From: Membranipora membranacea | Taxonomy: Eukaryota; Bryozoa; Gymnolaemata; Cheilostomatida; Membraniporidae | Length of the DNA: 64,000 nt | NCBI GenBank assembly: GCA_914767715.1 | Contig: OU612069.1 | Coordinates: 9,359,387 to 9,423,386, forward strand | Direction: 5' to 3' | In this document: positions 1 through 64,000 of the stretch, piece by piece | Layout of the letters: each line of letters begins with the position of its first letter | Numbering within the stretch: the stretch's first letter is position 1 | Position numbers and translations under genes: made by a program | Notes under the pieces: model-generated | Databases searched by the model: none | What the model saw: only the letters and a program-made list of their open reading frames with translations | What the model was told of the DNA's origin: nothing

Positions 1-76
1 CTACATGAGACAGGTTGACCAAGATTTCAAGCATATTGTGTCCCAAGCTGAATCACACATCAGTCAAGTTGAAAAA
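1..76 (+). CDS. MCMDC2: MCMDC2 N-terminal exon (partial at window edge)
   Basis: Open from base 2 for 25 codons (YMRQVDQDFKHIVSQ...) and ends at a good donor, AA|GTGAGT (GT at 77). It leaves phase 0, which fits the next exon. Spacing of the Tyr and of the following ILELLD motif agrees with the MCMDC2 N-terminus, but similarity is weak. Confidence 0.6.
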
Positions 77-3000
77 GTGAGTTGATGATCAAGTTACAGC
101 AGTAACAGTGTAAAAAGTGCAGTATATGGGTAGATTATCTAGTTTAGCTAGTTTTGGTAGCCTAATGTTAGCTAGCCGACTTGCTAATGGTTGGACCGCG
201 TACAAAGTAAAGAGGATGAGTAAATTATCATCCATAATTTACACTACTACTTCAAGTCTGTGCAAAGAGGCAAAATTTTCCTGCTGCAAATACTGTACTG
301 CTGTACTGCTACTTGTTGTATAGCAAAAAAGTTAATTTCTTGCTTTACCTTGAGCCTTCTAGCTCGGTTGTGGATTGGTTTTGTACCAGAAAAAACAACA
401 TTGACATAATTGTGAATCATTCTTTTCTAGGTGTCAGTTGTCCCTCTTTACATTGATATAAATATCTTGGAGTTGCTAGATGTATGTGGTGAGTGATTCA
501 GCATGATCATCTATGTCTCAATGTCTTTATTGGGTTCAAAAGCTCAGTAGAAATATATAAGAAGTACTGAATGTATGTACAGCAACCTAGTATTGAATAA
601 TGATATGTTATCAGATAATAAGAATTCAAAGAATAAACATCTATATCTTTATTGAAACAAATCAAAATTCTGGTCATTGTGGCTGGGCTGATTCGGAAAA
701 ATGAAAGAATAAAGTATCTCAGGTTTTTTCTTCATTTTCCCTCCACTAATATATCAAAGGCCGATTCTATTTTTAATGGCCAATTCTATTTTAACCACCC
801 TCGGACTGAACGTTCTTCACGATCGTAGATCATCTAGCCAGCTGTTTCAGCGGGTAAGTTTCCTGATGATGGATAAGTAACAAAGTGAAAACCTTTTCGT
901 GTGTACTGTTGAGGCAAAAATCACAAAGCTCAACGAAAGCTGATATAATGTCTTAAACATTTTCATTGTTTTGGGTGTGCCCCAAGATTCCAACTATGAA
1001 ACCACAGGTAATGCTCAATGATTTAACAGAACCAGGTCACTGAGAGAACAGAAAATTGCTCCAGCCCAAGGAATAAATACAAGTGCTAGCCTACAGCAAG
1101 TTTGGTCAATTCTTAAATTATTCAAACCCCTAGCTTTTTCCTGACGGCACTCAATGTTTCTTGTTCTCGCTGATTGATCAAGAGAAGGCGTCTGTTATGT
1201 TCCTCGATTTCACTATTTCTGGAGGTGACTATTGTTTGAAGCCTGTTGACAAGCTGTGATAGATTGCACTGATCTAAATCTACTGGTGCCGCTGATCTAT
1301 TGGGCGGTTGTACTCTGGTCTGAGCGGGCGACTAAAACGAGAAAAACGATAGTGATCAGAATAAATATTTAAAAAGTATAGATAATGCTTAGGTTTAATG
1401 CTTTTGTCGGGTAATTCATGCAGATAGGCTACTGTACTTATATCAACCCAAACTGGCACATTATGAAGTTCTTGTGGACTTCGAAATTTATTTGCAACAT
1501 GCCCATATAGTCAGACACAATTGGCTTAAATTGCACCAAGCGTATTGGAAGCATATTCCAAAAATCTATCAATTTGTGGTTATGGGCACGAGAGTTGTCT
1601 ACCCAGAAAATACAAGAAAACAACTCTCAACTGGCTATTCGCTATTTTGATAAATGCCAAGAGCCTTTGATTCATGAAAACAAGGAGAATGCCAACCACA
1701 TATACCATTGACAGTTTCAGGATGTGCATCCGGACCACACATAGACAATTTATCCAGTTTTGGATGGTTTACCCTCCCCCACTGAGGTTAATTCTATATC
1801 AGTGGTTTCCCCCTTCTCAAATCACTGTAGCATTCCCTATTTTTCAGTGTTCTGACCTTGGTGATTGCCCTTAGGTCAAATGGAATGTTTCCTTATCAAC
1901 AACCAAAGTCTTCAAGCCTCAAACATGTTTGTAGATCTCTGCTCACTAGGTTTTAATCGGCATATATTTTAAAACCGACCTGGGAATTCTACAGAATAGT
2001 ATAGACATTGACAGTCTTATTGATATCAATAGTAGTTCAAGTGCTCAAACTGTGTCGGGATAGCTGGTAGTAGCATTTCATTATCAACCGCTTTCCCACC
2101 TTAGTGGTTGATAACTAAATACAACTATCAGCTATCCCGACACAGTTTGAGTGCCTAAACTTTAGCAATGTGTGTGTGTACCATAGAGGGATGCATGTAG
2201 TCTGCCTCAGGATCTCTGGGTCGCTTCTGCGCTCGAGCCGTTCTACTCCAGTCAGTAACAAGCTCATCGTTGGGTTCTAGATTGTCCGTATGATTCGAAT
2301 TGTCCTTGGACGTTGATGCTACTGTCTTGGCCTCTTTTAGCTACCAAAAAATGTATCATCAATGAACTCACTTGGTTTTAATTGTCATGTAGATATGTTG
2401 ACACTACATGACTGGCAAAAGGCAACCAGTGGTAGTGTAACATAATTCAAGGAGTTGGTACTTGTAGGTCCTGGCTTGAATACCCTGATGCTATAGTGTC
2501 AGCCATAGACTTAATATACTATAGTAAGTCTATGGTGTCAGCTAGTAGTTTTGCCTAAAGAACATGCATCACTATGGACATGTCCACACAAGTTGAGTGT
2601 TGGTGTTGAGTGATAAGTAACCTTCTTATTTGATTTGTGCAAATTGAAGTTTGTATGTGTTGTAGTTCTCTGCAAACATCAACTGCCAGGACTAAGATGG
2701 ATCTCAAATGATCCGTTTTGCCAACTCGATCTAAACTAAAGATTTATTTTGCTCTATGAGAAGCCTGTAATTGGTTGGATTCATGTCACTATGTCTAAGC
2801 TAAGGTCAAGTACCTGGAAATGGACCTGAAAATGGACATAGACCTAAAAATGGAATCACTCTCTTCTGCTTGCTGTCTGCTCGGGAAAATTAAATGCAGA
2901 CTAAATGTAAAATCCGTTATCTACCTTCAATGAAGCTAGCCAAGACTCATCGTAATAGTTCACTTGTTCTTCCTGTTTGATGCCAGTAGAATAGTCTTCT

Positions 3001-6000
3001 GATTGGTCTACATTCGATTCTTCATCTGCAACAATTATTTATACAAATTATATGTGAGTTTTGTTCCAACACAGGATAAGAAGGAGAAGAAGACTTTTCC
3101 CCGTACAAATTGATGAGTGTTATCCTTGAACTATCTATCTGATCAATCCTCTTCTTGATTTCGAGATCGCAAGAGTTGACAAGCTTCATTCCCCACCCCC
3201 CCCCCCCCACATCGAACAATGTTTGTCAAGACAGGCTAGAAAAGAAGGTAGCTCAGTTCGGCACTGGGCATCTAAACCCGCAGCAGTCAAATTACTCCTA
3301 GGGTCCGTTTGGTCCCCAGGCGCGCTCCGGCCTGCTTACCAACTGAGAGTAAGTTGGCGTAGCAATTATGGTCTCACCCTAAAGGCAACCAGTATTTTTC
3401 CATCCCTTTTTAGCGGGAGATATTACCACATGGCTTGACAAATCTACTGCCTGCATGGCATGATGGATGTGCACTTGTGATAGCAAATATTAGGAATTAT
3501 TCCCCACTGGTATTCAAGAGCATTATGCGTGAGTTTTCATTATGGTCCAGCAGTGATGGTCATTTGGCTAGTCACCAACTTTTTTGCAGTTTGTTTGAGT
3601 TTTAGTTTAAAGAAATTGATTTCATTTGACCGTTGCCACACTACATGGGGGTAGCAGCATTTGATTGCTTTTCCTAAACGCGTAGGTCGCCTAAGGATGT
3701 ACTGTATTCAACCTCTACCACGAGCGATACATCATCTCAATACTGATACACTTTAGAATAGGTCTAAAACAATACAATATACGCTGGTAGCATCAAGTTC
3801 AAAATTCTAATTGTAGCCCGCTCATTGACAGGAAATGATCGGGCAGATAAAAAGAACACTTCCAGGTAGGGTAGTACGCCTAACTTCAAGATTCTTACAA
3901 CAAGGAATCTGCAGGCAAAAAATATTCATTTTTTACATAGGTCTACCAGACACAAATGAATGCATTGTTGTAAAAGAGTTATTGAAAAATGCTCAGATGT
4001 GTGGCTTTATCTCTAAAGAAATCAACTAATACTGAGTTGAATAGTGATTTAATTAAAGATAAATAATCAACAGAGGAATAAACAGGAATAACTTTTAATA
4101 AGCTTTCGCTCAGCAACTGGTTAACGCTGTGTCTAACTTCGGTATATATTTAGGTAGAACTTTGTGTCTAAATTTGCGCCTAGCTTTGCGTATAACTTAG
4201 CGCCTAGCTTTTCGTATAGCTTTACGTCTAGCTTTGCGTCTCACTTTGCGTCTAGCTTTGCGTCTCGCTTTGCGTTTAGCTTTGCGTCTAGCTTTGCGAC
4301 TAACCAGGCTAGTTTTCAGGCGAGGCTGTAAGGATCAAGCCGTGTATTGGAAAACACTCAAATGATTCAGCTTTCAGAAAAATATGATTGTAACTGTGGC
4401 AGCATCAAACTTTTAGATTAAGGGTGGTTTCAGCGCTAAAACTTGGTTTGGATAGCTGGTAGTAGCCACTTTGGGTTGGGAAAGTGGTTGGTAATGAATG
4501 CTACTACCAGCTATCCCGACAATGTTTAAATACTTTGTTTGAGGCTGCTCTTTTGTATCACATCTTATTCTCCATATTTTATTCTATCATGTGAGCGATT
4601 TTCAGCTTTAGAATCCAAATATTGAGGAAGTTATGGCTTCTCCAACTTCCAGGGTGATTGCCTTCAATCGGTATTGGGAATAAGCGGATGTTTCCCCTGG
4701 GGTATGTCACAACCATAGACATGTGACACAGACATTATGAGTTATTAGTTAATACACTAATAATCACAAAGATGATGATCAAAATTCAGACCTGGGTGGG
4801 ACCACTTCTGGATTCTTCATAAACATTTTTCATCTGTTATTAAAAAATCTAACGATAATTCGAATTTTGAATTGCTAAAAAGCACCGATCATTATTTCGG
4901 TTTTGCAAAAGCGCCAGTTAATACTTTGTCGGTGCTGTTGTGAGTCAAGAGATCCTCACAACAGGTGCTAACCGATCCCACAAGAGAATCTGCTCAATGA
5001 TGACATATAGAGTAAGTCAATTTACTTGTCAAAGGGAAAATTATCCATCTTACACATTGATCTCACTGGAAATTCCCGAAAATTTGACATTCGACTTTAT
5101 CGTAGAGTTTAGTCTTGGATTAACTATTTTTAATCTTTTGTGTCCATTCCAAACATTTGTCTTGATGTAGATGACAAATCTCTTCAATGTAAGGTAACGG
5201 GACAACTCCTGCCTGCAAATAACTGTCTGCTCCAACAAAGTTGTAACAAAACCATAAGCCAAAGTAGGTTTTTTTACAAATTGTTTATGATATATTCCTG
5301 TATCATAGTCTCAACACCTCATGCAGTACGGTTACTAAACATTAGTCTTGTCATGCGGCCACCAAAAAACCAAAGACTGGGGCCGCATGACAAGGCCAAC
5401 TAAACATCATAAAACTTTTGCACATTTTTGATGTTGATTTTAATTATTTTGGCTTCCGCTTGCCGCCAGGTACACATTGTCAGATCAGACTTTGATGTGC
5501 CAGTCTCTAGCAGTACAAGGTACATCGGTGATGAGAGGTAAAATAACAGAGATATCCAGTCCGATGAAATATACGTAAGTATCATCAAAGCTTTTGATCC
5601 TTAATTAGATTTTCAACTCAATTTGGCCTTGGCTTATGACTTTTGTAGCCTAAGCATCCAAAAGTAGTGGAGCTAGTTAAATCACCATCCCTCCCTATGT
5701 CAGCCTTGGTACTTAAGCTAAAACAATCTTTTCTGTGCATTTTGGCGCTAGCCTGAGCGTCGAAAAGTAGTAGTTAGTAGTGGCGCTAGTTGAGCCACTA
5801 TCCATCTCTATGACATCTCTGAGATTCCAATTTGGCCTTAGCTTAGTACTTTTCTAGCTTGAACATCCAAAAGTAGTTATATTAAAGAAGAACTTTTTGT
5901 GCTACTCCCTCTCATAGTTCTGGCACTCTAGCTATAAATTAATTCTTGGGTTTGTGATTAGAACTGTGCCTGATTTTTAACGTATTTTTAGTTTGATTGG

Positions 6001-9000
6001 TTATGGAATCTTCGAAATAAATGTTATGTTCGATAATCAAACTATATGTAGCGCTGTAGGCCATTATCACAGTGTAGGTAAGAGGACAATTTATCTCTTT
6101 CACTGGCTTCTAGATTACAAATAGCTTACTCTTACTATTTTATTTGACACTTAATTTTTGATACAAACTTGAAATACCTATTTGACACTCCACTGTCACA
6201 ACAAAGTCATCAATTAGTCATTTGTCACTTGCGTGACACTCTACTGAAAATTTTTTGACAATAAATATCTATTAATATATATTTGAAACAGATTGAAACC
6301 CTCCCCATCTCGAAATATTGTGCCAGCATTACCAGCAAACTATCAATCTCCATTCTCAAATGGACTCATATCAAATGTAGGCATGGTTGTTGCGTCATAG
6401 TAGTAAAAGTTGCATATCATTGCAAGTTTTCAATTTTCAGTTTTTGTAAATCCTCTTCGCTCAAAATATAATTTTGCCACTCTGGGCCAATACTGTACTT
6501 ATGTATACAGAGTTGAATCATGTTTGTCAGAGTTTGGAGTTGCATTCCCCTTTTACAGTCAGCTTCACAGTTATCTAAGAGGATCGATTCATATATATAC
6601 TATATACATTTTTATTACATCAACCATCCCCGGAAATATTCTTCCTGATGTGCAAAGAAAACCAAAAAACCAATCGAAATAAAGCTCAATTTAATGAAAA
6701 CATGTGGTTTGACAATGCAAATTTAAATGGTTGTTGATGAACAAAGATGATGAGGAAGGTTGTTAAAGCAGAAATAATTATGAATCAAATAGAAGTTTGT
6801 GGGCGGATGTAAGATGTGGTATCAGGAAAACAAAATTCTCAAATTTTCTTGTACTTGACAGCCAGGTGGCGTGTTATTTCTGCCCTGTGGAGGGCTGTGA
6901 GGGGTCTTACGGATTTAAGTATGTTCGTATCCACATACCAGGAGCAGCCGAACAGACTACCGTTGGTAAAATATTCACATGTACTGTGTGCGGAGCAGTA
7001 CTGAGGGAAGAAAAGTCCTATCGGAGGATATCAGGTATTATTACCTGCATAAATAGTCTGATGTCGGGGATGGTATAGTCTAAGTTAGTCTGATACCGGG
7101 TCTAGTATAGTCTAAGTTAGTCTGATACTGGGGAAAGTATAGTCTTAGTTAGTCTGATACTGGGGAAAGATTAGTCTAAGTTAGTCTGATACAGGGTATA
7201 GTATAGTCTAAGTTAGTCTGATACCGGGTATAGTATAGACTAAGTTAGTCTGATACTGGGGAAGGTATAGTCTAAGTTAGTCTGATACCGGGTATAGTAT
7301 AGTCTAAGTTAGTCTGATACCGGGTATAGTATAGTCTAAGTTAGTCTGATACCGGGTATAGTATATTCTAAGTTAGTCTGATACCGGGGATAGTATAGCC
7401 TTAGGTGCTAGGCCACAATAGCTGCGCCAGGTTGCTCTACGTTTGCAGGCAGGCAGGCAGGCAGGTCGGCAGGCAGGCAGGCAGGCAGGTCGGAGCACAC
7501 CTGAGGGAAGACCAAACCCCATTAGTCGATGGACTGCATTGGGATTTTAATCCACGAACTTCATTATATGCATGCCAAATGAGGCGCTCTAACCAACTGA
7601 AGCACCTCCTACTCCTGATGTTGGGGATAGTGCTGTCTTAATGTTCGTATGTCTGTTATGCGAGTTAGGCCATGAGACTATCAACCGCTCATCCCGCTAT
7701 CTCGCATTGCAGCTGTGAGAGCACTTGGACTAGGAATGATGCATAGAACAGAGCACGGAATGATGAGATGGTGGAATATCAATCAAGACATTTGAAAAGT
7801 GTAAATTTTGATGTTGTTGAAAGATAAATAAATAAATGGAATTAATAAACATGCCATCAAAATGGATTTTGGAAAAATTGTTGATTTAATTTCCATTTAA
7901 TTCTGCATTTCCAATTTAAATTCCAATAACAAGTATGCTGCAGCAGTTATTTTAATGGTTTTTTTTCAGATAAGCTTATTTTACATCTAAACATTATGAA
8001 CTTATCAAAGGACACTTCAAACATCGCCGGCATCGGATCAGAGTGCGATGTAGCTCAGGAGTTGGACCCAGGCTTTGTGAGACAGAGAATGAGAATCGTG
8101 TGTAGAGGTGAGAATGGACAAGGGGGTGGTAGTGACTATCAACCAAAAAGTGCATTGAATCTCAGGCTATTTCTCATGTTTGTAGCTCTGATATATGTCT
8201 CGAAGAGTGTCTTGATAACAACAGTAAAGCTACAGTGATATCTATACTACACTCAAGCCGTCTCTGTTGGTGTAATAAGTTGTTGGCAACTATTTAAAAT
8301 TCTGAAATAACTGATAAACATGTGTATCTCTGATCGTTAGAGTCAATTGAGTAGCAGTACCCAACATGTACCCACCCCTAAATCATAAAATTGAACACAG
8401 GTCGTCACACCAAATTCCTTGCGATGGTACTCTTACTAAATGAATTAATTCACTCCCTATCGATCAAAGATATACAGGCAATAGTATATCACTTGATCAG
8501 TGTGGTTATAAAGTTACTTTGGGTAACAGCATCAAAATTAAAACAGTAAACAGCTCTATGCTAAGGTGTAATCTGCCCCTGCCCCTATGGCAAACTTCTG
8601 ATGTGAACCACCAAAAGTAGGCATGATCCAAAGGTAGATAGAAATGTCAACCGCACACATCTGTTGCACCAATGTACTCCTTGGTTGCACCATGTGATAG
8701 AGTTATTTTGAAATCTAGATTTGACAGCGCTGTGCGTGTATCATAACATATAAATATATATTGATATTTTTTTGGTGTTTCAATATTTCAGATGATCAGG
8801 CGCTACATAGCTATAGTATAGGAGAGACTGTCACTGTTACAGGGAGGCTTGTGTATGATAATCTGATACCTAAACACCCTCAAGTCTACTTAGAGGTCTG
8901 TCAAGAGTAAATCGAGTCATCACACAAGTAGCTGAATAGATGGTCGCGGGGATTATCCCCACAATATGTGTTGAATATTTCTTGGATCAAGATCCATAAA

Positions 9001-12000
9001 GATTCAATCCAAGCTGAAAAGTTTTTGGGACTACTGGGCCTTGGCACCAATACGCACACCAAACTGTCTCCAAACTGGCGTGACTGGGCCACCACCATTT
9101 TTCAGTCTCCAGACATCAACAAACCATTTTTCATGCTTAAATTGGCCATCTGCACTTTCAATATAGAGCATTGGTTTTGTTTAGAAGTTACCCCCTCAGA
9201 ACAAGATAGGAGATAACTCATAATACCATTATGTACATGTCTTGGTGATCCTTCTTATTCAAAGAACATTACTATATTAATTGGTTATATTTTCTTCCTG
9301 TTACAGGCAAATACGGTAGTCCAACATCAAGTAGAAGAACAGGCAAACAGCACTAAAGAGGTGGATTTATCACGACTGCCTGAGCCAATACAACAATTGT
9401 ACAAAGGTAAGGTCTGAACATAAGAAAGAGAATAGAATAAAATGAATAAAAATCAATACAATCTAAGACATGATCAGTTAAATTATTATTAATATTTATT
9501 TATTTAATATTTATGTTAATAATGAAGATTGCTTGTCAATAAATGTTTATAAGAAAAAAGGATAACAATGTGAAAGAAAGTTGTATCATGACCTATTATC
9601 CTAGATTGGCAGCGTCATCATCTATACATGTGCCTAAAATTTTTTTCCCGTTTGCACTTTATTCTTTGTAGACAGAAGAGAATCAATGTGGAGCTTCGCT
9701 CTTGCCATGGCTTATCTTGTTGGTGGTAAGTTTTAATTCAACTTGTAATAGCGCAAACCGTCCTTTGTTTGTAGCTATAAGATTGATTTTAAACTTCCAA
9801 AACCTACTTGCCATGTAATCATAAGATGTATTTGTTTTTTCTGGAGTGTCTTGTGTGATGAAGAAATCTTAGCTCTGCGTATTACAAAACTTCATGTCCA
9901 TAACTTACCCGGCCATCCGATCAACTTAGCTAATATGATTTATTCTATATATTAAATTTATGTAATATTAATATATCTAATATAATTTATATATGAATAA
10001 AATATTACATCAAAGTTATTGACTTAATATTTCATGAAATCATTTAAAAAATTGATATATTAGGCTTTACTAGTCGACCAAGGATGCTACCAGATGAAAA
10101 ACCCATTACTGTTCTTTAGACACTCGGAAGGAACGAGATATATTATATTGAATGTCTATGTAGTGTGAAGATTTTGCGATCTGTAAAATGCATACAGTGT
10201 ATGTACACTGATCATATATTATACTATTGTGTACATATCTCTGATCTTCAGAGCATGATTTAATTCACATAGCTTACGAAGAGTATGGTGGGATGTCCAG
10301 AGGTTAGTACCTAGCTAGGGTGGGCTAACTCCTCTTTTTTATTTATTTATTTGCTTTTTTATGGCATTGATATTAAACATGTGTTACATTTAGATTAACA
10401 AGAAACTAAAGCATGGGCCAATCAGATAGTTTGAATACGTTGATCTGCTTCTCAGACAGACCATGGGGGGGTCATGCACCACCCTCAGTCACATGTAATA
10501 TCCACCAGGTTTTCTTCTTTGTAGAATGTATATCTCCGGCAGGTACTTTTGTAAAGCTGAAGTTGTCTCTCTTGCTCAGTCTACTCAGCCCATCCTGCAA
10601 TGTGAGTATTGATAGAAAATCGAGATCAATTGAATTTTGTTTACGTTTTAATTATGATTTGATTATTGATTTAATATATTTTTTTAGTTCATCTGTATAT
10701 TTAGTTAGGCCTATAACCTAGCATTGCCAAAAATAAAGTCATGCAATTTTTTCTTTTTAAACGGAGGAGATAACTCATATATGTGTTTTATAAATATATA
10801 TATTATATATATATTGTAAACATTAATAATCCTAAGCTAAGCTAAGATTAAAGTGTGACTGTTAATGGCCGATTTGTGCAAGTTTCAGTTTTGGTAGCTT
10901 GCTGCACACCTACGTTCAGGAGGTCTTTTATGACCTCACCTCTAGGATGCATTCTAGTTTTCTAGGATCCATCACATTTTCAGCATGAGCATTTAGGCCA
11001 CATTGCATCCTTCTTTAGGGGCAGCCCAATCTTCTGTTTCTTTCTAAATAGCAAGTATATTTGTATTTTCTCTACCCTGTAGGGACTGAATGTGTTGTGT
11101 GTGGGACAGGAGGCACTGATTATTAGGAGATTGTTAGCTTACTTCTCAGAGTTACTACCAAACTGTGTGACTCACTCTGATCACTCGAGCCTCATAACTG
11201 ACATGAGAGATGATCGGCAGACTACAGCACAATACTTTATATCCGGTAATATAGCTTGATAGATAGATGGATAGATATCCACTTTATGACATGGCTATCA
11301 TAATAACAGCGAGTATTACATAAAAAGCAAAAACTAAAGATCAATATGTATTTAAAATGCCATTGATAAAGGAAGGGAGTTCAAAAAACTCATACACCAT
11401 ATTTTTGTTCCTCAGTGCTCTCTGTTCTGTGACCCTTTATTAAAGTGTCAGTCAACCTGGCAGAGTGTCGATGTTGATGTTGTGGCCTCTTACTGTGTAC
11501 TCTGCGCATGTGTGGACTGTTGAGGCATACGTTCGTCTCTGCAGCATAGGGCAGAAATAAATAAGTTCACACCTAGACTGAATATCTACATTGGAAAATC
11601 TGTGTAAACCCATAATGTAAAGATTTTTGGGTCTAAATGCTATCTTATAACCTTGAACTTTTGGAGTTGCCTCTCTTGATGGAAGGCAGCCCCACTGTCG
11701 CTGTGCTGCAGAGATAGACTATGTCTCAAGTCTATCCGGCGAGCAGAATGCTTACTGTGTGGAATAGGCATAAGAGGAAGCCATGTAATTTAATACACTT
11801 ATGTTTAGCATTTGTGGTCCAATATCTACCTCAAATGCATTTCTGTCAGCTGAAACATTAGAGGTAGATATTAACGCTTGACTTTGGTTCAGGTGTGACT
11901 GAATTTTGCTAACACAGATGGAAGTTTATATAATGAGGTTGAGTGTATGTAGTTAGCCGAAGATTTAGCTATTTCAGGTGTATGTGTGACTATGTGAAAT

Positions 12001-15000
12001 TTCCCTCCTGTGTAAACCCTCCTGCTTCTGACTTCCAGAGTATGTGAAATACCAGATCTTTAGACATAGTTGAGAACACATGCAAATGATACCCCCCCCC
12101 CAAAATAGTAATAGCTTAAAATAAGCTAAGGCAATCCATTGATAAAATATTAATGTATGTTGCCTTTATATTTGTGAACAAATTCACTGAACTTCAGCAC
12201 ATGACTTTTGGGGAGAGCTAAAAAGGATTAGCTATAGGGATAGGGATAGAGTTTATTACAGTCACTGAAAAGAGAAATAATATGTTGTTTCGACAGAGCT
12301 AAAGGTTGAGCCAATTTAAATTTGCAGTCAACTGGGGGAGATAACTGCTAATGTCTGATCTCATGTAGATGTTCTATGAAACAGATTGTTATATTACATT
12401 ATTCATATTATTTTATATTCGTATTTATATTATATGTCTCATTCTATATTTTACAGGTGGATCAAGTCTAAATGCTCACCACTCAGTGTGTGTGGTACCT
12501 GATATCAATGCCCTCACCAAACAAGACAATATACATCTAGAGAGAGGTGTGTTTGCGAATTGTTGCGGAATATGTTTTAATTATGAATTGTGTAACTTCT
12601 ATTCGGCGAGGAACAATATTAAACCTTTTAAACACCTCTACATAACATACAGGCGTTTTGGTTATTCAATGGACTGAAAACAGTATCCTTGTGTCTGCGT
12701 GGTATGATATAATTGTTGTGTGTTAACCCTCATCTATTCGAGCCACAATACATTTTCACTTATGCACTTCATGACGTTTTCTGGAAATCCTGGGGATAAT
12801 CTTCTAAAAAGTATAGATTCAATAATGACTTATTTTGTCGCATTTATAGCCTTAGAGTACGGGAAGGTGCTACAATCGGTTCCAGGGTGCTCAGACTATA
12901 TATGTATAGATGTACAGTGTAAGATATGGGCCTGCGCTGACAGTAGAACAAACTCTAAGGCTAAGACTGGTTCAAGTCGGGGTGTACCCATATCAGCCAA
13001 TAAATTACCTGTGAACCCATGCTACAATCAGTGAGTATCCTCTTAACTCTCTTACCTCCTCTGCTTTAGTACATACTAGAACTTTGATGCGCAAGTAGTC
13101 TGCCTAAAACAAGTTGTTGTTGATCCTTGATCTTGTACCTTGTCATTTATTGTGTAAGGAGTAAAATTTTCATAATAGCAACTGTACTATAACCGATGAG
13201 AGCGACTATTGTTAGCAGTTGGTACTGTTAAATTAAATTGGTACATCCCTTTATATCCTAACTATAGATGGAATTAAGTGTATGGTTATTTGGGTAGATA
13301 AATCTTACATACAAAATCAGTAGTGAGTTTGATCCAATTTGCCTGCATTCAAGTTGCTCCCCTCCACCAGTCATGCCACGGGCCAAGGCATTTTGGGAGG
13401 GATAACGCATAGTACATGACAGGAAGCTGTTATGGTTGGCGGAAGATTTTGCGTAAATGGTTTGAGATTCGTCCCCAAAAACAGCTCTAGTTTCTGCAAA
13501 ATTAATAATGATGGATATGGTTGGAATTCAATCACATCTGAAGTGGGACCCCCCAGCACAATATGGGAGACACCCTTTCATATATATATATATATGATCT
13601 GTACTCATGACCATTTTATTGATGATTTTGTGAGTCAACGTCCGTCTTGAAAATATTGAAGTATTCAACTTGTACACACTTTTAATGATATTTAATGTAT
13701 AAGTAAAGTAAAAATAGAAGTATAAAAAAGCTAAAAAATTGAAAAAAATATTTTGTGTAGTTAATTGAGTTTTTGTCCTTTGTTGTTTCATATCTACATC
13801 TTACGCAAGATATACACCGAATTTTGCAACATGCACTATTGTCTGTGTTATGTTATAAATCAATCAATTGTTATCTAGATGCAAACAATGGTTGTGAGCA
13901 GAGTCTCCAAGTTTGCCCTGTTACTGTAAAACATGGCATCAATTGTGTGACAAGGTACCAAACTAATCAATGGTTAACAGGATTGCGTTACTTGGTTTAT
14001 ACTCAAGATGTCAAATATTCATCCTGAACATCATCAATTTGGTTAGTATTGGAAGTATCGTCTATGGTTGGTCAGATGATATAAAGCACCTCAAGCCTGA
14101 TCTGAGACTAGATCCCGGTTCCCATGATCTCAGACCTGGCAGACCCGGGCTGCACTTACTGCGCTCATAGTAAACAATCAAAACAGTTTTGATAGTATCC
14201 TGATTATGGATATAAAAATACAGTATTGATTGGTCATAATATGCTCCTGCCTATCTAATAATTAAATTGCTGCTTTGGCCTCAGGTCTAAGAATTTAGGC
14301 AATCTAGATCATAAGGCTTGTCAATACACTACAGTTTTAGCCAATCAGGTTCTCACAATGCTGTGATTAGCTGAAAAGTTGTTTATTGAAATATGGTCTT
14401 ACTTAAGCAAGGCATCCTGACATTGCGGGTGGCGCAAAGACAATGCGGGCTGGAACATAATACAGAGTTGAAGTAATGAAATATCAAATCTCTACTGTAT
14501 TTCTATATCTTTGAACCTGATACAGCACTACTATTTTCTTTGGGCAGAGGTGATTTAGGATGGGTGGGTGGAGCAAGGAGTTAAAGTCTTTAACTCCTTG
14601 GGGGGGGAGCAAGAGATTAGGTGGAGGCCTCATACTAATGTTTTTCCTTATTTCCCAGGCTCTTTGATCTAGTGCTGCTGACTGATGACTTGTCTAGCGA
14701 TTATCTGGAGGAGATCTCATATCATAGTCTGCTACAGGCACTTTGCTACTCCAGGGTAATAAGGTAACTGGTTCGGAATTGCCCTCTCACGTTTAAACCT
14801 TCCAAAATGAAGAGTTGCCCTCTCTCTTTGAATTTTCACAGGCTTTGATATGATTGGCCCATTACATCTTACTTTTTTCTTATTGGCCTGTTCAATAACT
14901 TCATACTGATTACAATATCTGTGTTGGGGAACACTGAGTTAGTTATCGATATTGCTAGTAGTCAACTTTCTGAACAGCAGTCAGACTCAGTGGCACCAAT

Positions 15001-18000
15001 CAGTTACTTCACAGACACATAAGACCACGATGAAGAGATGATGAGCCAACTCAGCTTCACAAGAAGAAGAAGAATGAAATTAGAACAGCTGTGAATGGAC
15101 TTGATTGAATCAATTTGTTGTAGCTCTCAGGTAAATAAATGTTATTTAGTATTTATATTTGGTACACTACTATTCTACTACTCAGTTGTGAGTGAAAAAT
15201 GAGTAGACTAACTAAGAAGTCTAGCTAGTAACTGTTAGTTACTATCACTACTAGTAGCTTTCTGTAGTTTGCCAATGGTACCAGTCCAATGTACATGTGC
15301 AGTGTAATATCGAGCAAGGAGAAGGACTCCTAAGAGTTGTAAGAGGGGGGAAAGGCTCATACAAGTCCAAGGAGTTTACTCCTTACTCCTCGCTTTGTTG
15401 TTTGTTGGTGGTGGCATGTTTAGGTGGGCAACTCTCGTGCAACTAATTGCCTAGAACTGTTATTGCTAATCTACTATGGCTACATGTAGGCCTACATACT
15501 TTACATTGTAAGGAAATGCCCCCTCTCTTTACTACAACTACACTACAGCCTATGTAGGCTGGGTCTTGTATTTGTATAAAGTGTGTGCATAGGCTTTGCC
15601 TCGGCGCAACTGACGGATCATTATTGCTTTATGTCAACCATTCCCAACTGTCTGAGACTGGTGGGGTCACCCTTAAATACAAACAGCAAAACTATATACA
15701 TATCAGTATACACTTTATTTACTGATCAAGCATGCGCATATAAGACCAAGTGGTACATCATCATCTAGCCTAGTAGGCGAGACCTGCTTTTAGCTTCGTT
15801 CGAGAATTGGCCACTAATCAATTGAACTATGCTCACTCTTGTGTGAACTATTTGCGAACAAATTTATCTAAGGAGCGAGGATATTGAGCATTTAAGTTGT
15901 AATGATCTTTTGGTTTACAAAGCACAGCTCATGCTAATTGAAATATTCCCTCGTCTATAATGTAATAAAGAATATACCAACCCCGATCACCAGAGGAAGG
16001 AAACCAGTGCAGACCTTGCCTTTTGCCAATGGTATTGAATTCAAATGATTTGTTGGCTGTACAGAGTCTCAACTGCATCACAGTGGTCATTTCATTATAA
16101 TAAGCAGTGATCGGGGAGGGGGGCGGATTGCATATAATATTACATGTGTGGGCTCTTTGAGTTGCAAGCATGTACTTCGCCTTAATTCAAGGTCAACCAC
16201 TGACAACCATTGGTTCTAGTGGTCTGTAGTTGGAGAGTAGAGAAATTGGTTACTGAGAGAAACTAGACCATTGCCAGCTTGCACACAATTGCAAAAGTTT
16301 CCCAAATGTAAATCTTCATCAATAGAATTGTGTATTCAAGTGTTGTAGCGGTACTAGCTCGCTAGAGTATAACGCTGGTTTAATTATTCGTCTTGTTAAT
16401 TTGGGAAAAAAGTAGATAGGCCTAGATACAAGAAATGACTCCTTTTGATTGCAGATTTTTTTGTATTTTAGTCTACATTGTAAAGCAACACAGACCGCAG
16501 AATAGTACTGAGAACAGTACAATGAAGAAGAGAGTGTTTGGGTGGTTTATAGCAGATGTGATACAACTCGTAGTATCAATAGTCGTTCAGCTTACTCAAT
16601 TCAAACAGGTAAGCAGACAATCAAATTTTCAATTTCGGTTGTAAAATTTGACTAAGTTGCAGCAGGGAACTGACCCAGAAAGGCTTGAGATGGCTGGGGT
16701 TATAAGCATCGATATCTCCACTGTTACACTTGCATCGAGCATCGTTAGTAATATAATGATATACATGTCAGGTGATATGTATAGGCTAACTGATGATAAT
16801 TGCGTCGGTGTAATCGTTGAAGTATCATGGCATAAATTTGGTAAAAACTGCTTGAACACTGGCAGGCCTCAGCAAGAATTTTTCATTGAAGCCGGCCAGT
16901 TAGTGTAATTAGGAGTTCGGTGACTATCAGAGTTGTGCTCTTTTTTTCATGGAGGGAACAACTCATTCCATCTCGCAACATTAAGTCACCTCTTCCCTAT
17001 ATTCCACCCTCCTTGCCACAGCTCATTATCTTGAATGATCATTTTAGTTACAAATTTGCTGGCGTTATGTGCTGATCAAACCTATAGATCGAGTGTTTCC
17101 ATTCCAAGACACCAGATATAAAATTTCACAAACTTCTTCACCAACGGCTGGCAAATCTGTTTCCATCATAGGTCTTTAAGTGTTGTGTTATTTGTAATTT
17201 GGCAACATGCTAGAATCAGGCTCTCAATGCAGAGAAAATTGAAGGGTCCAGGGATGAACCTTGTAGCAGCAAAGCCATGTTATAAGACTGCAAATAATTT
17301 GAATGCAAATAATGTACTTAGGACATTGGAATGTATTATATTCATACTTTATCACATCATCAACTAAATATTTGTTGCAGAGAATACAGGAGAAAGACTG
17401 ATTCAGTATGGCATGATAATGGCAGAGTTACGCATCAGAACCTTTGGTGGTTTGAATTCTGTCCTGAGAAATCTTGATGTACCGAGTGAGTGTCTGAGTG
17501 TCAAATAGTTACATTATTATGATTCATGATGGGTCATGATATACTCTTCGCTACCCTGACGCAGTGATCATTTGTATTTGATTGTCCAAATCAAGGATAC
17601 CATCGGTAGCCTAATTGGTAACCATATCTCATACTCATTGAAAGACCCCCCTTCCTCCCTCCCTTCACCTGCTATCTACCTTATCAACCTAATTAGTGGT
17701 TAACTAATTAGTTTGATAAGGTAGATTGCAGGTGAAGGAAGGGGGGGGGATGAATGAAATGATAATGAAATCTGTCTCTTAAAGTATTGTCAATTGTTCG
17801 AATGTGGTTATCATGGGGCATTTAACTTCCCAACATATGTTGGTGTGTGGGTAATTCTAGGTCACAGGCCCTAAATAAAATTAAACAGCATAAAACTTGT
17901 TTCTAATTTATAGTCAACTAAACGTATAGCCTTGGGAGTAAGTATTAGCTAAAGTTTAGTTTAGCTAGTCTTGAGATGACTTAATGTAAGCTAGCATTAA

Positions 18001-21000
18001 ATTTTGGCTAGTGAAGGTTGAAGTCTATAAAAAGAAAAAAAGGGTGGGCGTATGTTTGCTACTCTTGAAGTTAGCTTTTTCAAGCCTGCGCAAAATGAAG
18101 AAAATTTCCTCCTATGAATACTTTACTCCTCTATGGAACTTTTTATGAACATTATATCTGCTTGATTTTGATTACTGTACCTTACATTTTAGAACGTATC
18201 TGAGGCATTGGATTAGCAGGATGTTGGCACCTATTGACATTTGACTACCGCGTCAAACAACTTGAAGGCAGTTAGTGTAGGAAGAACAAGTATTCATCAG
18301 ATAAAGTGGTAAGCTACTCTCACACTACTCTGTAAGCCTACTCATTCTTCACGACTGAGTAGTAGAGTAGTACTCTACTACTCAGTCGTGAAGAATGAGT
18401 AGACTAACTAAGAAGTCTAGCTAGTAACTGTTAGTTATTATCCCCTAGCAGGTATTGCTCACTCACCTGGTGAGCGATCAGATTGTGATTTTGGTTTTTA
18501 AGTGTTGTGTTATTTGTAATTTGTTAAAATGTTAGAATCCGGCTCCAAATGCAATGATCTCAGTGCCCTAACTTCATATCTAGATAGGGTGAAAGAAAGA
18601 GGGCTTACATGGTTTTCATCAGTAATAATACATCTGGTAAAAAAATCCAAAACTAAGAATTGCGAAAAAAATTCATCCTCAGCCATTCATATTTGTTGAG
18701 CCGACCTCAGCTGTTTCAGGGGAAACAATTGGTCCATAGTCAATATGTTATATAATATGTGCCGAAATGTGAGTTGCTGGCAGTCAATGTAACATTGTAT
18801 ATACCCTAAGAGAGTTAAGTATTTGCAGCAGGCAAAATTCACAAATAGCTACATTTAAAGCAAGCTAACATTTGCTCTCATTTCTTCATATAGACTCCCT
18901 ACTCCGCTAGAAGAGTAATTTACTGCAAATCATCTTTAGACAACTATCCTGAATATTATGTAAGATCAAGTTTATCGTCCTATTGTATTTAGAGTGATAT
19001 ATGAATATCTCAAAAAACTCAATATTCACACCCGTACATATATATAATATGTGGTTTTAGATCAGAAGATGATTTGATGGTATTCAGTAGCTAATAAACC
19101 ATGGCTTCCCGCCAGAAATTGCCAGAAGATTAAACCGTGAGTTACTTCAATACCATTGGACCCCACTTTCAATGATGGGATTACTCTAGTGGAGTAATGT
19201 TAGTTCAATAGGAAAAGTTTGCATTTCGAGAAAATGGCCTGAAGTAATAAAATTATGGCTAGCCAACATTTTCTCAACCCCGTCACTTGACATTAACTTC
19301 CAGTGGGTGACCTCACGTTCAAAGTTTTAAGATACTTGGGTTTTAATGAGCTGATTGGATGGTTGTGACAGGGTTGTCACATCCAATTCTTGAGAAAGGC
19401 ACCCAAGTGCCTTCGGAGTTCACCTCTATTACAAAAACTAAGTGCAGACAACCATTGCAGTACTAACAGTCTGCTGAATAACAATAAAAAAAGCATGGCT
19501 GTAAATGCTGTTGGCAAATTCCCACATGATTATAATATAAGTTGTATGTCAATTAAAATATTTTCACCCCTGCATTTCCGGTTGCTCCAATCCTAGTAAA
19601 ATCCAAGTAAAACGATGTTGTCTTGTGTTGATGGCTGGAGGGGGAGCAGCTCCAAATATATGCAAATTAGATTAAAATTTTTCTTGAGGTAGAGAATGTT
19701 TTACTTTTTGTCACCATGCTCAGTAAATAACCTAACAAAGAGTCAAGTAGATGTCGAGCACATAGTGCTTGCTTTCCAATCTAGTCAATGCAATGTCACA
19801 GTGTATGTTATGTCATTATCCCTATCGTTTTATCCAATTTTTCTGCATTTGGATTCGCTTCTGGTGTCACCAGTAAAATGGGAGGAACTTGAAATGTAGG
19901 CATTTATCACAGAACTTGTAATGGCTCTGGATCAAAGAAAGAAGAAATATGTCTTCATCCAACCAACCTAACATTATTGATCGCCAACCACCCAACCAAC
20001 GCTACTCCATATTGAAAAGTTTCCCCACTCCTGATTGCTAAAATGAATTATTCTGAGCCATGATTTTTGCGTCATATTGTGTACTCTGATCTAAACTTCA
20101 ACAGTGCCTCTGTTAGAAGGGAATTAGGGGGGGGGGGGGTTATTGTATGACACCTGAAGCTTTTGAACAAACCATCGGAGTGAGCATTTGCTAATGTTGT
20201 TTCACCTTGGGCCTGACACTGAGCTTATATATATTATATCTGCTTTCGCTTTGCATACTTTTGTCTTTTGTGATAGTATGGTACTTCAAAAAGTGCTGTT
20301 TTGATGTGGCCGCGTGGGCCTACATACATCTCAATTCGGAGTTTAGTGGACAGTCATAGCTTCATCATATTCTATAGACGGCATACAATAGATAGCTGTC
20401 AGGAGGTCATTTCTCACAGATATACTCATATATGGTGTCCCAAACTCCGCACATAATTTTTTTCTACAACAATCTTACCGTTTTTTTTACTTCACATCAT
20501 GAAATTTCTACATACAAGATTATTTTTTACAGTTTTACTATTTGGAGGAGTGAACGTAGAATGGGGACAGTGACTCAGAAGATATACGACAGAGTATCAT
20601 ACTCAGCAGTTTTCTCACACCTTGTCACCCACCACCAATAACTCCAGCTTCAAAGAAGCACACTCTGCTGATGCTCTTTTTGTTACACTTGGAACTGAAG
20701 TTGTGAAGACACCAGGGACAAATACCCCCCCCCCCCCACCCAAGGTATGTATGGGCTTGAATGATCACCAATGCTTATCTATCAATATTTTGGGAGTCAC
20801 CAGCAAAATTATTATGTCAAACAATGTTATCCTCTGATTCATGATTGTTGCTACATCACTTAGACGCGTATTATATATAGTTTTTTTTGGTGATGGGTTG
20901 CGGTAAATATCGAATATATCAAATTGAGGATACTTTAGCCGGCGACACGTTGACACCCTCCCCCTAATTTAGCCACAATCGCTCTGAAAGTATGACACGG

Positions 21001-24000
21001 TGATTGATATACATTTTTCTTCTTTTCAGACTATAATTGAGACTCATGGTGGTATAGAGCGGACACCAGTCATGACACATCAAATATGCACCATAAGCAC
21101 CTCCTCCGATAGTGAACTGTCACAAAATTCACACTCTTATATCTGCGCAGCACTATGTTGTCACTGCACACTGTTGAATCGATAGATCAAAAAGTAGTGC
21201 CACATAAACTTTCCCCATATGATAATTGATAGGGATGGGCACATGCTCTCATTTTATCAAAGTTTCAAGCTGTTCAGTGTTCACATTTGTATTGATATAT
21301 CAATTGACTTTAGGGCATTTCTTGCGCCTAATGGTATTTTATAATCCTGTTGACAATCACAGGAGGCCTTCTAGGGTTGTTGATTGTGAATGCCAATGTT
21401 TTGTGGGTTAACATATGCAAGAATAACATCTAAACTTTTTAGTATTTTCTACTGATTCAATTTTTTTTCTTGGACAGTTTATTGTTCTCACCTCGTCGAT
21501 TATTCATAATTTTTCATTCCAATGCTTTGCATACTATTCAGGTATCAGTGAACTTTAGTTCAATGCAGGTATTCCTACTGTGGATTAACATGTATATCAG
21601 TTATATTTAAGAGTACAATGAGTACGACTTGTTTTTTAAAATAAACAGCTTTCAATTCATTTCCAAAACATGATCAAAAGGTTCATCACTCGACAAATAG
21701 GCTGAGCACTAGGTTCATGTTGATGCACTGATCTTACATCTTGTCATATATCATTACATGATACATTTGGTTGTCGGTTGTCACTGAACTGTGTGGGTGA
21801 GTCCGGTTGAGGTTGGTGAGAGGGTCGGTCTACCTCTGTATGTCCGAAACAAGAAGTGTCATTTGTATAGCGCACACATACATATTGGGGTTTGATCACA
21901 GCAATGAACTGCCTCTTCATTGATCACAGAATGGTTTCTCAGGCATTGTGTTTAGCAATGGCAGGCAAATTTACAAGTCGGTTTATCCCTGTGTTAAGCT
22001 TCTTATGGCTCATAGAGGGTTGCAGTTAGGTGGGAATCGGTGCTGCTAGTACACATTTTTTGGTTAGTGAGGTCCAAGACTACTATCCTGGTTAGTAGTT
22101 AGTACAAGGCAGTTTAATAATTTTTAGAAATTAGTACAAAGCAGCTTACCAATTGATAGAGGATTATAGTACGATGGCACTGCTTGCATAAACTTTGCTA
22201 ATATTGAACCCTCCTTGCTATAATCATCACCATGGTAGTATCATTGCTCGTAAAGAGTTAGTTATTTTTTTATTTCTCATCTAAACAAAATTCCCTGACC
22301 AGTGGTACAAATTAGGATTCTGTAAGACCGGTGTGAGAGTATTTGTGTTCAGATATATACGAAATAAGTCTAGTTGTACACTTTTTTGTGTGTTTCAACA
22401 CCTCATCAATCATTTCAGTTATTGCTGGGTGGTTAAAAGTTATATAGATAGATCAGGAATCTTGTTTAGAAGAAGTTTGTTTAAACTTTCCTTCTACACC
22501 CTCTAGATTTTAAGATATATCAATTTTTACAACCCCTTATCATTTTTAGGAATTTCAACAAGAATAGCTAACCAGAGGGATTATATAGATGACACACTAA
22601 GGGTTAATCTACGCTCCTTGGGATTTTTTAGCGTGGATGGCTTTCGTTAGCTGTTTGTTGGATGAAGATGTTCTGGGCATGGAGCGCAAGCTCTGAATTT
22701 TATGGTGTGGGTAGAGAGAAGCAAGGGTAAATCAAACCAAGGAGTAACAGCTTCCCCTGTTACTTCTTGATCAAACAGACCTATAGTTCAATGACACAAT
22801 AGAACTCGTTTGTACGGAATGTCTGATGGTCACTGTAAATTCTAAATATATGAATGCAGGTGATAATATTAAGCTGATAGCTTTGAAAGATTATCTGCTA
22901 CAAGACTGTCCAGGCAATTATTTATCGCTCTAAATCTTAACTGATGTAATGGCCCTACAAGCCCCTAATCTGGCAACCCAGCCGCCTGTCTAAGCTACCG
23001 GTCTCATATATAACAGAATAAATATCAGTGTGGGTATTCCTTTGGCAGGATTTTGTTGAAATGATTGGAACAAGGAGTTAAAGTACTCCTTGATTGGAAC
23101 TCCAGACTCTAGCTGCATTGTGGAAATCCTGTCGTAATGGTCGAAACTTCTAGGAAATGTATTTGGTAGACCACATGGAACTGATGCATCGATGTTGTTT
23201 TGCCCGATACTAGCAATATCACTCAATTACATGCAATTGATTTGAAATTAAATGCTAAAAAAATTAAACCTTTTTAGTTGAAAATTGTATTAATCTGGAG
23301 TAGGTTGGTGAAATCAGTCTTGATATTCATTGATAAACCTTTAGGTTGAAAGAACTTTCAACATACCAAACTTTTCAATGCATGCATTCAATGGCTACAA
23401 TGTACAGTTCAATCTGCCTGATCACTTTCAATGGGATTAGCTTATTGAATTGAACAAGATTCTCAGTGTCTATTTGCCAATTGTTTACCTTTTACTTGAC
23501 ATCAACATCTTAGCCAAGCAGCTGAATTCAAGCATAATTGGATGTATTGTTGTTATCCAAGTTGTTTACCCATGAAGTCATAATCAAGATATGCCAGTCA
23601 GAATGTTAATTTTGTTGACATTGGCATTCATAGGCAACCTGCACAGAACTTAAAAGGTACCAGTAGATTTAAAAATGGTTAACCCTTTGGGTAAACACAC
23701 AGATTATCGTAATGAGCTAGCAGCAGATTATCAAGAGCTGAGCCAGATACAACCACTGTATGTTGTATCGGGCTCAGCTCTTGTAGTTGACCAAGTAGCA
23801 GAGGAAAATCAATGAAACACCGGATAATAAGGGCACAAGAGATTTTTTTGCAAAGCAATCTCATTTTTGGCATAGTTACTCTGTACTATGATGAGCTTGG
23901 AAGCAGAGTTTGGTGAAATAACTTGATGAAAATATACAAATGGAATTTGGTCAACCATCTAGCATTTTTCATAAAAGGTTAAAACTTCCCGCCCCCTCAC

Positions 24001-27000
24001 TCTTCTGTCAAAGAATGATCATGATTGTACTTTCACCAAAACAACCATCATTGTAAACATGTACATTCGCTAAATTAAAAACTCACCGCATTCATTATCA
24101 GCGGCAAAAGACAGGAAGTTAGGTCAGCTTACGATGACATCCTGTCTCTCTAATTCCACAAGTGTGTCATGATGACTTGTTACAAGTGCAATGGAATGTG
24201 TGTGTAGGATTAACTACCAGCGACAATTATTTCGATAATTAAAAGTTTTGACAAGGAATATTGAGGTAATTAAGTCATTATGCCTGTTAAAGGCTAACCT
24301 CCCTGCTTGTGGCACACAAGCTGACAGCTTAAAATGTATTACTGTAAACGTTGTTGTCTTGTCACTAGCCTAACATTTAAATACTATCTGTACTAGTGCC
24401 AACACCTGCTAGGGAACTACCATCCAAGAGTGAGAGAGAAAAATGCCACAATTGCTTCCTGTACACCATATAACTGAGATGGCTGGGAATGATCAAGTTT
24501 AACATCAAGAGCTCCTTTGTAGACAGGTAATGAATGTATACCAGGTTTACAATAGATTTACCTTTGCCTCATTTTACCCACATACCATAGCATTCAGAGC
24601 TAAATCCTTGCTCAGAGCCATTCAATCTCAAAAATCCCAAGGAGCGTAGATTAAGACTATGCCAATAAGCAGTATTAATACTGCATGCTTTGACACCAAG
24701 TATGTTTTCTAGCCAGGGGCGTATATTCTAATAAAATTCACTCACTGACTTTTTAGGGATGAGCATAATGATCGGGCTCAGCCCGATTCACACGCCGTAG
24801 GCGTGGCGGGATGGGTGTGGGAGGGGCGCTTAAGCGCCCTCCCACCACGGAAATTTTTGCACATCGGTAGCAAAATAGTGCAAGCAGAGAGGTATTTCAA
24901 TAGCTCACTGAGCTGTTGGGTACTTCCAGAAAACAACTCAATAGCAGTAGAAGATTACGGTAAAAATGCTCCAGTTATAAAGCACCCATTTGAAAAAAAA
25001 CTGACCCCGAAGGGATTCGAACCCACAACAATCTTATTAACAGTGATTATTAGGCAGACGCTCTACACACTGAGCTAATATGAGTGCTAATATACACCAC
25101 TGTTTCTAGCATCAGTCAGCATATTTTCGGTAGTTCTGTGGAGAATATGGCCTCATTCGCATATCACTTTTCTCCACTTAGGCATGTAGGGCGATTAATA
25201 CAAAGTAGATCCTCGCTCAACTGGTGAGCGATGTTGTACTTTTTTATTAGTAGCAAAGTTTTGTGATCATTCTGCTAGCATAATTTAGCTGATGTATTCT
25301 ATTTATGCAGTTGCTGCCTACATTCTCAGATTGCACAAGATATAGCTTAGGGTAGGCCTACAGTACAACACAGAAGAGTTGAACATAGGTATTTTGTGGG
25401 CTCATCATACTCAATACTAAGAGTTGTGCTTACAAATATTGCGAGGAGGACAATTCGAATGGAATGCTTTCATTGTAGCAGCTAACTTCCCTGGTCATCT
25501 AAATACAACCTCATTGAATACAATGTCAATCCAATTATATAATATTGACTAGAACTGGGCTAGAACTGTAAAGGATTATACTATAACAATACCATAGCAA
25601 TAATGAATGTAGTTTATTTGGCAGGCAGGGTTAATTATACAATAATGTTGCTGGTTGGATAATGATATATGGGGCATGAAACTCAGTGTATGTCCTGAAA
25701 ATCTGAGGTCTTTAGCTCAATAATTGCTTATTATGCCAGCTACAAAAGAAGCTTTCTCTAAAGCATCACAAATCAGTAAAATAATGTGCAGGCACATTTT
25801 CTTTTTAGCAGCAGCATGGCTTCGAATGGTCTGACACCACAAATTTTTATATCATTGGATTGCTCATCTTCTGAGGAACACAGTGGTTACTTTCTTTAGT
25901 AAACAAGGAAAATATCTATTAACATATCGAAAGCTTTATGGAAAACAGTTAAAAAATGATATAAATTGCTGCCCTGCTGCCGGCTTATGTATGCAATTAT
26001 TCCACTTTCATGGGGGGCAAAGAAATACACAGTTTGTGAATGTGTCCTGAAAATCTGAGGTCTGTAGCTCAATATTTTCTTATGCCAGCTACAAAAGAAG
26101 CTTTTTCTAAAGCATCACAAATCAGTAAAACAATGTGTAGCCAAATTATCTTTTGAGCAGCAGCATAACCTCTAAAGGTCTGACAGCACAAATTTTTATA
26201 TCATTGGATTCCTCATCTCCCGAGGAACATAGAGTTAATTTTTTTAGTAAAAAAGGAAAACATCTTCCAACATTTCGAGAGCTTTAGTGAAAACAGTTTG
26301 AAAATGATAAAATTGCTGCCCTGCTGCCGGCATATGTATGCAACTACTCCATTTTCATGGCGGGCATTTTTTGAGTATGATCTGAAAATCTGAGGTCTGT
26401 AGCTCGACAACTTATTTTGTTTGCAACAAAAAAGGCTTCCTCTTTACAATCATTATGATTTATAGCCATTTTGAGAGTATAAAAAATTTGGCACCAATTC
26501 CAACCCAGAGCTCTGCGTTGACGAAATAGAGAATTATCCACTGAGCTACACAGACATGTTGTATCAAAATAAGAGTGTCTGCCTTAAATTTAGTGGAGCA
26601 TGAATTCTGTATTACAATAATTACATTACATTACTGATGATGAATTCACACACAATCAGCATATTATTTGTGCACAGCTAAATCATCGCAAATCAATAAA
26701 ATAGTGTAGAAGCACATTTTCTTTTGAGCAGCAGCATGGCTTCAAATGGTCTGACACCACAAATTTTTATATCATTGGATTGCCTATCTTCTGAGGAACA
26801 TAGTGGTTATTTTCTTTAGTAAACAAGGAAAATATCTACCAACATATCGAAAGCTTTACGGAAAACGGTTAAAAAATGATATAAATTGCTGCCCTGCTGC
26901 CGGCTTATGTATGCAATTATTCCACTTTCATGGGGGGCAAAGAAATACACAGTTTGTGAGTGTGTCCTGAAAATTTGAGGTCTGTAGCTTGATAACTTTT

Positions 27001-30000
27001 TATGCCAGCCACAAAAGAAGTTTTTCGCTATATAATTTATATGAATTTTGGCCTTTTCGAGATGTGGAGATAACTCGGGTTCACAAAATTACCTTATATG
27101 CCCTGAGTACAACAACCCAAACAGGGAAAACTCAAGAGAAAACTTGGATTCTGTCCTCAACGAGGAGGCAACTTCTGGTAACATCGAGAGAATTTGTCAT
27201 TCACAGCTAAAGCAGGTGAATAGAATGCTATGAGTAGATTTAAATTTATTTAATATACACTTCATTCATGATCAATGTACCAATGTACAACATAAAGATC
27301 ATGTTTACAATAAGTGAAAAATTAAAAAATAATGTGGTCAGTCAATGGGTAAAGAGGAAAAAATTGAATATCAGTTGATCTGAGCTTTGAAAGCCTGCAT
27401 TAATCATGGATACAAAGTTTCTGTTACATACTTTACCATTACATTTGAGATCTAAAGATGTTCAGTTCATTCAAAACCTTACTATTCGACCATATATTAT
27501 CGACTTGACCAACATCATTGATGGTATTATTCCTTTCTGTTTCTTTTATTTAATTTTAAAATTATTTTTTTCTGGCACTGAGTGCAAAACATTTCGAATG
27601 AGATGACTTTGGTTGTCAATAAATGTATAAATATATGTATATATATACGTTTATTGACAACCAGTCCAAAAACCATTATATTTATTCATATCATGTTCAA
27701 TATATATATATATATATATATATATGTATAAATATATTGAACATGATATGAATAAAGATAATGGTTATTTTTGTAGTAAGACTCGTCAATATACCTCTAT
27801 CTGAACTCTTCTTTTTCCTCTCTTCTCTACTTTAATATTTTAGTTATATTATATTACATTTTATTCTTATTTTTATTTCATTTAGTTTATTGAGGTGGCG
27901 CGGAGTCTCACAGTAACATTTCCAGAAGATGTGAAGTCATATTTAGCTAGGTTTTACCTGGCTAGTCGACAAGTACGCAGTGAGATCGGGAATGCTATTC
28001 CAACTTCCTCTCTCAAAACTATGTGAGCTTTTCTCTTACTCCAGTTAAATTTTTATAAAGAAAACCTTAGTGTATCTAGTTAAAAATTGAACAAGTTCTC
28101 AATTTAATTTTTTCTTATTTTCAGATGAGGTTTTGTTGTCAAACCAATGAACTCACTCATTGGTCAAACAATTACCTATTTTTTGAAGCTATCCGCCATC
28201 TCAGTAAACAGGATTTAATCAGTCTAATTGAATAAACTGACAATGAAAATAGGATAGTCCGGCACATAAACTGCTGTTTGTTGTAAAATATAAATCCTTC
28301 CGACTTTTTTATTGATACTTAAAAATCAAAAGGAAACTCAATCATATCGCCTCAAATATGGTCCATACCCATGTTACCTAAATTAGCCTGCTAACCCTGA
28401 TAATTATAACATTATTCATTATATCAGAGTATCTATATTATATAAATATATATATATATAACTCAGTGCTGTGTTGTAATTACATAAGTATATAGAGCAG
28501 ACTGGCAGACAGAAACCAAACTTTATCATGATTTCTTGATGCAGCTGTGTATACAGTATATTATAGGGATGTTTGATCTTAGATAATTGTTACTTGGCAA
28601 TGAGTTCACCTTCCTCAATTATTATAGGCTGTTAGCATATCAAATTGTTGTTATTTAATGCATCATGAGTCATGTATGCATCTTTTAACCTAGCAAATAA
28701 TGTCAGGAGTGGTAATTGTCCTCTCTCCTGTCATGGGGACATAACTTTTGACTTCGATTCATGATAGGATTTTTTGTTCATGATGCGTACTAGTTTTTAG
28801 CAAGTATATACATACAAGCAACACAACGACATCTGAATATCAGATTTGGAATTTCAAGTTAATGTTGAATGCATATAAATCCTTGTTCATAATTTCGTTT
28901 TTAAATGTGAATAATTATATTTATATGAATGTAATAGTTATGGATAAAAAGTATGAATTTTTTTATCATACTTTATGCAGGCATTTATTCTTTTGTGGAT
29001 TCGATGATGTTGTTTTATTAGCTGTTTATCTTTTTATATTCTCATACTTATGATTAAAATTCTCCACAGGTTATCTTTAGCGGAGGCCCACACACGACAC
29101 TCACTGCGATCTGTGGTGACCCAAGAGGATGCCCTTTCTGCTATACTCCTCTATGAGGAATGTGTGACATCACAGACCCATCACTCTGTGCTGAACGTCA
29201 CACATGAGCCTCACTGGAACCCGTCTACTGTACAATACTATCTAACACAACAGGTAAGGGGGGGAGGTCTCACATGAGCCTCACTGTAACCCGTCTACTG
29301 TACAATACTATCTAACACAACAGGTAAGGGGGGGAGGTCACACATGAGCCTCACTGGAACACATCTACTGTGCAATACTATCTAACACAACAGGTAAGAG
29401 GGGGGAGGTCACACATGAGCCTCACTGGAACCCGTCTACTGTACAATACTATCTAACACAACAGGTAAGGGGGGGAGGTCTCACATGAGCCTCACTGGAA
29501 CCCGTCTACTGTACAATACTATCTAACACAACAGGTAAGAGGGGGAGGTCTCACATGAGCCTCACTGGGACCCGTCTACTGTACAATACTATCTAACGCA
29601 ACAGGTAAGAGGGGGAGGTCTCACATAAGCCTCACTAGAACCCGTCTACTGTACAATACTATCTAACACAACAGGTAAGAGGGGGAGGTCTCACATAAGC
29701 CTCACTAGAACCCGTCTACTGTACAATACTATCTAACACAACAGGTAAGAGGGGAGCAGGTCACACATGAGCCTCACTGGAACCCGTCTACTGTACAATA
29801 CTATATAACACAACAGGTAAGAGGGGGGAGGTCTCACATGAGCCTCACTAGAACCCGTCTACTGTACAATACTATCTAACACAACAGGTAAGAGGGGGAG
29901 GTCACACATGAGCCTCACTGGAACCTGTCTACTGTACAATACTATCTAACACAACAGGTAAGAGGGGAGGTCTCACATGAGCCTCACTGGAACCCGTCTG

Positions 30001-33000
30001 CTGTACAATACTATCTAACACAACAGGTAAGAGGGGGAGGTCTCACATGAGCCTCACTGGGACCCGTCTACTGTACAATACTATCTAACACAACAGGTAA
30101 GGGGGGGAGGTCACACATGAGCCTCACTGGAACCCGTCTACTGTACAATACTATCTAACACAACAGGTAAGAGGGGGGGGGGGTCTCACATGAGCCTCAC
30201 TGGAACCCGTCTACTGTACAATACTATCTAACACAACAGGTAAGGGGGGTCACACAGGAGCCTCACTGTAACACGTCTACTGTACAATACTATCTAACAC
30301 AACAGGTAAGGGGGGGGGGGTCACACATGAGCCTCACTGGAACCCATCTACTGTACAATACTATCTAACACAACAGGTAAGAGGAGGGAGGTCACACATG
30401 AGCCTCACTGTAACCCGTCTACTGTACAATACTATCTAACACAACAGGTAAGGGGGGGGAGGTCACACATGAGCCTCACTGGAACCCGTCTACTGTACAA
30501 TACTATCTAACACAGCAGGTAAGAGGGGAGGTCACACATGAGCCTCACTGTAACCCGTCTACTGTACAGTACTATCTAACACAACAGGTAAGAGGGGGGA
30601 GGTCTCACATGAGCCTCACTGGAACCCGTCTGCTGTACAATACTATCTAACACAACGGGTAAGAGGGGGGAGGTCTCACATGAGCCTCACTGGAACCCGT
30701 CTGCTGTACAATACTATCTAACACAACAGGTAAGGGGGGGGAGGTCACACATGAGCCTCACTGTAACCCGTCTACTGTACAATACTATCTAACACAACAG
30801 GTAAGGGGGGGGGAGGTCACACATGAGCCTCACTGGAACCCGTCTACTGTACAATACTATCTAACACAGCAGGTAAGAGGGGAGGTCACACATGAGCCTC
30901 ACTGTAACCATCTACTGTACAGTACTATCTAACACAACAGGTAAGAGGGGGGAGGTCTCACATGAGCCTCACTGGAACCCGTCTGCTGTACAATACTATC
31001 TAACACAACAGGTAAGGGGGGGAGGTCACACATGAGCCTCACTGGAACCCGTCTACTGTACAATACTATCTAACACAACAGGTAAGAGGGGGGGGGGTCT
31101 CACATGAGCCTCACTGGAACCCGTCTACTGTACAATACTATCTAACACAACAGGTAAGGGGGGTCACACAGGAGCCTCACTGTAACACGTCTACTGTACA
31201 ATACTATCTAACACAACAGGTAAGGGGGGGGGGGGGTCACACATGAGCCTCACTGGAACCCATCTACTGTACAATACTATCTAACACAACAGGTAAGAGG
31301 AGGGAGGTCACACATGAGCCTCACTGTAACCCGTCTACTGTACAATACTATCTAACACAACAGGTAAGGGGGGGGAGGTCACACATGAGCCTCACTGGAA
31401 CCCGTCTACTGTACAATACTATCTAACACAGCAGGTAAGAGGGGAGGTCACACATGAGCCTCACTGTAACCCGTCTACTGTACAGTACTATCTAACACAA
31501 CAGGTAAGAGGGGGGAGGTCTCACATGAGCCTCACTGGAACCCGTCTGCTGTACAATACTATCTAACACAACGGGTAAGAGGGGGGAGGTCTCACATGAG
31601 CCTCACTGGAACCCGTCTGCTGTACAATACTATCTAACACAACAGGTAAGGGGGGGGGAGGTCACACATGAGCCTCACTGTAACCCGTCTACTGTACAAT
31701 ACTATCTAACACAACAGGTAAGGGGGGGGAGGTCACACATGAGCCTCACTGGAACCCGTCTACTGTACAATACTATCTAACACAGCAGGTAAGAGGGGAG
31801 GTCACACATGAGCCTCACTAGAACCCGTCTACTGTACAATACTATCTAACACAACAGGTAAGAGGGGGAGGTCTCACATGAGCCTCACTGGAACCCGTCT
31901 ACTGTACAATACTATCTAACACAACAGGTAAGAGGGGGAGGTCTCACATGAGCCTCACTGGAACCCGTCTACTGTACAATACTATCTAACACAACAGGTA
32001 AGAGGGGGAGGTAACACATGAGCCTCACTAGAACCCGTCTACTGTACAATACTATCTAACACAACAGGTAAGAGGGGGAGGTCTCACATGAGCCTCACTG
32101 TAACCCGTCTGCTGTACAATACTATCTAACACAACAGGTAAGAGGGGGAGGTAACACATGAGCCTCACTAGAACCCGTCTACTGTACAATACTATCTAAC
32201 ACAACAGGTAAGAGGGGGAGGTAACACATGAGCCTCACTAGAACCCGTCTACTGTACAATACTATCTAACACAACAGGTAAGAGGGGGAGGTCTCACATG
32301 AGCCTCACTGGAACCCGTCTACTGTACAATACTATCTAACACAACAGGTAAGAGGGGGAGGTAACACATGAGCCTCACTAGAACCCGTCTACTGTACAAT
32401 ACTATCTAACACAACAGGTAAGAGGGGGAGGTCTCACATGAGCCTCACTGGAACCCGTCTACTGTACAATACTATCTAACACAACAGGTAAGAGGGGGAG
32501 GTAACACATGAGCCTCACTGGAACCCGTCTACTGTACAATACTATCTAACACAACAGGTAAGAGGGGGAGGTCACACATGAGCCTCACTGGAACCCGTCT
32601 ACTGTACAATACTATCTAACACAACAGGTAAGAGGGGGAGGTAACACATGAGCCTCACTGGAACCCGTCTACTGTACAATACTATCTAACACAACAGGTA
32701 AGGGGGGGAGGTCTCACATGAGCCTCACTGGAACCCTTCTACTGTACAATACTATCTAACACAACAGGTAAGAGGGGGAGGTCACACATGAGCCTCACTG
32801 GAACCCGTCTACTGTACAATACTATCTAACACAACAGGTAAGGGGGGGAGGTCACACATGAGCCTCACTGTAACCCGTCTACTGTACAATACTATCTAAC
32901 ACAACAGGTAAGGGGGGGAGGTAACACATGAGCCTCACTGGAACCCGTCTACTGTACAATACTATCTAACACAACAGGTAAGAGGGGGAGGTCACACATG

Positions 33001-36000
33001 AGCCTCACTGGAACCCGTCTACTGTACAATACTATCTAACACAACAGGTAAGAGGGGGGAGGTCTCACATGAGCCTCACTGGAACCCGTCTACTGTACAA
33101 TACTATCTAACACAACAGGTAAGAGGGGGAGGTAACACATGAGCCTCACTGGAACCCGTCTACTGTACAATACTATCTAACCCAACAGGTAAGAGGGGGA
33201 GGTAACAAATGAGCCTCACTGGAACCCGTCTACTGTACAATACTATCTAACACAACAGGTAAGGGGGGGGAGGTCACACATGAGCGTCACTGGAACCCGT
33301 CTACTGTACAATACTATCTAACACAACAGGTAAGGGGGGGAGGTAACACATGAGCCTCACTGGAACCCGTCTACTGTACAATACTATCTAACACAACAGG
33401 TAAGAGGGGGAGGTCACACATGAGCCTCACTGGAACCCGTCTACTGTACAATACTATCTAACACAACAGGTAAGGGGGGGGGAGGTCACACATGAGCGTC
33501 ACTGGAACCCGTCTACTGTACAATACTATCTAACACAACAGGTAAGGGGGGGAGGTCTCACATGAGCCTCACTGTAACCTGTCTACTGTACAATACTATC
33601 TAACACAACAGGTAAGGGGGGGGAGGTCTCACATGAGCCTCACTGGAACACGTCTGCTGTACAATACTATCTAACACAACAGGTAAGAGGGGGAGGTAAC
33701 ACATGAGCCTCACTGGAACCCGTCTACTGTACAATACTATCTAACACAACAGGTAAGGGGGGAGGTCACACATGAGCCTCACTGTAACCCATCTACTGTA
33801 CAATACTATCTAACACAACAGGTAAGGGGGGGAGGTCACACATGAACCTCACTGTAACCCGTCTACTGTACAATACTATCTAACACAACAGGTAAGGGGG
33901 GGGAGGTAACACATGAGCCTCACTGTAACCCATCTACTGTACAATACTATCTAACACAACAGGTAAGGGGGGGAGGTCACACATGAACCTCACTGTAACC
34001 CGTCTACTGTACAATACTATCTAACACAACAGGTAAGGGGGGGGGAGGTCTCACATGAGCCTCACTGTAACCCGTCTACTGTACAATACTATCTAACACA
34101 ACAGGTAAGAGGGGGAGGTAACACATGAGCCTCACTGTAACCCGTCTACTGTACAATACTATCTAACACAACAGGTAAGGGGGGGGAGGTAACACATGAG
34201 CCTCACTGGAACCCATCTACTGTACAATACTATCTAACACAACAGGTAAGGGGGGGAGGTAACACATGAGCCTCACTGGAACCCATCTACTGTACAATAC
34301 TATCTAACACAACAGGTAAGAGGAGGGAGGTCACACATGAGCGTCACTGGAACCCGTCTACTGTACAATACTATCTAACACAACAGGTAAGAGAGGGAGG
34401 TCACACATGAGCGTCACTGGAACCCGTCTACTGTACAATACTATCTAACACAACAGGTAAGGGGGGGAGGTAACACATGAGCCTCACTGGCACCCGTCTA
34501 CTGTACAATACTATCTAACACAACAGGTAAGGGGGGGAGGTAACACATGAGCCTCACTGGAACCCGTCTACTATACAATACTATCTAACACAACAGGTAA
34601 GAGGGGGAGGTAACACATGAGCCTCACTGGAACCCGTCTACTGTACAATACTATCTAACACAACAGGTAAGAGGAGGGAGGTCACACATGAGCGTCACTG
34701 GAACCCGTCTACTGTACAATACTATCTAACACAACAGGTAAGAGAGGGAGGTCACACATGAGCGTCACTGGAACCCGTCTACTGTACAATACTATCTAAC
34801 ACAACAGGTAAGGGGGGGAGGTAACACATGAGCCTCACTGGAACCCGTCTACTGTACAATACTATCTAACACAACAGGTAAGGGGGGGAGGTAACACATG
34901 AGCCTCACTGGAACCCGTCTACTGTACAATACTATCTAACACAACAGGTAAGAGGGGGAGGTCACACATGAGCCTCACTGGAACCCGTCTACTGTACAAT
35001 ACTATCTTACACAACAGGTAAGGTGGGGAGGTCACACATGAGCCTCACTGGAACCCGTCTACTGTACAATACTATCTAACACAACAGGTAAGGGGGGGAG
35101 GTCTCACATGAGCCTCACTGGAACCCGTCTACTGTACAATACTATCTAACACAACAGGTAAGAGGGGGAGGTCTCACATGAGCCTCACTGGAACCCGTCT
35201 ACTGTACAATACTATCTAACACAACAGGTAAGAGGGGGAGGTAACACATGAGCCTCACTGGAACCCGTCTACTGTACAATACTATCTAACACAACAGGTA
35301 AGGGGGGGAGGTAACACATGAGCCTCACTGGAACCCATCTACTGTACAATACTATCTAACACAACAGGTAAGAGGGGGAGGTAACACATGAGCGTCACTG
35401 GAACCCGTCTACTGTACAATACTATCTAACACAACAGGTAAGAGGGGGAGGTCTCACATGTGCCTCACTGTAACCCGTCTACTGTACAATACTATCTAAC
35501 ACAACAGGTAAGGGGGGGAGGTCTCACATGAGCCTCACTGGAACCCGTCTACTGTACAATACTATCTAACACAACAGGTAAGAGGGGGAGGTAACACATG
35601 AGCGTCACTGGAACCCGTCTACTGTACAATACTATCTAACACAACAGGTAAGAGGGGGAGGTCTCACATGAGCCTCACTGAAACCCGTCTACTATACAAT
35701 ACTATCTAACACAACAGGTAAGAGGAGGGAGGTCTCACATGAGCCTCACTGGAACCCGTCTACTGTACAATACTATCTAACACAACAGGTAAGAGGGGGA
35801 GGTAACACATGAGCGTCACTGGAACCCGTCTACTGTACAATACTATCTAACACAACAGGTAAGAGGGGGAGGTCACACATGAGCCTCACTGTGACCCATC
35901 TACTGTACAATACTATCTAACACAACAGGTAAGGGGGGGAGGTCACACATGAGCCTCACTGGAACCCGTCTACTGTCCAATACTATCTAACACAACAGGT

Positions 36001-39000
36001 AAGAGGAGGGAGGTCTCACATGAGCCTCACTGGAACCCGTCTACTGTACAATACTATCTAACACAACAGGTAAGAGGGGGAGGTAACACATGAGCCTCAC
36101 TGTAACCTGTCTACTGTACAATACTATCTAACACAACAGGTAAGAGGGGGAGGTCACACATGAGCCTCACTGGAACCTGTCTACTGTACAATACTATCTA
36201 ACACAACAGGTAAGGGGGGGGAGGTCACACATGAGCCTCACTGTAACCTGTCTACTGTACAATACTATCTAACACAGCAGGTAAGGGGGGGAGGTCACAC
36301 ATGAGCCTCACTGGAACTTGTCTACTGTACAATACTATCTAACACAACAGGTAAGGGGGGGGGAGGTAACACATGAGCCTCACTGTAACCCGTCTACTGT
36401 ACAATACTATCTAACACAACAGGTAAGGGGGGGGAGGTAACACATGAGCCTCACTGGAACCCGTCTACTGTACAATACTATCTAACACAACAGGTAAGAG
36501 GGGGAGGTAACACATGAGCCTCACTGGAACCCGTCTACTGTACAATACTATCTAACACAACAGGTAAGGGGGGGAGGTAACACATGAGCCTCACTGGAAC
36601 CCGTCTACTGTACAATACTATCTAACACAACAGGTAAGAGGGGGAGGTCTCACATGAGCCTCACTGTAACCTGTCTACTGTACAATACTATCTAACACAA
36701 CAGGTAAGAGGAGGGATGTCTCACATGAGCCTCACTGGAACCTGTCTACTGTACAATACTATCTAACACAACAGGTAAGGGGGGGAGGTCACACATGAGC
36801 CTCACTGGAACCCGTCTACTGTACAATACTATCTAACACAACAGGTAAGAGGGGGAGGTCACACATGAGCCTCACTGTGACCCATCTACTGTACAATACT
36901 ATCTAACACAACAGGTAAGGGGGGGAGGTCACACATGAGCCTCACTGGAACCCGTCTACTGTCCAATACTATCTAACACAACAGGTAAGAGGAGGGAGGT
37001 CTCACATGAGCCTCACTGGAACCCGTCTACTGTACAATACTATCTAACACAACAGGTAAGAGGGGGAGGTAACACATGAGCCTCACTGTAACCCGTCTAC
37101 TGTACAATACTATCTAACACAACAGGTAAGAGGAGGAGGTAACACATGAGCCTCACTGGAACCCGTCTACTGTACAATACTATCTAACACAACAGGTAAG
37201 AGGGGGAGGTCACACATGAGCCTCACTGGAACCTGTCTACTGTACAATACTATCTAACACAACAGGTAAGGGGGGGAGGTCACACATGAGCCTCACTGTA
37301 ACCTGTCTACTGTACAATACTATCTAACACAACAGGTAAGAGGGGGAGGTCACACATGAGCCTCACTGGAACCTGTCTACTGTACAATACTATCTAACAC
37401 AACAGGTAAGGGGGGGAGGTCACACATGAGCCTCACTGTAACCTGTCTACTGTACAATACTATCTAACACAACAGGTAAGAGGGGGAGGTCACACATGAG
37501 CCTCACTGGAACCTGTCTACTGTACAATACTATCTAACACAACAGGTAAGAGGGGGAGGTAACACATGAGCCTCACTGGAACCCGTCTACTGTACAATAC
37601 TATCTAACACAACAGGTAAGAGGGGGAGGTCTCACATGAGCCTCACTGTAACCTGTCTACTGTACAATACTATCTAACACAACAGGTAAGAGGGGGAGGT
37701 AACACATGAGCCTCACTAGAACCCGTCTACTGTACAATACTATCTAACACAACAGGTAAGGGGGGGAGGTAACACATGAGCCTCACTGGAACCCGTCTAC
37801 TGTACAATACTATCTAACACAACAGGTAAGAGGGGGAGGTCTCACATGAGCCTCACTGTAACCCATCTACTGTACAATACTATCTAACACAACAGGTAAG
37901 GGGGGGAGGTCACACATGAGCCTCACTGTAACCTGTCTACTGTACAATACTATCTAACACAACAGGTAAGAGGGGGAGGTAACACATGAGCCTCACTGGA
38001 ACCCGTCTACTGTACAATACTATCTAACACAACAGGTAAGGGGGGGAGGTAACACATGAGCCTCACTGGAACCCGTCTACTGTACAATACTATCTAACAC
38101 AACAGGTAAGAGGGGGAGGTCTCACATGAGCCTCACTGTAACCCATCTACTGTACAATACTATCTAACACAACAGGTAAGGGGGGGGAGGTCACACATGA
38201 GCCTCACTGGAACCCATCTACTGTACAATACTATCTAACACAACAGGTAAGGGGGGGAGGTAACACATGAGCCTCACTGGAACCCGTCTACTGTACAATA
38301 CTATCTAACACAACAGGTAAGGGGGGGAGGTAACACATGAGCCTCACTGGAACCCGTCTACTGTACAATACTATCTAACACAACAGGTAAGAGGGGGAGG
38401 TCACACATGAGCCTCACTGTAACCCGTCTACTGTACAATACTATCTAACACAACAGGTAAGAGGGGGAGGTAACACATGAGCCTCACTGTAACCCGTCTA
38501 CTGCACAATACTATCTAACACAACAGGTAAGAGGGGGGAGGTCTCACATGAGCCTCACTGGAACCCGTCTACTGTACAATACTATCTAACACAACAGGTA
38601 AGAGGGGGAGGTAACACATGAGCCTCACTGGAACCCGTCTACTGTACAATACTATCTAACACAACAGGTAAGAGGGGGAGGTCTCACATGAGCCTCACTG
38701 GAACCCGTCTACTGTACAATACTATCTAACACAACAGGTAAGAGGGGGAGGTCTCACATGAGCCTCACTGTAACCCATCTACTGTACAATACTATCTAAC
38801 ACAACAGGTAAGGGGGGGAGGTCACACATGAGCCTCACTGGAACCCGTCTACTGTACTATACTATCTAACACAACAGGTAAGAGGGGGAGGTCTCACATG
38901 AGCCTCACTGGAACCCGTCTACTGTACTATACTATCTAACACAACAGGTAAGGGGGGGGAGGTCACACATGAGCCTCACTGGAACCCGTCTACTGTACAA

Positions 39001-42000
39001 TACTATCTAACACAACAGGTAAGGGGGGGAGGTCACACATGAGCGTCACTGGAACCCGTCTACTGTACAATACTATCTAACACAACAGGTAAGGGGGGGA
39101 GGTATCACATGAGCCTCACTGGAACCCGTCTACTGTACAATACTATCTAACACAACAGGTAAGAGGGGGAGGTCACACATGAGCCTCACTGGAACCCGTC
39201 TACTGTACAATACTATCTAACACAACAGGTAAGGGGGGGGAGGTCACACATGAGCGTCACTGGAACCCGTCTACTGTACAATACTATCTAACACAACAGG
39301 TAAGGGGGGGAGGTCTCACATGAGCCTCACTGGAACCCGTCTACTGTACAATACTATCTAACACAACAGGTAAGGGGGGGGAGGTCACACATGAGCGTCA
39401 CTGGAACCCGTCTACTGTACAATACTATCTAACACAACAGGTAAGGGGGGGAGGTAACACATGAGCCTCACTGGAACCCGTCTACTGTACAATACTATCT
39501 AACACAGCAGGTAAGAGGGGGAGGTCCCACATGAGCCTCACTGGAACCCGTCTACTGTACAATACTTTCTAACACAACAGGTAAGAGGGGGAGGTAACAC
39601 ATGAGCCTCACTGGAACCCGTCTACTGTACAATACTATCTAACACAACAGGTAAGGGGGGGGAGGTCTCACATGAGCCTCACTGGAACCCGTCTACTATA
39701 CAATACTATCTAACACAACAGGTAAGGGGGGGAGGTAACACATGAGCCTCACTGTAACCTGTCTACTGTACAATACTATCTAACACAACAGGTAAGAGGG
39801 GGAGGTCTCACATGAGCCTCACTGTAACCCGTCTACTGTACAATACTATCTAACACAACAGGTAAGAGGGGGAGGTCCCACATGAGCCTCACTGGAACCC
39901 GTCTACTGTACAATACTATCTAACACAACAGGTAAGGGGGGGAGGTATCACATGAGCCTCACTGGAACCCGTCTACTGTACAATACTATCTAACACAACA
40001 GGTAAGAGGGGGAGGTCACACATGAGCCTCACTGGAACCCGTCTACTATACAATACTATCTAACACAACAGGTAAGGGGGGGAGGTAACACATGAGCCTC
40101 ACTGGAACCCGTCTACTATACAATACTATCTAACACAACAGGTAAGGGGGGGAGGTAACACATGAGCCTCACTGTAACCTGTCTACTGTACAATACTATC
40201 TAACACAACAGGTAAGAGGGGGAGGTCTCACATGAGCCTCACTGTAACCCGTCTACTGTACAATACTATCTAACACAACAGGTAAGAGGGGGAGGTAACA
40301 CATGAGCCTCACTGGAACCCGTCTACTGTACAATACTATCTAACACAACAGGTAAGGGGGGGAGGTATCACATGAGCCTCACTGGAACCCGTCTACTGTA
40401 CAATACTATCTAACACAACAGGTAAGAGGGGGAGGTCACACATGAGCCTCACTGGAACCCGTCTACTATACAATACTATCTAACACAACAGGTAAGGGGG
40501 GGAGGTAACACATGAGCCTCACTGTAACCTGTCTACTGTACAATACTATCTAACACAACAGGTAAGAGGGGGAGGTCTCACATGAGCCTCACTGTAACCC
40601 GTCTACTGTACAATACTATCTAACACAACAGGTAAGAGGGGGAGGTAACACATGAGCCTCACTGGAACCCGTCTACTGTACAATACTATCTAACACAACA
40701 GGTAAGGGGGGGAGGTAACACATGAGCCTCACTGTAACCCGTCTACTGTACAATACTATCTAACACAACAGGTAAGGGGGGGAGGTAACACATGAGCCTC
40801 ACTGTAACCTGTCTACTGTACAATACTATCTAACACAACAGGTAAGGGGGGAGGTCTCACATGAGCCTCACTGGAACACGTCTGCTGTACAATACTATCT
40901 AACACAACAGGTAAGAGGGGGAGGTCTCACATGAGCCTCACTGTAACCCGTCTACTGTACAATACTATCTAACACAACAGGTAAGAGGGGGAGGTAACAC
41001 ATGAGCCTCACTGGAACCCGTCTACTGTACAATACTATCTAACACAACAGGTAAGAGGGGGAGGTCTCACATGAGCCTCACTGGAACCCGTCTACTGTAC
41101 AATACTATCTAACACAACAGGTAAGAGGGGGAGGTCTCACATGAGCCTCACTGTAACCCGTCTACTGTACAATACTATCTAACACAACAGGTAAGAGGGG
41201 GAGGTCACACATGAGCCTCACTGGAACCCGTCTACTGTACAATACTATCTAACACAACAGGTAAGGGGGGGAGGTCTCACATGAGCCTCACTGGAACCCG
41301 TCTACTGTACAATACTATCTAACACAACAGGTAAGAGGGGGAGGTAACACATGAGCCTCACTGGAACCCGTCTACTGTACAATACTATCTAACACAACAG
41401 GTAAGAGGGGGAGGTCTCACATGAGCCTCACTGTAACCCGTCTACTGTACAATACTATCTAACACAACAGGTAAGAGGGGGAGGTCTCACATGAGCCTCA
41501 CTGGAACCCGTCTACTTTACAATACTATCTAACACAACAGGTAAGGGGAGGTCTCACATGAGCCTCACTGGAACCCGTCTACTGTACAATACTATCTAAC
41601 ACAACAGGTAAGGGGAGAGGTCTCACATGAGCCTCACTGGAACCCGTCTACTGTACAATACTATCTAACACAACAGGTAAGGGGAGAGGTCTCACATGAG
41701 CCTCACTGTAACCCGTCTACTGTACAATACTATCTAACACAACAGGTAAGGGGAGGAGGTCTCACATGAGCCTCACTGGAACCCGTCTACTGTACAATAC
41801 TATCTAACACAACAGGTAAGGGGGGGAGGTAACACATGAGCCTCACTGGAACCCGTCTACTGTACAATACTATCTAACACAACAGGTAAGAGGGGGAGGT
41901 CTCACATGAGCCTCACTGTAACCCATCTACTGTACAATACTATCTAACACAACAGGTAAGGGGGGGAGGTCACACATGAGCCTCACTGGAACCCGTCTAC

Positions 42001-45000
42001 TGTACTATACTATCTAACACAACAGGTAAGAGGGGGAGGTCTCACATGAGCCTCACTGGAACCCGTCTACTGTACTATACTATCTAACACAACAGGTAAG
42101 GGGGGGGAGGTCACACATGAGCCTCACTGGAACCCGTCTACTGTACAATACTATCTAACACAACAGGTAAGGGGGGGAGGTCACACATGAGCGTCACTGG
42201 AACCCGTCTACTGTACAATACTATCTAACACAACAGGTAAGGGGGGGAGGTATCACATGAGCCTCACTGGAACCCGTCTACTGTACAATACTATCTAACA
42301 CAACAGGTAAGAGGGGGAGGTCACACATGAGCCTCACTGGAACCCGTCTACTGTACAATACTATCTAACACAACAGGTAAGGGGGGGGAGGTCACACATG
42401 AGCGTCACTGGAACCCGTCTACTGTACAATACTATCTAACACAACAGGTAAGGGGGGGAGGTCTCACATGAGCCTCACTGGAACCCGTCTACTGTACAAT
42501 ACTATCTAACACAACAGGTAAGGGGGGGGAGGTCACACATGAGCGTCACTGGAACCCGTCTACTGTACAATACTATCTAACACAACAGGTAAGGGGGGGA
42601 GGTAACACATGAGCCTCACTGGAACCCGTCTACTGTACAATACTATCTAACACAGCAGGTAAGAGGGGGAGGTCCCACATGAGCCTCACTGGAACCCGTC
42701 TACTGTACAATACTTTCTAACACAACAGGTAAGAGGGGGAGGTAACACATGAGCCTCACTGGAACCCGTCTACTGTACAATACTATCTAACACAACAGGT
42801 AAGGGGGGGGAGGTCTCACATGAGCCTCACTGGAACCCGTCTACTATACAATACTATCTAACACAACAGGTAAGGGGGGGAGGTAACACATGAGCCTCAC
42901 TGTAACCTGTCTACTGTACAATACTATCTAACACAACAGGTAAGAGGGGGAGGTCTCACATGAGCCTCACTGTAACCCGTCTACTGTACAATACTATCTA
43001 ACACAACAGGTAAGAGGGGGAGGTCCCACATGAGCCTCACTGGAACCCGTCTACTGTACAATACTATCTAACACAACAGGTAAGGGGGGGAGGTATCACA
43101 TGAGCCTCACTGGAACCCGTCTACTGTACAATACTATCTAACACAACAGGTAAGAGGGGGAGGTCACACATGAGCCTCACTGGAACCCGTCTACTATACA
43201 ATACTATCTAACACAACAGGTAAGGGGGGGAGGTAACACATGAGCCTCACTGGAACCCGTCTACTATACAATACTATCTAACACAACAGGTAAGGGGGGG
43301 AGGTAACACATGAGCCTCACTGTAACCTGTCTACTGTACAATACTATCTAACACAACAGGTAAGAGGGGGAGGTCTCACATGAGCCTCACTGTAACCCGT
43401 CTACTGTACAATACTATCTAACACAACAGGTAAGAGGGGGAGGTAACACATGAGCCTCACTGGAACCCGTCTACTGTACAATACTATCTAACACAACAGG
43501 TAAGGGGGGGAGGTATCACATGAGCCTCACTGGAACCCGTCTACTGTACAATACTATCTAACACAACAGGTAAGAGGGGGAGGTCACACATGAGCCTCAC
43601 TGGAACCCGTCTACTATACAATACTATCTAACACAACAGGTAAGGGGGGGAGGTAACACATGAGCCTCACTGTAACCTGTCTACTGTACAATACTATCTA
43701 ACACAACAGGTAAGAGGGGGAGGTCTCACATGAGCCTCACTGTAACCCGTCTACTGTACAATACTATCTAACACAACAGGTAAGAGGGGGAGGTAACACA
43801 TGAGCCTCACTGGAACCCGTCTACTGTACAATACTATCTAACACAACAGGTAAGGGGGGGAGGTAACACATGAGCCTCACTGTAACCCGTCTACTGTACA
43901 ATACTATCTAACACAACAGGTAAGGGGGGGAGGTAACACATGAGCCTCACTGTAACCTGTCTACTGTACAATACTATCTAACACAACAGGTAAGGGGGGA
44001 GGTCTCACATGAGCCTCACTGGAACACGTCTGCTGTACAATACTATCTAACACAACAGGTAAGAGGGGGAGGTCTCACATGAGCCTCACTGTAACCCGTC
44101 TACTGTACAATACTATCTAACACAACAGGTAAGAGGGGGAGGTAACACATGAGCCTCACTGGAACCCGTCTACTGTACAATACTATCTAACACAACAGGT
44201 AAGAGGGGGAGGTCTCACATGAGCCTCACTGGAACCCGTCTACTGTACAATACTATCTAACACAACAGGTAAGAGGGGGAGGTCTCACATGAGCCTCACT
44301 GTAACCCGTCTACTGTACAATACTATCTAACACAACAGGTAAGAGGGGGAGGTCACACATGAGCCTCACTGGAACCCGTCTACTGTACAATACTATCTAA
44401 CACAACAGGTAAGGGGGGGAGGTCTCACATGAGCCTCACTGGAACCCGTCTACTGTACAATACTATCTAACACAACAGGTAAGAGGGGGAGGTAACACAT
44501 GAGCCTCACTGGAACCCGTCTACTGTACAATACTATCTAACACAACAGGTAAGAGGGGGAGGTCTCACATGAGCCTCACTGTAACCCGTCTACTGTACAA
44601 TACTATCTAACACAACAGGTAAGAGGGGGAGGTCTCACATGAGCCTCACTGGAACCCGTCTACTTTACAATACTATCTAACACAACAGGTAAGGGGAGGT
44701 CTCACATGAGCCTCACTGGAACCCGTCTACTGTACAATACTATCTAACACAACAGGTAAGGGGAGAGGTCTCACATGAGCCTCACTGGAACCCGTCTACT
44801 GTACAATACTATCTAACACAACAGGTAAGGGGAGAGGTCTCACATGAGCCTCACTGTAACCCGTCTACTGTACAATACTATCTAACACAACAGGTAAGGG
44901 GAGGAGGTCTCACATGAGCCTCACTGTAACCCGTCTACTGTACAATACTATCTAACACAACAGGTAAGGGGAGGAGGTCTCACATGAGCCTCACTGGAAC

Positions 45001-48000
45001 CCTTCTACTGTACAATACTATCTAACACAACATGTAAGGGGAGAGGTCTCACATGAGCCTCACTGTAACCCGTCTACTGTACAATACTATCTAACACAAC
45101 AGGTAAGGGGAGGAGGTCTCACATGAGCCTCACTGTAACCCGTCTACTGTACAATACTATCTAACACAACAGGTAAGGGGAGGAGGTCTCACATGAGCCT
45201 CACTGGAACCCTTCTACTGTACAATACTATCTAACACAACATGTAAGGGGAGAGGTCTCACATGGGCCTCACTGGAACCCGTCTACTGTACAATACTATC
45301 TAACACAACAGGTAAGGGGAGAGGTCTCACATGAGCCTCACTGGAACACGTCTACTGTACAATACTATCTAACACAACAGGTAAGAGGGGGGAGGTCACA
45401 CATGAGCCTCACTGGAACCCATCTACTGTACAATACTATCTAACACAACAGGTAAGAGGGGGGAGGTCTCACACGAGCCTCACTGTAACCCATCTACTGT
45501 ACAATACTATCTAACACAACAGGTAAGAGGGGGGGGGGGTCTCACATGAGCCTCACTGGAACCCGTCTACTGTACAATACTATCTAACACAACAGGTAAG
45601 GGGGGAGGTCTCACATGAGCCTCACTGGAACCCGTCTACTGTACAATACTATCTAACACAACAGGTAAGGGGGGAGGTCTCACATGAGCCTCACTGTAAC
45701 CTGTCTACTGTACAATACTATCTAACACAACAGGTAAGGGGGGAGGTCTCACATGAGCCTCACTGGAACCCGTCTACTGTACAATACTATCTAACACAAC
45801 AGGTAAGGGTAGAGGTCTCACATGAGCCTCACTGTAACCCGTCTACCGTACAATACTATCTAACACAACAGGTAAGGGGAGGAGGTCTCACATGAGCCTC
45901 ACTGGAACCCTTCTACTGTACAATACTATCTAACACAACATGTAAGGGGAGAGGTCTCACATGAGCCTCACTGTAACCCGTCTACTGTACAATACTATCT
46001 AACACAACAGGTAAGGGGAGGAGGTCTCACATGAGCCTCACTGTAACCCGTCTACTGTACAATACTATCTAACACAACAGGTAAGGGGAGGAGGTCTCAC
46101 ATGAGCCTCACTGGAACCCTTCTACTGTACAATACTATATAACACAACATGTAAGGGGAGAGGTCTCACATGAGCCTCACTGGAACCCGTCTACTGTACA
46201 ATACTATCTAACACAACAGGTAAGGGGAGAGGTCTCACATGAGCCTCACTGGAACACGTCTACTGTACAATACTATCTAACACAACAGGTAAGAGGGGGG
46301 AGGTCACACATGAGCCTCACTGGAACCCATCTACTGTACAATACTATCTAACACAACAGGTAAGAGGGGGGAGGCCTCACACGAGCCTCACTGTAACCCA
46401 TCTACTGTACAATACTATCTAACACAACAGGTAAGAGGGGGGGGGGTCTCACATGAGCCTCACTGGAACCCGTCTACTGTACAATACTATCTAACACAAC
46501 AGGTAAGGGGGGAGGTCTCACATGAGCCTCACTGGAACCCGTCTACTGTACAATACTATCTAACACAACAGGTAAGGGGGGAGGTCTCACATGAGCCTCA
46601 CTGTAACCTGTCTACTGTACAATACTATCTAACACAACAGGTAAGGGGGGAGGTCTCACATGAGCCTCACTGGAACCCGTCTACTGTACAATACTATCTA
46701 ACACAACAGGTAAGGGGGGAGAGGTCACACATGAGCCTCACTGGAACCCATCTACTGTACAATACTATCTAACACAACAGGTACGAGGGAGAGGTCACAC
46801 ATGAGCCTCACTGGAACCCGTCTACCGTACAATACTATCTAACACAACAGGTAAGAGGGAGGGGTCTCACATGAGCCTCACTGGAACCCGTCTACTGTAC
46901 AATACTATCTAACACAACAGGTAAGGGGGGAGGTCTCACATGAGCCTCACTGGAACCCGTCTACTGTACAATACTATCTAACACAACAGGTAAGGGGGGA
47001 GGTCTCACATGAGCCTCACTGGAACCCGTCTACTGTACAATACTATCTAACACAATAGGTAAGGGGGGAGAGGTCTCACATGAGCCTCACTGGAACCCGT
47101 CTACTGTACAATACTATCTAACACAACAGGTACGAGGGAGAGGTCACACATGAGCCTCACTGGAACCCGTCTACTGTACAATACTATCTAACACAACAGG
47201 TAAGAGGGGGAGGTCACAAATGAGCCTCACTGGAACCCGTCTACTGTACAATACTATCTAACACAACAGGTAAGGGGGGGAGGTCTCACATGAGCCTCAC
47301 TGGAACCCGTCTACTGTACAATACTATCTAACACAACAGGTACGAGGGAGAGGTCACACATGAGCCTCACTGGAACCCTTCTACTGTACAATACTATCTA
47401 ACACAACAGGTACGGGGGGGGAGCTCACACATGAGCCTCACTGGAACCCGTCTACTGTACAATACTATCTAACACAATAGGTAAGGGGGGAGAGGTCACA
47501 CATGAGCCTCACTGGAACCCGTCTACTGTACAATACTATCTAACACAACAGGTACGAGGGAGAGGTCACACATGAGCCTCACTGGAACCCGTCTACTGTA
47601 CAATACTATCTAACACAACAGGTAAGAGGGGGAGGTCACAAATGAGCCTCACTGGAACCCGTCTACTGTACAATACTATCTAATACAACAGGTAAGAGGG
47701 GGAGGTCTCACATGAGCCTCACTAGAACCCGTCTACTGTACAATACTATCTGACACAACAGGTTAGAGGGGGGTCTCACATGAGCCCCACTGGAACACGT
47801 CTACTGTACAATACTATCTAACACAACAGGTAAGAGAGGGAGGTCACACATGAGCCTCACTGGAACCCGTCTACTGTACAATAATATCTAACACAACAGG
47901 TAAGGGGGGGAGGTCTCACATGAGCCTCACTGGAACATGTCTACTGTACAATACTCTCTACCACAACAGGTAAGGGGGGGGGGGTTCTCACATGAGCCTC

Positions 48001-48892
48001 ACTGGAACCCGTCTACTGTACAATACTATCTAACCCAACAGGTAGGGGGGGGGGGATGTCATCTGCCTTTTTGTGAGGAGAGAGGATTTGAAGTTCATAA
48101 GTTTTCGGATGGAGGTTTGGAGCCTGTTTAGAACTGAGGACAGAGTGGAGAGGTTTGTGACGGGCAGGCGTCAGCTCCCGTATGAGGATCAAATCTAAGG
48201 ATTGTGAGCTAGGATAATGAGGGATTTGTGATTTTATTATGTGAAGATTATGGATTTGAGTGGTATAATCACCTGCCAGGGAATTGGTTCCTCCAGAGGT
48301 GTGGGATCGAGTCCCATGGGACATTCCTTGATTTGTCATCCCAGCCTCAGACACCCTTTGGTGTAGTTGCTTCCAGTTGAACTCTTCCAGTTGTTGTTAG
48401 GGCTGTACTATCACCTCCCGTAATCGCCGGGGGGGGGGGGCCTTTATTGTGTATAGAAACAATGATTTTGAGAACAAAATAGTTGTGTTGTTGAGAATTA
48501 ACCACACTATTAGAATGATATTATCACATAACAGTAATCGTAATCTTTCTCTGGAACAAATATGTGTCTGATTGATTGATTGTTTACATACAATTACAAA
48601 ATCATGACAAGGATGATTAAGAATTGTATGCATGTGACAGCTCTCATTGTAACTCAGTTATCCATGGAATTGTTGTATAAAAGTGACTTAGATGGCATAT
48701 GAAACATGACAATTAGCGGCAAGTCTGCGATGTCTTGTTTTGAGGTAACTGTGATGACATTAAAAGGCCAAATTAATATATGATCATCATTATCATATTG
48801 TTACATTGTAGAATGATGTTGGAATGGAGACTCTGAAAACTCTGGTGGATAACTTCTGTAAGACCCATTGCTCGAGCTCCATCGAAGAATGA
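1..48892 (+). CDS. MCMDC2: MCM domain-containing protein 2 (MCMDC2), multi-exon, 5' partial
   Basis: MCMDC2 is a diverged relative of the MCM helicase subunits; in vertebrates it acts in the nucleus in meiotic recombination. Exons: 1-76, 431-488, 4950-5011 (probable), 5171-5193 (tentative), 5470-5537, 6862-7034, 7980-region exon at 7970-8107, 8792-8895, 9307-9406, 9672-9725, 10525-10601, 11083-11245, 12457-12546, 12850-13030, 14659-14755, 27886-28022, 29070-29253, 48812-48892. Phases match at all junctions from 6862 onward. Domain order follows the family: N-terminal MCM region, a zinc motif (C-x4-C ... C-x2-C) followed by YVRIHIPGAAEQ, OB-fold strands, then a degenerate AAA+ core with Walker A lost (VGQEALIIRR where MCM2-7 have GDPGTGKS) and Walker B altered (VCVVPDINALT), then FYLASRQVRSE and LSLAEAHTRHSLR, which match the MCM lid region. 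One small exon between 5538 and 6861 is missing from my model, and the first exon(s) lie upstream. The identification rests on recalled family sequence, not on a search. Confidence 0.88.
431..488 (+). CDS. MCMDC2: MCMDC2 exon 2
   Basis: Preceded by the acceptor TTCTTTTCTAG and followed by GTGAGT. It codes VSVVPLYIDINILELLDVC and leaves one base of a codon. The pattern is like the first beta strands of the MCM N-terminal domain. Confidence 0.6.
489..1121. other. Intron 2 of MCMDC2, left part
   Basis: No + strand exon seen. TTTATT at about 524 and 645 would read AATAAA on the minus strand and could end the nested minus-strand gene. Confidence 0.4.
1122..3025 (-). CDS. Unidentified nested gene on minus strand, 3' part, three exons
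   Basis: Three minus-strand exons join in phase: 3025-2925 (33 full codons, EESNVDQSEDYSTG ... ESWLASLK), 2340-2182 (53 codons, LKEAKTVASTSKDN ... ADYMHPSM), and 1331-1122 (69 codons plus TGA, SPAQTRVQPPN ... RKKLGV). Splice sites on the minus strand are good: acceptors GTTGCAG, TTGGTAG and CGTTTTAG; donors GTAGAT and GTACAC. The first two pieces are acidic and Ser/Asn-rich. The last contains a Leu-rich, charged helix (NLSQLVNRLQTIVTSRN, then EIEEHNRRLLLINQREQE) that looks like a short coiled coil. Such tails occur at the end of Myb/SANT-like DNA-binding proteins, but no DNA-binding domain is visible here and I do not assign a function. The 5' exons were not found. The gene lies antisense within MCMDC2 intron 2. 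Confidence 0.6.
2044..2151. mobile_element. Foldback element, GATAGCTGGTAGTAG family, copy 1
   Basis: Long inverted repeat: CTCAAACTGTGTCGGGATAG at the left returns as its complement at 2131-2151. Inner arms TTATCAACC/GGTTGATAA also pair, so nearly the whole element folds into one hairpin. Lies in an intron of the nested minus-strand gene. Confidence 0.75.
2501..2540. repeat. Short hairpin
   Basis: TGTCAGCCATAGACTTA is followed after a few bases by TAAGTCTATGG, a short near-perfect inverted repeat. Function unknown. Confidence 0.5.
3270..3400 (-). mobile_element. SINE-like repeat, family A, copy 1 (inverted)
   Basis: On the minus strand it reads GCCAACTTACTCTCAGTTGG, AAGCAGGCCGGAGCG and CCTGGGGACCAAACGG. 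The same order of blocks recurs at 7395-7612 and 53805-53930. The tRNA-like head seen at 7540-7608 is not present here. Confidence 0.6.
4158..4305. repeat. 12-bp minisatellite
   Basis: About 12 imperfect copies of GCGTCTAGCTTT in tandem, more regular at the right. Within MCMDC2 intron 2. Confidence 0.85.
4440..4530. mobile_element. Foldback element, GATAGCTGGTAGTAG family, copy 2
   Basis: GGATAGCTGGTAGTAG at 4450 returns inverted as CTACTACCAGCTATCC at 4501. CCACTTT/AAAGTGG pairs inside. Same terminal sequence as the element at 2044-2151. Confidence 0.75.
4950..5011 (+). CDS. MCMDC2: MCMDC2 exon 3 (probable)
   Basis: The frame that completes the codon left by 431-488 reads E-ILTTGANRSHKRICSMMTYR and ends at a perfect donor, GTAAGT, at 5012. 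The phase fit and an IL...C spacing as in the family support it. The acceptor (GTCAAG) has a weak pyrimidine tract. Confidence 0.5.
5171..5193 (+). CDS. MCMDC2: MCMDC2 23-nt microexon (tentative)
   Basis: Acceptor TTGTCTTGATGTAG precedes it and donor GTAACG follows. Seven codons (MTNLFNV) plus AG, which joins to G of the next exon to give Arg. It is the only short segment I found here with both sites and correct phases, but microexons are easy to misjudge. Confidence 0.3.
5346..5397. repeat. Hairpin with CTTGTCATGCGGCC arms
   Basis: CTTGTCATGCGGCC and GGCCGCATGACAAG flank about 20 bases. In an MCMDC2 intron. Confidence 0.65.
5470..5537 (+). CDS. MCMDC2: MCMDC2 exon with MCM OB-fold signature
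   Basis: Between CCGCCAG and GTAAAA. It codes YTLSDQTLMCQSLAVQGTSVMR; the end resembles the MCM OB-fold motif V-x-V-x-G-T-x-x-R that precedes the zinc finger. It leaves phase 1, whereas the next exon needs phase 2, so a short exon of roughly 25-40 nt is missing between them. Confidence 0.55.
6862..7034 (+). CDS. MCMDC2: MCMDC2 zinc-motif exon
   Basis: Acceptor TTTTCTTGTACTTGACAG and donor GTATTA. Codes QVACYFCPVEGC, GFKYVRIHIPGAAEQ and FTCTVCGAVLREEKSYRRIS. Four Cys (C-x4-C and C-x2-C) form the MCM-type zinc site. This is the most recognisable MCMDC2 exon. A 32-bp minisatellite starts some 25 nt after the donor. Confidence 0.9.
7057..7400. repeat. 32-bp minisatellite just after an MCMDC2 exon
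   Basis: About 10.7 copies of a 32-bp unit containing AGTCTAAGTTAGTCTGATAC and CGGGTATAGTAT. The array begins about 25 nt after the donor of exon 6862-7034. Copies differ by single bases and a CCGGGTATAG/CTGGGGAAAG switch. Confidence 0.9.
7395..7612 (+). mobile_element. SINE-like repeat, family A, copy 2, with tRNA-like end
   Basis: Contains the family blocks (TGCGCCAGGTTGCTCT, GCAGGCAGG, GGTCGGAGCACACC). Its right end, 7540-7608, read on the minus strand, looks like a decayed tRNA: GTTGGTTAGAGCG (A box) and TTCGTGGATTAAAATCC (B box with changes). The inside has expanded as a CAGG microsatellite (about 7447-7490). Confidence 0.6.
7970..8107 (+). CDS. MCMDC2: MCMDC2 exon after zinc motif
   Basis: Acceptor is a T-rich tract ending TTTTTTTTCAG; donor GTGAGA. 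Phase 1 on both sides. Codes DKLILHLNIMNLSKD ... DPGFVRQRMRIVCR, part of the OB-fold insert. Confidence 0.85.
8108..8791. other. MCMDC2 intron without other features
   Basis: 684 bases with no exon, repeat or RNA gene recognised. Confidence 0.4.
8792..8895 (+). CDS. MCMDC2: MCMDC2 OB-fold exon
   Basis: Acceptor TTTCAATATTTCAG, donor GTCTGT. Codes DDQALHSYSIGETVTVTGRL and then VYDNLIPKHPQVYLE, the typical OB strand with a G-x-x-V-x-V-x-G pattern. Ends in phase 0. Confidence 0.88.
9307..9406 (+). CDS. MCMDC2: MCMDC2 exon (linker between OB fold and AAA region)
   Basis: Acceptor TTCCTGTTACAG, donor GTAAGG. Codes ANTVVQHQVEEQANSTKEVD and LSRLPEPIQQLYK. Phase 0 in, phase 1 out. Confidence 0.82.
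9672..9725 (+). CDS. MCMDC2: MCMDC2 exon (start of AAA-like region)
   Basis: Acceptor TTTATTCTTTGTAG, donor GTAAGT. Codes DRRESMWSFALAMAYLVG, equivalent to the helix at the start of the MCM ATPase region. Confidence 0.82.
9726..10524. other. MCMDC2 intron, AT-rich
   Basis: 799 bases. Simple AT-rich tracts and short palindromic TATA stretches only. Confidence 0.4.
10525..10601 (+). CDS. MCMDC2: MCMDC2 exon
   Basis: Acceptor TTTTCTTCTTTGTAG, donor GTGAGT. Codes ECISPAGTFVKLKLSLLLSL then LSPSCN. It corresponds to the P-G-x-x-x-x-K-L-x-L-L-x-S-L stretch of the family. Confidence 0.88.
11083..11245 (+). CDS. MCMDC2: MCMDC2 exon with lost Walker A
   Basis: Acceptor TTCTCTACCCTGTAG, donor GTAATA. 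Starts GLNVLCVGQEALIIRRLLAY. Active MCM proteins have N-[IV]-L-L-V-G-D-P-G-T-[GA]-K-S here; the glycine loop and the Lys-Ser are gone, as expected for MCMDC2, which suggests no ATP hydrolysis at this site. Confidence 0.9.
11246..12456. other. MCMDC2 intron, about 1.2 kb
   Basis: No exon seen. A GATAGATAGATGGATAGATA microsatellite starts at about 11257, and TCTCTGCAGCATAG (about 11538) and CTGTGCTGCAGAGA (about 11701) are partly complementary. Confidence 0.4.
12457..12546 (+). CDS. MCMDC2: MCMDC2 exon with degenerate Walker B
   Basis: Acceptor ATATTTTACAG, donor GTGTGT. Codes GGSSLNAHHSVCVVPDINAL, aligned with the MCM stretch L-E-A-G-A-L-x-L-A-D-G-G-[IV]-C-x-I-D-E-F. The acidic D-E pair is replaced. 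Confidence 0.88.
12850..13030 (+). CDS. MCMDC2: MCMDC2 exon
   Basis: Acceptor TCGCATTTATAG, donor GTGAGT. Codes ALEYGKVLQSVPGCSDYICI, then QCKIWACADSRT, up to NPCYNQ. The W-A-x-A-D position corresponds to the sensor-1 strand of MCM proteins. Confidence 0.88.
13031..14658. other. MCMDC2 intron, about 1.6 kb
   Basis: No exon recognised. A TA dinucleotide tract lies near 13580, and CAAGGAGTTAAAG/CTTTAACTCCTTG is a perfect 13-bp-arm hairpin at 14574-14600. Confidence 0.4.
14659..14755 (+). CDS. MCMDC2: MCMDC2 exon (R-x-FDL-like motif)
   Basis: Acceptor CCTTATTTCCCAG, donor GTAATA. Codes QLFDLVLLTDDLSSDYLEEI then SYHSLLQALCYSR. L-F-D-L-x-L-L-x-D is conserved in MCM ATPase domains just after the arginine finger. 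Ends in phase 0, which fits 27886. Confidence 0.88.
15173..15250. mobile_element. Foldback element family with CTACTACTCAGT, half copy
   Basis: Shares GAGTAGACTAACTAAGAAGT and CTAGCTAGTAACTGTTAGTTA with the complete copy at 18339-18441. Only one arm is kept here. Confidence 0.65.
16472..17485 (+). CDS. Nested gene in MCMDC2 intron: probable membrane protein, three internal exons
   Basis: Exons 16472-16608, 16666-16840 and 17381-17485 join in phase. The first has a strong acceptor (TTTTTTTGTATTTTAG) and codes YIVKQHRPQNSTENST followed by KKRVFGWFIADVIQLVVSIV, a Lys/Arg-flanked hydrophobic segment that looks membrane-spanning. The second codes GTDPERLEMAGVISIDIST and a further hydrophobic stretch (TLASSIVSNIMIYM), then DDNCVGVIVEVSWHKF. 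The third codes NTGERLIQYGMIMAELRIR and FGGLNSVLRNLDVP and ends at GA|GTGAGT. Two NST sequons sit before the first hydrophobic segment. Exon 16666-16840 can also be read through to a stop at 16908. The frame of the third exon is the one that fits phase; another frame is also open, so this part is less sure. I do not recognise the family. Confidence 0.45.
17661..17738. mobile_element. Foldback element
   Basis: CTTCACCTGCTATCTACCTT ... TTAGT and its near-complement AAGGTAGATTGCAGGTGAAG flank a GGTTA centre. Pyrimidine-rich flank (CCCCCCTTCCTCCCTCCC) on the left and purine-rich flank on the right extend the pairing. Confidence 0.75.
18339..18441. mobile_element. Foldback element family with CTACTACTCAGT, complete copy
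   Basis: CTACTCATTCTTCACGACTG ... and CAGTCGTGAAGAATGAGTAG are perfect arms around a TAGAGTAGTACTCTA palindrome; the tail CTAGCTAGTAACTGTTAGTTA is shared with 15173-15250. Confidence 0.75.
20610..21185 (+). CDS. Nested gene in MCMDC2 intron: two 3' exons ending in a stop
   Basis: Exon 20610-20744 codes FSHTLSPTTNNSSFKEAHSA, DALFVTLGTEVVKTPGTN, then TPPPPPK, and ends at AAG|GTATGT. Exon 21030-21185 has a very good acceptor (TTTTTCTTCTTTTCAG) and codes TIIETHGGIERTPVMTHQIC ... SYICAALCCHCTLLNR, then TAG. Phase 0 joins them. The product reads as a Ser/Thr-rich tail ending in a Cys-rich segment, as in cytoplasmic tails of membrane proteins, and it may be the end of the gene at 16472-17485; the link is not shown. 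The start of the first exon is uncertain, and the C13 tract within it is prone to slippage. Confidence 0.4.
21186..22603. other. Intronic stretch with nothing recognised
   Basis: About 1.4 kb, AT-rich, no exon, RNA gene or ordered repeat seen. Confidence 0.35.
22604..24654. mobile_element. 2.05-kb element bounded by 25-bp perfect inverted repeats
   Basis: 22604-22628 begins TTAATCTACGCTCCTTGGGA and is exactly complementary to 24630-24654, which ends TCCCAAGGAGCGTAGATTAA. TTAA at both outer ends would fit piggyBac-type insertion, but a target duplication is not clear. No transposase is visible inside; a minus-strand reading frame of 78 codons (22990-23226) is unconvincing. Probably a non-autonomous DNA transposon, or a chance pair of a dispersed CAAGGAG motif. 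Confidence 0.45.
23732..23783. repeat. Hairpin with 22-bp arms
   Basis: CAAGAGCTGAGCCAGATACA and its near-complement TGTATCGGGCTCAGCTCTTG flank about ten bases. It lies inside the 2.05-kb element. Confidence 0.65.
24755..25079 (-). mobile_element. tRNA-derived SINE-like element with GC hairpins
   Basis: Minus strand 25079-25001 looks like a tRNA: TTAGCTCAGTGTGTAGAGCG (A box) and GGGTTCGAATCCC (perfect B box), with an enlarged anticodon region and no pairing acceptor stem. Downstream on the minus strand (24880-24755) follow three strong palindromes: GGGCGCTTAAGCGCCC, CACGCCGTAGGCGTG and ATCGGGCTCAGCCCGAT. The order tRNA head then structured body is that of a SINE. A functional tRNA is unlikely. 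Confidence 0.6.
25683..27065. repeat. Three diverged copies of a ~350-bp unit
   Basis: Copies near 25690-26040, 26041-26390 and 26680-26990 share GTCCTGAAAATCTGAGGTCT, CAGCAGCATGGCTT, GGTCTGACACCACAAATTTT, GCTGCCCTGCTGCCGGC and related blocks in the same order. A tRNA-like segment lies between the second and third, and its left flank (26398-26480) resembles the right end (26980-27062). Non-coding. Confidence 0.8.
26490..26554 (-). mobile_element. tRNA-like relic inside the ~350-bp repeats
   Basis: Minus strand reads TGTAGCTCAGTGGATAATTC (A-box-like) and GCTCTGGGTTGGAATTGG (B-box-like). Acceptor arms do not pair well, so I read it as a SINE head or pseudo-tRNA. Confidence 0.5.
27611..27662. 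repeat. AT-rich hairpin
   Basis: GGTTGTCAATAAA and TTTATTGACAACC enclose a TATA-rich loop. Confidence 0.6.
27673..27764. repeat. AT-rich cruciform-prone hairpin upstream of an MCMDC2 exon
   Basis: Left arm starts CCATTATATTTATTCATATC and right arm ends GATATGAATAAAGATAATGG; the centre is a long TA tract. It ends 121 bp before exon 27886. Confidence 0.7.
27886..28022 (+). CDS. MCMDC2: MCMDC2 lid-domain exon 1
   Basis: Acceptor TTTTTATTTCATTTAG, donor GTGAGC. Codes FIEVARSLTVTFPEDVKSYL then ARFYLASRQVRSEIG. Y-L-A-S-R-x-x-R is a clear family match. The upstream intron is 13.1 kb. Leaves phase 2, completed by G of 29070. Confidence 0.92.
28023..29069. other. MCMDC2 intron, about 1.05 kb
   Basis: AT-rich, no exon or repeat family recognised apart from a TA tract near 28440. 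Confidence 0.4.
29070..29253 (+). CDS. MCMDC2: MCMDC2 penultimate exon, template of the giant repeat
   Basis: Acceptor ATTCTCCACAG, donor CAG|GTAAGG. Codes LSLAEAHTRHSLRS, EDALSAILLYEEC and ends HEPHWNPSTVQYYLTQQ. The last 57 nt (29197-29253) with the first ~13 nt of the intron are the unit of the downstream array. If the donor is not used the frame runs VRGGGLT and stops at 29275-29277. Confidence 0.93.
30100..31800 (+). repeat. Higher-order repeat with ~914-bp period (13 units)
   Basis: The rare variant CACACAGGAG occurs at 30251 and 31165, and CACAGCAG at 30511, 30865, 31427 and 31781. So a block of about 13 units is present twice in a row, and a 5-unit (354 bp) duplication lies inside each. 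The two blocks differ mainly in G-run length. Confidence 0.85.
35850..37070 (+). repeat. Higher-order repeat with ~986-bp period (14 units)
   Basis: The rare changes GTGACCCATC (about 35891 and 36878) and ACTGTCCAATAC (GTCCAA at 35975 and 36961) recur in the same order 986 bp apart. Confidence 0.75.
38690..41776 (+). repeat. 3.1-kb higher-order repeat, copy 1 (about 44 units)
   Basis: Private variants GTACTATAC (38854), GGTATCACAT (39101), GGTCCCACAT (39523), TACTTTCT and TACTTTAC (41513) all return 3148 bp later. No difference was seen between the copies at the sites compared. Confidence 0.85.
41838..44924 (+). repeat. 3.1-kb higher-order repeat, copy 2
   Basis: Counterpart of 38690-41776 at an offset of 3148 bp (variants at 42002, 42249, 42671 and 44661). 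The near identity suggests a very recent block duplication, or an assembly duplication. Confidence 0.85.
44905..46712 (+). repeat. 908-bp higher-order repeat, two copies
   Basis: The variant donor CATGTAAG occurs at 45031 and 45240 and again at 45939 and 46148, giving a 908-bp block (13 units) with an internal 209-bp (3-unit) step. Blocks cover about 44905-45805 and 45813-46712. Confidence 0.8.
48041..48811. other. Unique intron remnant between the array and the last MCMDC2 exon
   Basis: About 770 bases with a G13-like tract near 48429 and no repeat unit or exon. It supplies the only good 3' splice site after the array (48810-48811). Confidence 0.5.
48812..48892 (+). CDS. MCMDC2: MCMDC2 terminal coding exon
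   Basis: Acceptor CATATTGTTACATTGTAG. Entered in phase 0, it codes NDVGMETLKTLVDNFCKTHC and SSSIEE, then TGA. A short helical, acidic C-terminus is what the family shows after Y-L-T-Q. It is the only exon found after the 19.6 kb intron. Confidence 0.88.
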   Translation, partial: NDVGMETLKTLVDNFCKTHCSSSIEE

Positions 48893-48933
48893 TTTCAAAT
48901 TGGTCGGAATATTTGGAACTTCTCTAAGACATC

Positions 48934-49128
48934 TTGTACAATATTAGAACCTACACCCTGCCTAATATTTAGAGCAAGAAGTATTTATTACTTCGATTGA
49001 GCAGATAACTTCTGCTTTTACATGGGAATTTGCAATAATATTTTGCAGTGTAGGCAGGGAGTGTGGGATACCCTCCCACCCTCCCTGGTGTAGGCAGGGT
49101 GGAGGTTTTGTTCTAATATTGTACAACT
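48934..49128 (+). mobile_element. MITE-like foldback element in the MCMDC2 3' UTR
   Basis: Terminal inverted repeats: 48934-48963 (TTGTACAATATTAGAAC, then CACCCTGCCT) match the reverse complement of 49091-49128. The centre is rich in CCCTCC/GGGAGG and can pair as well. No coding capacity. It lies between the stop codon and the poly(A) signal, so it should be transcribed into the 3' UTR as a hairpin. Confidence 0.7.
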
Positions 49129-49322
49129 GGCCCACATTTAAATACCTTATTCAGTGTTTATATTATTGGTTGGTTGTTTCAGTAATCACAGATACTGTTT
49201 TTATAGCTGCTGTTTAGTTCAGCCAAGCTTAGCTTCAGCTGGCCCTAATGTTATGGTCAGTGAGCATTTAAATTTGTGAATGAACTGCTACTTAGTCATA
49301 ATATGTGTCGGTGGCTAAAGAC

Positions 49323-49328
49323 AATAAA
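49323..49328 (+). promoter_or_regulatory. Poly(A) signal of MCMDC2
   Basis: AATAAA about 430 nt after the stop codon, followed by a GT-rich stretch (GATGACTTGTTGG and TCGTGTTGTTGG). First such signal after the terminal exon. Confidence 0.6.
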
Positions 49329-49345
49329 AACAAGACTGATGACTT

Positions 49346-50979
49346 GTTGGAAATATTATGATCTCGCTCGTGTTGTTGGTAGCATTTCAACCGCTTTTGT
49401 TTTTATTTTTCATTGTTTATGACATTCCTGTTTTTTGTTAACGATTAGTTTATACAAATATAATTAAAATCTCAGATCAACACTGTGTTATTCACATTAG
49501 TCATGCAGTTATAATTCAATTAAAAAAATATATAGCTGTCTAATTTGAATGAGAATTAAATATTGTTAGACCTGGAACAAAAGACAAGCCGTGATTAATC
49601 AGCAGTGGGTCATAGCAGTGTACATATTTAAGCTAGATAACACAGTCATGCGCTCAACTGGATTGAGCTATGCATGAGCTGAAAAGAAAATGCCAAAGTC
49701 ATATGATAGGCGTTACAATTTCAAGGTGAATAGTTGCATTGCTATACGTGACTGTGTTGTGACCATTCTTAGTGTGAAGTTTTATCACTAACAGCGCACA
49801 GGTGTACTTCTGCTACTGCTCAAATTTATCAATCTAGAATAAGGCTTATTCCAACACCAAGAGACTTGACTGTATAGCCAATCAACAGATTAAACAACTG
49901 TAAGTGTATATGCTTTCAAAATTTTATCACCTGTGCCTTTGGATGAAAAGTGATCATGCTCTACTGTAGTGAGGGTGGAATTTGAATGAAGGTTCAATTG
50001 GCTTACCAATACTTTGGCTCTCATGAATTGAAGCTACTCATTATGTGTTGGTAATAGGTTGTCTCTTTGGAATAAATTTTAATCTCTGTAGTTTTTGATT
50101 CCTCCTTTGTGCAAATTATAACAACTCAGAGGAGCAGGTTCAGACTTTTTTCACCTTTACTCAATGCTGTAGTTCTTGTGTTTTCAAAATTTCTTACTTG
50201 GGGTGATACATACAGGAGGTTCTTTTACAATGCAGTATTGGAATTTTATCCTCCTGTTACACTAGTTCACTGAATGTCAAAGGTGTCACTACCCTGATCA
50301 TCTTAAGTCACTAAAACTATGTCCGTCTCAAAGTTGTTTGAGGAAGTTGTCTAGGTAATTTTTCCTAATAGGTCTCTGTATGTAAATCAAATCATGTATT
50401 ATTGTCTGTGGGTGAGACAGTGCACAAAATAGGACGGTTTTAGCTGTGTACACAATGCACTAGATAACACAGTCAAGCGCTAATAATAACAATGCTATAA
50501 TACACAGCATGGTTAATCTGTTGCTAACGCTGCCATCACATAAATCAATGGCTATACATAGTGTGCTAGGGTGGTCTATCCAGTTTCTTTTTACCTGTAA
50601 AGAGAATGGATTTGTCTGTCTGTCTGAAACAAGGGAAGCATGAAAATATTCATAGGGTGTATTAAAGGATTTTGTATTTGTGATCATTTCCTTATAACTT
50701 GATTTAAATGGTGGTGATAGAAATTTAGTTTGACCTACAGAGTAACCTGCTGGGAACACCCAGGTGAAGAGGTAGTAGATATGTAGAAACTTATAATTCC
50801 CAGATACAACCAACCATCATTTCATGCTTTGGTGTATTCATCATCTGTGAATCTAACTCAAACATGAATCATTATGATATAAAAAAAGGGCTTGTAGCTT
50901 TTTATGAAAATATGAACTCAACAAGAACTGACTTTGCCTTCTGCAGCCTTCCACATTGTTTTCCTTGTAGGAGTAAAGA
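49346..50979. other. Intergenic stretch between MCMDC2 and the RING gene
   Basis: About 1.6 kb. CTAGATAACACAGTCA plus GCGCT occurs at about 49634 and 50460. TTTTCCTTGTAG at 50959-50970 looks like a 3' splice site ten bases before the ATG, so a 5' UTR exon may lie in this stretch. No promoter motif can be fixed. Confidence 0.35.
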
Positions 50980-51109
50980 ATGGCTGCTTCAAACCCTGTT
51001 CTTGTGAGAGAAGATGTTCTAAAGAATGAGCTTGAGTGTCCTGTCTGTATGGATGAGAAGAGACTTCTACTTCTACCCTGCGCTCACAGATGCTGTCCTG
51101 ACTGCATAA
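50980..51109 (+). CDS. RING gene exon 1 (start and first RING half)
   Basis: ATG at 50980 gives MAASNPVLVREDVLKNELEC then CPVCMDEKRLLLLPCAHRCC. Donor ATAA|GTAAGT. This ATG is chosen because the coding pattern starts here and the decayed copy at 60452 begins at the same place. Confidence 0.88.
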
Positions 51110-54100
51110 GTAAGTAAAATACTCTTCTTCTTCTGAAACTGTCCAATATTATCTAATTCTGTTTCAAAAAAAGACAGCCAACTGTGTACTCTTTAGCCCA
51201 TGCGGCATAGGAGAAGGAAGCTAAGACTGGCTTATTTTGAAAGCCGCTCATAATAGCATAAACATTCTATCTGACTCTGAACTCTTAAACAAAGTTGGTG
51301 AAAACATATTTTCAAATTCAGGTAGACTGGATCAAACTGTTCTATCTGTCGCTTAGTAAAATTTATTTAATTTGCAAATTATGAAGAAAGCGGGAGCAGG
51401 AACCAACAATGTCACTTATTATGAGGCCGCCATTTATCTTATTTTATCAACAGAGAGAATAGCAGGAGAGCAGGGGCACCTGGAGTGTCCGACTTGCAGA
51501 GCACCAGCTCATGTACCAGACCAGGGGTTCCCAGTCTGTGTTCTTACAGGACATATCCAGGATATACTAATAGAAGCTAGAGAGAACAGGGATGCCTCTG
51601 TAGTTCCCGACCAGAGCACTCCTACTGCTACGAAGGGTTGGTAAATTAATCCAGTGTCGGCTTTTAGTCATGAGTCATCATAAACATCTGTATTTATGTT
51701 CAGGTAGTGAAAACCTGGGTATTGTCAAGTATTCCCTAATTTTCCGCAAGGCATTTGACCATCATGTTTATGTGCCCTTTGCAGTTGAAACCAAAAAGTG
51801 TGATGTATGTGCAGAAGATAATGTGAATGTTCGCTGTAACAATTGCCGCCGATTTCTCTGCTTTCGGTAAGACCTATCACCATAATTTTTTTAGGACTTT
51901 ACTTCACACCAAGTTCTTCTTTTAGTCGATTATTTTTACCCATTTCTCCCATCCCTATCCAGGTTGATAGATCAACCAATTCCGATTCTGTACATTTGCT
52001 CCATTTTGGCGCCAAATACCTCACGAAGATTCATATACATTGATAAGGGCTGCCATGTATTTTGGTATACAATTTTCTGTAACATCTGATGATATTAAAG
52101 CCAGGGAAGTCCACAATGGAATTTGGAGTTTCAGATTTTGATCATTGTTCTGAAATAATAAGAAATTTTAAGTGAGTTTGATAAACTTAGACTTTCATGG
52201 AATACAGTTTATTCGTTAGAGACTCAACATTGTGGGGAAGAATGCTGAGACTATTATGTCCAGACGTTCCGCTAGGATTGGTTAGTGAAGAGATGTTATC
52301 CAAAAGTTGGTTGTGAAGGTTAAGGTTCTATTCAAAAATATTTGTTCTTTGGTCCTGTGTTGAAAGTGGAGTTGAGTTGGCTGTCGTAATGTTTAGTTTT
52401 TCTGCACGGAGTGTTACAATTAGACCGTGGAGAGTGACATTGTCACGAAGTGCTCTCTCCAATTGATTATGATTATAGAATGTCTCTTTTACAGTGCGTA
52501 GGTACTTTTTTTCCGCTGTCTTTGGTGGGTAGATTGATGAGATGTCGCCAAATCTTTCTTGAGTCTCATTCAAGGGTTCTTTATGGGAGATTGATGCAGG
52601 AACTCCCTTTGACATGACAATACTTCTGTTTGGCTCGATTGGGAGACTATAGTGTTGAACCTGTGTTCATTGATGAAGTCTATCATGACAGATCTTTCTG
52701 CCTATTGAACGACTACTTTACAGACGTCATTGTGATTGAAAGTTTCTAAAGTCTATATTTTTGCTGTGTATGGCAATGACAATGCAATTTCCAGTTTTTT
52801 GTTTACCGCGGTTTTGTCTTCTTTATGAGATGGGTCCTAGATTTTAAGACTTATGTGAATCACTGTTAACTTGCTGTGCCGATGGTTGTGCCGATGGTTG
52901 TTGTTGATGTAGTGGGGGTGGTTTATGCTGTTTGTACTGCTGTCTCAAATATGTTCCTGGTGTAGAGGATGGTGCCAGCCTTGAAAGACCCATGGCTGCT
53001 GCATCGGCCATCGCTGTAGCTGAGGTTCTCGATCGATTAGATTAGTAAATTTTATTGAATCCCGGCAAACGTGAAATTTAGTTTCAAATATTCGTTCATT
53101 GTTAGTTGATCTGGTGCTTTTCATAGATTTTGACAAAATTGAGAAGTGTACTACATGAGAATTTTTCAAGCTGTCTTGTACAAGAAAATGATGTTCACTG
53201 ACAACAGATATGAACTGCCCCCAAATAGGGGTTGACCACTGAACAGGGGTAGAGTTTATGAACATTAACTTCACTTCACAGCAAGAATAATTATGGAGGA
53301 GAAGCAGTTTTTTGGGGTTTTACTATGCAGCTAACATTAAACAATCATACACATTCATCAAACTTTCGAAGGGTGAATGATTCCTGTCACTAACTCTAAA
53401 TTTAAAAATGGAGAAGAATTGTTTTCCATGTAAAATTTCTAGCAATTTTTATAGTAAATATCATTTAGAGTTCCCCAACCTGGTCTCAAATGTATAATTC
53501 CTGCTGAAATAATCAGGCAGGGATTAGCAAGCAGGCTAACCACTTCCCCCATTTACTATCCTCCGTAAGAATAGGTGCTGGTGGTAAAGAGTCCGCTATG
53601 CACAACCCTGAGTCATGAACATACCGCAAGATCCTTGTGTTTCACCTTTGCCACTTGCTTGACCTGACATGGCCAATTGCTTGGAGCCTTGGTAATGTTT
53701 TCGCTGTCTTTCCAGCTTGTAAGAATGTGTTTCCATGCTGGTTGATTAAAGGTTGATTAAAATCCGATGTCATATCACTCGCCCATCCCGAGGCATTGGC
53801 GGCGAAATATTAATGCCTTAATGGCGAGGCCGAAATATCTGCGCCAATTTGCTCTCAGTTTGCAGGCAGGTCGGAGCCACCTGGGGGCCAACCAATCCCC
53901 AGTAGAAGATGGATTGCAGTCAGATGTGTGAAGTAGTAAAGCCCTTTCCTTTAATATTTTGAACAGATGTGCTGTCAGAAACATGATGTGTGTAACAGCA
54001 AGTACACAGCATATTACAACACTGATTGAACAAATATTTGGTGACAGATCACAACAGCTTAAGCAGTGGCAAGATACAGTTCAAACAGAGGTGAGATGAT

Positions 54101-57100
54101 ACACTAATATCTGCATGAAGAACCGACTAATCAGTTATGCTTGTGGATTTGTTGTGAAAGGTTACACCGTGTTTTGACAGTTCAGTTCAGTATGGCACAT
54201 AGAATAGCATCACTGATATATATTTTGGTGTGTTGATATCCATCCAAGACTTATGTTAATTGTGTGAGACAATCCGGGTCTTTGTATTTTGCCTCAAGAT
54301 TGTCTTACATCGCTTCACGACTGACTCACAAGAAACCTTATGATCTATCACGCACCAATAGCCTGCAATAAGTAAAAAGATCAGTTCAAAGTGTTTCGAA
54401 CAAGGCCATTCATCTTCCAGGTTAGCTTCGTAGAAGCAGAACTGACTCCTTTGAAGAATGAGAAAACGGCTCTACAGAAGGAGAGAAGAGAACTGGAGAC
54501 CAGGCTGAATGCAGTAAATCAGAGGATAACTGCAGTAGAAAAGGGCATCGATGAGAGACAGAAGTCACTGGATGATAAGTCTTCTGTACTAAAGGCTGCA
54601 GAGATGATAGAGTCAGATGGGGATGTTGTGGAGATCATCAGGCTCACTGAGCAGATATGTGGTGAGTGATTCAATCTGTGAGGATCATACTGATTGTAAA
54701 GCCCATTCGAAATCATGAACATTACCCCCATAACAAAAGGTATATTCAATTCTTCCTGTTTGTTTGCATGTTGTATGGTAACCCTATTTTCTTCCAAAGC
54801 AGAAATTGTTGTCTCAATAAAACTGTCAAAACTCTAAGGAGCGCAAATAAATAACAGTAACTCTCCTTTATATAAGCATGACCTCCAATTTTCCTTTGCA
54901 TACAACAAGTGAAATTTCACTGAATATCATATCATAACTATGCAATGTTTAAATTGACATACATTGCTCTGTTGCTTTTCTGATGGCGTGTCCTGCCTGC
55001 AATTACAAAGCATAAAACAATTACTACTAAACATTCGGCCCAAACAAAATTTTGCTGATCTTTTATATGATCATAACAAATGAATCCTGATACATTTGAT
55101 GAATACAGTGAACACAGTGAATTATACAAAAATGGAAATTCCTACCCAGCCTAAGATCATCAAATTGATCAAGGTTCAAACCAATAACACAGATTTCAAC
55201 CTCTGTATCAGCCTTGGTTGTCACCTATATTTACAGTGTTTAGACAATTCTGTGTTTTCATCATCACAAATAACTTATTCGGCAAATCATGGCATCACAA
55301 GGTTTAGAATTTGAATTTAGTTTCAGGCTCAACGCGTTTACATTTAAAACAATTTTTAATTTACCCTCAGCCGTGAAGAGCTCTCTCAATCTCCTGGTGC
55401 CATGTAGGGAAAATATGTGCCTTCTCTACAATTCTTTACATCCTTTAAGCTGGTGAAGTCGAGAGCCTTGTCTAATTAGCTGTCACTATTTCAGCTATCT
55501 CTTTGATTTCTATCATTTTATACTACAGTCTTTGACTACTACCCTATGGGGGTTTAATTTAGCTAGAGTTTAATTTTGCTATCTGGACCTGGTACTAAAT
55601 TTCACTAGTACTAAATTTCTGGGGCATAAATATCCATATGATTGCAAGTCGGACACTTAGACCACTACACCACGCTAACTTGCATGCTTGGGTATGGTGT
55701 TTTCCTGTATAATTGTACATTGCTTATGAAACTATGGTGAGTGAGTTTAATTTAAGATACACTAAATTTCGCAACCTAGGCAACAACGCGAAAAGCGCAT
55801 CCTAAATGCTGAGAAAACTAAACTCCTATAGGGTAGTTTGTGTAAATTATTTGCCGATTCAGAATTCAACAATATCATACTTACTTGGGTGGTAGCAGTT
55901 GTAAAAGTCGTTGTTTACTTTATTAGTTGTCTCCTCTTTATCTATGATTGGACAACTCTGTAACAAGCCCACTAGTATTGTTTTCTTACACATATCCAAA
56001 TTTCAATTTCAGATCCAATGCATGGACTTCTTCCCATATCAAAGCCACCAACAGCTAAAACTGAACCCTTAAAGCCTCAGTCACCGGCAGCTCTTCAGTT
56101 CGATTCTGAGCACCCGACCAGAAATTTGTGTATAACAGTAGATCACCACAGCATGAATGGTGACATACTGCTTGGATGTGATGATGGTGTGAAGATATTC
56201 AGCAGAGATAGCAGAGAGGTTGCAGATTTGACCAATCCTGTGAGGGCTAAAGTAGTAGTAGAGTACAAAGGTGAAATATTCCTCTCTCATCATGATCTAA
56301 CAGTCATTAAAGTCATTAAATACAACATGGATACAAAGTCCACTGAGCTGCTCTACTCATTCCCCATGAAATCAAGACTAGCATCCTACCTGAGTGTATC
56401 AGACCGCTTCATCGCTTCGATAGATCGGGACAATAAAACAATAAAACTCTATAATAGAGAAACAGGAAACAATAACAACTCTGGAGGAGCCTATAGAAAT
56501 CTGCTCAGCAAGCTCTTCTACAGAGAACCACAGCAGTCACTGCTAAAGACAATAACATTGCCTGAATATAAATTCCTTTTTAATCTGTGCTTCCTACCTG
56601 ATGGTGATCTGCTGGTGACTGGACATGACACTAAGAAATACATGCTGAACAAGTACAGACTAGGAGAGAATCCAAAGAAGGACATCAGACTAATCTGGTC
56701 ATGTGACCAGGTACCACGAGCATGCGGTGTAGCAGTAGCAGATAGTGGACTTATCTTTGTGAGCGGACTGGATAACAAAACAATCTATGTGGTGAGCCCT
56801 GAAGGTGAGAAAATTATGAATAACAGCTAAAATTATAATTGGCTATTACAATTACATTACTATTACTAAAACAAATGCCTTGACAGCAGGGTAATTCTAG
56901 AGCGGCAAAAATGACACGAATTCTAACGATGTATAGAATCACCAGATGAACCATCAAATATCATATATATGTATATACATATAAATGTTTAAAAATATTC
57001 TCTTTGTCAGTGACACAAAAATATTTTCCAATAATCCTAAAATTTTAAAATCGCAATGTTCATAAAATTAAAATTAAACAATGGAGCTTAAGTCATAAAT

Positions 57101-58199
57101 TGATTTTAAACTATACGAAAACATTTCAGGTAATTTTTAAAACCCAAAATAAACACATTTCGATCCCGAAGAGTAAAAAATTGAACTTGGTTATCAGGTT
57201 TTAGAGACAAAACAGCACCAACTGTCGACAATATCTTGATATTCCTACCATGACCAAGTTGTATTACATATTCTTTTATCTACATTTAATTATTGAGTAT
57301 TGAGGTTTCTGGTCATGCCGCAAAGTGACATCCCAATCACATCTACTTACTTCAAAATTCAGCTCTTTGTGTGATACTAACAATCCGCCCATGTGGTCAT
57401 GTGACCTCTTTTCTTTCTGTGAATCAATTTATGCCACTTGAAATGCTTTTTTAAATGCTGTTTTTTGTTACTTTTCAATAATATTTGCCTTGATGGGGAG
57501 TTAGAAATCCACACCCCTGCCATTACAGCCACTAGATCAAAATAGAAATCTGCATCCTAAGAGGTCAATGTTAACAACCGGTGTTATCCTGTGGATATAA
57601 ACCTACTGGGAGAGGAGGGGACGGCTCCTTCTGCTTTGCGTGGGAGGTTGACGTCCTCACTGTGGGGTTTGGTTTATCTCTTGCCGAGTAGGCTGCTTTC
57701 CGGGCTTACCCTGGGGACAATAGCCTTTGTTGTCTTGACAATCGGATGTTGCCACACTAGTCCTTGACTAATTTGACTAGGCCGCTGCCTTATTTTATTT
57801 CGTGATTTCAGTAAATTTATTTTAAATACAATAAATGGTTGAAGAAACCAAAAAAATTCATTTCAATATTGATACTACTCGTATAGTATGTATACCTTAT
57901 TTCCTATTGAATCTTCTTATGATACTGCTGTAGGCTCCAGTAATTCTATAATATTAGTTATTTGTGAGCATACTACTGTACTTACTGTGTGATAAAAGTT
58001 TTCTATTGTTAGAAACTGAAAAAAACTATATCCATAAGTATTATGTCCGACAATTTATTAACTTACAGGTGAGAAAATGAAGCAGTACTTATTAGATAGA
58101 CTCCCGAGGCCCTATGAGTATATCAGTGTAAGGGGTGATGAACTGGCTGTAGCCGGATGGGCGGAGAAAAAGCTGCTTTTGTTTAAGATTGTGTGGTGA
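50980..58199 (+). CDS. RING - B-box-like - coiled-coil - propeller-like protein (TRIM/RBCC type), seven exons, complete
   Basis: Probable E3 ubiquitin ligase of the tripartite-motif type, about 560 residues. Exons: 50980-51109, 51454-51636, 51785-51866, 53967-54090, 54421-54661, 56013-56804, 58069-58199; all phases agree. The RING (residues ~20-68) is C3HC4: CPVC, CAHRCCPDC, CPTC, with the Zn ligands complete, though the distance from the loop to the last pair is short. A B-box-like part (~110-140) is CDVCAEDNVNVRCNNCRR then FLCFRCAVRN; the His expected after C-A-x-x is Asn. A coiled coil (~175-250) has many E/K/R/L. The C-terminal ~300 residues contain repeated short beta motifs (GDILLGCDDGVKIFSRD, SLLKTITLPEYKFLFNLCF, PDGDLLVTG, GLIFVSGLDNKTIYVVSPEG, DELAVAGWAEKKLLLFKI) typical of NHL/WD-like beta-propellers. 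Substrate unknown. The second intron has a weak donor (AAGG|GTTGGT). Confidence 0.85.
51454..51636 (+). CDS. RING gene exon 2 (second RING half)
   Basis: Acceptor TTATTTTATCAACAG. Codes RIAGEQGHLECPTCRAPAHV and a linker ending STPTATK. The last Cys pair of the RING is CPTC. The donor GTTGGT is weak, but phase demands it. Confidence 0.82.
51785..51866 (+). CDS. RING gene exon 3 (B-box-like)
   Basis: Acceptor GTGCCCTTTGCAG, donor GTAAGA. Codes ETKKCDVCAEDNVNVRCNNC then RRFLCF. Spacing C-x2-C-x7-C-x2-C-x4-C fits a B-box. Confidence 0.82.
51867..53966. other. RING gene intron 3, 2.1 kb
   Basis: Contains a SINE-like copy at its right end. A minus-strand frame of 95 codons (52328-52615) and one of 109 codons (52945-53274) have no visible domain and are not called as genes. 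Confidence 0.35.
53805..53935 (+). mobile_element. SINE-like repeat, family A, copy 3
   Basis: TGCGCCAATTTGCTCTCAGT, TTGCAGGCAGGTCGGAGCCA, CCAATCCCCAGTAGAAGATG and GGATTGCAGTCAGA match copies at 7395 and (inverted) 3270. Ends some 30 bp before exon 4 of the RING gene. Confidence 0.65.
53967..54090 (+). CDS. RING gene exon 4 (end of B-box, start of coiled coil)
   Basis: Acceptor TCCTTTAATATTTTGAACAG, donor GTGAGA. Codes CAVRNMMCVTASTQHITTL then IEQIFGDRSQQLKQWQDTV. The zinc-binding His of a normal B-box is not present. Confidence 0.78.
54421..54661 (+). CDS. RING gene exon 5 (coiled coil)
   Basis: Acceptor CATTCATCTTCCAG, donor GTGAGT. Codes VSFVEAELTPLKNEKTALQK and continues as a heptad-like charged helix (ERRELETRLNAVNQRITAVE). 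Confidence 0.9.
54662..56012. other. RING gene intron 5
   Basis: About 1.35 kb, no other feature recognised. Confidence 0.35.
56013..56804 (+). CDS. RING gene exon 6 (propeller-like domain)
   Basis: Acceptor TTTCAATTTCAG, donor GAAG|GTGAGA. 263 codons with repeated beta-strand motifs. An unspliced read stops at 56828 (EGEKIMNNS). The next exon begins with the same GTGAGAAAAT as this intron, a small repeat at the splice junction. Confidence 0.92.
56805..58068. other. RING gene intron 6
   Basis: About 1.26 kb. A stretch 57590-57790 is much richer in G+C than its surroundings and has no match to anything I recognise; it could be a mobile-element remnant. Confidence 0.35.
58069..58199 (+). CDS. 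RING gene exon 7 (terminal)
   Basis: Acceptor TATTAACTTACAG. Codes EKMKQYLLDRLPRPYEYISV then RGDELAVAGWAEKKLLLFKI and VW, TGA. Last propeller strands. Confidence 0.9.
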
Positions 58200-58439
58200 A
58201 AACTAGGAATGTGATAGAAAATACAATGTGGATGAGTTGGCCTACATAGCATACATACATATATACATTGACTTTCTACCCTCATACTTACATATTTATC
58301 TTTACTGAGATAACCTATTATTGACATTTGACACACAGTGATGAATTAGCTGAGTTTAAACCACTGCTGCCACACAGCCAAATGTGTGCTTTTAGAATTC
58401 TGTATAGCTCTCTGTATAATCACAGCATTCTCACATAAT

Positions 58440-58610
58440 GAGCAAATAATTTGCACAAACTGATCGTCAAAATTAGGGTATGAAATCAATTATCTACCGC
58501 ATCAGGTGACATAGCTACCGTCTTACTAATGCCGAGTGTACACCTCATAGGCTGGTGCGTAGATTTCATGCCCTCATTTTGAAGATCAGTTTGAGCAAAT
58601 TATTTGCCCA
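58440..58610. mobile_element. Foldback (MITE-like) element with ~47-bp inverted ends, downstream of the RING gene
   Basis: 58442-58488 (GCAAATAATTTGCACAAACT ... TATGAAATC) is about 90% complementary to 58562-58608 (GATTTCATGCCCTCATTTTG ... TATTTGCC). It lies 240 bp after the stop codon and is probably in the 3' UTR. Confidence 0.75.
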
Positions 58611-60451
58611 TTAGAAGACAATTATGAGATTTAAGTCTTAATTAATTAAATCGGAGCTATGCGGAATTCAATGAGCACATATTTGCATGAGTGGCAGTAG
58701 TAGTTTATGAATATAAGTATGTTCCATCTCGTGATGTAAGCTGTAGCTTTGTTTGATGTTAATATATCTAGCTATTGAGAATACATAAGGACTGTTGTGG
58801 GCACCCCAGATTTCCTAACCCCACAACTGAAACCCTGGGTAGTTATAGTTTGTTTGATTTGATACAACTAACACCAAATAGTCAAGGCATTATTTAAGTA
58901 TGAAAGATAATACTGTCATTATGATGATTTAGAACAATTAACATTTAGGTAACATGTCAATCATACTTATTCCATCATCATATTGAAGTTTTAATTTGAC
59001 ACGGCATCACAATATTTAGTTCTTTTTCGGTACTAGCTATTTCTAACACAAATAATCTTGTTTGTTTATAAACCGTTGAGGTATGAATTTTTGTTTTAAA
59101 TCTGGCTGTTTTATTGAACTCCAAATCCATTATAATACCGACAACTTTTATAATTTGTTTTCCATTTTATTGTGATGAATACTTTATAAAAGGATGTTTA
59201 CATTTATTATCTTTTTCGATGCTCTAAAGTTATTGCTAGTGCCATGTATGAAATATAAAAATATTATTTATGACAATTTGTATTGTTGTTTTTCACTCAG
59301 GAAAATTGGTTTCGATCAAACAATAGACATTGGAATGAATGAGAAGTCACCATGGAGAATAATCATTTGCTCGGTTGTTCTTTTCATTGTTTATGTACGG
59401 TCAAGTGCAGCCCAAATTTAAATTACAAAATTATTATTATCGGTACATTTGGATATTTCAGTCTGAGATGAGGAAGACGGTATCAGACAGCTGTCCATCT
59501 AAGCTAAGGTTGACTCACTGTGTGTCTTAAACATTTTTGCGATTCATAATAACCTAACTCAGAACTGGATAGCGATCATTCCCACTGGGCGTCATCCCGA
59601 TCTGAATTCTGTTCCATTCCCACTCCAGGGCCCTGGAAATCATTTCAATATGAATTTTATTTGAAGTTAAAACCATAACTTCATTCGCAGTAAAGATCCA
59701 GCTATCCTCCATTCTTATTTTCATATATCAGCTGACCCTAAACCAAGTTTCCAATACATTTCAAGTTTGCAGATGCAAATGTATATGGCTCCAGCCCAAT
59801 ACGATGAAGGATCATCAGCATAAAAAGACTTTGACCTCATGAATCTTAACTCAGGTTGACTCAGGATTATGTATACATAACCTCTACAGTTAATTACATG
59901 TGCGACACTATGTGTCTTATATAATTATCACATACAGGTTGACTCAGGAAGGAAGGGTACTGCAAACTCTTAGGATCACTTGTAGAATCTGCCACTATAT
60001 TCTATTTGAAACATTTTGTTACATTTACAATCTGGTATGATCCAGATTACCTCATGGTCAAGGGAAAGTTGAAAGTAAATATCTGGCTAAAGCGGAATTC
60101 AACAAAAGTTCTCATCACCACCATCTAAAGATTAATAAGAGATGTATCTCAGCTGGGCCCATAGACACAGAGAACTGCAATTTTCAGAAATTATCAGTTT
60201 CAGGAGGTTACTGAACCCTTAGTTGTTAGCCCAAAAATTACACACTTTTTGAACTGAGGATAACTTTTATAAGAGCCACGAGATTGCTGAAAACAGACAG
60301 ACGGAGATACAGCTTTTTGAGCTAAGGCTAGGAGAATGACGTATCTCCTTGTAGGCGTTTTCCATTGACAGAGCAGTTGTGTACAGTATTCTCATCATAT
60401 CTATCTCTTCATTTGTTAAGCTTGGTTAACCAGGCGTGACAGGAGTAAATC
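58611..60451. other. Intergenic stretch
   Basis: About 1.8 kb without gene or RNA. ATTAAA at 58645 could serve as poly(A) signal for the RING gene. AGGTTGACTCAGGA occurs at about 59852 and 59937. Confidence 0.3.
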
Positions 60452-60590
60452 ATGGCTGCCTCAAGTTGTTGTGAGAGAAGATGTTTTGAATGAGAATGAG
60501 CTGGAGGGTCCTGTCTGGTGTCTGTGTATGGATGAGAAGAGACTGTTACTTCTTCTCTACGCTCACAGGTGTGGGCTTGACGATATATCA
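60452..60590 (+). pseudogene. Decayed copy of the RING gene first exon
   Basis: About 80% like exon 50980-51109 by eye, from GGAGTAAA before the ATG through GTAAGTAAAAT after the donor. Base changes and indels shift the frame right after the ATG, and in the homologous frame the RING is ruined: EGPVWCLCMDEKRLLLLLYA then HRCGLDDIS has lost several Cys. Not a working gene. Confidence 0.8.
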
Positions 60591-60945
60591 GTAAGTAAAA
60601 TAAGTGAAATACCATATCCGATCAATATTTGAAGCATTGCTATAAGGTATGAATCGGAAATGAAGATTTTCATCCGATTGAATCATAGCAGTTTGAAACG
60701 AAAAAAATGTACAGACATCCGTGAGGAAGAAATGTGTCCGAAAATTCTTGTGCCTTTATACTCAGTGCCTAAAATTGATACTGAAAAGGCAATGGGTTAT
60801 ATTCGATATCCCATAACTAATAAAAATAATGTATTGCCAATTTGGATATTGTATTTCAAAAATTGAGAATATTGATTCCCATATAATCTATATCAGTATC
60901 TCTGTAAGGATGAGAGTGATGTTATCTCCCCTGTTTTTCTTGCAG

Positions 60946-61073
60946 ATTTCATCAAAGAGTCAGATCGCAAAAAAACACTGAAAGAACTGGGGAGACCTGA
61001 GAAACGATTATTTGAAAATCATAACTGCGGACCTCCCACCAAGCGCAAATTGATCATCCAGTCACTGCACTGA
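60946..61073 (+). CDS. Possible terminal exon, or its relic, of a diverged gene
   Basis: Good acceptor (CCCCTGTTTTTCTTGCAG) followed by FIKESDRKKTLKELGRPEK, then RLFENHNCGPPTKRKLII and QSLH with TGA. Basic, no known domain. It lies 355 bp after the decayed RING exon, so both may come from one copied locus. No intact upstream exon was found. Confidence 0.35.
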
Positions 61074-62109
61074 TGTGTCTCCAATAATTTCTCTGGCAAG
61101 ATTGGTAGTTTGGAGCAGTTTACCAATCTCTGATCAAGCACATTTATCTCTTATTTGAGTCAAGGTTATTGCTATGCTGAGGTATAAAAAAATATCGAAT
61201 TGTACTCTAAATAGTGAGGTAGCAGTGACGTAAGGAGCAATACATCGGAACAAAGGGAGTCTACCTAAGATTAGGAATAGAAAGCCCTTCAGAATGCTTT
61301 GGAATGCCTAGGTTCATAATTGTGTCATTGCAGCACATACACCAGAGCTGCATCTCTGCAGATAGATTCACGGCTGGCACAGAAAACTTTGTTATAGTCT
61401 GTCATAAAAGCCTTAATACACAAAACAACTTCTCATATTTCCGACAAACAGATCAGATACCCAGGGCTGATTCTTCAGATGAGCATTTTGTGTCTGCTGA
61501 TTCACCCATAAAAAGTGTATCTGTGTTTTAGCTTGGCTATCAAATAATGAGCTTGCATGGCTGTTGACACCCCCAATTCTAATTTGGTCCACTGTCGATT
61601 GATAGATAAGAATATACATGTAAGTTCCTTGTTCAGATAACGATGAGCCAAAATTCTGTTATTTTTTAATTCCTATCAATCAATTCTGCTGTGAAAGTTC
61701 CTGGTCAAGACAAAACATCGCCCAAAACTTCAGCCCATGAATAAATTTTACCAAGTAAATATTTTTATGACTATGATGAGCTTGGCGGGGCTAATTTAAA
61801 ATGTATATATTGCCTAAATGTATCTGTTTTTGTTTGATCTCCAATTAATTCATAGAATAAAATGATGGTAAAAACAGACACGGAAGTTCCTTGTTCTGAT
61901 AAGCCCAGGCTAAAATAATACATTTATTATCAGTTCGAGTCATAAATGTCTCAACGGAGGTTTGTGAAAGGGGCTACATCTATATAGGCTGAAAATATTC
62001 TAATAACCGGTTGTCCCTGATTATCAAGTAAATCTTGTGACAATCCTCCAATCAGAATTGTTGAGAGTTTATCCTCGAAGTGATGTTATCTCCCCTGTTT
62101 TTATCGCAC

Positions 62110-62236
62110 ATTCCATTAAAGAGTCTGATCGCAAAAAAATCTGGAAGAAGTGGAGAGACCTGAGAAATGATTATTTCAAAATCCTAACTGTGAAGCTCCC
62201 ACTGTGCGCAAACTGATCATCCAGAAACTGCACTGA
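62110..62236 (+). pseudogene. Second, broken copy of the exon at 60946
   Basis: Same sequence with the same left flank (GTGATGTTATCTCCCCTGTT at 62080), 1164 bp downstream. The acceptor AG is changed to AC, and a deletion shifts the frame after KESDRKK-like codons. A dead tandem copy. Confidence 0.75.
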
Positions 62237-64000
62237 TGAGTCTCCAACATAGCCTTAATAATAAACCTAGACAGGACACTATATACAGCTGAAATGAGGC
62301 ACTTAATTGTGGGGCAATGTAACGTCATTGGAAGGTGTAGAAGCAATGATATCATTGATTTAATGAGGGTTTTTTGTTCATAACTCAATCAATTTTGATC
62401 GGATTTTGAATTTTGGGGTTATCCTTCTTTGCGGGACGCAGACGAAGCACCAAACTAGAAGGAGAAACCAGTAGGTAAATGTGCAATCTTGAAGAGATGC
62501 CATGAAAATTTATTTCGAGATCAAATGATTGGTATTCGATTTGCTTGCGATTTTCAATTCTTTTAGCTGGTTAAATTGCACAACTACTTCAACCTGTAGC
62601 ACACAGCCATAAAACACAGTCAAATGGATAATTCAGGAACCTCCAATACAACACAATGCTTTACATTCAGCTTTCAGGCCCACGTCAAAGTAGACCTACA
62701 AGCCAACATACCCAGTTATTGTAGTATACTTCAGCAGACATTGTATTAGGTACTTGACTTGATGCATTCAGATAACGAGGCTCAGTATCAGGTTTCCTTC
62801 TATTGGACGCCATAATTAGCCTCTGGCGGCAGGGCTACAGTGTATCACCAGTTTTGATGAAAAATATTAACCAGGAAATATACAAAGGCTGTATTATGAC
62901 ATGCATGTATCATGTAGTAGGAATTCATTTAATTTTAGTCACCAGCTACTCTTAGTCACTGCAGCGATGTATGATGTTGTAGCTAGCAGTAATGTTGTTG
63001 GTAAAACTCAACTGCTTCAAGTGACTTTTTTTGAGACAACTGAAACTCAGGTGACTGGATGCGAATCATTATAAATGATAAAGGCCCGGACAGGTAAATT
63101 TTCAATGACAATTGAATTTATGCCTACACAGCTTACTAACATTTAATTTATTTTATTCAAAAAATAAACCTTATGAAACATTTTCCACATACATTCATAT
63201 CTTATTACCACATTTACTGGTTTCTCAGGCACTCCAAGCTGTTGCCTCAGGGGAAAATGATGTAGACTATATCAGCTAGGTACTTGACATTTGGTGTCTT
63301 CGCAAATTATCTGATTAATGAATTTTTGAGCGGCTTTTACATTCATTCATTTTCGGCCATATTGTTTACATGAGTATGAATACTCCGTTGTCATCTAATT
63401 CATTGAATAGCACTTTGGTCCATGCAATAATAAAAATAGATCTGTAAATATCATGAGAAGAGAATTACATACTTCAATCTTATATTTATCAATACTTTAC
63501 AAACTGTCCCAGCTATTAATTCAAAGATTGTGAGAAATAAGGGGTTATTTGCTTTATCAGCAATGATATCCCTTTCACTCCCCAAGTATAACAGAGTTTG
63601 ATTAGCCATTCACAAATCCAATGAAATTCATGCAAATGTTGTTATGTCCAATCAAAATCAATGAGAGAATATACTGTGTTTCAAACAAATTCATTTATTG
63701 AGTTAGACTTTTTCATCTGCTGATCCTACAGTTTATTTATGCCAACACCAAGGAGTTACTCCTTGCTAACACTTTCTACTATCTGTTACTCCTTGCTACT
63801 ATATGTACTTTTTAATGACAAAGTATGTAAACAAACCTTGCCATAGCTGAAAAATGGAGAAGCTATCTGAAATATATCATCATCCCCTGTTACTCCTTGA
63901 TCAAACCCTGATCAAATTGTAACTTGTTGTTAACAGAAAATAATATATAAAATATTTAATACAATCTACTTCTAGTAAAAAGAACTAAGGAGGATACACT
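62237..64000. other. No gene recognised to the window end
   Basis: AT-rich. Only short motifs: CAAGGAGTTACTCCTTG palindrome at 63749-63765 and GTTACTCCTTGATCAAA at about 63889. Confidence 0.35.

Follow-up and report, generated by a model that had tools for sequence, protein, structure and literature searches.

A donor-bearing exon-edge minisatellite in the last intron of MCMDC2 copies in the bryozoan Membranipora membranacea

An MCMDC2 gene and the array in its last intron

The window, the whole stretch of 64,000 nucleotides analysed here, was placed by a genome search with the array unit at C5:9359387-9423386 of a 339-Mb assembly. Pieces of it retrieved one relative, an MCMDC2-like protein of the bryozoan Watersipora subatra (P0001), and P0001 used as the query retrieved one further relative, the frog MCMDC2 (P0002). 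When spliced, the last three exons encode a product identical to P0001 at 82 of 133 residues (62%), and the alignment is continuous over the junction with the last exon, which bears out the assignment of the exon at 29070-29253 to MCMDC2 in an earlier note on this DNA. Nine further exon pieces lie upstream on the same strand and span 5470..28022 (Table 1). Membership of the MCMDC2 family rests on homology across several exons; the match to Pfam MCM_lid is weak (15.7 bits, below the cut-off of 27.4). In the mouse, MCMDC2 is reported to be required for meiotic recombination (PMC5070785). A predicted structure of the Watersipora protein had a mean pLDDT of 34 and was set aside, and neither a tRNA nor an Rfam match at gathering thresholds was present in the window. 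Just 3' of the last exon an inverted repeat, possibly a small mobile element, was spotted by eye at 48930-49140; a search for inverted repeats requiring arms of at least 40 did not list it.

Table 1. Features of the MCMDC2 locus, in positions of the window
Feature	Position	Strand	Remarks
Upstream MCMDC2 exon pieces	5470-5574, 6866-7034, 8792-8895, 9307-9406, 10525-10601	+	
Upstream MCMDC2 exon pieces	11083-11245, 12457-12546, 27886-28022	+	
Split MCMDC2 exon, two halves	about 14659-14749 and 27108-27215	+	
12,358-bp insertion splitting a coding exon	14750-27107		Flanked by TAC on either side; ends resemble inverted repeats
Penultimate MCMDC2 coding exon, 184 nt	29070-29253	+	AG of the acceptor up to 29069; GT of the donor from 29254
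Donor 1, CAG/GTAAGG	29254-29259	+	Sole donor keeping the conserved C-terminus
Array units 2-269	29254-48041	+	57 nt exon-derived and ~13 nt intron-derived each; inside the last intron
3,094-bp block, first copy	38685-41778	+	Exact self-match
3,094-bp block, second copy	41833-44926	+	Exact self-match
Remaining last intron	48042-48811	+	Starts GTAGGGGGGGGGGGATGTCATC
Last exon, 26 codons and stop	48812-48892	+	Matches P0001 473-498

The last intron is occupied by a tandem array, which Tandem Repeats Finder delimited as 29197-48052 with a period of 70, 269.0 copies and 94% matches. An independent motif walk found 269 donor-homologous ends at spacings of 66-73 (exactly 70 in 179 of 268), and nearly all of the variation in unit length lies within a G run 3' of the donor. 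The units of ~70 bp are arranged head-to-tail, each consisting of the last 57 nt of the exon at 29070-29253 followed by ~13 nt of intron. Unit 1 is the exon end itself (29197-29253), and units 2-269 form 268 copies within the intron; by unit count the array ends at 48041, as compared with 48052 by Tandem Repeats Finder. A GT follows the exon-like end in all 269 units, and the exact donor sequence CAGGTAAG is found at 254 of the 269 donors, the other 15 differing from it by one base. On these points the description in the earlier note was accurate: the unit has the 57 + ~13 nt composition given there, its figure of ~268 intronic copies is right, CAG/GTAAG is kept in most copies, and hundreds of near-identical donors do face a single acceptor. 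In the about 45,140 bases of the window beyond the array, the CAGGTAAG 8-mer occurs once on the plus strand and not at all on the minus strand, so that a chance origin of the array donors is excluded.

The mean pairwise divergence among units is 6.2%, and the GC content is about 47-50% in the array and 33-41% in its flanks. One block of 3,094 bp recurs within the array with zero mismatches at an offset of 45 units (Table 1), from which we conclude that large blocks move within the array. This duplicate is either a recent block amplification or an assembly error, and since the length of the window array is read from the assembly, it marks a spot where the assembly could err. The remainder of the intron (48042 on) and the start of the exon unit (GTCACAC) have the four bases GTCA in common.

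At 54 exon-derived positions, the units show 44 variant types, of which 26 are replacement, 14 silent and 4 stop changes, as compared with an unconstrained expectation of about 28.6, 12.0 and 3.4, respectively (computed fractions x 44, with transitions weighted 4:1). Of 267 units, 253 have the donor 8-mer unchanged, but equal or better conservation is seen in 15 of the 49 8-mer registers within the exon-derived part. Selection on the array donors or on the 19-codon segments was thus set aside, as the variant types are close to those expected and the donor 8-mer is not specially kept. The array was also rejected as a coding repeat, its 152-aa frame having matched no protein among 2,776 candidates.

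Gene copies that share the array

The earlier note attributed the array to one gene, but searching the assembly with the unit uncovered at least six array-bearing copies of MCMDC2. The search returned at least 880 unit matches (a lower bound, 40 of 65 candidates having been scored), all of those among the matches listed being on C5, and the copies (at least six) lie on this same contig and on the same strand within C5:9117000-9513386. The array begins at the same exon position in all six copies, c1 to c6, and its size ranges from 6 to 646 counted units among these paralogues of one assembly: 19 units in c1 (14 with an exact donor; the count is a lower bound, a more degenerate unit following), 6 in c2 (5 exact), 6 in c3 (4 exact), 93 in c4 (68 exact), 269 in c5, the window copy (254 exact), and 646 in c6 (597 exact), counted across an assembly gap. 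This gap of 200 N, at C5:9469479-9469678, is flanked on both sides by an identical block of 6,069 bp, and the array length of c6 is uncertain for these reasons.

In all six copies the 184-nt exon is open, donor 1 reads CAGGTAAG and the last exon is open, with a pooled dN/dS of 0.26 over the last three exons. In c6, the copy with the longest array, the frames are open and those true exon borders that were checked have canonical splice dinucleotides. Unit divergence is 0.040-0.054 within arrays and 0.043-0.058 between them (1,038 of 1,039 units). Because these ranges are so similar, the array predates the gene copies, and its presence before the amplification of MCMDC2 is established apart from any mechanism. 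The exon unit, whose encoded residues are conserved in Watersipora, is identical to the consensus of its own array in four of the six copies (c2, c3, c5 and c6), the window copy being one of them, which makes the exon the likely source of the array. In c1, the exon unit carries three private bases and is 8% off its own array, so that the likeness between the two is not always maintained. The similarity among c4, c5 and c6 forms a patchwork that suggests repeated conversion or exchange among MCMDC2 copies.

The window copy is damaged upstream of the array. An exon present in c2, c3 and c6 (N1) is absent from c5; the window offers no collinear equivalent of the c6 segment that holds N1, and N1 was not found in the 50 kb preceding the window. 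This comparison covers c1 and c4 only to the point where their sequence stops, short of the expected N1 site. Another coding exon, unbroken in all five other copies (c1, c2, c3, c4 and c6), is interrupted in c5 by an insertion (Table 1) whose ends, CTCCAGGG.../CTCAGGG..., are inverted-repeat-like and which looks like a DNA-transposon insertion. The last three exons of c5 carry six private changes, four silent and two replacements (A>T and L>H), the latter both in the conserved AHARLSLR stretch; relaxed constraint on these exons is not proven by such changes. If the insertion is not spliced out like an intron, c5 is probably decaying, and its intact last exons may merely reflect how recent the damage is. 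With one exon missing and another split, c5 is a poor witness for the effect of the array on MCMDC2 output, and since c5 is damaged upstream, the tolerance of many donors by a working gene rests on c6 and c4. Near the site of the missing N1, the window holds a 12-bp tandem array (4160-4302, 11.9 copies), and a family of related direct repeats lies at 25678-27037 within the 12.4-kb insertion.

Consequences of donor choice

Joined to the last exon, donor 1 gives a product that reads ...YYLTQQNDVGMETLKTLVDNFCKTHCSSSIEE and is alone among the 269 window donors in keeping the conserved C-terminus, while every one of donors 2-269 leads, through seven new residues (VRGGGLT), to one shared stop. The C-terminus is kept by donor 1 only in each of the six gene copies, the stop having been traced for every later donor in c1-c5 and for 339 up to the gap in c6. 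The proposal that correct splicing needs the donor nearest to the upstream 3' splice site is borne out in this sense, as the correct protein requires donor 1 (1 of 269 donors; 6 of 6 copies). The distance from the premature stop to the last junction would be 46 nt for donor 2 and 116 nt for donor 3. The mammalian rule of thumb for decay asks for a stop about 50-55 nt before the last junction, and this rule would expose most later-donor transcripts to decay.

Donor 1 has 8 of 9 matches to CAGGTAAGT, as compared with 5-7 for eight other donors of the gene. It is thus the best of the gene donors checked, and most array copies are equally good. The exon that it delimits is 184 nt long, the other exons being 77-169 nt (one exon that is whole only in other copies has about 196 nt), and use of donor 2 would extend it to 254 nt. 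Local RNA folding gave donor 1 an unpaired probability of 0.0031 against a mean of 0.0027, with 217 of 268 donors lower; its accessibility is hardly above that of the rest, so that this folding gave no reason for a choice of donor 1. In some experiments with competing donors, the intron-proximal donor is reportedly preferred when all are bound by U1, which counts against the use of donor 1. We infer that the spliceosome would nonetheless use donor 1.

Origin of the array, its parallels and other readings

The anatomy of the unit shows that the array was made from the exon. We interpret it as an exon-edge minisatellite, an instance of what has been called exon stuttering, that expanded, was then carried into the gene copies and is tolerated in splicing through donor 1, and we give this reading a probability of about 75%. 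A short tandem duplication over the exon/intron border would have founded the array by putting the last 57 nt of the exon and the donor at the start of the intron, and the shared GTCA may represent a 4-bp microhomology at the breakpoints of this duplication. The array would then have grown and shrunk through block amplification and exchange, and would already have been in place when MCMDC2 was amplified to at least six copies. It could persist if the extra donors are nearly harmless. Donor 1 would be chosen because it is transcribed first, gives an exon of normal length and is paired by exon definition with the upstream 3' splice site, a choice that would hold with five or with several hundred near-identical donors downstream. 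A later donor brings the early stop and loss of the C-terminus traced above, and such a transcript would probably be wasted through decay. Turnover of the array would rarely break the exon, since in-register exchange is expected to rebuild the same exon-donor junction, and one copy, c6, seems to have arisen through such an exchange within the array.

The earlier note knew of no named element of this type; two described systems are of the same kind, exon stuttering (PMC12954441) and the VNTR in intron 18 of human ABCA7 (PMC5954066). Exon stuttering, also termed sequence stuttering, was reported for 115 genes of chicken dot chromosomes, in which an exon edge and its splice site are copied through the intron in 1-44 copies per expansion; gerbils are mentioned by the authors with data not shown (PMC12954441). 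As in the arrays described there, tandem copies of an exon edge bearing a splice donor or acceptor lie in the adjacent intron while the exon is kept. In MCMDC2, the repeat block includes the exon edge and the adjacent splice site, and the intron is filled with local tandem repeats that do not cross into other exons. The copied exon part measures 57 nt here and 20-187 bp in chicken (median 36), and the span of 18.9 kb in the window falls within the chicken range of 112-23,555 bp (PMC12954441). The MCMDC2 array differs from the reported chicken stutters in lying in a bryozoan and not in a bird, in being set in AT-rich sequence (flanks 33-41% GC) and not in GC-rich sequence, in its 268 copies as against at most 44, in its very regular 70-bp period and in the amplification of the gene together with the array (PMC12954441). 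Of the three main features named in the paper, a repetitive intron and the inclusion of exon fragments are shared by MCMDC2; the third is extensive variation in length within the species (PMC12954441), and the variation observed here, 6 to 646 counted units, is between paralogues of a single assembly. The association with GC-rich avian dot chromosomes, which does not figure among these three features, is absent here. We regard the MCMDC2 array as an extreme case of exon stuttering with a useful series of paralogues, and it carries the phenomenon from birds into an invertebrate whose genome is AT-rich, with about six times as many copies as the chicken maximum (PMC12954441). Since an AT-rich genome carries this extreme case, we argue that high GC is not required for exon stuttering.

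The ABCA7 VNTR consists of 25-bp units, numbering from about 12 to 427 and each beginning with the exon 18 donor, and the canonical donor is the first in the array; according to the same report, retention of one unit amounts to about 2% and is unaffected by array length, while longer alleles show more skipping of the next exon (exon 19) and lower expression (PMC5954066). The MCMDC2 array likewise adjoins an exon, with the exon donor as the first GT of the array, every unit carries a donor and hundreds of donors face one acceptor; here, however, the array starts 57 nt upstream of the donor. The ABCA7 array is described as purely intronic, whereas the MCMDC2 units carry exon bases and hence mostly the full CAG/GTAAG; moreover, ABCA7 was measured in people with expression data, whereas the MCMDC2 array is known from genome sequence (PMC5954066). 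By analogy, ABCA7 would provide the best outside support for the choice of donor 1 (PMC5954066), and by the same analogy its longer alleles suggest that long arrays need not be harmless. A more distant parallel is the tandem duplication of AGGT-containing exon segments, described as a source of introns and exemplified by a fission yeast intron that spans four 24-bp duplicates (PMC4974935). There, too, tandem exon copies bear a splice motif, but as described a new intron arises inside an exon from few copies, whereas in MCMDC2 an existing intron was enlarged and none gained (PMC4974935). The miR-137 VNTR was set aside as a comparison, its new donor sites lying in pre-miR sequence by the published description (PMC6692358).

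The decoy donors could instead cut MCMDC2 output in proportion to array length through intron retention, exon skipping or late-donor use, in which case the gene family would depend on its short-array copies. We consider this possible, though on balance improbable. The coexistence of 6-unit copies with long-array copies would suit such an effect, as would the lower expression and increased exon 19 skipping with longer ABCA7 VNTRs (PMC5954066) and the report that a neighbouring intron can be retained because of a cryptic donor (PMC8706089). Yet c6, with the longest array, keeps its open frames and canonical splice dinucleotides at the borders checked, one-unit retention in ABCA7 was found to be independent of array length (PMC5954066), and cryptic donors elsewhere are described as lacking the retention effect (PMC8706089).

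An unlikely alternative is that the array acts on the DNA, supplying every copy with a homologous tract for non-allelic exchange in which each exchange regenerates an intact exon-donor junction, and so helped to amplify and shuffle the MCMDC2 copies. In line with it, c6 differs from c4 by 0.007 and from c5 by 0.052 in the intron before the array, but from c5 by 0.012 and from c4 by 0.053 after it. At sites diagnostic for c4 or c5, c6 sides with c4 by 63:13 upstream and with c5 downstream (17:572, c4:c5), where badly aligned stretches inflate the count but separate comparisons of 600 nt give the same result close to the array. Over its first 4-6 array units, c6 resembles c4 at 97-98% and c5 at 91%, as compared with 93.3% on average and 96.6% at most for random 10-unit blocks (of 197). 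Because these first units are c4-like and the 3' flank is c5-like, the switch from c4 to c5 appears to lie inside the c6 array, and c6 looks like a recombinant joined there. However, the last 4-15 units are no closer to c5 (0.915-0.927) than to c4 (0.921-0.929), and further c4/c5 switches lie upstream in c6, so that exchange is not confined to the array. The gap in c6 also lies within the array, and the switch could thus be a scaffolding join, against which speaks the 6,069-bp exact block that the two sides of the gap have in common. The same exon end and donor recur in nearly all units, and unequal exchange anywhere in tens of kilobases would for this reason rebuild a working exon; even so, it seems quite improbable that a junction array both tolerant of splicing and friendly to exchange served as the adapter for the amplification and shuffling of MCMDC2 that produced its six or more copies.

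It is also doubtful that the copies are in part an assembly artefact, made of uncollapsed haplotypes or misplaced contigs with inflated arrays, as the 200-N gap in the c6 array with near-collinear identical blocks on either side and the 3,094-bp exact duplicate in the window array might suggest. Divergence between copies in the flanking introns is 3.6-6.4%, the exceptions being c4-c6 on the 5' side of the array and c5-c6 on its 3' side; c4, c5 and c6 follow in order on one contig with a single gap in 204 kb, and the array lengths differ among copies apart from c2 and c3 with 6 units each.

A recursive splice site has a strong polypyrimidine tract before CAG/GT. Recursive splicing that would remove the intron stepwise, or in-frame 57-nt micro-exons that would add 19-residue repeats, is very improbable, for although the branch-point-like CTAAC occurs 263 times in the array and 57 nt correspond to 19 phase-0 codons, the sites that would have to act as acceptors are poor (with a pyrimidine fraction of 0.50 at CAG/ and of 0.20 at GGGAG/, as compared with 0.56-0.81 at ten acceptors of the gene), stops and replacement changes are about as frequent as expected without constraint, and the array frame, as noted, matched no protein.

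The six copies constitute a natural dose series, with counts of 6, 6, 19, 93, 269 and 646 near-identical donors facing the same acceptor in nearly the same gene. This series makes it testable within a single animal how the spliceosome picks among equal 5' splice sites, be it by position, by transcription order or by exon length. Short reads would be unsafe for this purpose, as false junctions between repeats are reported to arise with spliced aligners (PMC10632439).

Ten exon queries of the same gene revealed no other stuttering exon, with no copy of E below 0.058 in the window, and one junction query gave a single match (E 0.008) outside the gene on the opposite strand. A 32-bp tandem array at 7054-7398 (10.8 copies) starts 19 nt after the donor at 7035 of this gene, but was rejected as a second exon stutter, because a match to its unit as good as that of the exon junction was also obtained with 416 of 3,000 random windows; repeats related to it occur in c2 and c6. 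Farther downstream, at 55976-56830 on the plus strand, an open frame of 284 aa resembles an NHL-type beta-propeller by eye.
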